Of a DNA stretch of 64,000 nucleotides, positions 1 to 64,000 are shown piece by piece (position 1 is the stretch's first letter; every line of letters starts with the position of its first letter). The position numbers were made by a program, and so were the translations under genes. The DNA lies in contig NZ_CP032229.1 in assembly GCF_004328625.1 (NCBI RefSeq), positions 1 to 64,000 of the forward strand, given 5' to 3'. The notes beneath the pieces are model-generated. The model ran no database searches and had not been told where the DNA came from. It saw only the letters and a list, made by a program, of their open reading frames with translations. The DNA comes from Streptomyces seoulensis (GTDB taxonomy: Bacteria > Actinomycetota > Actinomycetes > Streptomycetales > Streptomycetaceae).

Positions 1-283
1 CGGTGGGCTCGGCTTCGGGGTGGGGCGGGGTGGCGTGCTGGGTGCGGAGTTTTTCCTGGGCGGCGGTGAGGAAGTAGGCGTACTTCTCGCGGAGTTCGCC
101 GCTGGGGTCGCGTCCTGTTTCCCAGCCGCCGACGGTGGAGGGGCTCACTCCCAGGGCGTGGGCCACCTGGGTGCGGGTGAGGTGGAGGGCTTCGCGCAGG
201 GCGCGGCGGCGGTCGGCGGGGGGCAGGGCGGCGGGGGTGCGGGCGTCGGCGAGGAGGGCGTCGATGGCGTGGTAGTCGGTCAT
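1..283 (-). CDS. XRE-family helix-turn-helix regulator, truncated by the window edge
   Basis: An open frame reads from an ATG at 283 to the left edge, 94 codons, without a stop. Residues about 27-75 form a cro/C1-type helix-turn-helix with the pattern LTRTQVAHALGVSPSTVGGW and then a basic helix. Its start overlaps the stop of the upstream XRE gene as ATGA, so the two are translationally coupled and probably act together. The binding site and target are unknown, and the C-terminal part is not visible. The family call is secure; the role is inferred only from the fold. Confidence 0.75.
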   Translation of the reverse strand, partial: MTDYHAIDALLADARTPAALPPADRRRALREALHLTRTQVAHALGVSPSTVGGWETGRDPSGELREKYAYFLTAAQEKLRTQHATPPHPEAEPT

Positions 284-570
284 CGGGGTGTCCCCTGGGC
301 GGCCGCGGGGGCGGGGGTGCGGCGGCGGTGGGGGGCCAGGGTGTCGCAGGCGCGGGTGGGGCCGGCGAGGAGGTCGAGGACGTCGATGCCGTAGTGGGTG
401 GCGAGGGCTTCGCAGTCGGTCAGGCTCCAGGCGGCGTGGCCGCTTTGGCGGCGGCTGATCTGGGTCTGGCTGATGCCGAGGGCGGTGGCGAGGTCGGCCT
501 GGTTTTCGCCGGTGAGGTGCATGAGGGCGGCGGTGGCGGCTCGTACGCGTTCGCCGAGCGTCATGTTCAT
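280..570 (-). CDS. Small XRE-family DNA-binding protein
   Basis: This 96-residue protein is nearly all helix-turn-helix. Residues about 8-66 include NQADLATALGISQTQISRRQ, the typical cro/C1 recognition segment, followed by a helix matching the fourth and fifth helices of the fold. The last 20 residues are Pro/Ala/Arg-rich and probably disordered. It is the first gene of a two-gene unit with another XRE protein (ATGA overlap). Such pairs often control a neighbouring accessory function or plasmid-like element in actinomycetes, but nothing here shows the target. Confidence 0.75.
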   Translation of the reverse strand: MNMTLGERVRAATAALMHLTGENQADLATALGISQTQISRRQSGHAAWSLTDCEALATHYGIDVLDLLAGPTRACDTLAPHRRRTPAPAAAQGTPR

Positions 571-654
571 GGGGGCATCGTAGGGGATGGGTTATGCGTT
601 TTAAGCATCAAGGGTGGTGAAAAGGAGGGGTGGGTCGGTGGGGGTGGTGGGGGT

Positions 655-1218
655 TCAGAGGGTGAGGAGTTCGGGGGTGAAGACGGTGATGTGGTCGGTG
701 ATGTCGTCGGGGGTGCGGCGGCGGGGGGTGCGGGTGTGGTGGGGGGTGCCGATGTAGAGCCAGCCGAGGAGGCGTTCTTCGGGGCGCAGGCCCAGGGTGT
801 GGCGGGTGGTCTGGGACTGGGTGAAGGGGCCGGTGCGCCAGACGCTGCCGAAGCCTCGGGCGTGCAGGAGGAGGATGAGGGAGCCGGCCATGGTGCTGGT
901 GGCGGCGAGCTGTTCCCATTCGGGGATGGTGGCGTGCTGGGGGGTGAAGACCAGGGTGGCCAGGAGGGGGGCCCGCTGGGGTTTGGTCTGTACGTGGGCG
1001 CGGCGGGGCTGGGGGCCGTCGTAGTCGTCGGCGAAGCAGCGGCCCAGGGCGGTGCGGGCGTCGCCGCGGACGAGGATCCAGCGCCAGGGGCGCAGCCGGC
1101 CGTGGTCGGGGGCGGTGGCCGCGGCGCGCAGGAGGTAGGCGAACTCGGCGTCGCTGGGGGCGGGTTCGACGAGTTGGTGTTCGCTGCGGCGGGTCAGTAC
1201 GGCCGTCATGACATCCAT
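655..1218 (-). CDS. Nitroreductase-family flavoprotein (YdjA-like)
   Basis: The 187-residue product matches the short, single-domain FMN nitroreductases. The N-terminus carries the family pattern RRS...L..PAPSD followed by RAAATAPDHGRLRPWRW, where the Arg and the HGxLRPWR stretch contact FMN and define the YdjA-like subgroup. The middle (about 115-150) has the glycine-rich segment and Arg seen at the dimer interface. It would reduce a nitro group, quinone or enone using NAD(P)H, in the cytosol. The ATG at 1218 has GAGGA seven bases upstream. It lies at the edge of the RiPP region, so a tailoring role is possible but unproven. The C-terminus is unusually rich in Thr/Arg/Pro. Confidence 0.85.
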   Translation of the reverse strand: MDVMTAVLTRRSEHQLVEPAPSDAEFAYLLRAAATAPDHGRLRPWRWILVRGDARTALGRCFADDYDGPQPRRAHVQTKPQRAPLLATLVFTPQHATIPEWEQLAATSTMAGSLILLLHARGFGSVWRTGPFTQSQTTRHTLGLRPEERLLGWLYIGTPHHTRTPRRRTPDDITDHITVFTPELLTL

Positions 1219-1497
1219 GGCTGTTCCTCGTCTCCTCTTCTGCGTGTCTTGTGCGTGCGGGCTGTTTTCCGGGTGCGGGTGGGCGGCGGCTTGGGGGTTA
1301 CTGCCAGCCGGAGTCGTTGTCCGTGGTGCCGGCCGTGTGGTGCGCGTGAAGGGGTGCTGCGGCTGTGCCCCGAGCTGTGTCGCCGACCGCCATGGGTGTG
1401 CCTCCGGTGTCCTCGTTGGGCTGACACCTTTGAGGGTGCCGTTCCGCAGGTGTCGCCGTAAGGGGGAAACGTGCAGGTCAAACCGTCCATGACCTAC

Positions 1498-1809
1498 TTA
1501 GGACATGCCGGGGCGGTCGGCGTCGATGGGGATGAGGGGTACCTCGGCGCGCAGCAGGGTCCAGGGGTGGAGCCAGTGGTGGTGGAGGAGGGTGTGGTGC
1601 CAGAGGGTGACGGCGGTCTCCTCGGCGGCTTTGAGGGTGGCGGCGCTGATGTAGACGCCGATGACGGGGTGGGGGTGGGTGTCGGCGTGGACGACGACGT
1701 GTTCGACTCCGGTCACGTCCCGGCCGCAGGCGGCCACGGCGTCGGCCGTCCCGCTGGGCAGGAGGACGCCGTGCACGGGTGGCTGCACGTGGACGTGGAC
1801 GAGGTACAT
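1498..1809 (-). CDS. Small protein of unknown function
   Basis: A 103-residue protein starting at an ATG with AGGAAA at good spacing; a longer frame upstream to 1881 has no such site and a low-complexity start. It begins MYLVHVHVQPPVHGVLLP and contains alternating hydrophobic strands and many His residues (VHADTHPHP, LWHHTLLHHHWLHPW). There is no signal peptide or membrane segment. I do not recognise the family. It is transcribed towards the nitroreductase and away from the LuxR-type regulator, so it may share the regulation of this locus. Confidence 0.6.
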   Translation of the reverse strand: MYLVHVHVQPPVHGVLLPSGTADAVAACGRDVTGVEHVVVHADTHPHPVIGVYISAATLKAAEETAVTLWHHTLLHHHWLHPWTLLRAEVPLIPIDADRPGMS

Positions 1810-2131
1810 GCGGGTTTCCTGCCGGTGTCGGACCCGTTTGCCGGGCGGGCCCGGCAGACAGCGGAATGTGCAACATGGCACGAGTCGCTGGTGGCGTCTA
1901 CGTCCGACGACGTTGAACAGGGGTGTGGTGCGGGGGTGTTGGGTGGTTGCCCGGTGGTGGGGGTGGGTGGGGCGGGTGGCTGTGAGAAGGGTCAGTCTTG
2001 GGCCAAGAGAGTGCGTATCTGGCCGATCGCGCGTGCATCTGGACTACTCTCCTCTCCTTAACAGCGGTTGAGGCGCGCGCTCATCGGCCTCAAGCGGTTC
2101 AGGTGCCACACAGACCTGTCGGGGGAATGAG

Positions 2132-3133
2132 ATGCTTGATCTTCTCGGGCTCGACCACCAGACGGAATCCGTGTACCGGGCCATGCTCGATCATCCCGAG
2201 GACGGTGTGGAGGGTCTGGTCGCCCGGCTGGGCAGACCGGCGAAGGAGATCAGGGACGCGCTGGACCGGCTGAGTGAGCTGGCGCTGGTGCGGTTTTCCA
2301 CCGAGGACCCCACGCAGTTGCACGCGGTCAGTCCGCATCTGGGTATCGAGATCCTGCTGGCTCGTCAGCAGGCGGAGCTGGCGGCGCAGCAGCAGCGGGT
2401 GGAGGCGAGCCGGGCGGTGGCGGCGCGGCTGATCTCGGAGTTCGCCGGGCAGCAGGAGGATGTTCCTGAGGCGGGGGTGCAGTATCTGCGGGGTCTTGAG
2501 TCGATCCGGGATTATCTGACGGCGCTCAATCATCAGGTCCGTCATGAGTTCCTGGCGTTCGCGCCGGGCGGTCCGCAGACGGAGGCCAATATGCAGGCCT
2601 CGCGTCCGCTGAACCAGCGGCTGCTGGAGCGGGGTGTGCAGATGCGGACGATCTATCTGGACAGTATCCGCCGGGACGCGGCGACGGTGGCGTACGCGGA
2701 GTGGCTGGTGGACAAGGGTGGTCAGGTGCGGACGGTGCCGTCGCTGCCGAACCGGATGATCATCTGTGACCGGCAGGTGGCGATCATGGCGGCGGACAGC
2801 AATGCCACGTCGGTGGGGGCGGTGGTGCTCAGTGCGCCGGGGCTGATAGCGGCGCTGTGCACGCTGTTCGACACCACCTGGCAGGCGGCGGAGGCGCTGG
2901 GCACGCCGCCGGCGGGGCGGGAGCAGGAGGGGCTGACCCGGCAGCAGGCGGAGGTGCTGCATCTGCTGGCCGAGGGGCATACCGATGACGCGATCGCGCG
3001 GAAGCTGGGGGTGTCTCCTCGTACGGCGCGGCGTTTCGCGAACACGCTGATGGCGCAGCTGGATGCGCGCAGCCGGTTTCAGGCGGGGGTGCGGGCGGTG
3101 CAGTACGGGCATCTGCCGGCGAGTGTGGGCTAG
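2132..3133 (+). CDS. TrmB/LuxR-type transcriptional regulator
   Basis: The 333-residue protein has an N-terminal winged-helix region (about 1-60) of TrmB type, a middle domain (about 100-240) like the phospholipase-D-fold ligand region of these regulators, and a C-terminal LuxR/GerE helix-turn-helix (about 265-325: LTRQQAEVLHLLAEGHTDDAIARKLGVSPRT, shown here only as the family pattern in parts). There is no receiver domain, so it is not a classical response regulator. Proteins of this layout are common in Streptomyces biosynthetic clusters. It is the only plus-strand gene between the left flank and the peptidase genes and is convergent with the M20 gene, so I infer that it is the local cluster activator. 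Its operator is not evident. Confidence 0.8.
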   Translation: MLDLLGLDHQTESVYRAMLDHPEDGVEGLVARLGRPAKEIRDALDRLSELALVRFSTEDPTQLHAVSPHLGIEILLARQQAELAAQQQRVEASRAVAARLISEFAGQQEDVPEAGVQYLRGLESIRDYLTALNHQVRHEFLAFAPGGPQTEANMQASRPLNQRLLERGVQMRTIYLDSIRRDAATVAYAEWLVDKGGQVRTVPSLPNRMIICDRQVAIMAADSNATSVGAVVLSAPGLIAALCTLFDTTWQAAEALGTPPAGREQEGLTRQQAEVLHLLAEGHTDDAIARKLGVSPRTARRFANTLMAQLDARSRFQAGVRAVQYGHLPASVG

Positions 3134-3135
3134 TA

Positions 3136-3187
3136 CCCCTCCCCTCCCCTCCCCTTCTCTCCTCCCTTCCCCTTCCCCTTTCCCTCC
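3136..3187. repeat. Homopurine/homopyrimidine tract with G-quadruplex potential
   Basis: The plus strand reads almost only C and T for about 50 bases, beginning with four CCCC runs separated by single T. The minus strand therefore carries GGGG runs with one-base loops, an ideal G-quadruplex pattern. It sits exactly between two convergent genes, where it could stop or slow transcription from the left-hand regulator or the right-hand operon. Confidence 0.6.
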
Positions 3188-3211
3188 GCTCACCTCGGCT
3201 GTGGGGTGGGG

Positions 3212-3243
3212 GTGTTCAACCGCGGAGGGGCGCAGTTGAACAC
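3212..3243. repeat. 32-nt palindrome, copy A (13-6-13)
   Basis: Left arm GTGTTCAACCGCG, six-base loop, right arm CGCAGTTGAACAC; one mismatch between arms. The element includes the stop codon of the M20 amidohydrolase gene, so it lies at the 3' end of the minus-strand operon and may act as its terminator. Three further copies with exactly the same 13-6-13 layout are found at 16754, 17024 and 17821. Confidence 0.8.
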
Positions 3244-4520
3244 GGGCCTGAAGCGGTTTTCAGGGCGGTGCGCAGGAGGATCTCGGCGCCCAGGACGAGG
3301 TCGGCGGGGTGGGTGTCCTCGTGAGGGACGTGGCTGACGCCGCCGACGCTGGGGACGAAGATCATGGCGGTGGGGGTGAGGTCGGCGACGACCTGGGCGT
3401 CGTGGCCGGCGCCGCTGGGCAGCGACTGGTAGGGGGCGCCGGTCTCCCGGCAGCTCTCCTCGATCAGGGCGCGCAGGCGGGCGCTGGTGGCCACGGGTGC
3501 GGAGTGGGTGCGGGCGAGGGTTTCGATGCGGGTGCCGGTCTGGTGGGCGAGGTCCTGCAGTTCGCGGGTGAGGACGGTTTCGGCCCGGTGCATGCGGGCG
3601 GCGTCGGTGTCGCGCAGGTCGGCGGTGAGCCGGACGGTGTCGGCGATGGTGTTGGGCGAGTTGGGGTGGATGTCGAGGCGGCCGACGGTGGCGACCCGGC
3701 ACAGGTCCAGGGTGGTGGCGAGGCGTTCGACGGCCAGGGTGGCGCGGGCGGCTGCGGCCAGGGCGTCGCGGCGGCCGGGCATGGGGGCGGTGCCGCAGTG
3801 GCCGGCGCTGCCGCTGATCTCGAGGGTGAGGACGGTGCGTCCGGTGATGCCGTCGACGACGCCGATCCGGTTGCGGGCGCGTTCGAGGACGGGTCCCTGC
3901 TCGACGTGGAGTTCGAGGTAGGCGGCCAGTGCTTCGGCGGGCCAGACGGCGCTGCCCAGGGCGTCGAGGTCGCCGCCGGCCAGGGCGAGGGGGCCGCGCA
4001 GGGGGTGGCCGTCGTGGTCGAGGGGTTCGCGGGGCAGGCCGTCGAGGCGGCCGGCCAGGACGGAGGAGCCGAAGAAGGGCTGGGGGAACAGGGCGCCTTC
4101 TTCGTTGGAGAAGGCGGCCGCCACCGGCTCGTAGGCGGTCTCGATGCCCGACTCGGCGCATGCCTGGACCACTTCCAGGGCCGCCAGCACGCCGTAGGCG
4201 CCGTCCAGGCGGCCGCCGTTGACGACCGTGTCCAGGTGGGAGCCCATCAGGACGGCCGGGCGGGCGGGTGCGGTGCCCGGGGGGCGGGTGCGGATCATGA
4301 GGTTGCCGGCGGCGTCCACCGAGGTCGCAAGGCCTGCGGCCCGGCTCTCCCGCATGACGTAGGTGCGGGCTTCGCGGTCGGCGCGGCTGAAGCCCTCGCG
4401 GGTGATGCCGCCGGTCACCGGGTCACGGCCGATACGGCCCAGTTCCTCCACGCGGCGCAGCAGGCGTTCGGCGTCGATGGCGGGCTGGGCGGTGCGGCGG
4501 TGGGCCACTGGTTGACTCAT
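3216..4520 (-). CDS. M20-family Zn amidohydrolase (allantoate/N-carbamoyl-amino-acid hydrolase type)
   Basis: The 434-residue protein has the di-metal signature of the AmaB/HyuC branch of M20: SHLDTV (His95, Asp97), LDGAYGV (Asp106), NEEG (Glu140/141), LHVEQGPVLE near residue 208 and a C-terminal HVPHEDT. The dimerisation lid lies between about 215 and 330. Family members split amide bonds of allantoate, N-carbamoyl amino acids or small peptides in the cytosol. It follows the S9 peptidase gene and ends the minus-strand run of the RiPP region. I infer a role in trimming or releasing the last residues of the precursor peptide, or in degrading by-products; an unrelated catabolic role cannot be excluded. 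Confidence 0.85.
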   Translation of the reverse strand: MSQPVAHRRTAQPAIDAERLLRRVEELGRIGRDPVTGGITREGFSRADREARTYVMRESRAAGLATSVDAAGNLMIRTRPPGTAPARPAVLMGSHLDTVVNGGRLDGAYGVLAALEVVQACAESGIETAYEPVAAAFSNEEGALFPQPFFGSSVLAGRLDGLPREPLDHDGHPLRGPLALAGGDLDALGSAVWPAEALAAYLELHVEQGPVLERARNRIGVVDGITGRTVLTLEISGSAGHCGTAPMPGRRDALAAAARATLAVERLATTLDLCRVATVGRLDIHPNSPNTIADTVRLTADLRDTDAARMHRAETVLTRELQDLAHQTGTRIETLARTHSAPVATSARLRALIEESCRETGAPYQSLPSGAGHDAQVVADLTPTAMIFVPSVGGVSHVPHEDTHPADLVLGAEILLRTALKTASGPCSTAPLRG

Positions 4521-4623
4521 GAGTCCTCCAGATCGGTTGGGTCGGGCCTGGACGGAAAGAGGGGGGTGGCGTGGGCCGGGCCCCGGTCCCTCGGGAGGGG
4601 TGCCGGGGCCCGGGGGCCGGGTT

Positions 4624-6561
4624 TTAGAGGTGGCGGTCCCACCATTCGAGGACCGCTTCGAAGCGGGCGATGCGGTGGCTGGGCAGGCCGGAGCGGGACA
4701 GGTCGTGGCCTTCGCCGGGGAAGAGGAGGAGTTCGACGGGGACGCCGCGGGTCTTCAGGGCCACGAAGAGCCGCTGTGCCTGTTCCATGGGGCAGTGCCG
4801 GTCCTCGTCGGACTGGATGATCAGGACGGGTTTGGTGATGGAGTCGGCGTAGGTCAGTGGGCTCTTCTCGGCCCAGCGGGCGGGGTCGGCGCCGTAGAGG
4901 GCGATCGCGACGTTCACGCCGTCGTCGCTGGAGGCGGCGTAGCTGTCCACGGCGTACAGGCCGCGTTCGCCGATGAAGGCGCGGAAGCGGGCGCCGTGGT
5001 GGGCGGCCATCCAGGCGGACATGTAGCCGCCGAAGGAGCCGCCCATCACTCCGACCCGGGAGCCGTCCAGGTCCGGTGCCTCGAGGGCGGTGTCGAGCAG
5101 GGCCAGGAGGTCGGGGGCGGTCTTGCGGGCGAGGTCGTCCACGACGTGCATGCCGTGTTCCTGGCCGTAGCCGGAGCAGCCGCGGGGGTTGCCCAGGACG
5201 ACGGCGTAGCCGGCGCTCGCGTAGACCAGGGCTTCGTCCAGGGCGGCGGGGCCGTTGAGGGTGTAGCCGAACTGGGTGTAGGGGCCGCCCTTGATCTGGA
5301 GCAGGACGGGGTGGGGGCCTTCGCCGCGGGGGCGGACGATCCAGCCCTGGAGGTCGTAGCCGTCCTGGGTGGTGGCGGTGAACTCCTCCACCGGCAGGAC
5401 GTCGGTCTGCTGGGTGAGGCGGTCGCCGAAGCCGGTCAGGAGGTGTTCCTCGCCCGCGCGGAGGCTGAGCAGGTCGCCGGCGCTGGTGGCGCTGGAGACG
5501 ACGGCGGCGACGGTCAGGCCGTCGGGGGTGTCGACGGCGGCGTAGGCGTTGACCTGGCGGGCGCCGGTGATCAGCGGGGTGGGGGTGCTTCCGTCGTAGG
5601 GGACGAGGAGCAGGTGGACCTCGCCGCGGTGGTCGGCGGCGAAGAGGACGCCGTCGGCGACGGGGTGGATCATCTGGCTGGCGAAGCTGAGGTGGTAGTC
5701 CTCGTGGGTGAGGCGGCGGGCGGGGGCGGAGCCGTCGACGGGCGCGGACCACAGGCCGTAACTCATGGTGGCGTAGGCGTTGTTGTTCTCGTCCAGCGGT
5801 TCGGCGGCGAAGCACAGGGTGGCGCCGTCGGGGGCGAAGCGGGGGCAGCCCAGGATGAGGCCGCCGCCGGTCAGCGCGCGCAGGCCGGTGCCGTCGGGGG
5901 CGCACACCCACAGGTCGTTGCGCAGGTCGTCGCCGGCGCCCTGGTGGCGGGCGGCGGTGAAGGCCAGCAGCCGGCCGTCGGGGCTCCAGGAGACGTCCGC
6001 GTGGTCGAAGTCGCCGTCGGTGACCTGGACGGTGGCGGCGGCCGGGTCGTCGGCGAAGGGGTCGGTGACGAAGAGGTGGCGGGGCCGGTCGACGGTGAAG
6101 CCGAAGCCGTCCGCCCAGTAGCGCAGGGTGGTGATGCGGCGCGGGGCCTCGGTGTGCGGGGCGCCGGTGTAGCGGCCGGGGGCGGGCACCCGGGCCATGT
6201 AGGCCAGGCGGGTGGAGTCCGGGCTCCATACGGGCTGTCCGGCGCCGATGGGGTGGCTGGTGACGGGGCGGGCGTCGCCGCCGTCCAGGGGCAGCAGGTG
6301 GATCTGGCCCGGGCCGCCGGGGACGGGGCGCAGGAACGCCAGGTGGCGTCCGTCGGGGGAGAACGCCGGGGCGGCGTCGTGCGGGCCGCGGGTGAGCAGG
6401 CGGGCGGGCCGGCTGCCGTCGGTCTCGGCCAGCCACAGCTCGGACACATACCCGTCGGCGGCCAGGTCGGGGCGCGTCACCGCGACCGCGGCGAACCGGC
6501 CGTCGCCCGACAGCGTCGGCTTTCCCAGAACAGGAAGGAGATCAATGTCTGTGAACTTCAT
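4624..6561 (-). CDS. S9-family prolyl oligopeptidase-type serine peptidase
   Basis: The 645-residue product has an N-terminal seven-bladed propeller of WD/TolB type (about 1-370, repeats such as PVWSPDSTRLAYMA and VSWSPDGRLLAFTA) and a C-terminal alpha/beta hydrolase domain. The catalytic triad is visible: Ser509 in GGSFGGY, Asp587 in SDEDRHCP and His619 in GEGHD. No signal peptide is present, so it acts in the cytosol on short peptides, as is usual for acylaminoacyl- and dipeptidyl-peptidases of this family. It lies directly behind precursor gene 1, separated by a hairpin and a terminator. A role in leader removal is my inference. Confidence 0.9.
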   Translation of the reverse strand: MKFTDIDLLPVLGKPTLSGDGRFAAVAVTRPDLAADGYVSELWLAETDGSRPARLLTRGPHDAAPAFSPDGRHLAFLRPVPGGPGQIHLLPLDGGDARPVTSHPIGAGQPVWSPDSTRLAYMARVPAPGRYTGAPHTEAPRRITTLRYWADGFGFTVDRPRHLFVTDPFADDPAAATVQVTDGDFDHADVSWSPDGRLLAFTAARHQGAGDDLRNDLWVCAPDGTGLRALTGGGLILGCPRFAPDGATLCFAAEPLDENNNAYATMSYGLWSAPVDGSAPARRLTHEDYHLSFASQMIHPVADGVLFAADHRGEVHLLLVPYDGSTPTPLITGARQVNAYAAVDTPDGLTVAAVVSSATSAGDLLSLRAGEEHLLTGFGDRLTQQTDVLPVEEFTATTQDGYDLQGWIVRPRGEGPHPVLLQIKGGPYTQFGYTLNGPAALDEALVYASAGYAVVLGNPRGCSGYGQEHGMHVVDDLARKTAPDLLALLDTALEAPDLDGSRVGVMGGSFGGYMSAWMAAHHGARFRAFIGERGLYAVDSYAASSDDGVNVAIALYGADPARWAEKSPLTYADSITKPVLIIQSDEDRHCPMEQAQRLFVALKTRGVPVELLLFPGEGHDLSRSGLPSHRIARFEAVLEWWDRHL

Positions 6562-6618
6562 GCCCCCGAATTTAGGGGCCGCCGATAAAGACCGTCAATG
6601 GTGGTGGATTTGAACAGC

Positions 6619-6656
6619 AAAAAGGCGCGAAGACGGTTTTCCGTGTCTTCGCGCCT
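6619..6656 (-). terminator. Intrinsic terminator between precursor 1 and the S9 peptidase gene
   Basis: On the minus strand a stem AGGCGCGAAGAC pairs with GTCTTCGCGCCT around a short A-rich loop and is followed at once by TTTTTGC. This is a textbook intrinsic terminator, rare in such GC-rich DNA. It would make the precursor transcript a short monocistronic RNA and leave the peptidase gene to read-through or its own promoter. Confidence 0.8.
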
Positions 6657-6682
6657 GCATATTCGTATTGTTTTTCCATGTT

Positions 6683-6727
6683 GCGGCGGAGGGGCGGTCG
6701 CGGAATCTTGTCCGCCCCTCCGGCCGC
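6683..6727 (-). terminator. GC hairpin just after precursor gene 1
   Basis: Ten bases after the precursor stop the minus strand reads GCGGCCGGAGGGGCGG, a 13-base loop, then CCGCCCCTCCGCCGC. The same arms follow precursor gene 2, with a different loop. Conservation of the arms but not the loop points to selection for the hairpin, most likely to protect the 3' end of a small abundant mRNA. Confidence 0.75.
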
Positions 6728-6737
6728 AGCAGCTTTA

Positions 6738-6827
6738 TTACTGGATGTTGACGTAGTACGAGGTCGCGAGAAGCTCGGCGGAGGTCTCGATGAACTCGAT
6801 GTCGTCGAACGCCACGGTGCTCTCCAT
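6738..6827 (-). CDS. RiPP precursor peptide 1 (29 residues)
   Basis: A 29-residue ORF with TAA stop and AGGAG eight bases before the ATG. It begins MESTV, has an acidic leader with AFDDIEFIET at residues 6-15, and ends ELLATSYYVNIQ. There is no Cys and no Lys/Arg, so the peptide is strongly acidic. A second gene at 16389 encodes the same peptide with Asn instead of Ser at position 3; of four base differences between them, three are silent. Size, acidic leader, duplication and surrounding oxygenase, peptidase and exporter genes identify it as a RiPP precursor. The leader/core boundary is not visible; the C-terminal Tyr-Tyr-Val-Asn-Ile-Gln is the likely core. I do not recognise the product. Confidence 0.85.
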   Translation of the reverse strand: MESTVAFDDIEFIETSAELLATSYYVNIQ

Positions 6828-6855
6828 GATGCTCACTCCTTAACTGTCTCGGTTT

Positions 6856-6875
6856 CCGCCGGTGTTTCCCGGCGG
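6856..6875 (-). promoter_or_regulatory. 5'-leader stem-loop of precursor gene 1
   Basis: CCGCCGG pairs with CCGGCGG around a six-base loop. It starts at about the predicted transcription start, some 28 bases before the start codon. An equivalent stem with altered sequence stands at the same place before precursor gene 2, which suggests an mRNA-stabilising cap or a translation control element. Confidence 0.65.
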
Positions 6876-6882
6876 TGATGAA

Positions 6883-6912
6883 ATATTCGCCCCGCCGGGC
6901 CCCTTGCGTCAA
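6883..6912 (-). promoter_or_regulatory. Promoter of precursor gene 1
   Basis: Minus strand: -35 TTGACG (6907-6912), 18-bp spacer, -10 GAATAT (6883-6888). Precursor gene 2 has TTGACG, 18 bp, GAGTAT at the matching distance, although the spacer sequences differ. This is a vegetative (HrdB-like) promoter pattern. A degenerate copy of the 32-nt palindrome family (6905-6941) overlaps the -35 box. Confidence 0.7.
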
Positions 6913-6941
6913 CTGCGGGCGGTGCCGGGAAAGTTGGACAC
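6905..6941. repeat. Degenerate copy of the palindrome family over the -35 box of precursor 1
   Basis: The arms read TGCGTCAACTGCG and GAAAGTTGGACAC with an 11-base loop, against the family layout of 13-6-13. The outer TTGGACAC and inner TCAACTGCG match the family. It may be a decayed element or an operator half-site pair. Confidence 0.4.
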
Positions 6942-6976
6942 CATTTCCTGGACGGTTTTCCCGGCGGGCATGTGAA

Positions 6977-7010
6977 AGCGCCCCCGGCCGCGCATGCGGC
7001 AAGGGGCGCT
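6977..7010 (-). terminator. Terminator after the LOG-family gene
   Basis: On the minus strand AGCGCCCC...GCCGC pairs with GCGGC..GGGGGCGCT around a four-base loop and is followed by TTTC. It begins about 30 bases after the LOG stop codon and would separate the long operon from the precursor 1 unit. Confidence 0.65.
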
Positions 7011-7041
7011 CTGAAGGCGGGGCGCGGCGGGGGGGCGGGGG

Positions 7042-7647
7042 TCAGACGGCCGCAGGCACCGGCTGTGTGCGGGCGGCGGTGAGCAGGTCGAGGGCGTCCT
7101 CGACGTCCCGGCCCTCCTGGATCAGGCTCCGCTCCGCCTCCTTGAGGAACCCCTCGTGCACGAGGTGGTCCAGCATGCCCAGCAAGGGGTCGAAGAAACC
7201 CTGGTGATTGACCACGACGATCGGTTTGCGCATGAGTGACAACTGGTTCCAGGTCGCCACCTCCAGCAGTTCGTCCAGCGTCCCGAAACCGCCCGGCAGC
7301 ACCGCGAAACCCGCGGAGAGCCGGTACATGAGCGCTTTGCGTTCATGCATGGAACGCACCAGGAAGAGCGCGCCCGGCGCATTGTCGGCGCGCTCGCGTT
7401 CGTGGAGGAAACGCGGCACCACCCCGGTGACGCCGCCGCCGGCGTCGATGACGGAATGCGCCACCGCGCCCATCACCCCCACTCCCCCGGCCCCGTACAC
7501 CAGGTCCAGGCCGCGGCGGGCCAGCGCGGTGCCGAATTCCCGGGCGAGCAGCAGATGGCCGGGGCGGGCGCCGTCGCGGGCGCCGCAGAACACGGCGATC
7601 TTCTTGCTCTGCGCTATCTCGGGGGGCATCTCCATGACAGAGGACAT
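7042..7647 (-). CDS. LOG-family (TIGR00730) nucleoside-monophosphate phosphoribohydrolase-like protein
   Basis: The 201-residue product shows both hallmarks of the LOG family: a Rossmann start with GAGGVGVMG (52-60) and the PGGFGTLDE motif (118-126), with the HERK segment (101-104) that supplies the conserved Arg/Lys. Known members release the base from nucleoside 5'-monophosphates, best known for cytokinin activation in plants and bacteria. The ATG has AAGGAA upstream. It is the last gene of the operon led by the oxygenases, MFS and M13 genes, followed by a terminator. Why a peptide cluster needs it is unclear: it might supply a free base or ribose phosphate for tailoring, or be a passenger. 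Confidence 0.85.
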   Translation of the reverse strand: MSSVMEMPPEIAQSKKIAVFCGARDGARPGHLLLAREFGTALARRGLDLVYGAGGVGVMGAVAHSVIDAGGGVTGVVPRFLHERERADNAPGALFLVRSMHERKALMYRLSAGFAVLPGGFGTLDELLEVATWNQLSLMRKPIVVVNHQGFFDPLLGMLDHLVHEGFLKEAERSLIQEGRDVEDALDLLTAARTQPVPAAV

Positions 7648-7787
7648 CTCGGATTCCTTCGGAGTCGGTCGCGTCGGCCGCGTTTCGTCGCGGTCGGTCG
7701 CGGGCGGTCGTTTCGCGCGGGGCGTGCCCCTTTTTTTTCGGCGGGAGCTGCCCCGGGGTTGTGCGGGAGCTGCCCGGGGGTGCTGGG

Positions 7788-9224
7788 TCAGGCGAGGGCG
7801 GTGAGGCGGCGTTCGACGGAGGCGGCCTCGTCCAGGCGGTCCTGGGCCCGGTACACCGCCGCCGCGCTCCCCCACACCGTGCGGGCGTCGGCCGGGCGGC
7901 CGGTGGCGGCGTAGCTGTCGCCGAGCCGGTCCAGGGCGCCGGCCTCCTGGTAGGTGTTGCCCAGGGTGCGGCAGTGGGCGAGGGCGGCGGTGAAGGCGTG
8001 GACGGCGTCCTCGTGCCGGCCGTTCGCCTGGGCGAGCAGGCCCAGGCTGTCCAGCGCGGCCGCCTGCCCGCCCAGGTAGCGGTGGCGGCGGGCCAGGTCC
8101 AGGGCGCGGGCGCAGTACCGCCCGGCCTGGACGGGATCGCCCAGGCGGGTGAAGTACCAGCCGGCCGCGTTGAGGGCGTCGGCCTGGGCCCTCCACTGCT
8201 GGGCGCGGGCGAACAGGCCCGCCGCGCAGATCGCGTGGGTCAGGGCCGCCGCGTCGTCGCCGGCCATCTCCTCGGTCCAGGCCAGGATGTAGTACGCCCA
8301 CGCCTGCGGGCCCGGCCGTCCGTGGCGCTCGGCGATGCGCACCGCCCGCTGGAGATGGGCCAGAGCATCGGGATGCCGGCCGGCGCGGCTGGCGGCCTGC
8401 CCGGCGTAGCGGTGGGCGGTGATCTGCGCCTCCGGGTCGCCCAGGGCGTGCGCGGCGCGCAGGGCGTCGGCCCACTGCCGCTGCTGCAGGGCGGTGTGGC
8501 CGCGGCGGACGTAGTGCCCGTTGAGGCAGGCCGCCAGGTGGAACACCGTCCACCGCTCACCCCTGTCACGCGCGCTCTCCCGGATCGCGGTCAGGGCGTG
8601 GTGCTCCTCGTCCAGCCAGGCCAGCGCCGCCTCCCGGGAGACGAACCTCTCCGGAGTGCAGCCCGGTTCCACCGGGGCGAGGGGGAGTTGGGGGCGGTGG
8701 GGGGCCAGGAGACGCTCCGCGTGGTGGGCGGTGTGCAGGTAGTGCCCGGCCAGGCGGCGCAGGGCCTCGCCGTCACCGGGGCGCACCCCGGCCGGGTGGG
8801 CCGGCGGGGCCGGGCGGGGCCGGTAGCGGCCCGGCCCGGTCCGCTCGCACAGCCCGCCCCCGGCCAGCCGCTCCAGCAGCACCGCCGCCCGCTCCGCACC
8901 GACCGCGAGCAGCGAGGCGGCCGCGGCGACGGCGATGTCCGGGCCCGGCACCAGACGCAGCAGATGCCAGACCTGGCCGTCACCCGGCGCGTAGCAGGGC
9001 CGCAGCGGGGCGGAGGCGGCCGGCGCGGGGGCGGGCTGGGCCGGGGCGGCCATCACGGACCCGGCCTGCACAGGGGCAGCCAGCGCGGGCGCGGGGACGG
9101 CCGGGGCCTGGGCGGCCTGCACGGGGGCGGCCACCATGGACGTGCCCTGCGCGGGTGCTGCCGGCGCGGGGGCGCTCTGGCCGGGCGCGGCCGGGGCGGG
9201 GGTGGCTGGGTGGGTGTGGGCCAT
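7788..9224 (-). CDS. TPR protein with AfsR-like winged helix but no DNA-binding or ATPase domain
   Basis: The 478-residue protein starts at an ATG with AGGAGG; an apparent extension upstream is antisense-like Arg/Pro noise inside the M13 gene. Residues 1-75 are Ala/Pro-rich. Residues about 80-140 (QVWHLLRLVPGPDIAVAAAA then ERAAVLLERLAGGGL) resemble the winged helix that follows the NB-ARC ATPase in AfsR/SARP regulators. From about 190 to the end come tetratricopeptide repeats (for example AWAYYILAWTEEMAGDDAAA). The SARP DNA-binding and NB-ARC parts are missing. It could be a scaffold for the biosynthetic enzymes or a remnant of a regulator. It lies between the M13 and LOG genes in the same direction. 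Confidence 0.75.
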   Translation of the reverse strand: MAHTHPATPAPAAPGQSAPAPAAPAQGTSMVAAPVQAAQAPAVPAPALAAPVQAGSVMAAPAQPAPAPAASAPLRPCYAPGDGQVWHLLRLVPGPDIAVAAAASLLAVGAERAAVLLERLAGGGLCERTGPGRYRPRPAPPAHPAGVRPGDGEALRRLAGHYLHTAHHAERLLAPHRPQLPLAPVEPGCTPERFVSREAALAWLDEEHHALTAIRESARDRGERWTVFHLAACLNGHYVRRGHTALQQRQWADALRAAHALGDPEAQITAHRYAGQAASRAGRHPDALAHLQRAVRIAERHGRPGPQAWAYYILAWTEEMAGDDAAALTHAICAAGLFARAQQWRAQADALNAAGWYFTRLGDPVQAGRYCARALDLARRHRYLGGQAAALDSLGLLAQANGRHEDAVHAFTAALAHCRTLGNTYQEAGALDRLGDSYAATGRPADARTVWGSAAAVYRAQDRLDEAASVERRLTALA

Positions 9225-9264
9225 GGGGTGCCTCCTGGGCGGGGCCGTCAGCCGGCCGGGCCGG

Positions 9265-11412
9265 TCACAGCAGCGTGAACCGGTCCTCGGGCGGGATGAA
9301 CATCGAGTCGGTCTCGGTGACGCCGAACGCCCGGTAGAACGCCGGGACATGGCCGAGGACGGCGTTGCAGCGCACCTGGGGCGGGGCGTGCCGGTCGTGG
9401 GCGAGCCGCTCGCGCATCCGGCCCGGTGTGCGCTTGACCCGCCACATCGTGGCCCACAGCGTGAAGAACCGCCGTGTCTGCGCCTCTTGTTCGGCCTCGG
9501 TGAGGGCGGAGGCGGCCAGGTGGGCGGCGAACGCGGTGTGGGCGACGGTGAGGCCGGTGATGTCGGCGATGTTCTCCCCCGCCGTGCGGGCACCGCTGAC
9601 GTGCTCCCCGTCCAGCCCGCCGGGCACGTAACGGTCGTAGTGGCTGATCAGGAGAGCGGTGCGCCGGGTGAACTCGGCGCGGTCCTCGGTACTCCACCAC
9701 TCGCGCAGCCGGCCCTCACCGTCGTAAGCCGAACCGCGGCTGTCGAAGGCGTGGGACATCTCGTGGCAGACGACCGAGCCCAGCAGGGCGAAGTTACGGG
9801 TCATGTCGCCGCCCGCGTCGAACAGCGGCGGCTGCAGCAGCGCCGCGGGCACGACCACCTGGTTCAGGCCGTGCCGGTAGTAGGCGGTGACCGCCTGCGG
9901 CGCCACCTTCCACTCCCCCCGGTCCACCGGACCGGCCAGACGGCCCAGCTGGCGCTCGAAGGACCGGGCGCGGCCCCGGCGTACGTTGCCCAGCAGATCG
10001 GCCGGGTCGGTGTGCAGGGGGCCGCGCGCGGCCATGTCCTGGGGGTGGCCGAGTTCCACGCGCAGGGCGTCCAGCTTCGCCAGCGCCGCCCGCCGTGTGC
10101 TGTCCGCCATCCAGCCGGCCTGCTCCAGCCGGCCCCGGTAGGCCGCCCGCAGGGCGTCCACCAGATCGGCGGCCGCCTTCAGGGTGCCCGGCGCGAGATG
10201 CCGGCGCAGGTAGCGCTCGCCCACCTCGTCTCCCAGCACGGTCTGCACGAAGGACGTCGCCCGCATCCAGCGCGGCCGGGCCCGGCGCGAACCGGTGAGG
10301 ACCTGGCCGTAGAAGCGGAAGTTCTCCGCGAACAGGGCGGGCGGAGCGAACGGGGCCGCCTCGTGGACCTGCGACCACACCAGCCACAGCTTCAGCTCCT
10401 GCACACTGTGCGCGCTCCACCACGCGTCCAGGGCACCCCGGTAGGGGCCGGGGCGGATCTGGAGGCGGGCGGCGGACGGGATGTCGCCCAGACCGTCCAG
10501 GAACGCCCCCCACGGAAAACCCCCCTCCCCGCCGCCGTCCCCGCCGGCGATGGCGGCGGTGGCGGTGAGGTCGGCGGCGGTGGTCACCTCGGCCTGGGCG
10601 CGGATACGGCCGGAGGCGTCGGGGCGGGTGTGGGCGGCGGCCAGCGCGCTCTCCACCCGCAGCGCCGTACGCGCCGCCTCCTGCGGGTCCGCCTGGCCGG
10701 CCAGGCGCAGGACCGCCCCCACATGGGCGGCGTACTGCTCACGCAGCGGGGCGTGGCCGGGGTCGAGGTAGGCGGCCGGGCCGCCGGGCAGCGCGAGACC
10801 GGACTGGGTGAGGGTGAGGAGATAGCCGCGCACCCCGGTGGTGTCGGCGTCCACCGTCGCCTCCACCGGCCCGCCCACCCCCTCACGCTGCAGACGGCCC
10901 ATCAGACGGGCCAGCTCCTCGCGTGCGGTGACCGCGCGGACGGCGTCCAGGAGAGCGGTCAGGTCGGCCGGGCCGCGTACGGCGAGGGCGTCCTCGTCCA
11001 TGAAGCTGGCGTACAGGTCGGCGATCTGCCGCCCCGCACCCGCCACCGGGACAGCGTCAGTACCGGTGGCGGTGGCGGTGGCGGTGGGTGTGGGTGTGGG
11101 TGTGGGTGTGCTGTCGCGGATCACGGCGACGACGTCGTCCTGCACCTTCTCGGCCAGCAGGGACAGCAGCGTCGCCTCGGCCCGGTGCTCGGGCAGCCGG
11201 AACGCCTTCAGCCAGCGCCCGTTGACATGGGCGTGGAAGTCGTCCTGCGGCCGCACCGACGGATCGGTGTCGACATCACCGGCGCCGAAACCGGTGCTGG
11301 TGCCGGCATCGCCGGTGCCGGTGCCGGTGCTGGTGTCGCCGGTGCCGGTGCCGGTGCTGGTGTCGCCGGTGCCGGTGCCGGTGCTGGTGTCGTGCGCCGT
11401 GTCCGCGCTCAC
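9265..11412 (-). CDS. M13-family (neprilysin/PepO-like) zinc metallopeptidase
   Basis: The 715-residue protein has the M13 zinc site HEMSH (His550, Glu551, His554), the third ligand Glu613 in GENIAD with Asp617, and the family start RPQDDFHAHVNGRWL near residue 55. No signal peptide or membrane anchor precedes it, so it is a cytosolic PepO-like endopeptidase acting on peptides below about 40 residues, a good fit for a 29-residue precursor. Its start overlaps the MFS stop as ATGA. Residues about 8-34 are three exact TSTGTGTGD repeats that come from a DNA minisatellite and are not part of the family fold. A role in leader proteolysis is inferred. Confidence 0.9.
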   Translation of the reverse strand: MSADTAHDTSTGTGTGDTSTGTGTGDTSTGTGTGDAGTSTGFGAGDVDTDPSVRPQDDFHAHVNGRWLKAFRLPEHRAEATLLSLLAEKVQDDVVAVIRDSTPTPTPTPTATATATGTDAVPVAGAGRQIADLYASFMDEDALAVRGPADLTALLDAVRAVTAREELARLMGRLQREGVGGPVEATVDADTTGVRGYLLTLTQSGLALPGGPAAYLDPGHAPLREQYAAHVGAVLRLAGQADPQEAARTALRVESALAAAHTRPDASGRIRAQAEVTTAADLTATAAIAGGDGGGEGGFPWGAFLDGLGDIPSAARLQIRPGPYRGALDAWWSAHSVQELKLWLVWSQVHEAAPFAPPALFAENFRFYGQVLTGSRRARPRWMRATSFVQTVLGDEVGERYLRRHLAPGTLKAAADLVDALRAAYRGRLEQAGWMADSTRRAALAKLDALRVELGHPQDMAARGPLHTDPADLLGNVRRGRARSFERQLGRLAGPVDRGEWKVAPQAVTAYYRHGLNQVVVPAALLQPPLFDAGGDMTRNFALLGSVVCHEMSHAFDSRGSAYDGEGRLREWWSTEDRAEFTRRTALLISHYDRYVPGGLDGEHVSGARTAGENIADITGLTVAHTAFAAHLAASALTEAEQEAQTRRFFTLWATMWRVKRTPGRMRERLAHDRHAPPQVRCNAVLGHVPAFYRAFGVTETDSMFIPPEDRFTLL
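11311..11391. repeat. Triplicated 27-bp minisatellite inside the M13 gene
   Basis: Three exact, contiguous 27-bp copies, each built from GCCGGT units, encode the Thr/Ser/Gly/Asp-rich N-terminal tail. Being a multiple of three, copy number can change without breaking the frame. Confidence 0.9.
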
Positions 11413-12869
11413 CGGGATGCGGCCTTGTCCGGGACGGGGCGGGCCGGCACGGCCGGTTCCCGGGCGGTGTCCAGGGCAGGGCCGGTGACGGTGCCCGCGG
11501 CCGGCTCCGGGACGGTGAGCCCGGATTCGGCGCGGACGGTGCCCGCGGCCGTGTCCGTGACGGACTCAGGGGCGGTGCCCGCGACGGTGTCGGCGGCCGG
11601 CCCGGCAGCGGGTCCGGCGGCGGGTCCGGGGGCGGGTTCGGGGGCGGGTTCGGGGGTGGTGGCGGCGGTGTGGAGCAGGGCGCGGTGGAAGACCAGGACG
11701 GCGAGCAGGGAGCAGGTGCCGGCCAGGAGGAAGGCGTAGCGGGGCTGGATGAAGCCGAGGATGACGCCGCCCATCAGGTAGCCCAGGGCGGGGCCGGTGT
11801 TGGAGACGGCGCCCAGGGCGGCGAAGGCGCGGCCGCGGTGGCTGTCGGGGACGCGGAGGTTGATGACGATGTGGGTGACGGTGGCCTGGGCGCCGTTGCC
11901 GAAGCCGCCGATGATGTAACAGGGCACGATCCACCAGGCGCCCGGGGCCAGGCCGGTGGCGAGGATGCCTGCCGAGATGCACAGGAACGAGCCGATCAGG
12001 AGGGCCTCGTGGCTGAGCTTCTTGATCCGGCGCACCAGCAGGGCGCCGGGGACCAGGCCGGCCATCCAGGCGGACATGATCAGCCCGTAGGTCTCCTCGG
12101 AGCCGCCGAAGGTGTCGCGGACGTAGAAGACGATGAGGACGTTGATGATGCTGGCGGCCGCCATGACGACGCCGCTGACGGCGAGGATGGAGCGCAGGAA
12201 GCGGTCCCCGCTCACCCGGTAGGCCGGACCCGTCTGCTTGCCCGTGTCCGCGGGGCTCTGGGCGGCGGGGGCGGTGTGGTGCAGGCGGGTGCGGATGGTC
12301 AGGGCGCCGGCGACGACCACGGCGAAGGAGGCGGCGTCCAGGAGCAGGGAGATACGGACGCCGAAGTGGGCGGTGAGGAAACCGGCGATGCCCGGGGCGA
12401 TGACCATGCCCGCCATCGCGGTGGTCTGGGAGATCGCCGAGGCGCGCGGGATGTTGTCCTTGCCGACCATCGCCGCGGGCAGCCCGGCGAACACCGGGTG
12501 GGTGAAGGCCAGTCCGGTGGAGAGCAGTACCGCGAGCACGATCAGCAGGGCCGGGGTGGTGGTCTGGGTCATCGCCAGGCAGGCCAGGATCTGCAGCGAG
12601 GCGACCGTGACGATGAGGCGGCGGCTGTCGAAGCGGTCGGCGAACCGGCCGGTGAGCGGGGCCAGCAGCGCCGGGGGGACGGCCGCGGCCAGCAGCAGGG
12701 CCATGACCGCGTACGATCCGGCGCCGTTGGCCTGGAGCAGCAGGGTCAGGGCGGTGGCGGCGGCGATGTCACCGGCGAAGGACAGTCCCCGCATGCCGGC
12801 CAGGACGTAGACGTCCCGCCACGCGGGAGCAGCCGTGGCGGTGGGGGGCGGTGGGGTGATGGCGGTCAT
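11409..12869 (-). CDS. MFS transporter, probable peptide exporter
   Basis: The 486-residue protein has about twelve hydrophobic segments in residues 15-400 and the MFS loop signature between TM2 and TM3 (GRFADRFDSRRLIV). It resembles the TMR0/MacrolideR-type drug exporters (MFS_3 group). Residues about 405-486 form an unusual cytoplasmic tail of Pro/Glu/Ala/Gly/Thr repeats, which the family does not normally have. It lies directly after the second oxygenase gene (16 bases) and overlaps the M13 start, so it belongs to the operon. Export of, and self-protection against, the mature peptide is the likely role. Confidence 0.85.
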   Translation of the reverse strand: MTAITPPPPTATAAPAWRDVYVLAGMRGLSFAGDIAAATALTLLLQANGAGSYAVMALLLAAAVPPALLAPLTGRFADRFDSRRLIVTVASLQILACLAMTQTTTPALLIVLAVLLSTGLAFTHPVFAGLPAAMVGKDNIPRASAISQTTAMAGMVIAPGIAGFLTAHFGVRISLLLDAASFAVVVAGALTIRTRLHHTAPAAQSPADTGKQTGPAYRVSGDRFLRSILAVSGVVMAAASIINVLIVFYVRDTFGGSEETYGLIMSAWMAGLVPGALLVRRIKKLSHEALLIGSFLCISAGILATGLAPGAWWIVPCYIIGGFGNGAQATVTHIVINLRVPDSHRGRAFAALGAVSNTGPALGYLMGGVILGFIQPRYAFLLAGTCSLLAVLVFHRALLHTAATTPEPAPEPAPGPAAGPAAGPAADTVAGTAPESVTDTAAGTVRAESGLTVPEPAAGTVTGPALDTAREPAVPARPVPDKAASR

Positions 12870-12885
12870 GACGGGAGGTCAGCTC

Positions 12886-14088
12886 CTAGTTGCGGTCGGC
12901 GGTTTCCAGTACCCCGAGACGGGTCAGCCCCTGGGCGACGTGCACGGACCGGGCTTCGTCCACGCCCGGGAAGAAACGGGCGGCTGCCACCGCGCGGCCG
13001 TCGGCCAGGGCGCGCAGGGCCTCGGCGACGGCGTCGGGCACGGCCAGCCGGTGGCCGTTGACGAGCAGGGCGCTGCGGGCGCCGTCGCTCGGGCCGATCT
13101 CCAGCGGTACCGGGCTGCGGCGCAGCAGGGCGGCGGGGGCCAGGACGTCCGCGGACGCCAGGCGTTCGAACTCCCGGGGCCGGCCGGCACCCGCGCGGGC
13201 AGCGCCCATCTCGCGCAGCCGGACCGCCTCCGCATCCGTGTCCAGGCCGGTCAGGAGTCCGGCGAGGCGGGCGGACAGGGCACCGAGCGTGGCGGCGGTG
13301 TCGGGGGCGGCGGGCTCGGCCAGGTACGGGAAGCCGTCGAAGGCGGGGTCGGCCAGGAGGTGCTGGACGGTGTCGGCCAGCAGGTCGCGCCAGCGGCGCG
13401 GCTCGACGGTGACCGACAGGTGCAGGGACACCTGGTCCTTTGCGGCCGCTGCGTGCGGGGTTCCATAGGGCAGGTACAGGACGTCACCCGCACGCAGCGT
13501 CGTCTCGATGGCCGGCGCCCCCAGGTCCTCGGGCCGGTAGGAGACCTTGCCGGCGCGGCGGCCGGCCGGCGGCTCCCAGATCCGCCAGTCCTTGGTGCCC
13601 TCGATCTGGATGACGTAGACGTCGACCGGGTCGTGGTGAGGGGCGTAGCCGTCGCGGCCGGCGGGGGTGAGGAAGGCGACGACCTCGCTCTCGCAGGCGA
13701 AGGTGGCGGCGAACATCTCGGCCAGGCGGCGGGCGGAGGGCAGGAAGTGGTTCAGCGCGTTCCAGGTGACGGTGCCGCCGGAGCGGAACAGCTCGTACAC
13801 CTGCCCGGCGACGACCGCCTCGGTCAGTCCCGCCCCGCGGTCGGAGACGGTGCGGGTGTACGCCTTGCCGGGCACACCGCGGCCGTCCTTGGCGATCCGC
13901 AGGTAGGCGGGTGAGACGGTCTGCATCGCCACGATGTCGTCGAGCTGCCGCACCGACACCAGATCCCGGGCCCGGCCGTCCAGGGCGCCCCTGCGCAGCA
14001 GCGGCTTGCGGTTGAAGTACTCCTGGAAGAAGACCTGCCGGTCTCCGACGAGGTCTTCGAAGCCTTGGGGGGTCGTGGATGTGTCCAC
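12886..14088 (-). CDS. JmjC-domain (cupin-8) 2-oxoglutarate/Fe(II) oxygenase B
   Basis: The start is a GTG at 14088 with GGAGG eight bases upstream; the frame continues upstream through Pro/Arg-rich repeat DNA that is not coding. The 400-residue product is of the ribosomal-oxygenase type (YcfD/MINA53/NO66). Fe ligands are His151 and Asp153 in PHHDPVDVY and His212 in YGTPHAAA; a Lys in EGTKDWRIW (residue 166) is in the place used for 2-oxoglutarate. The C-terminal third is a winged-helix-like domain, as in these enzymes. Known relatives hydroxylate Arg, His or Asn side chains in proteins. It is a paralogue of oxygenase A and heads the MFS/M13 operon. I infer that it hydroxylates the precursor peptide. 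Confidence 0.85.
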   Translation of the reverse strand: MDTSTTPQGFEDLVGDRQVFFQEYFNRKPLLRRGALDGRARDLVSVRQLDDIVAMQTVSPAYLRIAKDGRGVPGKAYTRTVSDRGAGLTEAVVAGQVYELFRSGGTVTWNALNHFLPSARRLAEMFAATFACESEVVAFLTPAGRDGYAPHHDPVDVYVIQIEGTKDWRIWEPPAGRRAGKVSYRPEDLGAPAIETTLRAGDVLYLPYGTPHAAAAKDQVSLHLSVTVEPRRWRDLLADTVQHLLADPAFDGFPYLAEPAAPDTAATLGALSARLAGLLTGLDTDAEAVRLREMGAARAGAGRPREFERLASADVLAPAALLRRSPVPLEIGPSDGARSALLVNGHRLAVPDAVAEALRALADGRAVAAARFFPGVDEARSVHVAQGLTRLGVLETADRN

Positions 14089-15106
14089 GCTCTTCGCCTC
14101 CAGCGGACGGGATAGGGCCAGGGGTGGGAACGGTGGTGCCGGTGCGGGGAATGAGGGGGCGGGCCCAGAGGGGGCCCGCCGGGCGGGGCGGGATTGCAGA
14201 TGGCGGGGTGGGGCTTGGAGCGCCTCCCGCCGGGCGGGCGGGGCGAGGCCCGCCGGGCGGGCGGGGCGAGGCCCGCCGGGCGGGCGGGGCGGGATCGGCG
14301 GGTGGGGCGGGGGCAGGTGGCTCGGGTGGGACGAGGCCCGCGGGGCGGGTCGGCGGGTGGCCGGCGCGGAAGGAGGGCCGCCGGGCGGGACGGCGTCGGC
14401 GGGTGGCCGGGGGCCGGGGGCCCCGGTAGGACGAGGCTCGCCGGGCCGGCGGGTGGCCGGCGCGGGGCGAGGCCCGCCGGGTGGGGCGGGGCGGGGTCGA
14501 CGGGTGGGGCGGGGGCAGGTGGCCCGGGTGGGACGAGGCCCGCCGGGCGGGCGGGGCGGGGTCGACGGGTGGGGCGGGGGCAGGTGGCCCCGGTAGGACG
14601 AGGCTCGCCGGGCGGGACGGGCCGGGCGGGTGGCCGGGGCGGGACGGGCGGGTGGCCGGGGCGGGGCGAGGCCCGCCGGGCGGGGCGGGGCGCCTCCCCG
14701 GCCGGCGCGCCGGGGCCCGGGGTCCAACTGCCGGGGCGAGGGGCGGGTTTTCGGTCCCCGGGGTTCGGGACTGCGGTGTCACCAGGTGGCGTCACACCCG
14801 GGGCACTCCCCTGCCCGGGGGCGGCGCCGGGGTTCAACTTCCCCAGTACGGCCGGGTGTTACGGGCCCCGGGCGGGGCTGGGTGTGTCAGGCGGTACCCG
14901 GGTGTCGCGGGCCGGTGCCGGCCGGGTGTTCAACTGCCCGGGCGGTAGCAGGTGTTGCGTGCCGGGGCTGTGCGCGGGGCCTTCCTGGGTGCGGGGGCCT
15001 GGCCCCCCCGGCAGCGGCCGGCGCGAACCGCCTGCTGCCGGGGGGGCCGTGACCGGTGGCCTCGCTGCGGGGCGCGGCCGGGTCCCCCTGCCGAAGGGGG
15101 CCCGTT
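14089..15106. repeat. Gene-free G-rich region with long minisatellite
   Basis: This 1-kb gap between the two oxygenase genes has no credible gene. From about 14190 to 14740 the plus strand is a G-rich repeat array. Its clearest unit is about 50 bp long and begins at 14291, 14493 and 14559, the last two 66 bp apart; between them are many GCCCGCCGGGCGGG tracts. Apparent Pro/Arg/Gly-rich ORFs on both strands are only products of this composition. From 14750 to 15050 there are single half-sites of the palindrome family (GGTTCAACTT near 14832, GTGTTCAACTGC near 14927). Confidence 0.7.
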
Positions 15107-16288
15107 TCAGTGAGGGGCGACTTCGAGGACGCCCAGGCGGGTCAGGCCCTGGGCGGCCTTCGTGGCGCGCTCGGGGTCGACGCCGGGGAAGATGTCACCG
15201 GCCGGGACGTCCGCTTCCAGACCGGCGAGGGTCTCCGCGACCGGGGTGGGAACGGCGATCTTGTGACCGTTGACCGTCATCTGCGTGCGCCCGCCGTCGT
15301 TCGCGCCGAACTCCACCACCGCCGCCGTACGCCGCAGCAGCACCGAGGGGGTGATGCGGTCGGTCTCGGCGATCGTCTGGAAGGTCGTGCCGTGCGAACT
15401 GCCCGGCATCGTACGGCCCAGCTCGGCCAGCCGGTCCAGCTCCGCGCCGCTGTCCAGGGCGTCCATGCGGGCGGCCAGCGCGGCGATCTTCTGCCGGAAC
15501 AGGGCCTCGGTACCGGCGTCCCGCAGGGCCCCGATGTGCGGGTACTGGTTGAACTCCGGCCCGGAAGCGGCCTGTTCGAACGTCTCGCGCAGCAGGTCCT
15601 TCCACATCCGCGGCCGCATCATGATCGACAGATGCAGCGACACCTGGTCCTCGGCGGCCGCCGCGTGCGGGGTGTTGTACGGCAGGTACAGGACGTCACC
15701 CGGCTCCAGCAGGACCTCGATGGCCGGCTCGCCGAGCTCCTCGTCGGTGTAGGAGGCGTTGTCACCCTCACGCTGGGCGGGCAGGTCCCACAGCTTCCAC
15801 CGCTTGGTGCCCTCCAGCTGCACGATGAACAGGTCGACCGGGTCGTGGTGCGGGAGGTAACCGCGCTTCTTGGTGGGCGTCATGAACCCCACCACGTCGG
15901 TACGCACGGCCATCTTGTCGCTGATGACACGGGTGAAGTCCCGCAGCTCGGGCACGATCTGGTTCAGCGAGCACCAGGTGACCGTCGCACCGGCCCGGAA
16001 CAGCTCGTAGATCTTCTCCGGCACCACCGTGTCGGTGATGTTCACACCCTGCACGACCACACTGCGCGTGTAGCCCTTCTCAGGGACACCGGAACCGTTG
16101 TGGTTGACCTTGATGTACGGCGGCCGGATCGACTCCATGTGCAGCAGCTCGTCGAGCTTGCGGACCGACAGGATGTCCCGGACATCGCCCGGCATCGCGT
16201 TCTTCCGCAGCAGGGGCTTCTTGTCGAAGTACTCGGCAAAGAAGACCTTTTCGTCCCCCACCAGATCTTCGAATGTGAAGTCGTACAT
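15107..16288 (-). CDS. JmjC-domain (cupin-8) 2-oxoglutarate/Fe(II) oxygenase A
   Basis: The 393-residue protein begins MYDFTFEDLVGDEKVF at an ATG with AAAGGA seven bases upstream. Iron ligands His147 and Asp149 (PHHDPVDLF) and His208 (YNTPHAAA) are intact, and Lys162 in EGTKRWKLW is placed for 2-oxoglutarate. By eye it shares much sequence with oxygenase B throughout, including the C-terminal domain, so the two arose by duplication. It lies about 100 bases behind precursor gene 2 and is probably made partly by read-through of that transcript. Family knowledge says side-chain hydroxylation; that the acidic 29-residue peptide is the substrate is inference from position. Confidence 0.88.
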   Translation of the reverse strand: MYDFTFEDLVGDEKVFFAEYFDKKPLLRKNAMPGDVRDILSVRKLDELLHMESIRPPYIKVNHNGSGVPEKGYTRSVVVQGVNITDTVVPEKIYELFRAGATVTWCSLNQIVPELRDFTRVISDKMAVRTDVVGFMTPTKKRGYLPHHDPVDLFIVQLEGTKRWKLWDLPAQREGDNASYTDEELGEPAIEVLLEPGDVLYLPYNTPHAAAAEDQVSLHLSIMMRPRMWKDLLRETFEQAASGPEFNQYPHIGALRDAGTEALFRQKIAALAARMDALDSGAELDRLAELGRTMPGSSHGTTFQTIAETDRITPSVLLRRTAAVVEFGANDGGRTQMTVNGHKIAVPTPVAETLAGLEADVPAGDIFPGVDPERATKAAQGLTRLGVLEVAPH

Positions 16289-16333
16289 TGCATTCCTTTC
16301 AATGCCCGATGGCGTGGAACGAAAAGCTTTTAT

Positions 16334-16381
16334 GCGGCGGAGGGGCGGCAGCCTGTACATTCGGGCCGCCCCTCCGGCCGC
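16334..16381 (-). terminator. GC hairpin just after precursor gene 2
   Basis: Minus strand: GCGGCCGGAGGGGCGGC, a loop of about 14 bases, GCCGCCCCTCCGCCGC, then ATAAAAGC. The arms are the same as after precursor gene 1. No second terminator follows here, so part of the transcripts could continue into oxygenase A. That would give much precursor and little enzyme from one promoter. Confidence 0.75.
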
Positions 16382-16388
16382 ATCAGAA

Positions 16389-16478
16389 TTACTGGATGTT
16401 GACGTAGTACGACGTCGCCAGCAGCTCGGCGGAGGTCTCGATGAACTCGATGTCGTCGAACGCCACGGTGTTCTCCAT
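16389..16478 (-). CDS. RiPP precursor peptide 2 (29 residues)
   Basis: This 29-residue ORF encodes the same peptide as precursor 1 apart from Asn instead of Ser at residue 3: start MENTV, acidic AFDDIEFIET, end ELLATSYYVNIQ, stop TAA. GAGGGAGTG precedes the ATG. The codon differences from copy 1 in the last third (three Leu/Thr codons) are all silent, so the C-terminal dozen residues look constrained. It is the first gene of the minus-strand series ending with the exporter and peptidases. Downstream hairpin, promoter and 5' stem-loop are shared in design with copy 1. Confidence 0.87.
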   Translation of the reverse strand: MENTVAFDDIEFIETSAELLATSYYVNIQ

Positions 16479-16510
16479 GCTGTTCACTCCCTCTTGTTTC
16501 CCGGAATTTC

Positions 16511-16528
16511 CGCCGGGCTGTCCCGGCG
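16511..16528 (-). promoter_or_regulatory. 5'-leader stem-loop of precursor gene 2
   Basis: CGCCGGG pairs with CCCGGCG around a four-base loop at about the predicted mRNA 5' end. It is the counterpart of the 6856-6875 stem: the pairing is kept although bases in and around it differ. Confidence 0.65.
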
Positions 16529-16536
16529 ATGACCAA

Positions 16537-16566
16537 ATACTCACCCCGAACGGGCAGGAACGTCAA
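16537..16566 (-). promoter_or_regulatory. Promoter of precursor gene 2
   Basis: Minus strand: -35 TTGACG (16561-16566), 18-bp spacer, -10 GAGTAT (16537-16542), about 52 bases of leader before the ATG. Boxes and spacing match the promoter of precursor gene 1. Confidence 0.7.
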
Positions 16567-16753
16567 CGGAACAAAAACCTGAACAGCACGGCGGCCGGGA
16601 TATACGAAAACCCGGACACGGGGACGGACGAAGAGAAGACCGGCAACCCCGGCGAAGACCAGGAACCCTTGGGTGGTGGGTGGGGTGAGCGAGGGCGACT
16701 GTCCCGGAGGCGAGAGGTGAGGGCCCGCCGGGCGCAGGGGGGCCGGGACGAGG

Positions 16754-16785
16754 GGGGTCAACTGCGGACAGGCGCAGTTGGACAC
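16754..16785. repeat. 32-nt palindrome, copy B
   Basis: Arms GGGGTCAACTGCG and CGCAGTTGGACAC around GACAGG. The right arm is nearly constant in all copies while the left arm varies. It lies about 190 bp upstream of the promoter of precursor gene 2. Confidence 0.8.
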
Positions 16786-17023
16786 CGGGCACAGGCCGGC
16801 CCCGGCCGGGCCGTGAACGGCGAGGAGACGGGGCCGGGAGCCCGGGTAATCCCAGGTGGGAGACGGTAGCGGGGCACATCCCCTTTACCGGGCGGACAGC
16901 GCAACCGGGGCGGCGAGGGGATCTCTCCACAGCGGCAGACGGCCCCCTCCAACCCGCCGGAGGCACACCCCCTCATACGCGAGGCGCACGGCTTTCCCGT
17001 GAACACCTCCGGAGGGAAAAGGA

Positions 17024-17055
17024 GTGTTCAACTGCGCTCGCCCGCAGTTGAACAC
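17024..17055. repeat. 32-nt palindrome, copy C (perfect)
   Basis: GTGTTCAACTGCG, loop CTCGCC, CGCAGTTGAACAC: thirteen perfect base pairs. This is the best copy and serves as the family consensus. Confidence 0.9.
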
Positions 17056-17820
17056 CTAACCGGGCACACCTGAACACACGCGACCGGGCACGCCACGCAC
17101 GGGGCCTACGGGGACGGAATGTGATGGCGGGACCCGACTTCCGGCCGGGCAGGAGACGCGATGGCGGAGCAGGCGACCTTGTACGGCCACCGGACACAGT
17201 CCCTCAGAAACAGATACGACTGGAACAGAAAGGGAGAAAACCACGGGCATACACGGCCGAAGTCAGCGGCCCGGCCCCCATTCGGACGTCCTGCCGGCTC
17301 GGGGAAGCGGGACACATCCCCTCTTCCTTCAGCAAGAAGCAGACCCCGCTTTCCCGACGGCGCAGCGCAGCTCCATGTATGCGGGCGCGGCCAAAGCCGA
17401 AGAAGCAATTGCGGCCGACTGCGGACAGACCCAGCCGACCGCGTAGACCCGCCCACCGTCCGGGGCCAGGGCGGCGGCAGCGCAGACACAGACCTCCCAC
17501 CGGGACAGGGCGACGCCGTGAAACCCGGGGCCCCACGTACGGGCGGCCCGGCACAGCCCCGCGAACGCGGACGCACCCAGGAGAAACAGCACCACAGCGG
17601 GCCGGCCCGGTCCCGCGAACGCGGGCGCACCGAGGAGCAGCGGCACCACGGCCGCCAGCCCCAGCCGAACACACGCCCCCGACCGGCATCCGGGAAACTC
17701 CCCCGTCCGGCAGAGCCCCAGTAGGCATCCCGCCCGCTGGGGCGACAGCGGGGCACACGGTCCTTCCGCCACAGCGGGCACGGACCTTCAGACCCGGGCC
17801 CGGCCGACAGCGGAGACGAG

Positions 17821-17852
17821 GGGTCCAACTGCGGACGACCGCAGTTGAACAC
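17821..17852. repeat. 32-nt palindrome, copy D
   Basis: GGGTCCAACTGCG, loop GACGAC, CGCAGTTGAACAC. The inner ten base pairs pair with one G-U type change; the outer left arm has drifted. Confidence 0.8.
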
Positions 17853-18397
17853 AGCCCGCACCACCCCCCGGGATCGTGGCCGGACGGGAAACGGCAGCCG
17901 AGGCCGGCTCCCCATCTCTTCGCGGGCGGCACGAGGCACTCTCTCTGGTCCAGGCGGCGGCGTCCCCCGCCGAGCCGGACAGCGGAACGAGCAGCCAGGG
18001 AAAGCCCCCCTCCCCCGCACCGCCAAAACCCCCAGCCCGCGAGCCGACTCCCCACCTGCCAGGAACAGGCAGAGGACAGCGGCAAAACCCGCGGCAAAGG
18101 CCTACACGACGAACACACGAAACCCGGCACGGACCTCCCCCGGACCGCAAAAGCCGGCCCCCTGGACCGGCAGGGCCCGAACCCGACACACCCCACAGGT
18201 GCGCCAGAGCCCTCACGCAGACCGGCCCCCGGCCCGGGCCGCCCTTTACGGGGCGGCCCGGGCCGGAGGCCGGTCGAGGCGGGCCGCACCCGGAGGCCAC
18301 TGAGGGCGGAGCCGAGGGAGACCGGAGCCGGTGAAGCCGAGGCCGCTGAGGGCTGGGCCGGCAGGGGTCAGGACCGGAGCCGGCAGGGAGCCCGGGG

Positions 18398-18507
18398 GCC
18401 GGTGAGGCCGGGGGGGCCGGTGAGGCCAGGGCCGGTGAGGCCGGGGGCCGGTGAGGCCAGGAGGCCGGTGAGGCCAGGACCGGTCGGGTCAGGACCGGTC
18501 GGGTCAG
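18398..18507. repeat. GGCCGGTGAGGCC minisatellite at the 3' end of the StrR-like gene
   Basis: At least five copies of a 13-17 bp unit GGCCGGTGAGGCC(A/G)GG are followed by two copies of GACCGGTCGGGTCAG. The array runs into the stop codon of the StrR-like gene (18504-18506), so gain or loss of units could move its C-terminus. Confidence 0.75.
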
Positions 18508-20306
18508 GCGCCGAGGGAGGAGGGCTGGGCCAGATCCGCCTCCGGCAGATCCCTCTCGCGCAGTTCCTGCGCCAGCCGCGCCCACACCTCGCCATACCCC
18601 TCGGCAAGCTCGGCCAGCGGACCCCGGCAGTGCGCCGGAACACTGTCCAGGACCCGGCCACGGTCCCGGACCACCACCGCACACGCATCCAGCAACCGCA
18701 GCACACTACGGCCCGCGTCATTCAGCCGCAACGACGGATCCCGCCGCAACACATCGAAAACCGCCAGCAGCTCCGCCGGACTCTTCGACGCCCGCGCACG
18801 GGAAGAGCGGGCCGGACGGCCCGGCTGGGCATGCGCCCGTATCAACGACGTCACCCCAGCCGACACCCCACCACCCGCCCGCGCCCCCGAACCCCCACCA
18901 GCACCCGGCCCCGCAGACCCGGCCGCCACTCCGGCCGCCACCGCACCCAACCGCCCACCCGACACGGCAGAAGACACCCCGCCACCCACACCCCCGGACA
19001 ACCCGGCAGACCCGGAAGAAGAAACCCCGGCACCCGCGCCACCATCCAGCCCCGCAGACGCGGCAGAAGAATCCCCGGCACCCGCGCCACCATCCAGCCC
19101 GGCGGACGCTGCCCCGGCATCCGCCAGGCCGGGCAGCCCGGCCGGACCGGCGGGGTCCACGCCGGCGACACGCGCCACAGCCACCCCCTCCCCACCCCCC
19201 GCACACCCCACCGCACGCGACTGCGCCGCCCGCTGCCTCGGCGGCAACGGATCCTCACCCCGCCGCAACCGGTCCCGCACATCCGCCACCGTCGCCGGAG
19301 ACAACCCCGCCCGCCGCGCCACCTCACGCAACGACACCCCCGGCTCCTCCCTCAACAACCGGCACGCCACCTCCCGCGCCCGCGCCGAACCCGAACCCAC
19401 CGCCCGCACCCGCCCATCACGCCCCACCCGAACCCCCGGCACCTCCACCCCACACGCCCGACGCACCTGCGCCACCTTCCGCGCCGACAACCCCGCCACC
19501 GCCGCCACCGCACGATCCGACCACCCCGGCCGCCCCACCACAATCCGCTCCGCCGCCGCCACCCGGTCCCCCACCGGCAACGACCGCCCATGCCGCACAT
19601 TCACCGCCACCGCCAACAACGCGGCATCCTCCACACACCCATCAAAAAACCGCACCGCGATCCGCTCATCACCCCGCAACCGCGCCGCACACAACCGATG
19701 CACCCCATCCACCACCCGCATCGACGCCCGATGCACCACAATCGCCGACCACCCCAACCCCCACCCCAAACCCAGCCCACCCCACTCACCCGACACCAAA
19801 CCCGGCCCACCAGCCGGCCCCGGGTCCGTCACCGGCACCGACTCCACAAGCTCCGCCACAAAACCCTCATCCACCCCACCACCCCGCGCCGAAAACCCCA
19901 CCCCCACCTCATCCACCCCCACCCACACCACCGGCCCCCCACCCACCCCATCCCGCAACAACCTCACATAATCCCAACCCTCCACCACCGGCCCACCAGA
20001 ACCCACACCCGCCACCACCCCACCCACCACACCCGACACAGACCCCTGACCCACACCCGACCCCACAGAACCCACACCCGCCACAGACCCCTCACCCACA
20101 CCCACCACCACGGAATCAACCCCCACCACCGGCCCCACACCCGACCCCACCCGATCAGACCCCACACCCGCCACCACCGACACAGACCCCTGACCCACCA
20201 CAGAAACCCCTCCCACCACCGACACCAACCCCACACCCACCACCCCGCTCACACCCCCACCAGGCCCCCACCCCTCACACCCTGACCCCCTGCCACCCCG
20301 AATCAT
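18504..20306 (-). CDS. StrR-like ParB/HTH transcriptional regulator with low-complexity extensions
   Basis: The core matches pathway-specific activators of the StrR/NovG/Bbr family: a ParB-like domain with MRVVDGVHRLCAARLRGDER and IAVRFFDG, then HTH segments WSDRAVAAVAGLSARKVAQV and EPGVSLREVARRAGLSPATV. The C-terminal 250 residues include a Gly/Ala/Ser-rich linker and a helical end with VLRLLDAC. StrR proteins bind inverted repeats and switch on antibiotic genes. The start is uncertain: I chose the ATG at 20306, but the first 100 residues are Val/Gly/Ser repeats and a GTG nearer 20000 is possible. Codon use is extreme (almost no C on the coding strand). It may control the RiPP genes. Confidence 0.7.
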   Translation of the reverse strand: MIRGGRGSGCEGWGPGGGVSGVVGVGLVSVVGGVSVVGQGSVSVVAGVGSDRVGSGVGPVVGVDSVVVGVGEGSVAGVGSVGSGVGQGSVSGVVGGVVAGVGSGGPVVEGWDYVRLLRDGVGGGPVVWVGVDEVGVGFSARGGGVDEGFVAELVESVPVTDPGPAGGPGLVSGEWGGLGLGWGLGWSAIVVHRASMRVVDGVHRLCAARLRGDERIAVRFFDGCVEDAALLAVAVNVRHGRSLPVGDRVAAAERIVVGRPGWSDRAVAAVAGLSARKVAQVRRACGVEVPGVRVGRDGRVRAVGSGSARAREVACRLLREEPGVSLREVARRAGLSPATVADVRDRLRRGEDPLPPRQRAAQSRAVGCAGGGEGVAVARVAGVDPAGPAGLPGLADAGAASAGLDGGAGAGDSSAASAGLDGGAGAGVSSSGSAGLSGGVGGGVSSAVSGGRLGAVAAGVAAGSAGPGAGGGSGARAGGGVSAGVTSLIRAHAQPGRPARSSRARASKSPAELLAVFDVLRRDPSLRLNDAGRSVLRLLDACAVVVRDRGRVLDSVPAHCRGPLAELAEGYGEVWARLAQELRERDLPEADLAQPSSLGA

Positions 20307-20701
20307 CCAAACCCACCCGAACACCCACAGAACCCACAGAACCCACCACAGCAGAACCCGCCGCCACACCCCCCACCAGCGAAGAACCACCCAAAACCGA
20401 ACCCACACCAGCCGAAGCCCCACCCCCCGCCAAACCAGCCCCCACCACCACGACCACACCCACCACAACCACCCGCACAACCCAGCCACCCAACATCCCC
20501 ACAACCCCTCCCCAACCAACCAACACCAACACCCACCACCCTCCCCAACCCACCCCACCCACCCAACACCCCACCCCCCAGCCAAACCGGCCCTGACCTA
20601 CACAGGCCACAACCAGAAGCCAGCAGCAGCACAGGGACAAGTGCCCTCGTTCAAGCGGCTGCGCCCGCCCACTGCCCCTGCTCAAGCCCCCCAGAAAGGC
20701 A
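20307..20701. other. C/A-rich stretch upstream of the StrR-like gene
   Basis: The plus strand here is made almost only of C and A (CCACC, CCCAC, ACCCC words) up to about 20560, continuing the bias of the neighbouring gene into what appears to be non-coding DNA. Open frames read as Trp/Gly/Val-only protein and are not credible. I see no promoter in it. Confidence 0.5.
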
Positions 20702-20929
20702 TCAGCGCCCCCGCCCCACCCCAGGCACAGCACTCCCGTCGCCCCCCCCCACGGCCAACGGCACGACCACCCTGACCCACGCACGGCGCCGAACGAACAA
20801 CCCGCTCTCGCCGACCCCCTGCAACAACTTCGCACACGCCAACCACACCCACAGACCGAACAACCCAGCAGCCCCGGTGAGAGGGACCGACACCGCGGCG
20901 AGGGACCCGAACCACACGACCGTCGACAC
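20702..20929 (-). CDS. Possible small membrane protein
   Basis: A frame of 75 codons from a GTG at 20929 encodes a plausible hydrophobic protein: VSTVVWFGSLAAVSVPLTG and AAGLFGLWVWLACAK could form a helical hairpin, followed by a basic segment FVRRRAWVR. There is no good ribosome binding site and the C-terminus is Gly-rich. It could equally be a gene fragment or chance. It is divergent from the secreted protein at 20972. Confidence 0.3.
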   Translation of the reverse strand: MSTVVWFGSLAAVSVPLTGAAGLFGLWVWLACAKLLQGVGESGLFVRRRAWVRVVVPLAVGGGDGSAVPGVGRGR

Positions 20930-20971
20930 CAGACTCGGCCCAGTCCGTGCGCGGGTCAGTAGGCTGAGGCC

Positions 20972-21532
20972 ATGTACACACGGGGGCGCAGGCTCAGGTT
21001 CATGGTGGTTTCCGGGATGGTCGTGCTGGCCTTGACCGGGTTTTCGTCGAGTCGGGGGCATGGGAGCAGGAGCCATCACAGCAGTGGTGGCGGGTGCAGC
21101 AACTCCAGTCAGGATCACGACAGTTCGTCTCACTCGGGCAGTGGTGGTTCGTACGGCAGCAGCACACCCGACCGGGACAGCGACAGTTACAACAGCGGCG
21201 GCAGTACGTACCGTTCGCGGCCCACCAGCCGCTCGTCCCCCACGGCGACCGCCCGGCCGCTCAAGGACGGCACCGCCGTGCTGAAGCACTGCGCGGACAC
21301 GGATGATCCCTACACGACCGTCGAGGTCAGGAATCCCAACACGCGCGACGCCTACTTCACCGTGAAGGTCAGCTTCAAGGACGCGAGCGGGTTCACGATG
21401 GCCTCGACTTCCGACCAGGTGTCGGTGCCGGCGAAGGGCACGGCGACTCACCGCGTGTTCGCGGCCCGCGTGGGAGACGTGTCCCGGATCGAGCACTGTG
21501 ACGTGCAGCGGCGAGCCGACGCCTACGAGTGA
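20972..21532 (+). CDS. Secreted protein of unknown function
   Basis: The 186-residue product starts with a basic stretch and a hydrophobic core (RLRFMVVSGMVVLALTGF), a likely Sec signal or anchor. Residues 30-95 are a Ser/Gly/His/Asp-rich spacer. The last 90 residues look like a small beta-sandwich of FxLYD type, with VEVRNPNTRDAYFTVKVSF and VPAKGTATHRVF, and two Cys (about 106 and 177) that may pair. Its role is unknown; the family resemblance suggests an extracellular or cell-wall protein. The ATG at 20972 has GAGG before it; an internal ATG at 21002 is an alternative. Confidence 0.7.
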   Translation: MYTRGRRLRFMVVSGMVVLALTGFSSSRGHGSRSHHSSGGGCSNSSQDHDSSSHSGSGGSYGSSTPDRDSDSYNSGGSTYRSRPTSRSSPTATARPLKDGTAVLKHCADTDDPYTTVEVRNPNTRDAYFTVKVSFKDASGFTMASTSDQVSVPAKGTATHRVFAARVGDVSRIEHCDVQRRADAYE

Positions 21533-21624
21533 CAGATTTCTTCGGAGACCGGTACAACCATCCGCATGAGTCGCCAGTCAGACCAGTCAGGAGCAACGAG
21601 CTCCTACAGCCACAAGGGGGAAAA

Positions 21625-22074
21625 ATGCGAATCAACCGTACTACCCTCACTGTCGGTGCACTGGCCGCGCTCGCGCTCGGGGCCGGTACCGCGATGGCCG
21701 CGCCGGCGTCCGCCGCGCCCAACACCACTCCGCAGAAGGTGTGCGGGAGCAGCTACCGCACCGTCAACTCCGCGGCCGTCGGCTCGCTCGGGACCGTCTA
21801 CCTGACCTACAACGCGTCCAACGGCAAGAACTGTGTGACCACCATCCGCAACAGCCCCGGCACCGCGGTCGACATGTCGGCGTGGCTCTACGTCGCCGAC
21901 ACCGACCAGGGCGACGACGACTACGGCAGCTTCACCTCGTACGCCGGTCCGACCTACGTCTACGGCAAGGGGCACTGCGTCGACTGGGGCGGCCAGATCA
22001 AGAACGTGTACGTGCAGATCTCCGGCTCCAACTGCGCGTCCCTGAAGGAGAAGCGGGTCACCTACACCCGCTGA
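21625..22074 (+). CDS. Spore-associated protein A-like secreted protein
   Basis: The 149-residue protein has a clear signal peptide (MRINRTTLTVGALAALALGA, cleavage after ASA near residue 30) and a mature part resembling SapA of Streptomyces: VCGSSYRTVNSA, GTVYLTYNASNGKNCVT, and a C-terminal half with GHCVDWGGQI. Four Cys residues are available for two disulfides. SapA-type proteins are found on spores and in culture fluid; their biochemical function is not known. The start at 21625 has AAGGGGG upstream; an in-frame extension to 21529 lacks a binding site. A strong terminator follows. Confidence 0.85.
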   Translation: MRINRTTLTVGALAALALGAGTAMAAPASAAPNTTPQKVCGSSYRTVNSAAVGSLGTVYLTYNASNGKNCVTTIRNSPGTAVDMSAWLYVADTDQGDDDYGSFTSYAGPTYVYGKGHCVDWGGQIKNVYVQISGSNCASLKEKRVTYTR

Positions 22075-22102
22075 TCCACGGCAACGCAACGTAACGCGCG
22101 CT

Positions 22103-22150
22103 GAAGACTCGCTCTGGCGGAGGGTGCACCCTCCGCCAGAGCGAGTCTTC
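22103..22150. terminator. Bidirectional terminator, perfect 48-bp palindrome
   Basis: A 22-base stem starting GAAGACTCGCTCTGGCGG closes on a TGCA loop and is perfectly mirrored. It lies between two convergent genes and should stop transcription from both sides. Confidence 0.9.
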
Positions 22151-22168
22151 ATATGGCGGCGCTCCCCG

Positions 22169-23230
22169 TCAGCACTTCTCGCGCAAGGAGTGCAGGTACG
22201 CGCTGGAGCGGCGGGCGAAGCTCAGGGAGTCCGGCGGGGTGTCGTGCTCGGTCTGCCAGTGGTGGGCCGAGCGCTGGCCGCGCAGGTGGGTCACGGTGGA
22301 GATGAAGCGCTGGTAGTCGATGTCGCCGTCGCCGACGTCCGTCATGCGGTAGCCGTACTCGTTCGTGGGGTCGCTCACGCCGTCCTTGACGTGGAAGAGC
22401 GGGTAGCGGTGGGGGTGGGCGAGGACGTAGTCCAGCGGTTCGAAGGGCGCGGTGGTCCCGTCGGGGCGTTTGGAGAAGCGGAACTGGCCCGCGTAGGCCC
22501 AGTAGATGTCCATTTCCAGGTACACGAGGTCGGGGTCGGTCTCCGCCAGGAGGACGTCGTAGAGGCGGACCTTGGGGTCGTCGGCGGCGAAGGCGAACTC
22601 GTCCGAGTGGTTGTGCTGGTAGAACTTCATGCCGCGTGCCCTGGCCGCCGCGCCGTAGGTGTTGAACTCCTCGGCGGCACGTTTCCAGGCGTCGACGGTC
22701 GAGCCGTAGCGGAACGGGCCGGACGCGGTGCCGATGTGCTTGAGGCCGAGGGCCTGGGCGTCGTCGAGGACCTTCTCGAGGTTCTGGGCGAAGGTGTAGG
22801 CGTTCGGGTCGTCGGAGTAGTAGCCGACATGGCTGCCGATGGGGGTCAGGCCGTGATTCCGGGCGAGGCGCCTGAGGTTCGGCAGGGTGATGGGGCCGGC
22901 CGAGCCCTGGGTGTAGCCGGCGAACTCGATCTCGTCGTAGCCGTACTTCTCCAGTTCGGCGAAGACGGGGGCGAAGCCGAGGGTGCCGACTTTGTCGCGC
23001 AGGCTGTAGAGCTGGATGCCGAGGCGGCCGGGGGGCAGGAGGGGGCGGCCCCGGCCGCCTGCGGGCGCGGGGGCGGGAGCGGAACCGGTGGTCGGGACGG
23101 TGGTCGCGGCCGAGGCGGGGGCGGCCGCGCCGAGCAGGGCGGCGGCCGTGGCGCCCGCGGCGACGCCCAGCATGCCCCTTCTGGTCAGGCGATGGGTCAG
23201 TTCGGGGTCATTGTTCGCAATGCGGCTCAT
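22169..23230 (-). CDS. Tat-exported sugar phosphate isomerase/epimerase-like TIM-barrel protein
   Basis: The 353-residue protein has a Tat signal (LTRRGMLGVAAGATAAALLG, then ASA) and a xylose-isomerase-like TIM barrel (about 68-350): LGIQLYSLRDKVG, EIEFAGYTQG, YLEMDIYWAY and LFHVKDGV mark the strands with metal-binding Glu, Asp and His. Family members isomerise or hydrolyse sugars or 3-keto-sugars with a divalent metal. It lies 88 bases behind the last ebo gene in the same direction, but it may belong with the secreted sugar-oxidising proteins further right. The substrate is unknown. Confidence 0.85.
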   Translation of the reverse strand: MSRIANNDPELTHRLTRRGMLGVAAGATAAALLGAAAPASAATTVPTTGSAPAPAPAGGRGRPLLPPGRLGIQLYSLRDKVGTLGFAPVFAELEKYGYDEIEFAGYTQGSAGPITLPNLRRLARNHGLTPIGSHVGYYSDDPNAYTFAQNLEKVLDDAQALGLKHIGTASGPFRYGSTVDAWKRAAEEFNTYGAAARARGMKFYQHNHSDEFAFAADDPKVRLYDVLLAETDPDLVYLEMDIYWAYAGQFRFSKRPDGTTAPFEPLDYVLAHPHRYPLFHVKDGVSDPTNEYGYRMTDVGDGDIDYQRFISTVTHLRGQRSAHHWQTEHDTPPDSLSFARRSSAYLHSLREKC

Positions 23231-23318
23231 GCGGGAACTCCGGGGTGTGAGTGGGCGTTGTCAGTGGTGAGTGCTTCACTGGGAACCAGGCACACGAGAC
23301 GCGTGTCATGAGGGCTCG

Positions 23319-24734
23319 TCAGGTGAGGCCGGCGAGTCGGAGCAGGAGTGATTTCACATCGGTGGCCGCGAGGCGGTCGCCGACGGCACGGGGGGTGGAG
23401 CAGATGAGGAGCGGACCGTCGTCGTCACTCGCGGGAAGGCGGCCGTGGCTGCCCCGAATAGGTGACGGGTCCAGGGGTACGACCGCCATGCGGTAGCGCA
23501 GGCCGAGTTTCTTGCGGGCCAGCGCGGTCGCCGCCTTGACCTTGACGTAGGGGTCGAGCGGGTCCATGAAGAGTTCGACCGGGTCGTAGCCGGGTTTGCG
23601 GTGGATCTCGACGAGCCGTGCGAAGTCGGGGGCGCGGGCGTCGTCGAGCCAGTAGTAGTACGTGAACCAGGCGTCCGGTTCCGCCAGGGCGACGAGTTCG
23701 CCGGAGCGCGGGTGGTCGAGGTGGTGGTCCTTCTTGCCCTCGTCGTCCAGGAGTTGGGCGATGCCGGGCAGGCCGGTGAGGGCGGCGCGGGTGGCGTCGA
23801 GGTCTTCGGGGCGGCGTACGTAGACATGGGCGATCTGGTGGTCGGCGACCGCGAAGGCCCGTGAGGCCATCGGGTCCAGGTACTCCATGCCGTCCTGCTC
23901 GTGCACCTCCAGTAGTCCGGCGCGGCGCAGGGCGCGGTTGATGTCCACGGGGCGGTCCACGCGGGTGATGCCGTACTCGGACAGGACGACGACGGTTCGG
24001 CCCTCCGCGCGGGCGTCGGCCAGGAGGGGGGCGACCGCCGCGTCCAGGTCGGCGGCCGCCCGGAGGGAGCGCGGGTCGTCGGGGCCGTAGCGCTGGAGGT
24101 CGTAGTCGAGGTGGGGGAGGTAGCAGAGGGTCAGGTCGGGGTGGCGGGTGCGCTGGATGTGGCGGGTCGCGTCGATGATCCAGCGGCTGGAGGCGAGTCC
24201 GGCTCCGGGTCCCCAGAACTGGAAGAGGGGGAACGTGCCGAATTCGGCGCTCAGTTCGTCGTGCAGGTCGGGAGGGCGGGTGTAGCAGTCGGGTTCCTTG
24301 CGGCCGTCGGCGTAGTAGACGGGTCGGGGGGTGACGGTGAAGTCGGTGTCGGCGCCCATGGCGTACCACCAGCAAATGTTGGCCACGGTGTAGCCGGGGT
24401 GGGCGCGGCGGGCGGCGTCCCAGATTTTGTCGCCGGCGACCAGGCCGTTGTGCTGGCGCCACAGCAGGATGTCGCCGAGTTCGCGGAAATACCAGCCGTT
24501 GCCGACGATGCCGTGTTCGGCGGGCGTGGTGCCGGTCAGGAAGGTGGACTGGGCGGCGCAGGTGACGGCGGGCAGGACCGTGCCGAGGTGGGCGTGGGAG
24601 CCCTGGTCCGCGAGGGCGCTCACGTGGGGCATGTGGGTGAGGAGGCGGGGGGTGAGGCCGACGACGTCCAGGACGAGCAGCGGGGTGGGGCGGCCGGCTG
24701 TGGGCTGGGCCGGGTACGCAGGGTGCTCGGTCAT
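23319..24734 (-). CDS. eboF: EboF-like alkaline phosphatase/nucleotide pyrophosphatase superfamily protein
   Basis: The 471-residue protein has the metal-site pattern of the nucleotide pyrophosphatase branch: LLVLDVVGLTPRLL near the start, AAQSTFLTGTTPAEHGIVG with the nucleophilic Thr/Ser (about 63-80), LPHLDYDLQRYG and VVVLSEYGI later. It would hydrolyse a phosphoester or diester. Its start overlaps the preceding gene as ATGA. In the ebo cluster of cyanobacteria and other bacteria the last member is of this family; the cluster is linked to moving a precursor of scytonemin to the periplasm in Nostoc. Gene symbol is by family and position. Confidence 0.8.
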   Translation of the reverse strand: MTEHPAYPAQPTAGRPTPLLVLDVVGLTPRLLTHMPHVSALADQGSHAHLGTVLPAVTCAAQSTFLTGTTPAEHGIVGNGWYFRELGDILLWRQHNGLVAGDKIWDAARRAHPGYTVANICWWYAMGADTDFTVTPRPVYYADGRKEPDCYTRPPDLHDELSAEFGTFPLFQFWGPGAGLASSRWIIDATRHIQRTRHPDLTLCYLPHLDYDLQRYGPDDPRSLRAAADLDAAVAPLLADARAEGRTVVVLSEYGITRVDRPVDINRALRRAGLLEVHEQDGMEYLDPMASRAFAVADHQIAHVYVRRPEDLDATRAALTGLPGIAQLLDDEGKKDHHLDHPRSGELVALAEPDAWFTYYYWLDDARAPDFARLVEIHRKPGYDPVELFMDPLDPYVKVKAATALARKKLGLRYRMAVVPLDPSPIRGSHGRLPASDDDGPLLICSTPRAVGDRLAATDVKSLLLRLAGLT

Positions 24735-25900
24735 GGCAGCTCCTTCAGGCCGAGGTCGGTGAGGAGGTCCCGGGCGAGGGAGAGTTCGGCGGCGATGCCG
24801 TCGGTGAGCTGGGCGCGGGTGCGGGGCCGTAGTGCGGCGGGGAGGGCGTGCCAGGTGTAGGTCTCGACCTCCAGGTGGCGGGTGAGGGGGTGCGGGCCGC
24901 CGACGAGCCGGGTCAGGGCGGTGGCGAGGACGGGGAGGGTGGAGGTGAGGGGCGCGGCGGGGGCCGCGTGCAGGGGGACGTGGACGTGGGTGCGCCACGG
25001 GGCTGAGTCGGGCAGGGCGCCGTTCTGGAGGGCCTCGCCCAGGTCGTCGGTGCCCTGTCGGCCCGTGGGAGTGAGGGTGCGGGTCTGGTGCAGGAAGCGG
25101 GGCTCGTCGAAGGCGGTGAGGGCTTCGCGGACGTCCGGGCGGTGCGGGTGCTCGGCGTGGAGTGCGGCGGAGAGCTGGGATTTGACGATGGGGACATCGG
25201 CTCGGGCGAGGGCGTCCAGGGCGGTGTCGGGGTCTTCGAAGGAGGTGGCGAGGTGGCAGGTGTCCACGCAGATGCCGATGCGGGGGTGGGCGATGTCGGT
25301 GAGGGGGGTGAGGGCGTCGGCGGTGGTCTCGATGACGCAGCCGGGCTCCGGTTCGAGGCCGATGCGGACGGAGCGGCCGGTGAGTTCCGCGAGGGCGTCG
25401 AGGCGGTCGCCGAGGGTGCGCAGGGCGGTGCGGGCCGTCTCCATGCGGGCGGGGGTGGCGACGGTGCGCCAGGCCAGCGGCAGGGTGGAGATGCTGCCGT
25501 CCGCGATGTCGTCGGGGAGGAGGCCGGCGAGAATACGGGCGAGGGCCGTGGTGTGGCGCAGGCGTTCGGGGTCGGCCCAGTCGGGCGTGTAGACGCGGTA
25601 CTTGACCTGCTGGGAGCCGAAGCCTTCGTACGGGAAGCCGTTGAGGGTGACGACCTCCAGGCCGCGCCGGTCGAGTTCGGCGCGGAGGGCGGCGAGCGCG
25701 CAGGGGTCGTTCTCCAGGGTGCGGGCGGCGTCCTTGGCGAGCCAGAGTCCGATGCCGAGGCGGTCGCGGCCGAGGCGCCGCCGGATGGGCTCGCAATGAT
25801 CGCGGAGCTGGGCGACGACGGCGTCGAGGGTTTCGGCGGGGTGGACGTTGGTGCAGTAGGCGAGGTGGACGAGGGTGCCGTCGGGGTGGCGGAAGCGCAC
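24731..25900 (-). CDS. eboE: EboE-like metabolite traffic TIM-barrel protein
   Basis: The 389-residue protein begins HLAYCTNVHPAETLDAV, a start typical of EboE proteins, and has TIM-barrel strands with LEPEPGCVIET, GICVDTCHLAT and the motif PIVKSQLSAALH. The Glu, Asp and His residues sit where xylose-isomerase-like proteins bind a metal. No signal peptide. It overlaps EboF (ATGA) and starts three bases after the EboB stop, so it is translationally linked to both. Its exact reaction is not known in any organism to my knowledge. Confidence 0.85.
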   Translation of the reverse strand: MRFRHPDGTLVHLAYCTNVHPAETLDAVVAQLRDHCEPIRRRLGRDRLGIGLWLAKDAARTLENDPCALAALRAELDRRGLEVVTLNGFPYEGFGSQQVKYRVYTPDWADPERLRHTTALARILAGLLPDDIADGSISTLPLAWRTVATPARMETARTALRTLGDRLDALAELTGRSVRIGLEPEPGCVIETTADALTPLTDIAHPRIGICVDTCHLATSFEDPDTALDALARADVPIVKSQLSAALHAEHPHRPDVREALTAFDEPRFLHQTRTLTPTGRQGTDDLGEALQNGALPDSAPWRTHVHVPLHAAPAAPLTSTLPVLATALTRLVGGPHPLTRHLEVETYTWHALPAALRPRTRAQLTDGIAAELSLARDLLTDLGLKELP

Positions 25901-25903
25901 GGG

Positions 25904-26779
25904 TCACTCCTGTCCGGCGGGGGCGGTTTCCCTGGGGGCGCCACGGAGGATGGTGTTGCCCTCGTGGGTGGCGTCGGTCGCGGTGACATCCAGGTCCAGC
26001 CGGCCGCTGAGGCCGTAGAAGGCGACGGGGTTGCGCCACAGGACACGGTCGACGTCGTCCTCGGTGAAGCCCTCCGCCAGCATCAGGTCCGCCACCTTGC
26101 GGGTCTTCAGCGGGTCGCTCCTCCCCCAGTCGGCGGCGGAGTTGATCAGGACCTGTTCGGGGCCGTGGGCGCGGAGGACGGCGACCATGCGTTCCTCGTC
26201 CATCTTGGTGTCGGGATAGACGGAGAAGCCGAGCCAGCAGCCGCTGTCCTTGGCCTCCTTGACGGTGGTCTCGTTGAGGTGGTCGAGCAGTACCCGGTCC
26301 GGGGCGAGCGCGGACTCCCGGACGGCGTCCAGGGTGCGGCGCAGGCCGGCGGCCTTGTCCCGGTGGGGGGTGTGGACGAGGGCGGGCAGGCCGTGGTCGG
26401 CGGCGAGCTGGAGCTGGGCGGCGAGCGCGGTGTCCTCGGCCGGGGTCATCGAGTCGTAGCCGATCTCGCCCACGGCGACGACTCGGTCCTTGACGAGATA
26501 GCGGGGCAGCTCGTCCAGGACGGGGGTGCAGCGGGGGTCGTTCGCCTCCTTCGGGTTGAGGGCGATGGTGCAGTGGTGGGCGATGCCGTACTGGGCGGCG
26601 CGGAAGGGTTCCCAGCCCAGGAGGGAGTCGAAGTAGTCGAGGAAGGAGGCGGTGGAGGTGCGAGGCTGGCCGAGCCAGAAGGCGGGCTCGACCACGGCGC
26701 GGACGCCCGCCGTGCGCATGGCCTCGTAGTCGTCGGTGGTGCGCGAGGTCATGTGGATGTGGGGGTCGAAGAGGCGCAT
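25904..26779 (-). CDS. eboB: EboB-like TatD-family metal hydrolase
   Basis: The 291-residue protein has the ligands of the TatD amidohydrolase fold: FDPHIHM at the start (His-x-His), GEIGYDS (Glu, about 122), HTPH (about 150), LLDHLNE and NSAADWG with the last Asp. The start ATG shares one base with the EboA stop (TGATG). TatD proteins are metal-dependent hydrolases or nucleases; the EboB group forms its own branch, with unknown substrate. An apparent longer frame upstream is antisense noise within EboA. Confidence 0.85.
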   Translation of the reverse strand: MRLFDPHIHMTSRTTDDYEAMRTAGVRAVVEPAFWLGQPRTSTASFLDYFDSLLGWEPFRAAQYGIAHHCTIALNPKEANDPRCTPVLDELPRYLVKDRVVAVGEIGYDSMTPAEDTALAAQLQLAADHGLPALVHTPHRDKAAGLRRTLDAVRESALAPDRVLLDHLNETTVKEAKDSGCWLGFSVYPDTKMDEERMVAVLRAHGPEQVLINSAADWGRSDPLKTRKVADLMLAEGFTEDDVDRVLWRNPVAFYGLSGRLDLDVTATDATHEGNTILRGAPRETAPAGQE

Positions 26780-27435
26780 CAGGACTCCTTGCCGTGGGGG
26801 ACGCCGTCCTCGTACGCGGGGTGCGGCGGGACTGCCTCGGGGTCGGTCAGGGCCATGACGTGGTGCAGGTCTTTGGGGACGGGACGTCCGGCGGCGGTGC
26901 GTTCGGCGGCGAAGTCGGCCAGCATGCGGGCGAGTTCGGCGTCGCCGTGGGCTCGGGCGGCGAGCTGGGCGACATCCGCCACGGGTACGCCGGTGAACAG
27001 GCACTTCAGGATCGCGTGCCGCCAGAGGTGGGCGCTCAGATGGCGGGCGGCGTAGGGGCCGAGGGCGGCGGAGAGGAGGCGGGTGTCGTTGGTGCGGAGG
27101 GCGTCCTCGATGAGGGGGACCGCGTCGGGGCCCGGTACGAGGTGGGGCAGGGCCTGGAGGACGGCTCGGCGTTCGTCGGCGGTGCCTCGGTGATAGACGC
27201 GGGCGAGATCGGCGGGGGTGGGGTGGGCGGCTCGGAGGATGAGGACGCGGGCGGTGTCGGCGTGCGGGGGGCCGCAGCGGCGGGCGGCTTCGGCGAGGCG
27301 TAACTCCGTGGTGGGGGTGATGCCCAGGGCGGCTTCGGCCAGGGCTTGGTCCAGCCAGTCCCGGGCGGGGGGTGTGAGGTGGGGGCGCGGCTCGTTCGGG
27401 AGAGCAGCCGGGGTATCGGGGGCGGGGTGGGTCAT
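26779..27435 (-). CDS. eboA: EboA-domain protein
   Basis: The 218-residue protein matches the EboA family, which is all-helical: WLDQALAEAALGI, LRLAEAARRCG, ADLARVYHRGTADERRAV, and the end HLWRHAILKCLFTG followed by a helical pair and PKDLHHVMALTDPEAVPP. No signal or catalytic motif is evident. EboA is found only in ebo clusters and its function is unknown. The ATG at 27435 has GGAAGGG upstream. It starts 50 bases after the TIM-barrel gene and overlaps EboB by one base. Confidence 0.8.
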   Translation of the reverse strand: MTHPAPDTPAALPNEPRPHLTPPARDWLDQALAEAALGITPTTELRLAEAARRCGPPHADTARVLILRAAHPTPADLARVYHRGTADERRAVLQALPHLVPGPDAVPLIEDALRTNDTRLLSAALGPYAARHLSAHLWRHAILKCLFTGVPVADVAQLAARAHGDAELARMLADFAAERTAAGRPVPKDLHHVMALTDPEAVPPHPAYEDGVPHGKES

Positions 27436-27485
27436 GGGGTGGTCCCTTCCGTGGGGGCGGAGGGCTTGATGAAGAGGGGAGGGAG

Positions 27486-28454
27486 CTACGGAGACCGAGG
27501 GCTGAGCGGGGCGGACGGGACACCGCTGGGCAACGGCGGGGTCGGGGCCGACGACAGCTGGTCGAGCGTGGCGGAACCCGGGCGGGCTGCGGCTGTCCTG
27601 AGGAAGGGGAGGGAGGTTTCGGCGTAGTGGGGGCCCGCGTGGGAGTGGCGGGGTAGTTCGACCACGGTGAGGGCGTCGTAGCCGGTGGCGGCGAGCGCCG
27701 ACAGGACTGCGGGGAAGTCGATCTCGCCGTCTCCGAGGGGCAGGTGTTCGTGGTGTCCGCGGCGCATGTCCTCGATCTGGACGTGGCGCAGCCAGGGGGC
27801 GGCCGCCCGGACGCAGTCGGCGGGTGGGAGGGGTTCGAGGCACTGGCAGTGGCCCAGGTCGAGGGTGAGGCCGAGGTGGGTGGGGTCGCCGAGGGCGCGG
27901 CGCAGGTGGTGGAAGTCCGCGAGGGTGGCGAGGAGGTGGCCCGGCTCGGGTTCGACGGCCAGGGGGATGCCGGCGGCGGTGGCGGCTTCCAGAACCGGGG
28001 TCAGTGCTTCGGCCAGTCGGTGCCACGCCGTTGCCTCGTCCGTGCCGGGCGGGAGGGTGCCGCTGAAGCAGTGCACGGCATGGGCGCCCAGGTCGGCGGC
28101 CACCCGCACGGCCCGGAGCAGCAGGTCGGCGCGGCGGGACCGGTCGGCGGGGTCGGGGTCGAGGAGGGAGGGGCCGTGTTTGCGGCGGGGGTCGAGGACA
28201 TAGCGGGCGCCGGTTTCCACGGTGACCTCAAGTCCGAGCGCGGCCAGGCGGCGGCCGACCTGGCGGGTGCGGGCGGCGAGGTCCGGGGCCAGGGGGTCGA
28301 GGTGCATGTGGTCGAGGGTGAGGCCGACGCCGTCGTAGCCGAGGTCGGCGAGGAGGGCGAGGGCGTCGTCCAGGCGGAGGTCGGCCAGGCCGTTGGTGCC
28401 GTAGCCGAAGCGGAGGGGCGCGGCGCTGGTCGGCTCAGCCGTCTCGGGCGTCAT
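27486..28454 (-). CDS. Sugar phosphate isomerase/epimerase-like TIM-barrel protein in the ebo operon
   Basis: The 322-residue protein is an xylose-isomerase-like TIM barrel with metal ligands in LAVEPEPGHLL (Glu), LTLDLGHCQCLEP (Asp, His), HVQIEDMRRGHHEH and VVELPRH. It opens with FGYGTNGLADLRLDDALAL. It lies between the prenyltransferase (ATGA overlap) and EboA, so it is an integral operon member, the second TIM barrel besides EboE. The canonical six-gene ebo cluster has only EboE, so this looks like an added enzyme. Residues 290-322 are a disordered Pro/Ser tail. Confidence 0.85.
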   Translation of the reverse strand: MTPETAEPTSAAPLRFGYGTNGLADLRLDDALALLADLGYDGVGLTLDHMHLDPLAPDLAARTRQVGRRLAALGLEVTVETGARYVLDPRRKHGPSLLDPDPADRSRRADLLLRAVRVAADLGAHAVHCFSGTLPPGTDEATAWHRLAEALTPVLEAATAAGIPLAVEPEPGHLLATLADFHHLRRALGDPTHLGLTLDLGHCQCLEPLPPADCVRAAAPWLRHVQIEDMRRGHHEHLPLGDGEIDFPAVLSALAATGYDALTVVELPRHSHAGPHYAETSLPFLRTAAARPGSATLDQLSSAPTPPLPSGVPSAPLSPRSP

Positions 28455-29368
28455 GTCACGCTCACCTTCTTGGCGAACCGGGCGGCCAGGGGAGCCAGGG
28501 CCGCTGTGATCAGGGCGCTGACCGGGGCGCCGGCGCGGGCGGAGAGCGCGGCCTGGAGCGGGATGGTGGCCCGGATGCCGCCGCCGACGGCCTTCTGGGT
28601 GAGCGGGGGTGAGGGGTTGAGGGCGGCGTGGAGATACGGGCGGCCGGCGGTCGCGGCGTAGGCGAGGGCGAGGGACGCGCGGAGGGGCCCGTGTCCGGCG
28701 GCACTCACCTGGCTTTCACCTAGCGGCACTTGAGTACCACGCGGCCCGCGACCCAGCCCGAGCGCCAAGGCCCCCGTGACGGCCAGTGCCGTCAGGGCGG
28801 TGAGGGGGGCACCGCCCTGGGTCTCGTGGCGGGAGACCGTGGTCACCGCCAGGGTGTGGGTGCCCAGGAGGGCGGCGGTGGGGAGTGCGGGGCGGACGCG
28901 GCCGGAGACGGTGGCGGCGCCGAGCAGGAGGTCCAGGGCGCGGGCCGTCGCCATGGCTGCGGGGCCTGCGGGAGTGCGCTTGAGGCCGAGGTCGTAGGCC
29001 CAGACGGTCGCGGCGAGCGGGGTGGCGACTGCGAGTGCCGGACGGCCGGCCCGGGCGGCGAGCGCCAGGCCGGTGGCGGTCAGGGCACAGGCCGCGGTGA
29101 GGGCGGCGGCGGGGCGGATGCGGCCCGAGGGAAGGGGGCGGTGGGGGCGTTCGGCGGCGTCCTCGGTGCGGTCGGCCCAGTCGTTGAGGGCCATGCCCGC
29201 TTCGTAGAGGCAGAGGGAGGAGGAGATGGCCATAAGGGTGCGCGGGCGGGGACGGTCGCCGGGGACCGCGGCCGCTCCCGCGAGGACGTCGCCGGGGACG
29301 GTGAACAGGGCGGGCAGGCGCAGGAGTTCGGCCCAGGCGGAGAGTCCGCCACGCCGCTCCCCCGTCAT
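28451..29368 (-). CDS. eboC: EboC-like UbiA-family prenyltransferase
   Basis: The 305-residue integral membrane protein has about eight hydrophobic segments and both UbiA Asp motifs: NDWADRTEDAAERPHRPLP (Asn62, Asp63, Asp66) and WAYDLGLKRTPAG (around 145-157). UbiA enzymes attach a prenyl chain to an aromatic or sugar-like acceptor in the membrane. EboC is thought to make a prenylated carrier for the ebo pathway; that step has not been shown biochemically to my knowledge. ATGA overlaps bind it to the genes on both sides. Confidence 0.85.
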   Translation of the reverse strand: MTGERRGGLSAWAELLRLPALFTVPGDVLAGAAAVPGDRPRPRTLMAISSSLCLYEAGMALNDWADRTEDAAERPHRPLPSGRIRPAAALTAACALTATGLALAARAGRPALAVATPLAATVWAYDLGLKRTPAGPAAMATARALDLLLGAATVSGRVRPALPTAALLGTHTLAVTTVSRHETQGGAPLTALTALAVTGALALGLGRGPRGTQVPLGESQVSAAGHGPLRASLALAYAATAGRPYLHAALNPSPPLTQKAVGGGIRATIPLQAALSARAGAPVSALITAALAPLAARFAKKVSVT

Positions 29369-30483
29369 CGGGTCTCCCCCGCCCGCAGCCGGACCGCGAG
29401 GTCGCCCAGAGCCGCGTACTGCTCCGCCAGCCCCGCCGCCCCCTCCCCCACCGGGTCCTTGAAGTAGAACCCCAGCTCACCCACCGGCCCCGACACCCCC
29501 GCCTCGCGCGCCCGGAGCATCAGCCGGGCCAGGTCGAGCACCAGGGGTGCCGCGAGGGCGGAGTCGCAGCCCTGCCAGATGGTCTGGAGGACCATGCGGG
29601 TGCCGAGGAAGCCGTCGAAGGCGATGTGGTCCCAGGCGGTCTTCCAGTCGCCGAGGGCGGGGACGTCGTCGATGTGGACCTCGCCCTGGACCGGGGTGCC
29701 GAGGGTGTCCGTGAGGACGCGTTCCTTGCCCGCGTTCTTGGCGGCGGCAGCGGCGGGGTCGGCCAGGGCCGCGCCGTCTCCGCCGCCGAGCAGGTTGGTG
29801 CCGGACCAGGCGCGCACGGCGAGGGCGCGTTGGGCGAACATCGGGCCGAGTACCGAGCGCAGCAGGGTCTGGCCGGTCTTGCCGTCCCGGCCGGCGTACG
29901 GGAGGCGGCTGCGGGCTGAGGGAGCCGCGAGGGAGGGGTGGTGGAGGCCGGTGGAGGGGGTGAAGTTGACGTAGGGGCAGCCGGCGCGGAGGGCGGCGGC
30001 AGCGTAGAGCGAGCTGGGCGGGAGGGTGTCGCCGTCGGCGGCGGATTCGGTGGAGGCCACGTTGACGACGACCGTTCCGGCCGGGGCGCGGCGGGCGGTG
30101 AAGTCGCGGATGTCGGCCGCGAACGCCTCGATCAGCTCCTCCTCGTCGCGGTCGTCGTGCGGGAGCGGCCCGCCGGGGGCGATCTCGGCGTCGGCGGCGG
30201 TGAGTTCGGCGGCCACCGCCGCGGGGAGGCCGTGCGGGAGGACGCCGCCCGCGGCGAGTTCCTCGGCTCGTTTCGGCAGCGGGCAGTCCAGCGTGTCGTG
30301 TCCACCGAAGACGAGGGAGGGCAGGCCGGGCAGCCCGCAGTCGGCGAAGAGGGGCGTCTCCGTGAGCATGCCGGTGGGTGGTTGCAGGCCGGAGGCCATC
30401 GCGGCGCAGCCCGCGACCACGGTGGTCGCCACCGAGCCTCGGGCGCCGATGAGCCACACGCCGGCGGGACGGGACGTAGACAT
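29365..30483 (-). CDS. myo-Inositol-1-phosphate synthase-like enzyme heading the ebo operon
   Basis: The 372-residue protein starts MSTSRPAGVWLIGARGSVAT, a Rossmann NAD-binding motif, after AAGGAGG; a longer frame upstream lacks such a site. Further family features are NLLGGGDGAAL, YVNFTPSTGLHHPSL and the C-terminal AAPLVLDLARLMLRARE. Such enzymes turn glucose 6-phosphate into inositol 3-phosphate with internal NAD recycling. The family is normally 360-520 residues, so this is the short form. It is the first gene of the operon. Here it appears to occupy the role of a sugar phosphate cyclase, where other ebo clusters have a 3-dehydroquinate-synthase-like EboD. Whether it makes inositol phosphate or an analogue is open. 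Confidence 0.85.
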   Translation of the reverse strand: MSTSRPAGVWLIGARGSVATTVVAGCAAMASGLQPPTGMLTETPLFADCGLPGLPSLVFGGHDTLDCPLPKRAEELAAGGVLPHGLPAAVAAELTAADAEIAPGGPLPHDDRDEEELIEAFAADIRDFTARRAPAGTVVVNVASTESAADGDTLPPSSLYAAAALRAGCPYVNFTPSTGLHHPSLAAPSARSRLPYAGRDGKTGQTLLRSVLGPMFAQRALAVRAWSGTNLLGGGDGAALADPAAAAAKNAGKERVLTDTLGTPVQGEVHIDDVPALGDWKTAWDHIAFDGFLGTRMVLQTIWQGCDSALAAPLVLDLARLMLRAREAGVSGPVGELGFYFKDPVGEGAAGLAEQYAALGDLAVRLRAGETR

Positions 30484-30562
30484 GGTCGGCCTCCTTGTGG
30501 ACGTGCTGGTCAGGGGCGGGAGACGGCGGGCGGGGCTACGGCGTGCCCCGCCCGCCGCCGCT

Positions 30563-31891
30563 TCAGCGCCCCCGCTCCGGCAGTTCCTTGATCCGGACGT
30601 CGCGGAACGACACCTGGTCGTCGGCACCGTGGTTCTGGATGCCGATGTGGCCGTCCCGCAGGCTGCGGACGGGGTCGGTGTTGGTGAAGTCGTTCACCGG
30701 GACCCCGTTGAGCCAGATCCGCAGCCGCTCGCCCTCGACCCGGATCTCGTAGGTGTTCCACTCCCCCGGCGGGTTCAGCGCGCGGTCCCGGGCGGCGAGG
30801 TCGGCGGACTGGAAGCCGTACACCGAGCCGGTGGTCTTCTCGGGTACGTCGGTGGCGTCGATCTGCACCTCGTAGCCGTTGTCCACGGCGGACCAGGGGT
30901 CGTCCGAGGGCGGGAAGCCGACGAACACGCCCGAGTTGCCGTCCCCGGTGATCCTCCAGTCCAGTTTCAGGGAGTAGGAGGAGAAGCCGGTGTGGGCGTA
31001 CCAGAGCAGGCCCATGCCGCCGGACGAGGTGAGCGTGCCGTCGTCGGACAGGGCGAAGGAGCCCGGTCCGGCCTGCCGCCAGCCGTCCAGCGAGGTGCCG
31101 TCGAAGAGGCGTCGGTAGCCGTTCTCCGGGCGGCAGTCTGCCTGGGCGGCGCCGGTGGCCCAGCGGAGGCCGCCGAGCAGGTGGGCGCGGAAGGCGGGGT
31201 CGGCGTAGGACTCGCGGGTGTGACCGCCGCCGGTGTAGAAGGCGCGGCCGCCCTGGTAGCTCTGGCACCAGGCGATCGGGTGGTCGCCGTTCATGGTGCC
31301 GCCGCTGTAGGAGGACTCGTCGAGCGAGGCCAGGACGTGGGCGCGTTCGCGCGGATTGGAGCGGTAGTTGTACCACTCGTCGGTGCGTTCCCACCGGCCG
31401 GGCAGGGCGGCGGTCGAGGGGTGGGCGTGGTCCTCGACCACGACCGTGGCGGGCTGGATCGCCGGGTGCGAGTCGAACCAGGCTCCGGCGAGACCGCCGT
31501 AGAACGGCCAGTCGTACTCGGTGTCGGCGGCGGCGTGGACGCCGACGTAGCCGCCGCCCTGGCGGATGTAGCCCTCGAAGGCGCGCTGCTGGGCGGGGTT
31601 GAGGACGTCGCCGGTGGTGGAGAGGAAGACGACGGCGTCGTAGCGGCGCAGGTTGCGGGAGGTGAAGGCGGTGGCGTCCTCGGTGGCGTCGACCGTGAGG
31701 CCGTCCGTCGCGCCGAGCTGCTGGACGGCCGCGACACCGTCCGGGATGGAGTCGTGGCGGAAGCCGGCGGTCTTGGAGAAGACCAGGACCCGCCCGGTCC
31801 CGGTGGGCTGTGCTGCGGCCGGGCCGGTGAGGCAGCCGAGCAGCAGTGCGGCTCCCAGGGCCGTGGTGGTGAGCAGGCGTGTGGTGCGCAT
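30563..31891 (-). CDS. Secreted ThuA and DUF1080 (3-keto-glycoside hydrolase-type) protein
   Basis: The 442-residue protein has a signal peptide (LLTTTALGAALLLGCLTGPAA), a ThuA/trehalose-utilisation domain (about 33-250; VLVFSKTAGFRHDS, GGYVGVHAAADTEYDW, WCQSYQGGRAFYTGGGHT) and a concanavalin-like DUF1080 domain (about 258-437; RLFDGTSLDGW, SGVFVGFP, YEVQIDATD). Recent work assigns DUF1080 proteins to hydrolysis of 3-keto-disaccharides, and ThuA proteins are linked to 3-keto-sugar steps. It precedes the sugar dehydrogenase gene in its group (15 bases apart), so both act outside the cell on the same sugars. Confidence 0.88.
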   Translation of the reverse strand: MRTTRLLTTTALGAALLLGCLTGPAAAQPTGTGRVLVFSKTAGFRHDSIPDGVAAVQQLGATDGLTVDATEDATAFTSRNLRRYDAVVFLSTTGDVLNPAQQRAFEGYIRQGGGYVGVHAAADTEYDWPFYGGLAGAWFDSHPAIQPATVVVEDHAHPSTAALPGRWERTDEWYNYRSNPRERAHVLASLDESSYSGGTMNGDHPIAWCQSYQGGRAFYTGGGHTRESYADPAFRAHLLGGLRWATGAAQADCRPENGYRRLFDGTSLDGWRQAGPGSFALSDDGTLTSSGGMGLLWYAHTGFSSYSLKLDWRITGDGNSGVFVGFPPSDDPWSAVDNGYEVQIDATDVPEKTTGSVYGFQSADLAARDRALNPPGEWNTYEIRVEGERLRIWLNGVPVNDFTNTDPVRSLRDGHIGIQNHGADDQVSFRDVRIKELPERGR

Positions 31892-31906
31892 GGGGGTGCC
31901 CTCCGC

Positions 31907-34384
31907 TCAGCCGGTGGTGAAGGTGAAGTCGTCCACGTCGAAGAGGGCGCCGGAGCCGCCCTTGAAGACGAGGAAGAGCGTGGTCGTGGCCTTCGGCGCG
32001 CGGGTCAGGTCGGCGCTCACGTCCTGGAAGGTCTCCCAGCCGCCGGTCACCGGCACGGTGGCCTTGCCGAGCAGGGTGCCCTTGGCCGATCCGGCGCGGA
32101 TCTCCAGGGTGCCGCCGGCGCCGCCGGAGGAGACGCGTGCGCTGATCTTCCTGGCGTTGCCCAGCGCGTAGGGGGTGAAGGAGATCCAGTCGCCGGAGTG
32201 GATGTCGCCGACGGAATTGCCGCCGTGGGCGGTGTCCTTGGACTGGAGGGTGACGCCGGAGGAGTCGGTGTAGTGCTCGGCCTGGCGGTGGCGGGGCTGG
32301 GCTACGTTCTGGTCGTGCGAGGTGAGCGCGGCCTGGCCGCCGCCCCCGTTGTCGGTGTACTCGGCGTCGAACACGCCGAAGATGTCCTCGTTCTCGTCGT
32401 GTCCGCCGTCGGCGCTGGTCTGGATGGTGCCGGAGCAGCCCTTGGCGGAGGTCAGCGGGTGTCCGTGGGTGTCGTGGCCGAGGATGAAGTGGACGGTGAC
32501 CTTGGAGCAGTCGATGTTCTGACCGTCCTCGGGGTCGGTGACCCTCACCTTGAACGGCACGGCGTCACCGAAGCTGAACAGCTGACCGTCCTGCGGGAGT
32601 TGGAGGGTGACGGTGGGTGCGGTGTTGCCGACGACGATGCGTACGGCGGCGCTGCCGGTGCGGCCGGTGGGGTCCTTGGCGGTCAGGGTGGCGGTGTAGG
32701 TGCCGTTCTGCCGGTAGGTGTGGGCGGGATTGGCGGCGGTGGAGCTGGTGCCGTCACCGAAGTCCCAGTGGTGGGTCAGGGGGTCGCCGTCCTGGTCGGT
32801 GGTGCCGGCCGAGGAGAAGCGGACCTTCAGCGCGGCCTGCCCGGAGGTCTTGTCGGCGGCGGCGCGGGCGACGGGCGAGTGTCCGTCGGTGGCGTTCTCG
32901 ATGCGGTAGAGGGCGGAGTTGTCGTCGCCGCCGAACCAGGCGGTGCCGTAGTCCAGGACGTACAGGGCGCCGTCGGGGCCGAAGGCCATGTCCATCACCT
33001 GGGTGCCGGTCCAGGGGAAGGGGTTGATCGACTGCACGGCGCCGTCCGCGCCGGTCTCGATGCGCTTGATCCAGCGGCGGCCGAACTCACCGGCGAAGAA
33101 GTCGCCGTCGTACGCCTCGGGGAACTTCACGGGCGAGTCGAGGGCGGGGTCGTAGTGGTAGACGGGGCCGCCCATCGGGGACTCGGAGCCGTCGCCGAAC
33201 TCCGGTACGGACGCGCCGTCGTAGGGAATCCAGGCGGCCTGGGCCGGGGGGAGGTCGGTGAGGCCGGTGTTGTGCGGGGAGTTGTTCTTGGGAGCGGCGC
33301 AGTCGAAGGCCGCGCCGGAGGTCCTGGTGGCGAAGTCGTAGTCGACGAAGGCGTCGTTCTTGCCGGTGCAGTAGGGCCAGCCGAAGTTGCCGGGGCCGGT
33401 GACGCGGGCGAACTCGACCTGGCCGCCGGGGCCTCGGGCGGGGTCGGCGGCGCCGGCGTCGGGGCCGTAGTCGCCGACGTAGAGGACGCCGCTCTCCTTG
33501 TCGACGCTGAAGCGGAACGGGTTGCGGAAGCCCATGGCGTAGATCTCGGGGCGGGTCTTGGCGGTGCCGGGGGCGAAGAGGTTGCCGTCGGGGACGGTGT
33601 AGGAGCCGTCGGCACCGACCTTGATGCGCAGGATCTTGCCGCGCAGGTCGTTGGTGTTGCCGGCGCTGCGCTGGGCGTCGAACGCCGGGTTGCGGTCGGT
33701 GCGTTCGTCGATGGGGGTGAAGCCGTCGGACTGGAAGGGGTTGGAGTCGTCGCCGGTCGACAGGTAGAGGTTGCCGTCCTTGTCGAAGTCGATGTCGCCG
33801 CCGACGTGGCAGCAGATGCCGCGCGAGGTCGGCACCTCCAGGACCTTCTTCTCGCTGGCGGTGTCCAGGGTGCCGTCGGTCTTCAGGACGAAACGGGAGA
33901 GGCGGTTGACGCCTTTGAAGGGGGCGAAGTCGGCTGCGGTGCCGGTCTCGGGGGCGTCGCCGGACGGGGTGTCCATGGGGGGCGCGTAGTAGAGGTAGAC
34001 GAACCGGTTGTCGGTGAAGTCCGGGTCCACGCCGACGCCTTGGAGCCCTTCCTCGTCGTGGGAGTACACGGCGAGCTTGCCCGCGGTGCGGGTGGTGCCG
34101 GCCGCGTCGGTGAGGCGGAGTTCGCCGTCCCGGGAGGTGTGCAGGACGGAGCGGTCGGGCAGGACGGCGAGGCTCATGGGCTCGCCGACCTCCGCCTCGC
34201 CGCGGGCGAGGGTGACCTGCTGGAAGTCCTCGGCGGCGGCACCGCCACGGTCGGCGGCGGCAGCGCCGGGGGCGGTGAGGGCGGGGGTTGCGCCGATGAG
34301 GAGCGCACCGCAGGCGAGGGCCAGGGCGGTGCGCAGGCGTGGCCGGCGGTCTGGCGTACCGGTGGGGCGGTCGTTCCCGTGCAC
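31907..34384 (-). CDS. Secreted PQQ-type sugar dehydrogenase with PKD and CBM6 modules
   Basis: Translation starts at a GTG with GGAGG five bases upstream. The 825-residue protein has a signal peptide (residues 18-45), a six-bladed glucose/sorbosone dehydrogenase propeller (about 60-480; GLQGVGVDPDFTDNRFVYLY, CCHVGGDIDFDKDGNLYLST, MGFRNPFRFSVD), a PKD domain (about 490-580; HHWDFGDGTSSTAANPAHTY), a cysteine-bearing linker and a CBM6-like C-terminus (about 700-823; GDWISFTPYALG). It would oxidise aldose or glycoside sugars in the cell wall using PQQ; the carbohydrate module should hold it on polysaccharide. Confidence 0.87.
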   Translation of the reverse strand: MHGNDRPTGTPDRRPRLRTALALACGALLIGATPALTAPGAAAADRGGAAAEDFQQVTLARGEAEVGEPMSLAVLPDRSVLHTSRDGELRLTDAAGTTRTAGKLAVYSHDEEGLQGVGVDPDFTDNRFVYLYYAPPMDTPSGDAPETGTAADFAPFKGVNRLSRFVLKTDGTLDTASEKKVLEVPTSRGICCHVGGDIDFDKDGNLYLSTGDDSNPFQSDGFTPIDERTDRNPAFDAQRSAGNTNDLRGKILRIKVGADGSYTVPDGNLFAPGTAKTRPEIYAMGFRNPFRFSVDKESGVLYVGDYGPDAGAADPARGPGGQVEFARVTGPGNFGWPYCTGKNDAFVDYDFATRTSGAAFDCAAPKNNSPHNTGLTDLPPAQAAWIPYDGASVPEFGDGSESPMGGPVYHYDPALDSPVKFPEAYDGDFFAGEFGRRWIKRIETGADGAVQSINPFPWTGTQVMDMAFGPDGALYVLDYGTAWFGGDDNSALYRIENATDGHSPVARAAADKTSGQAALKVRFSSAGTTDQDGDPLTHHWDFGDGTSSTAANPAHTYRQNGTYTATLTAKDPTGRTGSAAVRIVVGNTAPTVTLQLPQDGQLFSFGDAVPFKVRVTDPEDGQNIDCSKVTVHFILGHDTHGHPLTSAKGCSGTIQTSADGGHDENEDIFGVFDAEYTDNGGGGQAALTSHDQNVAQPRHRQAEHYTDSSGVTLQSKDTAHGGNSVGDIHSGDWISFTPYALGNARKISARVSSGGAGGTLEIRAGSAKGTLLGKATVPVTGGWETFQDVSADLTRAPKATTTLFLVFKGGSGALFDVDDFTFTTG

Positions 34385-34484
34385 GGATGCCTCCAGAAGA
34401 AGCGGGTTGTACGGGCGGGTGGGGGTGCGCCGGGATGCGCCGTCATCCCGGCGGGGAGAGTGCGTCGCGGGGCCGGTGGGGGTG

Positions 34485-35483
34485 TCAGTGGCCGAACGCC
34501 GCGTCGAACGAGGCCGACGGCGGGTCGAAGTCGTACGCCTTGAGCCGGGCCAGGGCTTCGGGGGCGCCCTGGAGCCGGTCCATGCCGGCGTCCTCCCACT
34601 CGACGGAGACCGGGCCCCGGTAGCCGATGGAGGCCAGCATCCGGAACACGTCCTCCCAGGGGACGTCACCGTGCCCGGCCGAGACGAAGTCCCAGCCCCG
34701 GCGCGGGTCGCCCCAGGGCAGGTGGGAGCCGAGGCGGCCGTTGCGGCCGTCCAGGCGTTTGCGGGCCTCCTTGCAGTCCACGTGGTAGATCCGGTCCCGG
34801 AAGTCCCACAGGAAGCCGACCGGGTCCAGGTCCTGCCACACGAAGTGGGAGGGGTCGAAGTTGAGGCCGAAGGCGGGCCGGTGTCCGACCGCCTCCAGGG
34901 CCCGCTGGGTCGTCCAGTAGTCGTAGGCGATCTCGCTGGGGTGGACCTCGTGCGCGAAGCGCACACCCTCGGCGTCGAAGACGTCCAGGATCGGGTTCCA
35001 GCGCTCGGCGAAGTCCTCGTAACCCCGCTCGATCATCGTCTCGGGGGCGGGCGGGAACATGGCGACGAGGTGCCAGATGGCGGAGCCGGTGAAGCCGACG
35101 ACCGTGTCCACGCCGAAGGCGGCGGCCGCGCGGGCGGTGTCCGCGATCTCGGCCGCCGCCCGGCGCCGTACGCCCTCGGCGTCTCCGTCGCCCCAGATGC
35201 GGGCGGGCAGGATCGCCTGGTGGCGTTCGTCGACGATGGCGTCGCAGACGGCCTGGCCGACCAGATGGTTGGAGATCGCCCAGCACTTCAGCCCGTACTT
35301 GTCGAGGAGTTGATGGCGCGAGGCGACATACGCCGGGTCAGCGAGCGCCTTGTCGACCTCGAAGTGGTCCCCCCAGCAGGCGAGTTCGAGTCCGTCGTAG
35401 CCGAAGTCGCGGGCGAGGCGGCAGACCTCCTCCAGTGGCAGGTCGGCCCACTGGCCGGTGAACAGGGTGAATGTACGCGGCAT
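34485..35483 (-). CDS. Cytosolic sugar phosphate isomerase/epimerase-like TIM-barrel protein
   Basis: The 332-residue protein begins [20 protein letters not shown] and [17 protein letters not shown] and has the metal-binding Glu, Asp, His and Glu of the xylose-isomerase-like fold in [33 protein letters not shown] and [10 protein letters not shown]. There is no signal. Start chosen at 35483 with GAGGAGG. It starts 20 bases after the Gfo/Idh/MocA gene in the same direction. Such pairs act in keto-sugar or inositol catabolism, the dehydrogenase making a 3-keto-sugar and the TIM barrel isomerising or cleaving it. Confidence 0.88.
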
Positions 35484-35503
35484 CGGCCGGCCCTCCTCGG
35501 ACG

Positions 35504-36697
35504 TCAGAACACGATCGGGGTGTACACGGAGTTCTTCGCGGCGCTCTCCTCCACGGCGGCCAGCACCCGCTGGACCTCCAGGCCGTCGGCGAACGACGGG
35601 ACGGGCCTGCGCCCCTCCGCGATGGCGTGCACGAGGTCGCGGGCCTGGTGGACGAAGGTGTGCTCGTAGCCGAGGCCGTGGCCCGGCGGCCACCATGCGT
35701 CCAGATAGGGGTGGTCGGGCTCGGTCACCAGGATGCGGCGGAACCCCGCGTGCGCGCCCGGCTCGGTGCCGTCGTGGAAGAACAGCTCGTTCAGCCGCTC
35801 CAAGTCAAAGGCGAGGGAGCCCCGTTCGCCGTTCAGCTCGATCCGCAGGGCGTTCTTGCGGCCGGTGGCGTACCGCGTCGCCTCGAAGGAGGCCAGCGCG
35901 CCGGAGGCGAACCGGCCGGTGAACACGGCGGCGTCGTCCACCGTGACCGGTCCCGACCCGCCCTCCGGCAACGGCCGCCTGCGTACGAACGTCTCGGTGA
36001 GCGCGGACACCCCGGCGAGCCTCTCCCCCGCCAAGTACTGGGCGACGTCAATGACATGGGCCCCCAGGTCCCCGAGCGCGCCGGAGCCCGCCGCCTCCTT
36101 GCGCAGCCGCCAGGTCATCGGGAAGTCGGGGTCCACCAGCCAGTCCTGGAGGTAGCTGACCCGGACATGGCGGAGGGTGCCGAGCCGCCCCTCGGTGATC
36201 ATCCGGCGGGCGAGGGCGATGGCGGGCACCCGGCGGTAGTTGAAGCCGACCATCGCCAACTGGCCACGTGCGCAGCCCGCTTCGGCCGCCTCCGCCATGG
36301 CCTCCGCCTCCTCGACGGTGTTGGCCAGCGGCTTCTCGCACAGCACGTGCTTGCCGGCCGCGAGCGCGGCGAGGGCGATCTCGGCGTGGCTGTCGCCGGG
36401 GGTGCAGATGTCGACGAGGTCGACGTCGTCGCGGGCGATCAGCGCACGCCAGTCCGTCTCGGTCGCCGCCCACCCGTGGCGTTCGGCGGCGGCACGGACG
36501 GCGTCGGCGTCCCGGCCGCACAGCACGGACAGGACCGGCTCGCGGGGCAGGTCGAAGACGCGGCCGGCCGTGCGCCAGCCCTGGGAGTGGGCGGCGCCCA
36601 TGAAGGCGTAGCCGACCATCCCGACGCGCAGCGGCGGCTTGCCCTGAGGAGCGGCGGCCCGGGTCACGTCCCCTGCTGAACTCTGCGGCTCTGCCAT
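35504..36697 (-). CDS. Gfo/Idh/MocA-family NAD(P)-dependent sugar dehydrogenase
   Basis: The 397-residue protein has an N-terminal Rossmann domain ([19 protein letters not shown] at about 23-41), the CEKPLA motif with its catalytic Lys (about 119), and a C-terminal alpha/beta domain with [16 protein letters not shown] containing the conserved Asp and His. It oxidises a sugar or cyclitol hydroxyl with NAD(P). It is the first enzyme gene behind the ABC importer genes and precedes the TIM-barrel gene, so I infer that it acts on the imported sugar. Confidence 0.9.
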
Positions 36698-36755
36698 GCG
36701 GTGGGTCCTCTCCTCGTCCTCGTACGGGGTGCCGTGCGGGTGGGGCGGGGGCCGG

Positions 36756-37808
36756 TCACCGGAAGCCGGTGGGCATGTACCGTTCGACGTTGTCCTTGTC
36801 GACGACGGCGGAGTAGAGCGTGACGGAGGCCGGGATCTCGTACTCGGCCATGCCGCCGACGCCCTTGCCCCGGCCGAGGGCGCGGGCGAGGTCGATGGCG
36901 GAGGCGGACATGGTGGGCGGGTAGAGGACGGTCGCCTTCAGTACGCCGTCGTCCCGCTCGATGGCCTGGAACGCGGAGAGCGCGCCGGCGCCGCCGACCA
37001 TGAGGAAGCCGTCCCGGCCCGCCTGTTCCACGGCGCGCAGCGCGCCCACGCCCTGGTCGTCGTCGTGGTTCCACAGGGCGTCGAACTTGCGCTGAGCCTG
37101 CAGGAGTTGGGCCATCTTGGCCTGGCCGGACTCCACGGTGAAGTCGGCCGCCTGGCGGGCCACCTTGCGGATGTTGGGGTAGTTCTTCAGCGCGTCGTCG
37201 AAGCCCTTGGTGCGCTGTTTGGTCAGCTCCAGGTTGTCCAGTCCGGCCAGCTCCACGACCCGGGCGTCCGGGGTGTCCTTGAGCTTCTCGCCTATGTAGT
37301 GCCCGGCGTTGAGGCCCATGCCGTAGTTGTCGCCGCCGATCCAGCAGCGGTACGCCTGCGGGGTGTTGAAGACCCGGTCGAGGTTGACGACCGGGATGCC
37401 GGCGCGCATGGCCTTCAGGCCGACCTGGGTGAGGGCCTTGCCGTCGGCGGGCAGCACGACGAGGACGTCGACCTTCTTGTTGATGAGGGTCTCGATCTGC
37501 CCGATCTGAGCGGCGGTGTCGTTGGAGCCCTCGGTGATCTCCAGGGTGACGTCGGAGTAGGTGCGGGCGCGCCGCTTGGCGTTGTCGTTGATGGCGTTGA
37601 GCCAGCCGTGGTCGGCCTGGGGGCCCGCGAACCCGATGGTGACGTGCTTGCCGGGCTCGTCGGCGGCGGGCCGGTCCTCGGCGGCGGTCTTCTCGTCCTT
37701 CGGCTCGTTGCTCGTGCACCCGGCGAGGAAGGCCCCGGCGCCGACGGCGGCGGTGCCGAAGAGGAGCCCTCTGCGGCTGGTCAGGGGTGTCGGTGCGGTC
37801 GGTCGCAT
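36756..37808 (-). CDS. Ribose-type ABC transporter substrate-binding lipoprotein
   Basis: The 350-residue protein has twin Arg (12-13) followed by a hydrophobic stretch and lipobox LAGC (Cys31), so it is a Tat-type lipoprotein. The mature part is a peripheral binding protein of the Peripla_BP_4 group (TIGFAGPQADHGWLNAINDN, VLPADGKALTQVGLKAM, ALWNHDDDQGVGALRAVEQA). These bind ribose, inositol or related sugars. It follows the permease gene by 17 bases and completes the ATPase-permease-binding protein set. Confidence 0.9.
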   Translation of the reverse strand: MRPTAPTPLTSRRGLLFGTAAVGAGAFLAGCTSNEPKDEKTAAEDRPAADEPGKHVTIGFAGPQADHGWLNAINDNAKRRARTYSDVTLEITEGSNDTAAQIGQIETLINKKVDVLVVLPADGKALTQVGLKAMRAGIPVVNLDRVFNTPQAYRCWIGGDNYGMGLNAGHYIGEKLKDTPDARVVELAGLDNLELTKQRTKGFDDALKNYPNIRKVARQAADFTVESGQAKMAQLLQAQRKFDALWNHDDDQGVGALRAVEQAGRDGFLMVGGAGALSAFQAIERDDGVLKATVLYPPTMSASAIDLARALGRGKGVGGMAEYEIPASVTLYSAVVDKDNVERYMPTGFR

Positions 37809-37825
37809 GGCGGTGAACCCTTTCC

Positions 37826-38845
37826 TCAGGTCGTGCTCGCGGTACGGCGCTGGACCAGCACGGCGGCGACGATGATCGCGCCCTTGGCGATCTGCTGGAC
37901 GTCGCTCTGCAGGTTGTTCAGGGCGAAGATGTCGGTGATCGTGGTGAAGATCAGCACGCCCAGCACGGAGCCGGTGATGGTGCCCCGGCCGCCGCTGAGC
38001 AGGGTGCCGCCGATGATGGCGGCCGCGATCGCGTCGAGTTCGTAGAGGTTGCCGTTGGTGTTCTGGCCCGAGCCGGCCAGGATGATCAGCAGGAAGGCCG
38101 CGATGCCGCAGCACAGTCCGGAGAGCAGGTAGAGGTAGAGGCGCTGGCGGCGGACGTCGATGCCGGCCAGGCGGGCCGCCTCCGCGTTGCCGCCGACCGC
38201 GACCGTGCGGCGGCCGAAGGTGGTGCGGTTCAGCACGAGCCAGCCGATGACGCTGACCACGGCGAAGACCAGGACCAGCGGCGGGATGCCGAGCACGTAG
38301 GCGTCGCGCTCGCCGAGGCTGAGCACGGAGTCGACGGTGACGATCTGGGTGCGTCCGTCGGTGATCTGGAGGGCGAGTCCCCGCGCCGAGGCGAGCATGG
38401 CGAGGGTGGCGATGAACGGGACCATGCGGCCGTAGGCGACGAGCAGGCCGTTGACCAGGCCGCAGCCCACGCCGACGGCGAGCGCCGTGAAGAGGATGCC
38501 CGCGAACCCGTACTCCTGGGTCGCCACCGTGGTCGCCCACACCGAGGCCAGGGCGACGATCGCGCCGACGGAGAGGTCGATGCCGCCGGAGGTGATGACG
38601 AAGGTCATGCCGACGGTGACCACACCGATCACGGACGCCTGGGTGAGGACGAGTTGAAGGTTGCGGGTGTCGAGGAACTCGTCCGGCTTGGTCACCCCGC
38701 CGATCACGATCAGGACGGCGAGGACGCCGAGCAGGGAGAGGGTGCGGACGTCGGCGCGGGCCGCGAGCGTGCGCCAGGCGGGGGGCGGCGCGGTCGCGGG
38801 CGCCTTGCCGCTGTCGTACCGGGGCGGGGAGACGGGCTGCGTCAT
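37826..38845 (-). CDS. Ribose-type ABC transporter permease
   Basis: The 339-residue membrane protein has about ten hydrophobic segments and the family signatures TSGGIDLSVGAIVAL (around 105), NRTTFGRRTVAVGGNAEAAR and LSGGRGTITGSVLGVL. It forms the channel of a RbsC-like importer. The start overlaps the ATPase stop (ATGA), which couples their synthesis. Confidence 0.92.
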   Translation of the reverse strand: MTQPVSPPRYDSGKAPATAPPPAWRTLAARADVRTLSLLGVLAVLIVIGGVTKPDEFLDTRNLQLVLTQASVIGVVTVGMTFVITSGGIDLSVGAIVALASVWATTVATQEYGFAGILFTALAVGVGCGLVNGLLVAYGRMVPFIATLAMLASARGLALQITDGRTQIVTVDSVLSLGERDAYVLGIPPLVLVFAVVSVIGWLVLNRTTFGRRTVAVGGNAEAARLAGIDVRRQRLYLYLLSGLCCGIAAFLLIILAGSGQNTNGNLYELDAIAAAIIGGTLLSGGRGTITGSVLGVLIFTTITDIFALNNLQSDVQQIAKGAIIVAAVLVQRRTASTT

Positions 38846-40359
38846 GACGCCGGGCTTCCTTCCATGACGAGGTCGAGTACGCGGTGCTCGTCGAGTTCGC
38901 GGGCGGGTGCCTCGTGGACGACGCGGCCCTCCCGGAGCACCAGGACACGGTCGGCGAGCCCGAGGACCTCGGGCACCTCGCTGGAGACCAGCAGTACGGC
39001 GAGGCCCTCGTCGGCGAGCCGGCGGACCACGGCGTACAGCTCGGCGCGGGCGCCGACGTCGACGCCCCGGGTGGGCTCGTCGAGCAGCAGCACCCGGCAG
39101 CCGCGCAGCAGCCAGCGGGCGAGAACGGCCTTCTGCTGGTTGCCGCCGGAGAGGGTGCGCACGGGGACGGCCGGGTTGTCCGGGCGCAGGGACAGCTCGC
39201 GGGTCGCGGCGCGCGCGGCGCCCAGCTCGGCGCGCCGGTCGATCCAGCCGGCGCGCGCGAACCGGGAGAGGGTGGACACCGAGACGTTGCGGGTGACGGA
39301 CTCCAGCATGAGCAGGGCCTGCGCCTTGCGCTCCTCGGGGGCCAGCCCGATCCCGGCGCGTACGGCCGCGCGTACGCTGCCGGTCCGGATCGGTCGGCCG
39401 CCGACCAGGACGTGACCGGCGTCGGGCTTGCGGGCGCCGTAGACGCTCTCCAGGATCTCGGAGCGGCCGGAGCCGACGAGCCCGGCGATGCCGACGATCT
39501 CGCCGGGCCGCACCATGAGGTCGAGCGGGTCGAACTCGCCGCTCCGGGTGAGGCCCCGGACCTCCAACGCCGTTTCGCCGGTGGGGGGTTCGGCCGGGCG
39601 TGGGGGGAAGACGTACTCGACGTCGCGGCCCGTCATCAGAGTGACGACCTCGCGGGTCGGGGTGGTCTTCGCGGGCAGTCCCCGGGCGACGGCCCGGCCG
39701 TCCTTCAGTACGGTCACGCGGTCGCCGATGCGGCGGATCTCGTCGAGGCGGTGCGAGATGTAGACGACGGCGACGCCTTCGGCGGTGAGTCCGGTGACCA
39801 CGCGGAAGAGGTTGTCGACCTCGTCGGGGTCGAGCGCGGCGGACGGTTCGTCCATCACGATGAGCCGTACGTCGTGGGACAACGCCCTTGCCATGGACAC
39901 GATCTGCTGCTGCGCGGCCGGCAACTCCCCCACCAGGCGACCGGGTTCGATCTCGGAGTGCCCGAGCCGGCCCAGCAGCGCGGCCGTCGAGGTGCGCGCG
40001 GTGCGGCGGCGTACGACGAAGCCGGCCCGGGTGGGTTCGTGGCCCAGGTGGATGTTCTCGGCGACCGACAGGTGCTCCACGAGGTCGAGTTCCTGGTAGA
40101 TGGTGGCGATGCCGAGGCGCATCGCGGCCATGGGCGAGCGGAGGGTGACGGGGTCGCCGCGCCAGTGGATGGTGCCGGTGTCGGGCTGGTGGGCGCCCGC
40201 GAGGACCTTGATCAGAGTGGACTTGCCCGCGCCGTTCTGGCCGAGCAGGCAGTGCACCTCGCCCTCCTGGACGTCGAGGTCGACAGCGTCGAGTGCGCGG
40301 ACGCCGGGGAACGCCTTGGTGATGCCGGTCATGCTGAGCAGGGGTGGTTCTGATGCCAT
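38842..40359 (-). CDS. Ribose-type ABC transporter ATPase (two fused ATP-binding domains)
   Basis: The 505-residue protein has two ABC domains, as in RbsA/MglA. The first has Walker A GQNGAGKSTLIK and Walker B LIVMDEPSAALDPDE with signature VGELPAAQQQ; the second has a degenerate Walker A GLVGSGRSEILE and signature LSGGNQQKAVLARWL. It powers sugar import through the neighbouring permease. It is the first gene of the transporter set and lies downstream of the ROK regulator gene in the same direction. Confidence 0.93.
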   Translation of the reverse strand: MASEPPLLSMTGITKAFPGVRALDAVDLDVQEGEVHCLLGQNGAGKSTLIKVLAGAHQPDTGTIHWRGDPVTLRSPMAAMRLGIATIYQELDLVEHLSVAENIHLGHEPTRAGFVVRRRTARTSTAALLGRLGHSEIEPGRLVGELPAAQQQIVSMARALSHDVRLIVMDEPSAALDPDEVDNLFRVVTGLTAEGVAVVYISHRLDEIRRIGDRVTVLKDGRAVARGLPAKTTPTREVVTLMTGRDVEYVFPPRPAEPPTGETALEVRGLTRSGEFDPLDLMVRPGEIVGIAGLVGSGRSEILESVYGARKPDAGHVLVGGRPIRTGSVRAAVRAGIGLAPEERKAQALLMLESVTRNVSVSTLSRFARAGWIDRRAELGAARAATRELSLRPDNPAVPVRTLSGGNQQKAVLARWLLRGCRVLLLDEPTRGVDVGARAELYAVVRRLADEGLAVLLVSSEVPEVLGLADRVLVLREGRVVHEAPARELDEHRVLDLVMEGSPAS

Positions 40360-40492
40360 GTGGAGTCCCCTCGGCGGGCGTGCGGGCCTGTTTCAGGGCG
40401 GTGCGCCGATGGATGGGCGGACCGGGGCAGAACGGTGCGGTGCGGTGGCGCTGTTTCCTGCGGGCCGTCCGGCGGGGTGCCGGACGGCGTGG

Positions 40493-41683
40493 TCACGCGG
40501 GGGAGAACAGGTGGTCGCTGATGAGGCGGGCGCCGCCGATGATTCCGGCGTTCTGGCCCAGCTCACCGAGGACGATGGGCAGGTTGCCGGTCGCCAGCGG
40601 CAGCGACTGGCGGTAGACCTGGGTGCGGATCGCGGCGAGCAGGGTGTGGCCGAGGCCGGTCACTCCGCCGCCGATCACCACGAGCGAGGGGTTGAAGAAG
40701 CTGACCAGGCCCGCGATGACCTGGCCGGTGCGGGTCCCGCCCTCCCGGATGAGGTCGAGCGAGACGGTGTCGCCGGCGGCGGCCGCGGCCGCGATGTCGA
40801 CGGCGCTCAGGGTGCCCTGCGTCTCCAGTCGGGAGGCGAGTTCGGCGGAGAGGCCCTGGCCGGCCGCCTCCAGCGCGTCGCGGGCGAGTGCCGCGCCGCT
40901 GAAGTGGGCCTCCAGGCAGCCCCGGTTGCCGCAGGCGCAGGCGCGGCCGTCGGGTACGGCCTGGATGTGGCCGATGTCGCCCGCGCTGCCCGTGGCCCCC
41001 CGGTACACCTCGCCGCCGACGACGATGCCGCAGCCGATGCCGGTACCGATCTTGACGCAGAGGAAGTCGGCCGCCGTGCGGGCCACGCCCGCGTGCTGCT
41101 CCCCCATGGCCATCAGGTTCACGTCGTTGTCGACCATGACGGGGCAGCCGAGTTCCTGGCTGAGCGCCTCCCGCACGGGGAAGCCGTCCCAGCCCGGCAT
41201 GATCGGCGGGGCGACCGGCACCCCCTCCGGGAAGCGGACGGGGCCCGGTACACCGATGCCGGCGCCGTCGAACCCCTCCACGAGCCCAAAGGAGCGGAGC
41301 TTGGCCGCCATGGCGAGGACGTGCTCGAAGACCGCGACCGGGCCCTCGCGTACGTCCATGGGCTGGTTGAGGTGGCCCAGCACTTCGAGCTCGGCGTTGG
41401 TGACGGCCACGTCGACCGAGGTCGCGCCGATGTCGATGCCGAGGAAGCGCAGGTTCGGGGAGAGCCGCAGATTGTGGGAGCGGCGCCCGCCGCGCGAGGC
41501 GGCGAGCCCGTCGGCCACGATGAGCCCGGTCTGCAGGAGCCGGTCCACCTCCACGGCCAGCTTGGACCGGGACAGTTCGATCTGATCGCCCAGCTGCGCG
41601 CGGGAGTTGGGGCCCTCGTCGCGCAGCATCCGGAGCAGCCGGGCCTGGTGGGCGTTGGCGGGGCGTGCCGTCATGCGTCTCAC
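40493..41683 (-). CDS. ROK-family transcriptional regulator
   Basis: The 396-residue protein has an N-terminal MarR-like winged helix (about 12-65; SRAQLGDQIELSRSKLAVEV) and a ROK kinase-like domain with FLGIDIGATSVDVAV, the zinc motif CACGNRGCLEAH and an ATP-site-like VVIGGGVTG. I chose the GTG at 41683, six bases after GGAGG; MTARPAN three codons later is the alternative. ROK repressors sense a sugar or sugar phosphate. Position just before the importer genes indicates that it controls them. Confidence 0.88.
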   Translation of the reverse strand: MRRMTARPANAHQARLLRMLRDEGPNSRAQLGDQIELSRSKLAVEVDRLLQTGLIVADGLAASRGGRRSHNLRLSPNLRFLGIDIGATSVDVAVTNAELEVLGHLNQPMDVREGPVAVFEHVLAMAAKLRSFGLVEGFDGAGIGVPGPVRFPEGVPVAPPIMPGWDGFPVREALSQELGCPVMVDNDVNLMAMGEQHAGVARTAADFLCVKIGTGIGCGIVVGGEVYRGATGSAGDIGHIQAVPDGRACACGNRGCLEAHFSGAALARDALEAAGQGLSAELASRLETQGTLSAVDIAAAAAAGDTVSLDLIREGGTRTGQVIAGLVSFFNPSLVVIGGGVTGLGHTLLAAIRTQVYRQSLPLATGNLPIVLGELGQNAGIIGGARLISDHLFSPA

Positions 41684-41820
41684 GAGTCCCTCCCCGCCTC
41701 GGTACCGGCCGTCCGTCGCGTTCTTTCGGGGGGAACGTAGCAGCGGCTGCCGGGGCTGGGAAGAAGTAGCGCGGGAATTCGTGCTCACTTTCTCCACTCA
41801 CAGGACAAAGGTCGGGGGCG

Positions 41821-42798
41821 TCAGTGGGCGTGGTGCGCGGCGGTGTGGTGCCCGGTGTGGCCCGGTACGGTGCCGTCGGGTTTCGCCACCAGGAACAGGC
41901 CGGCCATCCCCATGTCGGAGTGGCTCTGGACATGGCAGTGGTACATCCAGGCGCCCGCGCCGACGTGTTCGCCCGCGATCACCTGGAAGCCGAAGGAGTC
42001 GGCGGGCCCGGTGATCTTGTTGTCCACGATCCGGCTGGGGTCGTCGGGGCCGGTCAGCAGCCCGGTGCGGTTGTCGGCCCAGCGGTGACCGTGCATGTGG
42101 AAGGTGTGGTAGTACTCGCCGTGCGTGATCATGACGATCTCGACGCGGTCCCCCACCGTGGCCTCGAAGTTGGGGGTCTCCCCCGCCGTCCTGTTGTTGA
42201 TCGTCATGTCGTTGAAGACGATCGTGAACTGCTTGTCCGGCAGGAGATCGCCCTTCCGGCGCACGACGACCGGGCCGTACAGGCCCTTGCGGATGCCGCC
42301 GGTGCCGTGGTCGGTGCCCACGACGTGGTCGTGGTAGTGCCAGTAACCGGCGCTGCCCGCCTGCCAGGTGCCGTCCTTGCGGCGGCCGGGGGCGTGGGTG
42401 CGCCAGGTGTACGTGCGGGTGCCGCCCGGCTCGACATGGCTGCCCGTCATCCGGGTGCCGTCGTTGGCGATGTCGTAGTCGACGCCGTGGACGTGGAGGC
42501 TGGCGTCGGCGTCGGTGAGGTTCTCGAACTCGATGTGCAGGGTGTCGCCCTCGACCAGCTCGATCAGCGGGCCCGGCACGGTGGCCTTCCCCTTCTCCAG
42601 GCCGTAGCCGAGCTGTCCGCCGGGCAGTTTCTCGGCGTACAGCTTGAGGTGGCGCACCTGGCCGCCGGCCGGGGCGGTGGGCGGGGAGGGGTCCGCCGCC
42701 GAGGGGGCGGAGGCCAGCGACAACGTTGCCGTACCGGTGGCGGCGACCACACCGCCGGCCAGCAGCCGTCGCCCGAAAGTCCTTCTGTCCAGAGCCAT
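41821..42798 (-). CDS. Two-domain small laccase (SLAC/EpoA-type multicopper oxidase)
   Basis: The 325-residue protein has a Tat signal ([19 protein letters not shown]) and two cupredoxin domains with all copper ligands: [30 protein letters not shown] and [14 protein letters not shown]. This is the trimeric small laccase of streptomycetes, which oxidises phenols with O2 outside the cell and has been linked to morphological development. The gene is divergent from the ThuA/sugar dehydrogenase gene, sharing about 200 bp of promoter DNA. The His-rich end ([12 protein letters not shown]) may also bind copper. Confidence 0.92.
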
Positions 42799-43000
42799 TC
42801 CGGTCTCTCCAGTCCTGTGCGGAGTGCTGTGAGGAGACGGGCGGGGGCGGGCCCCCGGGGACGGCCACGGTAGAGGCGCGCCAGTCGTTTATCCACACCC
42901 AGGACAAAGTTGGAGAGATTCCGTCCATAGCTATTGGCGGACCGGCGAAAGGCGTCTAGCTTCTGGCGCTGTTGCTGAGACCACGGAGGGTGGGTGACCC

Positions 43001-45478
43001 ATGCAGAGCGCACCACATCACCGGTCGAGATCCCGGCGGGCAGCGGCGGCGGCCCTGGCGGCCGGAGCCCTGGCGGCATCCCTGCTGAGCGGCGGAGGCG
43101 CCGCCACGGCCAGTCCGTTCCCGGAGCCGAGGGCGTCGGCGCTACCGTCGCCGCCGGGCGGCAGACACGTCAAAGTGCTCGTCTTCCACGCCTCGGCCAC
43201 CGAGGAGTCACCGACCGTCGACGCCGGAATCGAGGCCGTCGAGTCCATCGGTCTGACCGGGCCCCAGGATCAGCGCTTCAAGACCGTGGCGACGGACGAC
43301 GCCTCGGTCTTCACCGACGACAAGCGGCTGGGCACCTTCAACGCCGTGGTCTTCCTGACCGGCGGCGGGGACGTCCTCGACCCCGAGCAGGAGGCGGGGC
43401 TCGAGGCGTATCTCAAGGCCGGCGGCGGCTTCCTCGGCATCCATGACGCGGCCCGGACGGAGCCGTACTCCGACTGGTTCACCGGGCTGATCGGCGCCCG
43501 GCCCGCGAAGACGAGTCCCACCACCGTGCAGCGTGCCACCGTGGAGATCCCGGACCGGGGCCACCCGGCCACGAAGAGCCTGCCGCTGGAGTGGAAGCGG
43601 CCCGACAAGTGGTTCAACTGGGCGAGCAACCCGACCGGCACGGTGCACACCGTGGCCAAGGTCCGGGAGAGCAGCTACCGGCCGGGCGCCGGCGCCAACG
43701 GGGTGGACCACCCGGTGTCCTGGTGCCGGGACTACTCCGGCGGCCGGTCCTTCTACACCGGCATGGGCGGCACGGTGGAGTCGTTCGCGGAGACCGACTT
43801 CCGCGACCATCTGCGGGGCGCGCTGCAGTGGACCACCCGGCTCTCGCGCGCCGACTGCAAGGCGACCATCGACGCCAACTACTCGGCGGTGCGCGTCACT
43901 CGGCCCAACCACCCCGGTCAGCAGGACCAGATCGGCGAGCCGCACGGCCTGGTCGTGGCGCCCGACGGACGGGTGCTGTACATCGGCCGGGGCGGCGGCA
44001 CCAACGAGGCTCCGGTCGTCACCGACTGGAACGACCCCGACATCGGCAAGGGCCTCGGCCAGATCCACGTCTACGACCCCGCCACGAAGAAGGTCACGCT
44101 CGCGGGTGCCCTCACCGTCTTCGGCAACAAGGGCGGCGGCGACGAACTGGTCAAGGTCGAGGAGGGGTTGCTCGGTATCGAGCTGGACCCGGCCTTCGAG
44201 TCCAACGGCTGGGTGTATCTGCACTACACCCCGCACTCCGGGCTCGACCGCGACAAGCAGGTGGCCGAACGCCGTGTCTCCCGCTTCATGTTGGACCGCG
44301 CCACCAACAAGCTCGACCTCACCTCGGAGAAGGTGCTCCTCAAGTGGCCCGTACAGGTGCACAGTTGCTGTCACGCGGGCGGTGGGATGGCCTGGGACTC
44401 CAAGGGCAACCTCTACATCGCGACCGGTGACAACAACTCCTCGGGTTTCAGCGACGGTTACTCCGGCAACAACCCGCAGCCCAGCTACAAGGGCCTCTCC
44501 TTCGCCGACGCCCGCCGCACCGCCGGCAACACCCACAACCTCAACGGCAAGATCCTGCGCATCCACCCGGAGCCGGACGGCACGTACACCCTGCCCGAGG
44601 GCAACCTCTTCACCGGCAAGGAGCAGGACGAGGGCGGCGGCAAGACGCGTGGCGAGATCTATGTGATGGGCGTACGGAACCCGGCGCGGATCTCCGTCGA
44701 CAAGAAGACCGACATCCTCTACGCGGGCTGGGTCGGCCCGGACGCGGGCGCGCCGAGCACCACCTGGGGGCCGGCGAAGTACGACACGTTCGCCGCGATC
44801 ACCAAGGCGGGCAACCACGGCTGGCCGTTCTGCATGGGCAACAAGCAGCCCTACCGCGACCGCAACCTGCCGGACCCGACCAAGCCGCTGGGCTGGTACG
44901 ACTGCGACGCCCCGAAGAACGAGTCGCCGAACAACGACGGCCTGGTGAACCTGCCGCCCGTCACCGGCAACACCATCTGGTACTCCCCGCAGGGCGGCGC
45001 CCCGGACTTCCCGCGCAACGCGGCCGGTGTGCCCAGCTACAAGAACGAGGAGGCCACCTACCTGCTGCCGTGGCTGAAGGGCGGCGGACAGGCCACCATG
45101 GACGGCCCGGTCTACCGCTACGACGCGGCGAAGGCGGGTGCCGGAGCGTGGCCGGAGTACTGGGACGGCAAGTGGTTCGTCGGTGACTTCTACGACGCCG
45201 ACAACCCGCGCCACGCGGTGCTCACCGACCCCAAGACGGTCGGCAAGGGCGGCCTGCCGGTCACGGCGGAGTCGCTGAAGAAGATCATCCCGGTCGGGCA
45301 GGGCGGTATCCGCAACCTGATGGACTGGAAGTTCGCGCCGGACGGCTCGCTCTACGTCCTCGACTACGGCCGCGGCTTCTTCACCTCCGACTCCCAGTCC
45401 GCGCTGTGGCGCGTGACGTACACCGGCGGCGCGGCCACGCCCGCCGCGAAGGATCTGGCCAGGAAGGCGGCACAGTGA
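43001..45478 (+). CDS. Secreted ThuA and PQQ-type sugar dehydrogenase fusion
   Basis: The 825-residue protein has a signal peptide (RRAAAAALAAGALAASLLSG), a ThuA domain (about 55-285; VKVLVFHASATEESPTVD, GGFLGIHDAARTEPYSDW, WCRDYSGGRSFYTGMGGT) and a glucose/sorbosone dehydrogenase propeller (about 300-800; GLLGIELDPAFESNGWVYLH, CCHAGGGMAWDSKGNLYIAT, GVRNPARISVDK, GNHGWPFCMG). Both modules occur as well in the 30.6-34.4 kb proteins, but in another order. It should oxidise glycosides in the cell wall. The stop overlaps the next start as GTGA. Confidence 0.88.
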   Translation: MQSAPHHRSRSRRAAAAALAAGALAASLLSGGGAATASPFPEPRASALPSPPGGRHVKVLVFHASATEESPTVDAGIEAVESIGLTGPQDQRFKTVATDDASVFTDDKRLGTFNAVVFLTGGGDVLDPEQEAGLEAYLKAGGGFLGIHDAARTEPYSDWFTGLIGARPAKTSPTTVQRATVEIPDRGHPATKSLPLEWKRPDKWFNWASNPTGTVHTVAKVRESSYRPGAGANGVDHPVSWCRDYSGGRSFYTGMGGTVESFAETDFRDHLRGALQWTTRLSRADCKATIDANYSAVRVTRPNHPGQQDQIGEPHGLVVAPDGRVLYIGRGGGTNEAPVVTDWNDPDIGKGLGQIHVYDPATKKVTLAGALTVFGNKGGGDELVKVEEGLLGIELDPAFESNGWVYLHYTPHSGLDRDKQVAERRVSRFMLDRATNKLDLTSEKVLLKWPVQVHSCCHAGGGMAWDSKGNLYIATGDNNSSGFSDGYSGNNPQPSYKGLSFADARRTAGNTHNLNGKILRIHPEPDGTYTLPEGNLFTGKEQDEGGGKTRGEIYVMGVRNPARISVDKKTDILYAGWVGPDAGAPSTTWGPAKYDTFAAITKAGNHGWPFCMGNKQPYRDRNLPDPTKPLGWYDCDAPKNESPNNDGLVNLPPVTGNTIWYSPQGGAPDFPRNAAGVPSYKNEEATYLLPWLKGGGQATMDGPVYRYDAAKAGAGAWPEYWDGKWFVGDFYDADNPRHAVLTDPKTVGKGGLPVTAESLKKIIPVGQGGIRNLMDWKFAPDGSLYVLDYGRGFFTSDSQSALWRVTYTGGAATPAAKDLARKAAQ

Positions 45479-47673
45479 GACATCGACCTCTCCGCCTGTA
45501 CACCGCGCTGCTGGGCGCGCTGCTGCTGATGCTGGGGCTCACCTCGACGGCCGCGTACGGACGGGACGGCGACCGCGCGGCGGCGGCCCAGACGCTGACG
45601 TGGACGGCGAGTTCCCGCACCGACCAGTACGCGAGCTTCCCCAAGACGGCGGTGGCCGGCGCGGCGACCCTCGTCTTCGAGAACAGCACCGCGACCGGCA
45701 ACGACATCGGTATGCCGCACACGCTGACCTTCGACGTGTCGGACCCCGAGTACAACCACGACGTACCGGTGAACATCCTGGCCAACCCCGGTGACGACAG
45801 CGGCGGCAAGCACACCGTCGAGGTCACCCTGACGCCCGGCCGCTACCGCTACTTCTGCAGCATCCCCGGCCACAGCCAGATGCAGGGCATCCTTACGGTG
45901 ACCGAGCCCGGCGGCGAGGACACCACCGCGCCGACGGCCTCGGCGAAGGTCGAGGGCCAGCAGAACGCCGACGGCGCCTACGTCGGCTCGGCCAAGGTCA
46001 CGGTGTCGGCCTCGGACGACGCCTCCGGGGTGAAGTCGGTCGAGTACGCGGCCGGCGCGGACGGTCCCTGGCAGGCGTACACCGCGCCGGTGGTCGTCGA
46101 CCGGGTCGGCTCGCACACCCTGCGCTACCGCGCCACCGACCAGGCGGGCAACGTGGCCGCCGAGAAGTCCGTGACCTTCAGCGTGGTCGCCCCGCCGACG
46201 GACGACACCACCGCGCCGGAGACATCCGCGACGGTGAGCGGCGAGAAGGACGCCGACGGCAACTACCTGACGATGGCCACGGTGACCGTGACCGCCTCGG
46301 ACACCGGGTCGGGCGTCAACACCATCGAGTACGCGCTCGGGGCGGACGGCGCCTGGCAGGCGTACACCGCGCCGGTGATGGTGCACGCGGTCGGCTCGCA
46401 CACCGTGCGCTACCGGGCGACCGACAAGGCGGGGAACGCGGCGGCCGAGAAGTCCGTGGCCTTCGAGGTCGTGGCACCGCCCGCCGAGGACACGACCGCG
46501 CCGGAGACCTCGGCGACCCTCAGTGGCACCCGGAACTCGAACGGGGCCTACGTCACCAGCGCCAAGGTCACCGTCAACGCCTCGGACTCCGCGTCCGGGG
46601 TGGCCCGGGTCGAGTACTCCCTCGACGGGGGCCCGTATCTGGCGTACTCGGCGCCCGTGGTCGTGGACCGGCTCGGCTTCCACACGGTGGCGTACCGGGC
46701 GACGGACAAGGCGGGGAACACCTCCGCCGCCAAGAGCGTCACCTTCACCGTCGCGCAGGGCGGTGGCGTGCCGGCGCCGAACTGTCCCGAGTACGACGAG
46801 CGGCTGACCGTCATCGTCGGCACCGTCGACACCGGTGTGCCGAACCGGCTGACCCGCGGCCGGTGCACGATCAACGAGCTGATCGAGGACGAGAAGGACT
46901 GGTCGTCGCAGGCGCTGTTCCTCAAGCACGTCGACGGTGTGCTCGACCGGCTCCTGGCGGACGGCGTCATCGACCAGCGCGAGTTCAAGAAGATCACCAA
47001 GGCGGCCAAGCAGTCGAAGATCGGCAAGCCCGGCCAGACGCAGGGCTACCGTGACCTGTTCGACGGCACCCAGGCGTCCCTGGCGAAGTGGGAGCAGGTC
47101 GGCGGCGGCCAGTTCGCCCTGACCGGCGACGGCGCGATCACCAGCAGTACGACCGTGCCGGGCATGGGCATGCTGTGGTTCCCGGAGCGCAAGTACGGCG
47201 ACTTCTCGCTCAAGCTCCGCTTCCGCGACGACGCTCCGGGTACGGGCAACGCCAACGGCGGGGTCTTCGTCCGGTTCCCCAACGTCCACAACCACCCCGA
47301 GGAGTCCCGGCCCGAGTGGGTCGCCATCAACTACGGGCACGAGATCCAGATCCTCGACAGCCCGACCGGCGACATGTACAAGACGGGCTCGGTCTACGGC
47401 TTCGACCGGGTGGGCCTGGGCGGCGCGGGCGTCACCCCCAAGGGCACCTGGAACGACTACGAGATCCGCGCGGAGGGACAGCACTTCACGATCCTGCGCG
47501 ACGGCGTCGTCATCAACGAGTTCGACAACGTCGGCGGCCAGGTCTTCACCCCGCCCCGCGAGGGTGACCCCGGCACCGACGGCCGGCGCTATGCGACCGG
47601 GTACATCGGGCTCCAGGTGCACAGCACGTCGGACGTGATCTCGTACCGCGACGTCCGGATCAAGGAGTTGTAG
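45475..47673 (+). CDS. Secreted cupredoxin, OmpL47-repeat and DUF1080 protein
   Basis: A GTG overlapping the previous stop starts a 732-residue protein with a signal peptide (residues 5-25). A type I copper domain follows (about 38-150; ligands His in IGMPHTLTF and Cys, His, Met in YFCSIPGHSQM). Then come three Ig-like OmpL47 repeats (about 155-440; APETSATVSG, GSHTLRYRATDQAGN), a helical linker and a DUF1080 domain (about 525-732; YRDLFDGTQASLAKW, NGGVFVRFP, YGHEIQILDSPTGDMYKTGS). The blue copper module could take electrons from the sugar dehydrogenase encoded before it, while DUF1080 handles the keto-glycoside. That coupling is my inference. Confidence 0.87.
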   Translation: MRHRPLRLYTALLGALLLMLGLTSTAAYGRDGDRAAAAQTLTWTASSRTDQYASFPKTAVAGAATLVFENSTATGNDIGMPHTLTFDVSDPEYNHDVPVNILANPGDDSGGKHTVEVTLTPGRYRYFCSIPGHSQMQGILTVTEPGGEDTTAPTASAKVEGQQNADGAYVGSAKVTVSASDDASGVKSVEYAAGADGPWQAYTAPVVVDRVGSHTLRYRATDQAGNVAAEKSVTFSVVAPPTDDTTAPETSATVSGEKDADGNYLTMATVTVTASDTGSGVNTIEYALGADGAWQAYTAPVMVHAVGSHTVRYRATDKAGNAAAEKSVAFEVVAPPAEDTTAPETSATLSGTRNSNGAYVTSAKVTVNASDSASGVARVEYSLDGGPYLAYSAPVVVDRLGFHTVAYRATDKAGNTSAAKSVTFTVAQGGGVPAPNCPEYDERLTVIVGTVDTGVPNRLTRGRCTINELIEDEKDWSSQALFLKHVDGVLDRLLADGVIDQREFKKITKAAKQSKIGKPGQTQGYRDLFDGTQASLAKWEQVGGGQFALTGDGAITSSTTVPGMGMLWFPERKYGDFSLKLRFRDDAPGTGNANGGVFVRFPNVHNHPEESRPEWVAINYGHEIQILDSPTGDMYKTGSVYGFDRVGLGGAGVTPKGTWNDYEIRAEGQHFTILRDGVVINEFDNVGGQVFTPPREGDPGTDGRRYATGYIGLQVHSTSDVISYRDVRIKEL

Positions 47674-47935
47674 GCGACGGGATCGTGGGGCCCTCATCGC
47701 CTCGGCGGTGGGGGCCCTTCTCCTGCCTCTCTGAACATCCGGCAACTCCCGTGCTACGTAAAGGCATTGTGGGTCATGGACTGTTCAAGCCGTTCCCGCG
47801 CGTTGGCCACATGTTCATCGCGCTCCCCTGACGCGTCCCGCCATGATGAGCGGAGAGTGATCGGCGGCCCGGCTTCCCGGCCGGGTCGGACCGACACTCC
47901 GCCGGAGCGCGCACCGCGCTCAAGAAGGGACGACC

Positions 47936-49363
47936 ATGGCCGAGTTGACCCGCCGTAGAGTCCTGGGGTCGGCCGCGGGCGCGCTGAGTGGCGCCGCGGC
48001 TTTGTCCCTGCTGCCGCCGAGCGTCCAGAAGGCCGTCGCCGCCGGGCCGCCCAGGGGCGGTTCGCTGCGCGACATCGAGCATGTGGTCCTGCTGATGCAG
48101 GAGAACCGGTCGTTCGACCACTACTTCGGCACCCTCTCCGGGGTCCGGGGCTTCGCCGACCCGCGCGCCCTCCAACTGGACACCGGACGCAGCGTGTTCT
48201 ACCAGCCCGACGCGGTGAACCCCAGGGGCTATCTGCTGCCCTTCCACCTCGACACCCACTCCTCCAGCGCCCAGGCCATCCCGTCCACCAGCCATGCCTG
48301 GTCCGTGCAGCACCAGGCGTGGAACAACGGCCGGATGGACCAGTGGCTGCCCGCCCACCGCGCGGCCGACGGTGTCAACGGCCCCTATGTGATGGGCTAT
48401 TACACACGCGAGGACATCCCGTTCCAGTTCGCGCTCGCGGAGACGTTCACCATCTGCGACAACTACTTCTGCTCGGTGTTCGGGCCGACCTGGCCCAACC
48501 GGCTGATGTGGATGACCGGTTCGATCGACCCGGGCGGAGCCAAGGGCGGCCCGGTCATCAAGAACTCGGCCCCCAAGCCGTACGGGTGGACCACCTACGC
48601 CGAACGGCTCCAGGCGGCCGGGGTGAGCTGGAAGGTGTACCAGCAGGACGACGACTACGGCTGCAACATGCTGGAGCAGTTCGCCGCGTTCAAGAACGCC
48701 GTCCCCGGCTCCGAGCTGTACGAGCGCGGGGTCCGGCCGCAGCCCGAGGGCACCTTCGAGGACGACGCCCGCAACGACCGTCTGCCGGCGGTGTCCTGGA
48801 TCATGCCGACCAGCCACCAGTCGGAGCACCCGGACTATCTCCCGGCGGCCGGCGCGGACTTCGTGGCCTCGAAGATCGAGGCGATCGCGTCCAACCCGAA
48901 GGTGTGGCGCAAGACCGCGTTCATCCTCAACTACGACGAGAACGACGGCCTGTTCGACCACGTCCCGCCGCCGGTACCGCCCGCCGGGACGCCGGACGAG
49001 TTCATCCAGGGGCTGCCCATCGGCGGTGGCTTCCGGGTGCCGGCCATCGTGATCTCGCCATGGACGGTGGGCGGCTGGGTCGCCACGGAAGCCTTCGACC
49101 ACACCTCGGCGCTGCGGTTCCTGGAGCACTTCACCGGGGTCGACGAGCCCAACATCAGCGACTGGCGCCGCTCCACCTTCGGCGACCTCACCAGCGCCTT
49201 CCGCTTCCGCTCCGCCCGCCCCCGCCCGCCCCGCCTGCCCGATGACACGGCGGAGCAGCTCGAGAAGGCGAAGGAGGAGGTGGCCACGCTCCCGAAGCCG
49301 ACCCTGCCGGGCGCGGACCAGACCTTCCCCCACCAGGAACACGGCCGCCGACCGCACGTGTGA
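47936..49363 (+). CDS. Tat-secreted phospholipase C/phosphoesterase (AcpA/PLC family)
   Basis: The 475-residue protein has a Tat signal (TRRRVLGSAAGALSGAAALS) and the family hallmark MQENRSFDHYFGTLSGVRGF (about 59-78), then NRLMWMTGS, SWIMPTSHQSEHPD and LNYDENDGLFDHVPPP with the metal-binding Asp, Glu and His. It hydrolyses phosphodiesters of lipids such as phosphatidylcholine or related compounds outside the cell, and such enzymes often serve phosphate recovery. It is a single gene. No PHO box was identified. Confidence 0.9.
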   Translation: MAELTRRRVLGSAAGALSGAAALSLLPPSVQKAVAAGPPRGGSLRDIEHVVLLMQENRSFDHYFGTLSGVRGFADPRALQLDTGRSVFYQPDAVNPRGYLLPFHLDTHSSSAQAIPSTSHAWSVQHQAWNNGRMDQWLPAHRAADGVNGPYVMGYYTREDIPFQFALAETFTICDNYFCSVFGPTWPNRLMWMTGSIDPGGAKGGPVIKNSAPKPYGWTTYAERLQAAGVSWKVYQQDDDYGCNMLEQFAAFKNAVPGSELYERGVRPQPEGTFEDDARNDRLPAVSWIMPTSHQSEHPDYLPAAGADFVASKIEAIASNPKVWRKTAFILNYDENDGLFDHVPPPVPPAGTPDEFIQGLPIGGGFRVPAIVISPWTVGGWVATEAFDHTSALRFLEHFTGVDEPNISDWRRSTFGDLTSAFRFRSARPRPPRLPDDTAEQLEKAKEEVATLPKPTLPGADQTFPHQEHGRRPHV

Positions 49364-49400
49364 CCCGTCCGGGCCGGTGCCGTCCCTGGCACCGGCTCCC

Positions 49401-50129
49401 TCAGTACACCGGGTCGCCCGGGGCCACGCGGTGCGTCTCCAGCTCGCCGTCCGCCAGCAGTTCCTCGATGAGCGCCTGGCTGCCGCCCACACAGGTGCTG
49501 ACCAGATCCACGTCCCCGCCCACACACCAGGCCCGGTCCTGCGGCCACCACAGATCGGGCAACTCGGCGAACTCGTCCCACGCCACCGGCGACACGGCAT
49601 CGGAGAGGGCTCCCGCAAGCAGCACCTCCCCCCGGTGCGGTGTCTCGAAGGTGGGAAAGCGCGAGAAGTCCCACCGCCCGTACCCCTCCCACAGCCCGAA
49701 CCAGCACTGCTCGGCGGTGCGGGTGTGCCGGGCGAGTACGGGGATCAGCGCCTCGGCAACGGCGGCCGGTGTCGGCCCCTCCACAGGATGCTCGTCCCAG
49801 ACACCGGGCAGCCCGTACTCGGAGACGTTCGGGTAGTCCCGCTCCGCCCCGATCACCTCATGCCAACCGGCGTTCACCCCGAGGGGCCGCCCCTGAGCCT
49901 CGGCCACGTCCCGCCACCGCACCGCCCGCCCCTCCAGCGACGCCGGATGCAGAACCCTGACATAGGCATCGAAACCCGGCACCACCACCCCGGCCACCGT
50001 GCAAGAGTGCTCACCCCCGAGGAAACGTTCACCGATCCAGCGAGCGGGCCCCAGATCACCGTCCTCCACCCGCAGGCGTCCGTACAGGTCGGGGGCGGGG
50101 TCCCGGTGCACCGAGGGATAGTCGTCCAT
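49401..50129 (-). CDS. Conserved-type protein of unknown function
   Basis: The 242-residue cytosolic protein has no motif that I can assign. Visible features are WIGERFLGGEHSCTVAG, DAYVRVLHPAS, CWFGLWEGYGRWDF and LWWPQDRAWCVGGDVDLVST, a run of aromatic-rich segments seen in a family of uncharacterised actinomycete proteins. There is no signal peptide or membrane segment. It is transcribed in the same direction as the MFS gene 27 bases upstream only by position from the right, so co-transcription is possible. Confidence 0.75.
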   Translation of the reverse strand: MDDYPSVHRDPAPDLYGRLRVEDGDLGPARWIGERFLGGEHSCTVAGVVVPGFDAYVRVLHPASLEGRAVRWRDVAEAQGRPLGVNAGWHEVIGAERDYPNVSEYGLPGVWDEHPVEGPTPAAVAEALIPVLARHTRTAEQCWFGLWEGYGRWDFSRFPTFETPHRGEVLLAGALSDAVSPVAWDEFAELPDLWWPQDRAWCVGGDVDLVSTCVGGSQALIEELLADGELETHRVAPGDPVY

Positions 50130-50156
50130 CCACGGGAGTCTGCCTCACCGGGGCGC

Positions 50157-51410
50157 TCAGTGCTCGATCGCCAGCGACAGCGGGGCCGCTGCCGCGCACG
50201 CCGCCGCGAGGGCGAGCCACACCGGATCGTACGTCCCGAACGCGTCGCGGGCCGTACCGGCGAGGAACGCGGCCAGTGCTGCGCCGAGTTGGTGGGCGGC
50301 GTTCGTCCACCCGAAGACGATGGCACTGTCCTCGCCCCAGTGCACACGGCACAGGGCGACGGCCGGAGGGACTGTGGCCAGGTCGAGCAGGCCGAACAGG
50401 ACCACGAAGGCCAGCATCGGCGCCCGCACGGTCGCTGTCATGATCAGGGGGAGGGCGAGCAGCAGCGTTCCGCGCAGCGTGAAGAAGACGGCGAGGAGCC
50501 TGCGGGCGTCCAGGCGGTCGGTGAGCCGGCCGGCGGCGACCGTCCCGGCCACGTTGAAGACGCCGATGCCCGCCAGCAGCGTGGACGCCGTGGTCACCGG
50601 CATGCCGTGATCGTGGGCGGCCGGGGTGAAGTGGCTCCACATGATGCCGTTCGTGGACGCCCCGCAGACGGCGAACGCACCTGCCAGCAGCCAGAACGGC
50701 GGTGTCCGCCCGGCCTGCCTCACTACCGCCAGGGTGCGCCGTGCCGCACCGGGCACCGGCGCGGGCGTGGAGACGAACACCGCACCGCCGTAGGGGCGTT
50801 GTCCGACTTGGGCAGGGTGGTCGCGCAGTACGAGCACCACCAGCGGGATCACCGCGAGCGCGGCGAGGGCGACGGTGACCAGTGCGGGGCGCCAGTGGTG
50901 GTGGTCGATGATCCAGGACAGCGCGGGCAGGAACACCATCTGGCCCAGTACGCTCGCCGAGGACAGCACACCGGTGACCAGGCCCTTGTGCCGGTCGAAC
51001 CAGCGGTCGGTCACCGCCGCGCCGAGCGTCGTCGACAGCGCTCCGGTGCCCGCGCCGGCCAGGAGCCCCCAGAGCAGGGTGAACTGCCAGGCGGCCGTCA
51101 TCGTGGTCGTCAGCCCCGCCCCCGCCGCCACCGTGAGCAGGGCGGTCGTCACCACGCGTCGCACGCCGAACCGGTCCAGCAGCGCTGCCGCGTAGGGGGC
51201 GGTGAGGCCGTAGAGGACCATGTTCACCGACACCGCCAGCCCGATGGTCCCGCGCGACCAGCCGAAGTCCTGGCGCAACGGCCCCTGGAGGATGCCGGGC
51301 AGCGTGGAGCACGCGCCCGCGACGACGATCGCGGTGCCGGTGACGGCCACGACCCACCAGGCTCGGTGACCTGCAACGGGTTGCGGGGGAAGCTTTGTTG
51401 CCTGGCTCAT
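50157..51410 (-). CDS. MFS transporter
   Basis: The 417-residue membrane protein has about twelve hydrophobic segments and loop signatures LDRFGVRRVVT and GRLTDRLDARRLLAV. It resembles the CynX/oxalate-formate-type MFS proteins in its start (WWVVAVTGTAIVVAGACSTL and FGWSRGTIGLAVS). The substrate is unknown. I used MSQ at 51410; MTM two codons upstream is equally likely and no clear ribosome binding site decides. It is divergent from the GlxA-type regulator, which probably controls it. Confidence 0.85.
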   Translation of the reverse strand: MSQATKLPPQPVAGHRAWWVVAVTGTAIVVAGACSTLPGILQGPLRQDFGWSRGTIGLAVSVNMVLYGLTAPYAAALLDRFGVRRVVTTALLTVAAGAGLTTTMTAAWQFTLLWGLLAGAGTGALSTTLGAAVTDRWFDRHKGLVTGVLSSASVLGQMVFLPALSWIIDHHHWRPALVTVALAALAVIPLVVLVLRDHPAQVGQRPYGGAVFVSTPAPVPGAARRTLAVVRQAGRTPPFWLLAGAFAVCGASTNGIMWSHFTPAAHDHGMPVTTASTLLAGIGVFNVAGTVAAGRLTDRLDARRLLAVFFTLRGTLLLALPLIMTATVRAPMLAFVVLFGLLDLATVPPAVALCRVHWGEDSAIVFGWTNAAHQLGAALAAFLAGTARDAFGTYDPVWLALAAACAAAAPLSLAIEH

Positions 51411-51483
51411 GGTCATCCATGCTTCGCCGCATCCGACCGCCCTCACCACTGACCGTCTGGACAACGAGTGAAAGAATCCGGTC

Positions 51484-52476
51484 ATGGACGGCGAGAAGCG
51501 GCATCAGGTGGTCGTCCTGGTGCGTGCCGGGCTCATCCCGATGGAACTCGGCATCGTGCACCGGCTGTTCACCACCGCGACCGACTCCGGCGGGCGGGCC
51601 CTGTACTCGGTGCGCACCTGCGCGACCGCTCCGGGCGTGGTGCCGACGGACACCGACATCGGGATTCAGGTCCCGTACGGGCCGGAGATTCTCCGGGAGG
51701 CGGACACCGTCGTCGTCCCGGCCGCCGTCGAGGACTACCGGCCGCAGAAGCGCGGGCGGCTCGACCCTGAGGTGCGGCGCGCGCTCGCTCTCGTGCCCGA
51801 GGGGGCGCGGCTCGCGTCGATCTGTACGGGAGCGTTCGTCCTGGCCGCCGCAGGGCACCTCGACGGGCGGCGGGCCACCACGCACTGGAAGTCGTGCGCC
51901 GAGCTGGCCGCCCTGTATCCGGGGACAGAGGTCGATCCCGGCGTGCTGTACACCGACGACGACGGTGTGCTCACCTCGGCCGGGGTCGCCGCCGGGGTCG
52001 ACCTGTGCCTGCACATGATCCGTGACGATCACGGGGCGGAGGTCGCCAACGCGGTCGCCCGTGACACCGTCGTACCGCCGCACCGGGAGGGCGGCCAGGC
52101 GCAGTACATCGAGCGGCCGGTGCCCCGGGAGTCCGACCCCTCCCCCACGGCCGCCGCCCGTGCCTACGCCCTGGAGCACATCGGCGAGCCGCTCACCCTG
52201 GACGACCTCGCCCGCCGGGCCGGGATCAGTGTGCGCACGCTCAGTCGTCGTTTCCGTCGGGAGACCGGGGCGACACCGATGCGCTGGCTGGCCGAGCAGC
52301 GTCTCGACCATGCCCGGCGGCTTCTCGAACGCACCGACCATCCCGTGGACCGTGTCGCCGCCGACGCGGGGTACGGGACCGGTACGGCGATGCGGCTGCG
52401 TTTCCGGGAGGTGCTAGGGGTGTCGCCGCGCGCCTACCGGAACGCCTTCCGGGTCAGGGGCGGAACGACTCCGTGA
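51484..52476 (+). CDS. GlxA-type AraC-family transcriptional regulator
   Basis: The 330-residue protein has a DJ-1/PfpI-like domain (about 8-185) with SICTGAFVLAAAG holding the nucleophile-elbow Cys, and a C-terminal AraC/XylS double helix-turn-helix (about 225-322; ARRAGISVRTLSRRFRRETG, VAADAGYGTGTAMRLRFRE). Such regulators often control a divergent transporter. Its last 23 bases overlap the 3' end of the convergent kinase gene. Confidence 0.9.
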   Translation: MDGEKRHQVVVLVRAGLIPMELGIVHRLFTTATDSGGRALYSVRTCATAPGVVPTDTDIGIQVPYGPEILREADTVVVPAAVEDYRPQKRGRLDPEVRRALALVPEGARLASICTGAFVLAAAGHLDGRRATTHWKSCAELAALYPGTEVDPGVLYTDDDGVLTSAGVAAGVDLCLHMIRDDHGAEVANAVARDTVVPPHREGGQAQYIERPVPRESDPSPTAAARAYALEHIGEPLTLDDLARRAGISVRTLSRRFRRETGATPMRWLAEQRLDHARRLLERTDHPVDRVAADAGYGTGTAMRLRFREVLGVSPRAYRNAFRVRGGTTP

Positions 52477-53371
52477 GGCGGCGCAGGGAGGCTCGTCCCG
52501 GTGGTCCCCAGGTGGGCTTGCCGCCGGGGCGGCCCTCTTCGCCCGCGTGGCCGATGCGGAGGCCCGCGAGGGCGCGGAGGATGGCCCAGCCGCGGGCCCG
52601 GCGGAGGGTGGCGGGGGCCGGGGTGGGGCGGTAGGCGGCGTGGAAGCGGTCCTGTGCGCCGTCGGGGAGGAGGATCCAGGCGGCGGCGAGGTCGTAGGCG
52701 GGGTCGCCGGCGAAGAGGTCGCCGAAGTCGATGACGCCGGAGAAGGTGCCGTCGGTGGTGAGGACGTTGGCGGGGTGCAGGTCGCCGTGGAGCCAGAGGC
52801 GGGGACCGGTCCAGCCGGGTGCGGCGGCCGCGTCCTCCCAGATGGCGCGGACGGTGTCGGGGTGCTCGACGAGGCCCAGTCCGGCGGCCCAGGCGAGGGA
52901 GCCGGTGAGGGCTTCCGCGAAGTCGGAGAGCCGGCCGCCCCGGTCCCGGCCCGCCGGTGCCCGCTCGGGGGCGGGGCGGTGAAAGGCGGTCAGGAAGGCG
53001 GCGAGGGCGTCGGCGGCCTCCTCGGGGCGGGTCGCCGGGGCGCGGTCGGCGGGCTCGCCCGGTACCCAGGTGGTGACCAGCCAGGGTCTCGGGAAGCGGG
53101 CGGAGGGCTCGCCGAGACGCTGCGGAACCGGGACGGGGAGGGGCAGGCCCTCGGCGAGGGCCGGCAGCCAGGCGTGTTCCTTGCGCAGCAGGGCGTCCGC
53201 CGACCCGGTGGCCCAGGGCATACGGACGGCGAGGTCGTCGCCGAGCCGCCACACCTGGTTGTCCCAGCCGAGCGCGCCCAGCTTCAGGGGGCGTTCCGCC
53301 AGGTCGGGGTGCTGCTCGCGCAGCAGATCCCGGATCAGGTCCGCCGTGATGTCCGTCCCGGTGACTGTCAT
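52454..53371 (-). CDS. Aminoglycoside phosphotransferase-family kinase
   Basis: The 305-residue protein has the APH fold signatures: ATP-binding N-lobe with LGWDNQVWRLGDDLAVRMPW, the Brenner loop WLHGDLHPANVLT (catalytic Asp about 196, Asn 201) and metal motif VIDFGDLFAGDPAYDLA. Whether it inactivates an antibiotic or phosphorylates a sugar or choline-like substrate cannot be told; similar genes are frequent in Streptomyces chromosomes. It is convergent with the AraC-type gene. Confidence 0.88.
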   Translation of the reverse strand: MTVTGTDITADLIRDLLREQHPDLAERPLKLGALGWDNQVWRLGDDLAVRMPWATGSADALLRKEHAWLPALAEGLPLPVPVPQRLGEPSARFPRPWLVTTWVPGEPADRAPATRPEEAADALAAFLTAFHRPAPERAPAGRDRGGRLSDFAEALTGSLAWAAGLGLVEHPDTVRAIWEDAAAAPGWTGPRLWLHGDLHPANVLTTDGTFSGVIDFGDLFAGDPAYDLAAAWILLPDGAQDRFHAAYRPTPAPATLRRARGWAILRALAGLRIGHAGEEGRPGGKPTWGPPGRASLRRLTESFRP

Positions 53372-53448
53372 GGGGAGCCACGCTAGCGCTTAGCCCGGAT
53401 GCCGTTCCGGGATGCGCGCCCGCGCGGTCGCGCCGCAGGATTCTGATC

Positions 53449-54240
53449 ATGCGGAACTCCACTGACACCCCGTCCTCTCCTCGCTACGCACGGCACGGTG
53501 GTGCCCGGCACGCCATATCCGCGGCCGCCCTCTGCGGTGTCCTGCTGGCGGTGGGCACCGCCTGCGGGGACCCGGGCACGAAGGCCCGCTCCGGTGGCGC
53601 GGCGGGCAACGGCAACCCGGCCGTGTCCGGCTCCTCCAGCCCGGCGAGCGCCGGCGGCGTCCCCGGTGTCGGGGAGCGGATGGGCAAGCAGATCCCGGAC
53701 GACACCCGGCAGCTGGTGGTCGTCTACGGCGACGACCGGGACTCGGCCGAGGGCACGGCCGTGCTGTACGAGAAGCAGGGCGCCCGGTGGAAGCAGTCCG
53801 CGAGCTGGCCCTCGCACAACGGCCGCCGGGGCTGGACGACGGACCATCAGCTGGACGACGAGCGCAGCCCCGTGGGCGTCTTCTCCCTCACCGACTCCGG
53901 CGGCACCCTGCGCAGCCCCGGCACCAAGCTGCCGTACTACTACGACGACCACGCCTACGCGGCGTCCGTGGCGGACCCGGACGACGAGGCGCACGCGCAC
54001 GACTTCGACTACGTCATCGCCATCAACTACAACCGGCTCAAGGGCACCCCGCCCTACGACTGGAGCCGGCCCGAGGGCGTGGAGAAGGGCGGCGGCATCT
54101 GGCTGCACCTGGACCACGGTGACGGCACGTCGGCCTGTGTGACCGTTCCGGCGGCCGGCATCAAGACCCTCCTCGGCACCCTCGACCCCGCCGACCACCC
54201 CATGGTGGTGATGGGCGACCGCGACCGCCTCAAGGGCTGA
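53449..54240 (+). CDS. Secreted L,D-transpeptidase-like (YkuD) protein
   Basis: The 263-residue protein has an N-terminal hydrophobic segment (about 22-37) ending in GTAC, a possible lipoprotein or signal peptidase site, then a Ser/Gly-rich linker. The C-terminal part (about 80-255) has YkuD features: RSPVGVFSLTDSGG, YDWSRPEGVEKGGGIWLHLD and GTSACVTVP with the catalytic His and Cys. Such enzymes cross-link or anchor proteins to peptidoglycan; many actinomycete relatives are divergent, so activity is not certain. Confidence 0.8.
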   Translation: MRNSTDTPSSPRYARHGGARHAISAAALCGVLLAVGTACGDPGTKARSGGAAGNGNPAVSGSSSPASAGGVPGVGERMGKQIPDDTRQLVVVYGDDRDSAEGTAVLYEKQGARWKQSASWPSHNGRRGWTTDHQLDDERSPVGVFSLTDSGGTLRSPGTKLPYYYDDHAYAASVADPDDEAHAHDFDYVIAINYNRLKGTPPYDWSRPEGVEKGGGIWLHLDHGDGTSACVTVPAAGIKTLLGTLDPADHPMVVMGDRDRLKG

Positions 54241-54463
54241 GCGGAACCCATCCGTCACACCCGTATCGGCCGTGGCGATTCGGCCAGGGCCGGACGGAGC
54301 CCCGGCGCCGTGCCTCCTACGACCCGTTTCCGCGGCTCCCGGAACGACGCCGCTCCATGCGGACTCCGCTGCGGCCGAAACACGTGTGTTCGATATCTGT
54401 CTCCCTCTCGTTGACCCCGGTGCCGCACCTTCACCGGCGTCCACGACCTGAGGAGACGCGCAG

Positions 54464-56335
54464 TTGAGCACCTCCACCCGTACCGTCCCACCGCCCGCAC
54501 CGGCGGAGATCAACTACTCCGGGCACTACTCCGTCAACCCGTTGGGCGAGGCGAGCTTCCGCAGCCTGTGCGCCCAACTCCCGCGCGTGCTGGGCCGGAT
54601 CACGGCCATGGCGTGGGCGATCGACCGCCGGGCCGTCCTGCTGCTGCTCACCTGCCAGGTGGCGACCGGGGTGTCGGCCGCCGTCCTGCTCACCGCCACG
54701 GCCCGCGCGATGACCCCGCTGCTCGGCGCGGGCGCGGTGGCGGACCGGCTGCGCGCGGCCCTGCCCGCGCTGGTCGTCGTCGCCTGCGCGAGCGCGACGG
54801 CCCGTACCGCGCTGGCCGTCGCCCGCTATGCGGAGCGCCGGATCACTCCGCGGCTGATGACCGCCACGGACACCACCCTGGTCGAGGCGGTCTGCCGGGT
54901 GGAGGCGGCCGCCTGCGCGGTGGACGGCTTCTCGGACCGGCAGGAAGCCGCCGAGATGGGCGTGACGCGTACGCAGGTCATGGTGATGGACGCCCAGCGG
55001 TTCACGTCGGCGCTGATCAGGATGGTCACCGCGGGCGCGGTCGTCACCGTGCTGAACCCGCTGGTGCTGCCGCTGCTCCTGCTGGCCGTCGCCCCGGCCG
55101 CCGTCGGCGCCGTGCTCACCGCGCGAGTGGACTACGACACCCACTACGCCAACATCGCGGACCGCAACGTCCGGGGCATGACCCGCTGGTGGGCGACGAC
55201 CCCGAAGTACGGCGACGAGGTCCGCGCCAACGGCATGACCGACTACCTGCTGTACTGGTACCGGGCCCTGTCCGAGCGGGTCGACCGGCGCACCCTGGCC
55301 GCCGCGCCGAGGACCCTGCGGATCGCGCTGTCCTCCTCCTTCGCCGGGGGTGTGTTCCTCACCGCGACCTGGGGGCTGCTGGCCTGGCTGGCCGTCACCG
55401 GGCGGGTGGCGCCGGCGGTCGCCGTCACCGCCGTGGTCGCGGTGCAGACGACGCTCTCCGCGCTGTCGCAACTGGTCATGGAGGGCGCGGCCGTCTTCCA
55501 CACCAGCCTCTACCTGGGTGACATGCAGGCGTTCTTCGACCACGCCGCCGAGCGGGCACCCCGGCGTGGGGGCGCGGTCGTCGGGGAGCCGGTGGAGGAG
55601 ATCCGGCTGGAGGAGGTCAGCTACCGGTATCCGGGCAAGGACCGGGCCGCCGTGGACGGGATCTCCCTGGCGTTGCGGCGCGGCGAGATCCTGGCGGTCG
55701 TGGGGGTGAACGGCTCCGGCAAGAGCACCCTGACCCGGCTGATCACCGGCATCTACCTGGCCGACAAGGGCCGCGTGGTGTGGAACGGCACCGATCTCGC
55801 GGACGCCGATCCGGCGACCGTCTGGGACAACACCGGTCTGGTGCCGCAGATCTTCGCGCAGTGGCCCCTGCGGGTCCGGGAGAACGTCACCCTCGGCCAG
55901 CCCCGCAGCCATGACGACGGCCCGGTGTGGGACGCGGTCGAGGCCGTCGGCATGCGGGAGTCGGTGGAGGAGCTGCCCGCCGGGCTGGACACGCTGCTCG
56001 CCCGGGAGATCTTCGGCGGCACCGAGCTGTCCGGGGGCCAGTGGCAGCGGCTCGCGTGTTCACGGGCGCTGTACCGCCGTCCGCCGCTGCTGATCCTGGA
56101 CGAGCCGACGTCCCAGATGGACCCGCACGGCGAGCACGCCATCTTCGAGCACATCAAGGCGATCTCCGCCGACCGGATCACCATCGTCATCACCCACCGC
56201 CTGGAGAACACCCGGATCGCGGACCGGATCGTCGTGATGGACCGGGGCCGGATCACCGAGCAGGGCACGTACGACGATCTCGTGCACGCCGGCGGCACCT
56301 TCGCCGACCTGCTGCGGCTGTCCCAGGACCGCTGA
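54464..56335 (+). CDS. ABC exporter with fused membrane and ATPase domains
   Basis: The start is a TTG after AGGAGACG. The 623-residue protein has a six-helix exporter domain (about 45-340) and an ATPase domain (about 375-620): Walker A GVNGSGKSTLTR, Q-loop LVPQIFAQWPL, signature LSGGQWQRLACSRAL, Walker B LLILDEPTSQMDP and H-loop ITHRLENTR. It would work as a homodimer. There is no peptidase domain. The substrate is unknown, and neighbours give no hint; streptomycete relatives occur in peptide natural product loci. Confidence 0.88.
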   Translation: MSTSTRTVPPPAPAEINYSGHYSVNPLGEASFRSLCAQLPRVLGRITAMAWAIDRRAVLLLLTCQVATGVSAAVLLTATARAMTPLLGAGAVADRLRAALPALVVVACASATARTALAVARYAERRITPRLMTATDTTLVEAVCRVEAAACAVDGFSDRQEAAEMGVTRTQVMVMDAQRFTSALIRMVTAGAVVTVLNPLVLPLLLLAVAPAAVGAVLTARVDYDTHYANIADRNVRGMTRWWATTPKYGDEVRANGMTDYLLYWYRALSERVDRRTLAAAPRTLRIALSSSFAGGVFLTATWGLLAWLAVTGRVAPAVAVTAVVAVQTTLSALSQLVMEGAAVFHTSLYLGDMQAFFDHAAERAPRRGGAVVGEPVEEIRLEEVSYRYPGKDRAAVDGISLALRRGEILAVVGVNGSGKSTLTRLITGIYLADKGRVVWNGTDLADADPATVWDNTGLVPQIFAQWPLRVRENVTLGQPRSHDDGPVWDAVEAVGMRESVEELPAGLDTLLAREIFGGTELSGGQWQRLACSRALYRRPPLLILDEPTSQMDPHGEHAIFEHIKAISADRITIVITHRLENTRIADRIVVMDRGRITEQGTYDDLVHAGGTFADLLRLSQDR

Positions 56336-56468
56336 GGGCCCCGGCGCGGGTCCCCGGCCGAAAAGGGGGAACGCGTCAGGCGGAACGGAACGGGCCCGTC
56401 GCGCCGGAGCGGGCGGCGGGCCCGGCAGGGAACAGCGCGCGGTGCGAGCCGCGCGGCGAGGAGGCGAC

Positions 56469-57485
56469 ATGGGTGGCGACGGCAACAGCGCCTTGGGCCA
56501 CAAGAAGTTCGAGCGGTCCAAGAGCCATTTCACGGACCGGATCACCGCGGACGGCCGGGACGGCCGGCGGGTGGAGTCCGGGCGGTACCGGCTGGTGGTC
56601 TCACGGGCCTGCCCGTGGGCGAGCCGGGCGGTGATCTCGCGCCGCCTGCTCGGGCTGGAGCGGGCACTGCCCATGGCGGTCACCGACCCCGTGCAGGACG
56701 ACCGGAGCTGGCGCTTCACCCTCGACCCCGGCGGCCGGGACCCGGTGCTCGGCATCCGGTACCTGGCCGAGGCGTACGAGAAACGGGAGCCGGGCGCGCC
56801 CGGCGGGGTGAGCGTGCCCGCGATCGTGGACGTCCCCAGCGGCGAGCTGGTCACCAACGACTACCAGCAGCTCACCCTGGACCTGGCCACCGAGTGGACG
56901 GCCCTGCACCGCGAGGGCGCCCCGGACCTGTACCCGGAGCACCTGCGCGACGAGATCGACGAGGTGATGGCGGAGGTCTACGAGGACGTCAACAACGGGG
57001 TGTACCGGGCCGGGTTCGCCTCGGACCAGGAGGAGTACGAGGCGGCGTGCGCCGGGGTGTTCCGGCGGCTGGAGGCGCTGGCCGGGCGGCTGGCGGGGCA
57101 GCGCTATCTGGTCGGGGACACGATCACCGAGGCGGACATCCGGCTGTTCACCACGCTGGTCCGCTTCGACCCGGTCTACCACGGGCACTTCAAGTGCAAT
57201 CTGTGGAAGCTGACGGAGAACCCGGTGCTGTGGGCGTACGCGCGGGACCTGTTCCAGACGCCGGGGTTCGGGGACACGGTCGACTTCGACCACATCAAGC
57301 GGCACTACTACCAGGTCCACTCCGGCATCAACCCGACCGGGATCGTGCCGCTCGGCCCGGACCTCGCCGGCTGGCTGAGCCCGCACCACCGCGAGGAGCT
57401 GGGCGGCCGGCCGTTCGGTGACGGCACCCCGCCGGGGCCCGTGGCGCCGCACGAGCGGGTGGGACCCCGAGGTCTGCCTGCATGA
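56469..57485 (+). CDS. Glutathione S-transferase-like glutathionyl-hydroquinone reductase
   Basis: The 338-residue protein has SRACPWASR (Cys48) as in S-glutathionyl-hydroquinone reductases, the thioredoxin-like part with VSVPAIVDVPSGELVTNDY, and a helical C-domain with TITEADIRLFTTLVRFDPVY and YYQVHSGINPTGIVPLGP. Start chosen at 56469 after GAGGAGG. Since streptomycetes lack glutathione and use mycothiol, the natural thiol partner may be mycothiol. It would reduce thiol conjugates of quinones. Confidence 0.88.
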   Translation: MGGDGNSALGHKKFERSKSHFTDRITADGRDGRRVESGRYRLVVSRACPWASRAVISRRLLGLERALPMAVTDPVQDDRSWRFTLDPGGRDPVLGIRYLAEAYEKREPGAPGGVSVPAIVDVPSGELVTNDYQQLTLDLATEWTALHREGAPDLYPEHLRDEIDEVMAEVYEDVNNGVYRAGFASDQEEYEAACAGVFRRLEALAGRLAGQRYLVGDTITEADIRLFTTLVRFDPVYHGHFKCNLWKLTENPVLWAYARDLFQTPGFGDTVDFDHIKRHYYQVHSGINPTGIVPLGPDLAGWLSPHHREELGGRPFGDGTPPGPVAPHERVGPRGLPA

Positions 57486-57513
57486 GGACGGCGTGACGAG
57501 GAAGAAGCGTGAC

Positions 57514-57819
57514 ATGGCGAAGAACAAGACGAAGAAGAAACTCTCGCTCACCTACAAGCCGGTCGGCTTCGTGATGAGCTGGGCCGGCGGTGCGCTGGCC
57601 GGACTGGCCTTCCGCAAGGCGTGGATGGCCATACGGCACGAGGAGGACGCGCCCGACGCGCTGGACCGCGACCGCGGCTGGGGCGAGGTGCTGCTCGCGG
57701 CGGCCGTGCAGGGCGCGATCTTCGCGGTGGTGCGCAGCGCCGTGGACCGTACGGGGGCCAAGGCCATCGAGCGGTCGACGGGTGTGTGGCCGGTGGCCGA
57801 GAAGGGCGGCCGGGACTGA
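57514..57819 (+). CDS. DUF4235-family small membrane protein
   Basis: The 101-residue protein has a very basic start (MAKNKTKKK), one hydrophobic segment at about 17-32 (VGFVMSWAGGALAGLAF) and a second at about 60-80 (VLLAAAVQGAIFAVVRSAVD), as in the DUF4235 family of actinobacterial membrane proteins. Function is unknown. It lies 28 bases after the transferase gene and probably shares its transcript. GAGGAAG precedes the start. Confidence 0.8.
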   Translation: MAKNKTKKKLSLTYKPVGFVMSWAGGALAGLAFRKAWMAIRHEEDAPDALDRDRGWGEVLLAAAVQGAIFAVVRSAVDRTGAKAIERSTGVWPVAEKGGRD

Positions 57820-57886
57820 GCACACGAAGACCGGAGGCGGCGGGCCGACGCGATGCCCGCCACCCCCGGTCTTCGTGTGTGCTCAG
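57816..57886. terminator. Bidirectional terminator between convergent genes
   Basis: CTGAGCACACGAAGACCGG pairs with CCGGTCTTCGTGTGTGCTCAG, leaving a two-base bulge and a large loop that can form an inner GC stem. Each arm contains the stop codon of one of the convergent genes. Confidence 0.8.
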
Positions 57887-58275
57887 CCCTGCTTGGGCGC
57901 GGTCGGCGGGTTGAGCCGCACCGTGAAGGAGTGGCCCGACGGGTCGGAGTAGCCGCGCTCCTCGTGCGGACCCACCGCGTCCCGGGTCTCGATGGGGCGG
58001 CCGCCGAGCGAGACGATGCGCCGCTCGGCCGCGTCGAGGTCGTCCACCATGAACTCGACATGTGCCTGAAGGGAGTTCTCCGGGCGGGGCCAGCTCGGGG
58101 GCGTGGCGTTCACATCGCGGCGGAAGGCGATGCGGAAGCCGTCCGCACCCCGTATCTGCACCAGGTTGGCGGAGGCGACGGTCTGTTCGCCGTCCAGCAA
58201 CTCCTCGTAGAACGCGGCCAGTTTCTCCGGCTCGGCACAGTCGAGCACCACCACGCCCGCTTTGACCAGCGTCAT
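57883..58275 (-). CDS. VOC-family glyoxalase/bleomycin-resistance-like protein
   Basis: The 130-residue protein shows two beta-alpha-beta-beta-beta modules of the vicinal-oxygen-chelate fold: VLDCAEPEKLAAFYEELLDG and LQIRGADG-type strands, then AHVEFMVDDLDAAERRIVSLGG and YSDPSGHSFTVRLN. Known members chelate a metal or bind drugs; the target of this common streptomycete type is unknown. Confidence 0.87.
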   Translation of the reverse strand: MTLVKAGVVVLDCAEPEKLAAFYEELLDGEQTVASANLVQIRGADGFRIAFRRDVNATPPSWPRPENSLQAHVEFMVDDLDAAERRIVSLGGRPIETRDAVGPHEERGYSDPSGHSFTVRLNPPTAPKQG

Positions 58276-58365
58276 GCTTCCTCCCAGAAAGTCGCCTCAC
58301 CCCTGCGACTGTCCCGGCCGCCCCGATTCAGTCCGTGCTCTCCCGGGCGGCCGGGTTCCGGGTGT

Positions 58366-59325
58366 TCAGTCCGCGAGGTCGACGAGGAACTTCCGGGGCG
58401 GGCAGAAGAAGGTGACGCCGGTGACCGCCCGTGAGTAGTCGAGGATGCGGTCGTGCAGCGGCGGCGGGTCCCCGATGAACATGCGCTCCAGCATCTTCTC
58501 GGTGACCCACAGGTGCCGGGAGTAGCCGATGAAGTAGGTTCCGTACTCGCCCTTGCCGGGGGTGGCGAACGGCATGTTGTCGCGGAGGATGTCGTGCTCG
58601 CCCTCGGCGTCCTGGATGGTGCACAGCGTCTTGTGCGACTTCTGGCCCTCGGTCGCGTCGGGGAGTTCGATGTTGTCGAACTTGGTGCGGCCGATGATCT
58701 GTTCCTGCGTCTCGGTGGTCTGGGCGCGCCAGTCCTTGAGGTCGTGCAGGTATTTCTGGATGACGACGTAGCTTCCGCCCGTGTACGCCGGGTCCTCCTC
58801 GCCGACCAGGGTGGCGGCGGGCAGGGAGAGGCCGATCGGATTGGCGGTGCCGTCCACGAATTCCAGGAGGTCGCGGCCGTTGTAGTAACGGAATCCGGTG
58901 ACGTCGTCCACGGCCGTCACGGAATCACCGAACGCCTCCAGGAGGATTTTCTCGAATTCCACGACGAGATCGACCGAATCGGCGCGGATGTGGTAAAAGA
59001 GATCGCCCTCGGTGGCGACCGCCGTGTGCTGGGCGCCCCGGATCTCCTGGAAAGGCTTGAGTTCCTTCGGCAGCGGTTTCCGGGTCAGCGGTTCCCAGGC
59101 GTGGTGCGAGATACCGAGATTCGCGGTGAAGATCCCGGTGTTCACCTGGATCTTGATGTCTTTCAGCAGGTCCTCGATGCTCGCCACCACCGACCGCGCC
59201 TTGTCCATGGCCTCGTCGCCGTCGTTGATGTTCAGCACCAGGAAGGCGGCCGCGGAGGTCAGCGGCGCGTCGATGTACTGCGGCTCGGTCTTCAGGTCGT
59301 GCTTGGCGACGGCGCTGTAATCCAT
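58366..59325 (-). CDS. DyP-type heme peroxidase (YfeX-like)
   Basis: The 319-residue protein has the DyP hallmarks: EFVDGTANP with catalytic Asp158, QKSHKT with proximal heme His231, and LRDNMPFA with Arg248. No signal peptide is present, as in the cytosolic YfeX group (about 300 residues). It would oxidise dyes, phenols or porphyrin-like substrates with peroxide. The start at 59325 follows GGGAGAGG. It is divergent from the carrier/membrane protein gene, and a functional link to that biosynthetic locus is possible. Confidence 0.92.
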   Translation of the reverse strand: MDYSAVAKHDLKTEPQYIDAPLTSAAAFLVLNINDGDEAMDKARSVVASIEDLLKDIKIQVNTGIFTANLGISHHAWEPLTRKPLPKELKPFQEIRGAQHTAVATEGDLFYHIRADSVDLVVEFEKILLEAFGDSVTAVDDVTGFRYYNGRDLLEFVDGTANPIGLSLPAATLVGEEDPAYTGGSYVVIQKYLHDLKDWRAQTTETQEQIIGRTKFDNIELPDATEGQKSHKTLCTIQDAEGEHDILRDNMPFATPGKGEYGTYFIGYSRHLWVTEKMLERMFIGDPPPLHDRILDYSRAVTGVTFFCPPRKFLVDLAD

Positions 59326-59650
59326 GGCCTCTCCCGGTGGGCGGCCCGCGGGATCACGCGGGCAGGGCGGTGCGTGGCAGGCGGAATCCGGCCCGTCCAG
59401 CATCCGACACACCGGGGCGGTCCGCCACCGGCGCCGGGTTCGTAAAAGTCCGCCAAACAGGTGATCCCAGATGGGCCGGACACGTGCGGCTGCCCAGAAA
59501 CCACGGGCCCGCCGGGTCTTTTCCGGCGCCCGGGTTGATCGATTCGAAGTGGCAGCCTCACCGCGCCGGGCCGACACTGAATCAGCAGTTCGTGATCAGA
59601 GAAGAGCACGTGGCCGAGCAAGCGATCCAGACGTTCTCGCAGGAGATCAC
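59326..59650. other. Divergent promoter region
   Basis: These 325 bases separate the start codons of the peroxidase and of the carrier/membrane protein. No gene and no clear repeat is seen. Promoters for both sides must lie here, but I cannot place the boxes with confidence. Confidence 0.4.
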
Positions 59651-62236
59651 ATGGTGGAACAGTCCTCGGACGTCCATATAGAAGGAACGGACGACGAAAC
59701 CCTCATAGGCCGGCGTGACGGCGGCCCGGTGGCGGTGAAGACCGAAACGCGGCTGGCGGATGTGCTGGCCGACGTCATGGGTGTGGAGAACGTTCCGGCC
59801 GATGCGCACTTCTTCGAGGCTCTCGGTGCCAATTCCCTGGTCATGGCGCAATTCTGTGCCCGGGTGCGGAAGCGGGAGGATCTGCCTTCCCCGTCCATGA
59901 AGGACATCTACCGGTATCCCACGGTCCGCGCCCTGGCGGAGGCGCTCGCACAGTCCGCCCCGGCTCCCGCCGACGCCCTCTCCCCCGCCCCCGCGGTGCT
60001 GCCGCCGGAGCCGGTGCGACGGGCGAGCACGATGTCCCACACCCTGTGCGGAACGGCCCAGTTGCTGATCTTCCTGGGATACTCGCTGGTCGCCGGTTTC
60101 GTCACCGCGAGCGGTTACGAATGGGTCGCCACCGGCAGGGGTGTGTGGGACGTGTATCTGCGCTCCCTGGTCTTCGGCGGTGTCGGGTTCGTGGCCCTGT
60201 GTGCGTTCCCGGTGGTCGCCAAGTGGGTGCTGGTCGGGCGCTGGAAACCCGGGCAGTTCCCGGTCTGGGGCCTCGCCTACCTGCGCTTCTGGGTCGTCAA
60301 GGCGCTCCTCCATGCCAATCCGATGATCCTGTTCATCGGCAACCCGCTGTATGTGTTCTATCTGCGGGCGCTCGGCGCCCGGATCGGCAAGGGCGTCACG
60401 ATCCTCACCCACTCGGTGCCGGTCTGCACGGACCTGCTGACGATCGGCTCCGGCACGGTCATCCGCAAGGACTCGTTCTTCCTGGGCTACCGGGCGCACG
60501 CCGGGTACATCCAGACCGGCCGGATCAGCCTCGGCCGGGACGTGTACATCGGTGAGAAGACCATCCTGGACATCGACACCGCGATGGGCGACGGCGCCCA
60601 GCTCGGGCACTCCTCGTCGCTGCACCGGGGCCAGTCGATCCCGGCCGGTGAGCACCGGCACGGCTCCCCCGCGCAGGTCACCGACGTCGACTACCTGCGC
60701 GTCGCGCCCGCCCGGTGTGGCACCGGGCGCCGGGCCTGGTTCGGACTCGCCTCGCTGCTCCAGCTGTTCCTGCTGTACATCCCGCTCGGGGTGGGCGGCC
60801 TGTACATCCTGTTCAACGCGGTGCCGGCGGTCCGCAGACGGCTGGACCCCAAGACGGCGCTCCCCCTCGGAGAGCTGGTGACCGACGCGCTGGTCCTCTC
60901 GCTGTTGCTGTTCACCGGCTTCGTCGTCCTGGGCCTGGCCCTGCTGTGCACCCTGCCGCGCCTGCTGAACCTGGTGGTCCCGCCGGACCGGGTGTTCCCG
61001 CTCTACGGCTTCCGGTACGCGGTGCACCGGGCGTCCGCGCGGATGACCAACATCAAGTTCTTCGCCTGGCTCTTCGGCGACAGCTCGTACATCGTGCACT
61101 ACCTGCGCGGCCTCGGGTACGACCTCTCGCACGTCGAGCAGACCGGGTCGAACTTCGGCACCGAGATCCAGCACGAGAACCCGCTGCTGGTCACGGTGGG
61201 CAGCGGCACGATGGTGGCCGACGGGCTGTCCGTGATCAACGCGGACTACTCGGCCACGTCGTTCCGGGTGTCGCGGACGACGATCGGGGCGCACAACTTC
61301 CTCGGCAACAACATCGCCTACCCCATCGGCGGCCGGACCGGCGAGAACTGCCTGCTGGCGACCAAGGTGATGGTGCCGCTCGACGGGGAGGTCCGCGAGG
61401 GGGTCGGGCTGCTCGGTTCGCCGTCCTTCGAGATCCCTCGGTCGGTGGAGCGCGACAGCCGGTTCGACAAGTTCCGGTCCGGCGCCGAGCTGCGCCGGAG
61501 CCTCGCCACGAAGAACCGTTTCAACCTGCGCTCGATGGCCTTCATGCTGTTCGTGCGCTGGCTGCACGTGTTCGGCCTCACCATGCTGGCCCTGGCCACG
61601 GTGGAGCTGTACGGCGTGCTCGGGCACGTGGTGATCGCCACCTACATGGCGCTGACGCTGGCCCTGTCCACGCTCTACTACGTGCTGCTGGAGCGCTGCC
61701 TCACCCGCTTCCGCCGGCTGCGCCCGATGCTGTGCTCCATCTACGACCCGGCCTTCTGGGCGCAGGAGCGCCTGTGGAAGGTGCCGGACCGGCATCTGAA
61801 CATCTACAACGGCACCCCCTTCAAGGCCCTGGTCTGGCGCCTGATGGGTGTCCGCATCGGCCGCAGGGTGTTCGACGACGGCTGCTACATGACGGACCGC
61901 ACGCTCGCCGTCATCGGCGACGACTGCACCCTGAACGCCGGCAGCAAGGTCCAGTGCCACTCGCAGGAGGACGGCACCTTCAAGTCCGACATCAGCATCC
62001 TCGGCACGGGCTGCACGCTCGGCGTCGCCTCGCACGTCCACTACGGCGTGACCATGGGCGACGGCGCGCGGCTGGCGCCCGACTCCTTCCTCATGAAGGG
62101 CGAGGAGGTACCCGCGCACGCGCGCTGGGGCGGCAACCCCGCCGTGGAGATGCCGGAGGAAGCGGTGCTGCCCGCCGGTGCCGGCCGCAGGACCCCACCG
62201 TCCGTCGACAGCGCCGCCACGGCGTCCGTGAACTGA
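59651..62236 (+). CDS. Carrier-domain membrane protein, C-terminal part of a Pls/PosA-type synthetase
   Basis: The 861-residue protein starts after AGGAG. Residues about 30-105 are a thiolation domain (LADVLADVMGVENVPADAHF; pantetheinylated Ser62 in LGANSLVMAQFC). Then come about six membrane segments alternating with left-handed beta-helix (hexapeptide) domains at about 245-320 and 690-830, the layout of the C-terminal two thirds of Pls/PosA synthetases, which make epsilon-poly-lysine and related short-chain homopolymers. The adenylation domain that normally precedes the carrier is missing here; a separate adenylation gene follows 13 bases downstream. It probably works in the membrane, joining amino acids supplied by that protein. 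Confidence 0.85.
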   Translation: MVEQSSDVHIEGTDDETLIGRRDGGPVAVKTETRLADVLADVMGVENVPADAHFFEALGANSLVMAQFCARVRKREDLPSPSMKDIYRYPTVRALAEALAQSAPAPADALSPAPAVLPPEPVRRASTMSHTLCGTAQLLIFLGYSLVAGFVTASGYEWVATGRGVWDVYLRSLVFGGVGFVALCAFPVVAKWVLVGRWKPGQFPVWGLAYLRFWVVKALLHANPMILFIGNPLYVFYLRALGARIGKGVTILTHSVPVCTDLLTIGSGTVIRKDSFFLGYRAHAGYIQTGRISLGRDVYIGEKTILDIDTAMGDGAQLGHSSSLHRGQSIPAGEHRHGSPAQVTDVDYLRVAPARCGTGRRAWFGLASLLQLFLLYIPLGVGGLYILFNAVPAVRRRLDPKTALPLGELVTDALVLSLLLFTGFVVLGLALLCTLPRLLNLVVPPDRVFPLYGFRYAVHRASARMTNIKFFAWLFGDSSYIVHYLRGLGYDLSHVEQTGSNFGTEIQHENPLLVTVGSGTMVADGLSVINADYSATSFRVSRTTIGAHNFLGNNIAYPIGGRTGENCLLATKVMVPLDGEVREGVGLLGSPSFEIPRSVERDSRFDKFRSGAELRRSLATKNRFNLRSMAFMLFVRWLHVFGLTMLALATVELYGVLGHVVIATYMALTLALSTLYYVLLERCLTRFRRLRPMLCSIYDPAFWAQERLWKVPDRHLNIYNGTPFKALVWRLMGVRIGRRVFDDGCYMTDRTLAVIGDDCTLNAGSKVQCHSQEDGTFKSDISILGTGCTLGVASHVHYGVTMGDGARLAPDSFLMKGEEVPAHARWGGNPAVEMPEEAVLPAGAGRRTPPSVDSAATASVN

Positions 62237-62249
62237 GGGAGAGCATCCG

Positions 62250-64000
62250 ATGGTTACGCGTGTGCAGGCGGACCGGGAGTTCTGGAGCGGCGTGCTGACC
62301 GCCGGCGGATTCACCGCGGTACCGCGCTGGGCCGAGGTGCCGGTCTCCGGCACGGCCGAGCACGAGGTGCCGTTGCCCGTTTCGCCGGGCGACCTGGCGC
62401 GACGGCTCGACGTGCCGGTGGACGCGCTGCTGCTGGCCGCCCACGCCAAGGTGCTCTCCGCCCTGACCGGCGAGCAGGACGTGGTCACCGGGTACGCCGC
62501 CGACGGCGAGCCCCTGCCGTGCCGCCTCACCGTGTCCCCCGGGACCTGGCGCACTCTCGCCCGGGCGGCCGGGCGCGCGAAGGCGGGGGTGCTGGCGCAC
62601 CGGGACTTCACCGTGGCGGACCTGCGCCGTGAACTGGGCCTGACGGAACCGGCGTTCGAGGTGACGTGCGGCCCGGTGGACAGCCCCCTCTCCGGTGACC
62701 GTGTCCTGCACGTGCGCTGGTCCGGGGGGCGGCTGGTCCTCCGGTACCGCCGGGACGTCCTGGACGCCGAGAGCGCCGGCCGGATCGCCGGGTACCACCT
62801 GCGGGCGCTGGGGCTGATGGCGGCCGACCCGGACGCCGAGCACACGCGGGAGAGCCTGCTGTCGGCCGGGGAGCGGCACGAGCAGCTGGAGGAACTGGCT
62901 GGTCCCGAGCGGGAGTTGCCGGACATGCGGGCGCACGAGCTGTTCGAGCGGCGGGTGCGGCAGCACCCGGACGCCGTGGCGGCGGTGCACGCCGGACAGC
63001 GGTGGACGTACGGCGAACTGAACCGACGGGCCAACCGGCTGGCGCGGGCGCTGGTGGCGCGCGGGCTGGGCCGGGAGGACGTGGTGGCCGTGGTCACCGA
63101 GCGCAACCTCGACTGGCTGGCCGCCACGCTGGCCGTGTTCAAGGCGGGTGGCGCCTACCTGCCGATCGAGCCGCACTTCCCGCCCGGCCGGATCGCGGCG
63201 ACCCTCTCGCGGGCCGGGTGCCGGCTGGTGCTGACGGAGTCGGGCAGCACGGGCACGCTCGACGAGGCGCTGGCCGAGGTGCCGGGCGCCGGGCGGCTGC
63301 TGGTGTCGGACGCGTACGCGGAGGGGCACGCCGAGGACGACCTCGGTGTGGCGGTGGACCCCGGCCAACTGGCCTACATCTACTTCACCTCCGGCTCCAC
63401 GGGTGAGCCGAAGGGCGCGATGTGCGAGCACGCGGGGATGCTCAACCATCTGTTCGCCAAGATCGACGACCTCGGCGTCGGCGAGGGCGGGGTGGTGGCG
63501 CAGACGGCTCCGCAGTGCTTCGACATCTCGCTGTGGCAGCTCGTCTCGGCGCTGCTGGTGGGCGGACGGACCCTGCTGGTGGAGCAGGACGTGCTCATGG
63601 ACGTGGAGCGGTTCGCCGACACGCTCGTGAACGACCGGGTCGGTGTCACCCAGCTGGTGCCCTCCTATCTGGAGGTCCTGGTCACCTACCTGGAGCAGCA
63701 CCCGCGCGGCTTCCCGGACCTGCGCTTCGTGTCGGTGACCGGCGAGGCGCTCAAACCGGAGCTGGTGCAGCGCTGGTTCGCCGTCCAGCCGGACATCAAG
63801 CTGGTCAACGCCTACGGTCTGACCGAGACGTCGGACGACACCAACCACGAGATCATCGACGGGCCCTGCGACCGCGTCCTGCTCGGGCGCGCGGTGAACA
63901 ACGTCCGCGTCCTGGTCGTGGACGAGCGGCTGGAGCTGGTGCCGCTGGGCGCGCCGGGGCTGATCGCCTTCTCCGGCGTCTGCGTAGGCCGGGGCTACGT
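62250..64000 (+). CDS. Adenylation-domain peptide synthetase, truncated by the window edge
   Basis: The frame runs open from the ATG at 62250 (preceded by GAGGGAG) to the right edge, 583 codons. Residues about 1-225 resemble the C-terminal half of a condensation domain without a catalytic HHxxxD motif. From about 228 an amino-acid adenylation domain follows: LNRRANRLARAL, A3 YFTSGSTGEPKG (about 377-388), A4 with FDISLWQ (about 421) and A5 NAYGLTETSDDTN (about 518). The pocket starts Asp-Ile-Trp, but the remaining positions do not allow a safe substrate call. Any carrier or later domain lies beyond the window. Confidence 0.9.
   Translation, partial: MVTRVQADREFWSGVLTAGGFTAVPRWAEVPVSGTAEHEVPLPVSPGDLARRLDVPVDALLLAAHAKVLSALTGEQDVVTGYAADGEPLPCRLTVSPGTWRTLARAAGRAKAGVLAHRDFTVADLRRELGLTEPAFEVTCGPVDSPLSGDRVLHVRWSGGRLVLRYRRDVLDAESAGRIAGYHLRALGLMAADPDAEHTRESLLSAGERHEQLEELAGPERELPDMRAHELFERRVRQHPDAVAAVHAGQRWTYGELNRRANRLARALVARGLGREDVVAVVTERNLDWLAATLAVFKAGGAYLPIEPHFPPGRIAATLSRAGCRLVLTESGSTGTLDEALAEVPGAGRLLVSDAYAEGHAEDDLGVAVDPGQLAYIYFTSGSTGEPKGAMCEHAGMLNHLFAKIDDLGVGEGGVVAQTAPQCFDISLWQLVSALLVGGRTLLVEQDVLMDVERFADTLVNDRVGVTQLVPSYLEVLVTYLEQHPRGFPDLRFVSVTGEALKPELVQRWFAVQPDIKLVNAYGLTETSDDTNHEIIDGPCDRVLLGRAVNNVRVLVVDERLELVPLGAPGLIAFSGVCVGRGY

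Follow-up and report, generated by a model that had tools for sequence, protein, structure and literature searches.

A gene cluster in the window, the 64,000 nucleotides of Streptomyces seoulensis sequence (NZ_CP032229.1) analysed here, is likely to encode a RiPP pathway in which paired JmjC oxygenases, the visible modifying enzymes, would act near the C-terminal SY(Y/H)xNIQ of a very short precursor, with cytosolic proteolysis and MFS export of the product. Judged from sequence, we give this reading a probability of about 0.8. This would be a variant and not a new kind of RiPP, because JmjC hydroxylases are already known in RiPPs, as described in the accessible parts of the reports on the biphenomycin enzymes BipG/PbsQ.

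The cluster and its precursor peptides

The genes of the cluster are:

2132..3133, plus strand: TrmB/LuxR-type regulator (Pfam), divergent from the operon
3216..4520, minus strand: M20 hydantoinase/carbamoylase-family amidohydrolase (TIGR01879)
4624..6561, minus strand: S9 (prolyl-oligopeptidase family) peptidase, GGSFGG
6738..6827, minus strand: precursor peptide gene 2 (peptide 6827-6741), 29 aa, MESTVAFDD...VNIQ, MESTVAFDDIEFIETSAELLATSYYVNIQ; identical second copy in S. bauhiniae (L035)
7042..7647, minus strand: LOG/TIGR00730 phosphoribohydrolase-like protein, PGGFGTLDE
7788..9224, minus strand: TPR protein, start uncertain; partial resemblance to AfsR/HaaT
9265..11412, minus strand: M13 (PepO/neprilysin-like) metallopeptidase, HEMSH, ENIAD; no signal peptide seen, start codon uncertain
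11409..12869, minus strand: predicted MFS exporter (Pfam)
12886..14088, minus strand: JmjB, paralogous JmjC/ROX-type oxygenase, 400 aa, GTG start, Pfam JmjC_2
15107..16288, minus strand: JmjA, JmjC/ROX-type 2OG-Fe(II) oxygenase, 393 aa, Pfam JmjC_2
16389..16478, minus strand: precursor peptide gene 1 (peptide 16478-16392), 29 aa, MENTVAFDD...VNIQ, MENTVAFDDIEFIETSAELLATSYYVNIQ; relatives at 18 loci in all

The original prediction described two near-identical 29-residue ORFs about 9.6 kb apart on one strand, and this is borne out: both lie on the minus strand, their starts are 9,651 bases (9.65 kb) apart, they differ at a single residue over 29, and each has a good ribosome-binding site. Pfam likewise confirms the predicted neighbours, namely two JmjC oxygenases, an MFS exporter and genes for M13, S9 and M20 hydrolases, and detects no YcaO, lanthipeptide, lasso or radical SAM class-defining enzyme among the window cluster genes scanned. 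The LOG/TIGR00730 protein, the TPR protein and the divergent regulator had been missed or only loosely described.

Precursor-like ORFs next to JmjC genes in other genomes, on which the original prediction had staked its first test, were sought and found. There are 26 non-redundant copies of the peptide at 18 Streptomyces and Kitasatospora loci, with as many as three per locus, and the same JmjA, JmjB pair accompanies them at 18/18. The peptides are 27-29 aa long and follow the pattern [DE]DIEFIET..[ED]L and then a C-terminal SY(Y/H)(V/K/T)NIQ, although the invariance of DIEFIET is partly built in, because the copies were gathered with that string; broader peptide patterns gave no additional divergent copy. 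Over 15 distinct peptide sequences pN/pS is 0.27, which points to conservation at the protein level and, with the number of copies and loci, argues that the precursor ORFs are not chance. This ratio, the ribosome-binding site, a promoter-like box and a hairpin (below) together describe a short precursor under protein-level selection, whose translation is predicted. Since the peptide hardly varies, a contrast of conserved and variable parts does not tell leader from core. In L024 and L031, which are one strain, both copies lack an in-frame ATG at the usual position.

The cluster is rare: 8 of 392 genomes of the genus have the peptide, 4 of 293 genomes of the order have a close JmjC pair (all four peptide-positive), and 1 of 394 genomes of the class, the window's own, has the pair. 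All ten JmjA homologues of at least 60% identity in genome contigs have the peptide nearby, and no similar peptide was found in the 20.8 kb around the closest lone JmjC relative (a 45% homologue, L036). Four annotated plasmid records carrying the peptide have no annotated feature under it, in a collection whose gene table is incomplete, and literature searches found no paper naming the peptide strings. On the genomic side, the original prediction is strongly supported: the precursor family is real, and it goes together with two JmjC oxygenases, an exporter and genes of peptidase families.

Locus architecture

12207..20875: terminal inverted repeat (L012), present in inverted orientation at the opposite end of the chromosome, 99.9% over 8669 columns

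The M13 gene, like the JmjC pair, is present at 18/18 loci. The MFS gene occurs at all 11 type A loci; type B, a sister architecture with an added carbamoyltransferase, has a more distant MFS gene on the opposite strand at six of seven loci (25% where tblastn matched), the seventh being incomplete. Candidate modifying enzymes and a transporter are therefore co-located with the precursor, whose copies precede different genes (jmjA, jmjB, S9 or TPR). The regulator is found at 13 of the 15 loci that reach far enough, and no LuxR homologue was found in L006 or L028, both of which retain the peptide and the oxygenases. The distribution is patchy and often plasmid-borne, and the cluster looks mobile; within S. 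seoulensis, a third precursor copy lies near the other chromosome end, because 12207-20875 of the window is repeated there.

Two candidate additions were rejected. The YcaO protein of L006 is treated as part of a neighbouring cluster, because it is accompanied by a precursor-like ORF of its own, which carries AVIHNR repeats. A C-terminal JmjA-like domain in the type B carbamoyltransferase gave only 0.2% with hhalign.

The JmjC oxygenases

H147, D149, K162 and H208, which from the NO66 alignment we take to bind metal and 2OG, are invariant in 65/65 alignment rows, leaving the HxD...H triad and the 2OG lysine intact. An AlphaFold run on JmjA with 11 close relatives (pLDDT 51) was superseded by an AlphaFold2 model from the 65-row alignment, with pLDDT 91.3. 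Foldseek against the PDB ranks NO66 first (E 4e-25, TM 0.57, rmsd 9.4) and then MINA; the superpositions for the NO66, MINA and YcfD rows are loose (TM 0.46-0.63, rmsd 7.6-11.4), and the values for NO66, to which JmjA is about 19% identical, mean that the domain arrangement of JmjA may differ from it. The model, made for JmjA only, resembles the ROX fold of NO66 and MINA with a C-terminal winged helix. A beta-hydroxylated C-terminal peptide would be consistent with the conserved C-terminus of the precursor and the intact ROX-type active site.

The C-terminal domain of the model consists of strands and then helices, a winged helix of the kind also present in ROXs that act on ribosomal proteins. 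In hhalign comparisons, the JmjC C-terminal domain matched the N-terminal domain of SagB at 75% with a 56-row profile, at 10% with own-family rows and at 22% with outgroup rows alone, and the Pfam RRE and PqqD models gave no match to it. The comparison is insensitive, because the SagB domain and the YcaO region of L006 are also left unlinked by it (0.3%). An RRE in JmjA and JmjB is thus suggestive only.

Hydrolases and other proteins

Catalytic motifs are kept in the cluster peptidases, and by eye no signal peptide was seen in the sequences inspected (M13, n=7; S9, n=5; M20, n=4). The original prediction of three peptidases of unrelated families holds in that M13, S9 and M20 proteins are present, but the M20 protein belongs to the hydantoinase/carbamoylase subfamily and so need not be a peptidase. 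The conserved LOG-type protein lacks a role in the RiPP scheme, and this counts against the scheme; none of the 15 papers listed by a literature search on TIGR00730 or phosphoribohydrolase with RiPP contained those two terms.

Signals flanking the precursor genes

16537..16566, minus strand: promoter-like TTGACG-N18-GAGTAT of precursor 1
6883..6912, minus strand: promoter-like TTGACG-N18-GAATAT of precursor 2
16331..16391, minus strand: hairpin directly 3' of precursor 1, -41.5 kcal/mol, z -6.4; attenuator-like, without a T-run
6680..6740, minus strand: hairpin directly 3' of precursor 2, -35.1 kcal/mol, z -5.4
16759..16780: inverted repeat CAACTGCG-N6-CGCAGTTG, possible operator; also at 17029 and 17826

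Neither promoter-like box is among the matches of a sigma-70 consensus scan. Of 25 distinct upstream regions, 23 contain TTGAC (2.75% of random windows), 12 match a stricter promoter pattern (1% background) and 19 match a 5' hairpin pattern. The box of precursor 1 begins at 16566, where the region described in the original prediction also ends. For each window hairpin, none of 200 shuffles was equally stable, and across the family 21 of 25 distinct downstream stretches were more stable than all of 100 shuffles; the terminator scan flagged neither window hairpin because no T-run follows them. The inverted repeat also lies upstream of precursors in L026, L027 and L035.

Alternative readings

The closest solved relatives, NO66 and MINA, are histidyl hydroxylases of ribosomal proteins, and the JmjC proteins might similarly modify a ribosomal protein, for example in self-resistance, the small peptides being unrelated. 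This is very unlikely: the two paralogues are cluster-specific and in the searches made were found only with the peptide, the identity of JmjA to NO66 is low, BipG/PbsQ are JmjC/cupin hydroxylases of RiPP pathways, and this reading assigns no function to a peptide that is highly conserved and present in several copies. The very stable hairpin immediately 3' of most copies could instead indicate attenuation, with translation of a regulatory leader peptide controlling the hairpin and, through it, the enzyme genes that follow. However, hairpins are common after RiPP precursor genes, the copies, up to three at a locus, lie before different genes, and conservation spans the amino acids of the whole peptide rather than a run of one codon, so that we consider attenuation equally improbable.

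A small, nearly invariant, multi-copy peptide whose loci usually carry a regulator could also be a signalling or regulatory small protein, such as a ligand of the TrmB/LuxR protein, the JmjC enzymes having another substrate. Yet the peptide has no visible secretion signal, it is always accompanied by a peptide-type oxygenase pair and several hydrolases, and it persists with the oxygenases in the two loci where the LuxR homologue was not found; signalling thus has no better a chance than attenuation.

The proposed pathway

In the favoured RiPP reading, the 27-29 aa peptide would be the precursor, with the acidic [DE]DIEFIET..[ED]L as leader and SY(Y/H)(V/K/T)NIQ as the modified end. The leader may first be captured by the C-terminal winged-helix domain of the JmjC proteins, and JmjA and JmjB would then hydroxylate side chains in the C-terminal end. 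The cytosolic M13 and S9 enzymes, with or without the M20 amidohydrolase, would remove the leader and trim the peptide to a very small product for export by the MFS protein; in one lineage, a NodU-type enzyme would also carbamoylate a hydroxyl. Control of the precursors' own promoters probably lies with the TrmB/LuxR protein. The gene set, its conservation, the predicted fold, the catalytic residues, the promoter-like boxes and the hairpins are observed. We infer that the JmjC enzymes act on this peptide, where and how they oxidise it, where it is cut, that the product is exported, what the regulator targets, and any part played by the LOG and TPR proteins. In short, two related iron enzymes probably hydroxylate a tiny peptide, which is then trimmed intracellularly to a small natural product.

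More tentatively, and on balance doubtfully, the peptide could be a disposable scaffold on which the two oxygenases functionalise a few C-terminal residues, the rest being digested to release one small metabolite, a modified amino acid, dipeptide or tripeptide. Such a scheme agrees with the near-invariance of the peptide, with peptidases that lie in the cytosol and with the presence of an MFS exporter.

Comparison with known systems

PQQ and mycofactocin biosynthesis also combine a small, nearly invariant precursor with peptidases, an arrangement that suits the making of a single small molecule; in contrast, the window cluster genes scanned gave no radical SAM match, and the distribution here is patchy and often plasmid-borne. 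NO66, MINA and YcfD share with JmjA the predicted fold, the HxD...H site and the C-terminal winged helix, but differ from it in gene context, which here is a dedicated cluster peptide rather than a ribosomal protein, and in sequence, with about 19% identity.

The original prediction that no known RiPP class fits was too strong. In the available text of the reports on biphenomycin and pbs (PMC12707348, PMC12257519), the JmjC/cupin Orn hydroxylases BipG/PbsQ act on a short ribosomal precursor, in the company of MFS and TPR-annotated genes. Biphenomycin has one JmjC enzyme and an FRF core, whereas here there are two paralogues and no FRF core, and no MNIO, B12 radical SAM or TldD-type protease was matched by Pfam among the window cluster genes scanned. 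The TPR-annotated protein of biphenomycin is, in the same text, a peptide arginase; the window protein gave TPR Pfam matches only, although the known arginases were likewise annotated as TPR proteins, and Arg is absent from the window peptides. Crocagin, as far as the accessible description goes (PMC10070186), has a 21-aa precursor with a 3-aa core, the dioxygenase CgnC, the homologous peptide-handling proteins CgnB/CgnE and a carbamoyltransferase, recalling the very short precursor, paired proteins and type B carbamoyltransferase here; however, its precursors conserve Tyr and Trp, while the window C-terminus ends in NIQ and has no Trp. RRE-like domains fused to JmjC are described in the available part of PMC12710340, where proteins with PF08007 and a winged-helix domain are said to have bacterial homologues in RiPP-like contexts, but the proteins described there are from fish and algae and that text names no bacterial precursor matching the window peptide. 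A literature search on cupin, RiPP, hydroxylase and Streptomyces found no paper.

Peptides of 18 residues, MDIVIIED...AHHxxL/K, occur in L067, L079 and L080 next to an MFS gene, two JmjC genes and a SagB-like enzyme. The idea that the window leader is homologous to these peptides was rejected, because 140/5000 and 832/5000 shuffles (two variants) reached the ungapped score; only the shared gene context is kept.

Implications

JmjC oxygenases are known mainly from ribosome and chromatin biology, and the cluster offers a compact, testable case, with one 29-residue substrate and two enzymes, in which they are the only visible modifiers of a RiPP pathway. Annotation-based mining may miss such clusters, because the peptide is unannotated in the four annotated plasmid records. 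The LOG-type protein, conserved but without an evident role, is a hint of unusual chemistry, and the carbamoyltransferase lineage predicts variants of the product. If the scaffold idea is true, the pathway would be the JmjC version of the logic known from PQQ, mycofactocin or pearlin, and would belong with the MDIVIIED peptides to a broader set of 'JmjC-pair mini-RiPPs'.

Content of the cluster

The two 29-residue peptides of the original prediction are found in the sequence, residue 3 being their sole difference, and Pfam bears out two JmjC_2 genes and MFS, M13, S9 and M20 genes on the peptides' strand. Also in the cluster are a TPR protein and, in divergent orientation, a TrmB/LuxR regulator (both by Pfam), as well as a LOG/TIGR00730 protein with the motif PGGFGTLDE. 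The last three features listed lie outside the cluster.

16478-16392 (-), precursor peptide 1
15107-16288 (-), JmjA
12886-14088 (-), JmjB
7042-7647 (-), LOG protein
6827-6741 (-), precursor peptide 2
655-1218, nitroreductase-family gene
22169-23230, xylose-isomerase-like TIM barrel gene
24731-25900, xylose-isomerase-like TIM barrel gene

The M13 and S9 proteins keep their catalytic motifs, and no signal peptide is visible in the sequences inspected. The M20 protein had been counted as a third peptidase; its M20 family assignment stands, but it need not be a peptidase, since the protein is of the hydantoinase/carbamoylase family (TIGR01879). Its closest solved chain is an N-carbamoyl-L-amino acid hydrolase.

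The window makes up one end of C1, a contig in a genome of 6.4 Mb. Positions 12207-20875, containing part of the cluster, recur in inverted orientation at the opposite end of this contig with 99.9% identity, and a third peptide copy therefore lies at C1:6335100. In this right-end copy (L012) jmjA, jmjB and the MFS gene are each split over frames, perhaps through assembly error near the contig end.

The precursor and its flanking signals

Precursor copies were gathered by the string DIEFIET, broader patterns yielding no other copy. Of 32 collected, 26 at 18 loci are non-redundant once doubled strains (L022=L034, L024=L031, L025=L029) and the terminal-repeat copy L012 are left out; seven of the 18 loci have two or three copies, and five loci are carried by linear plasmids. 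The peptides are 27-29 residues long, with the consensus M-E-[NSR]-x(1-3)-[FYV]-[DE]-DIEFIET-[SA]-[AE]-[ED]-L-[LM]-AT-[SA]-Y-[YH]-[VKT]-NIQ-stop. For 15 distinct 63-base segments pS is 0.264 and pN 0.072 (ratio 0.27), with differences at fourfold codons in 300/714 comparisons. A peptide so nearly invariant suggests that each lineage makes one product, as opposed to a core that varies. In the strain represented by L024 and L031, both precursor copies lack an in-frame ATG where one normally lies, for which draft-assembly error or decay may account.

Signals on both sides of the gene suggest that, on balance, each precursor copy is its own transcription unit. The hairpins 3' of the stop codon in the window copies have z of -6.4 and -5.4, with 0/200 shuffles equally stable; among all copies, 21/25 distinct downstream stretches exceed 100/100 shuffles in stability, the weakest hairpin being that of one L024/L031 copy (7/100). 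Upstream, the 32 copies provide 25 distinct regions, seven being duplicate or too short. TTGAC is present in 23/25 of these, against 2.75% of 2000 random windows, GTTCAAC-type half-sites in 22 (against 6.5%) and a stricter promoter pattern with a -10-like part in 12 (against 1%), counts that are not independent because the regions are related. Generic promoter and terminator scans did not flag the boxes and hairpins of the window. Three inverted repeats, CAACTGCG-N6-CGCAGTTG, lie upstream of precursor 1 at 16759, 17029 and 17826, and the M20 gene overlaps at its end with a similar but less perfect site, at 3217.

Distribution and architecture

The cluster represents a real, clade-restricted candidate RiPP family. 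A JmjA profile search of genome contigs gives 11 loci, ten at 60% identity or above and one at 45%. The peptide, which had been predicted to recur beside JmjC genes, is present at all ten of the former, including the Kitasatospora locus L028; no peptide like the precursor was found at the 45% locus, L036. The peptide occurs in 8/392 genus genomes and 2/100 relatives, the window's own genome counted in each, and in five plasmid records, all Streptomyces. Among 293 order genomes, 81 match the JmjA profile at E <= 1e-20 but only four have the close JmjC pair (E <= 1e-130), all four carrying the peptide; the best match outside these four is 1e-41. In 394 class genomes E 1e-60 is passed by the window's own genome only.

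Type A loci (11) have one or more precursors, jmjA, jmjB, MFS, M13, S9, M20, LOG and a divergent regulator, and frequently a small TPR gene as well (c14; 7 loci); gene order and strand vary somewhat, L028 having M20 and LOG on the opposite strand. Type B loci (7) have S9, carbamoyltransferase, jmjA, a DinB-like gene, precursor, jmjB, M13, M20, LOG and regulator. In 6/7 the edge carries a more distant MFS gene; the seventh is incomplete there. The carbamoyltransferase (c21) is at 7/7 type B and 0/11 type A loci. JmjA, JmjB and M13 are present at 18/18 loci and, where the locus is of sufficient length, LOG at 17/17, M20 at 15/16 (not found in L026) and the regulator at 13/15 (not found in L006 or L028).

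The JmjC oxygenases

A tree of the first 300 positions places the JmjA clade as sister to the JmjB clade (support 0.998 for each, 0.925 jointly); L036 branches next (0.993). This closest lone relative of the clade (45% identity, 298 residues; in L036:8792-10897) is without the C-terminal domain, and its gene lies directly 3' of a P450 gene.

Against solved sequences, the JmjA and JmjB profiles match NO66 best and MINA next (E 2e-26 and 7e-26), the JmjA match spanning the catalytic part (profile positions 93-280). Foldseek places NO66 first (E 4e-25, 19% identity, TM 0.57, rmsd 9.4) for an AlphaFold2 model of JmjA from a 65-row alignment (pLDDT 91.3, pTM 0.79); on this model JmjA is of the same superfamily as NO66, though the superposition is loose. 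H147, D149, K162 and H208 are invariant in 65/65 rows and, by the NO66 alignment, are presumably the metal and 2OG ligands.

The final ~80 residues of JmjA are predicted to form a winged-helix-like domain. By hhalign, its match to the domain at the N-terminus of the SagB-like proteins from L067, L079 and L080 scores 75% with all 56 rows, but 10% with own-family rows alone and 22% with outgroup rows alone; comparisons with the carbamoyltransferase C-terminus and the YcaO region score 0.2-0.4%. These scores hint at a leader-binding domain without proving one. Fusions of RRE-like folds to PF08007, whose bacterial homologues lie in RiPP-like contexts, have been described, as have RRE fusions to carbamoyltransferases (PMC12710340).

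Other precursor-like systems

At L041/L067, the next-best JmjC locus outside the JmjA/JmjB family in the 293 order genomes, an 18-residue ORF is accompanied by the gene of a SagB-family dehydrogenase, a pair of JmjC genes and an MFS gene. This locus is part of a second tiny-precursor system:

L067:8578-13728
L079:9015-14265
L080:9103-14409

Here one, two or three 18-residue ORFs with good RBSs (MDIVIIEDSEALAHHQGL / MDIVIIEDREVVAHHPSL or -PSK) precede the same genes. Peptides with this start occur in 2/392 genus genomes, in tandem as two and as three copies, and the genes around them are the same. The peptide's similarity to the window precursor is not significant, so the system is an analogue by context.

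At L006:5177-5296 a small ORF, MISTVKIPAVTAVIHNRAVIHNRAVIHNRAVIHNRSVVK, lies immediately 5' of a YcaO gene of the SagD type, and MFS, GNAT and DUF885 genes accompany it; this is likely an azole-type RiPP cluster of its own, the core being repeated, and adjoins the JmjC cluster. Precursor-like ORFs also lie by other Streptomyces JmjC genes, at L054 (157 nt before) and L044 (385 nt before), one with repeated VISDNDPxDPV units and one MAEEYSLDAASINISYPAGVV.... ORFs with AAGTPGVHDGGADGGA-like repeats lie immediately 5' of the JmjC gene at L057, L060 and L062. An ORF at L064:1076 has a leader-like FDLDV start and a Cys-rich end (MTNETTQDLFDLDVREV...CEGSCHRPYCI), the nearby JmjC gene being on the opposite strand.

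A proposed pathway

The starting points for a pathway are established: the cluster, its conservation, the predicted fold, the active-site residues and the transcription-signal-like elements. The two JmjC oxygenases are the sole visible modifying enzymes in the window. The acidic part of the precursor would serve as leader, JmjA and JmjB would oxidise residues within SY(Y/H)(V/K/T)NIQ, M13 and S9 would act in the cytosol, and the MFS protein would carry a small product out; in type B a hydroxyl may be carbamoylated. The scheme leaves LOG without a role.

The peptide strings match no publication in the literature searched, whose coverage of subscription papers is slight, and no description of the cluster came up there among papers that bring together RiPPs and JmjC, cupin, ribosomal-oxygenase or 2OG-dioxygenase enzymes. 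The JmjC gamma-Orn hydroxylase BipG (PMC12707348) and the JmjC hydroxylase PbsQ (PMC12257519) are described in RiPP pathways, with crocagin as related RiPP literature (PMC10070186). JmjC hydroxylases are thus already known in RiPPs, and by our analysis the cluster of S. seoulensis would be a variant of this theme.
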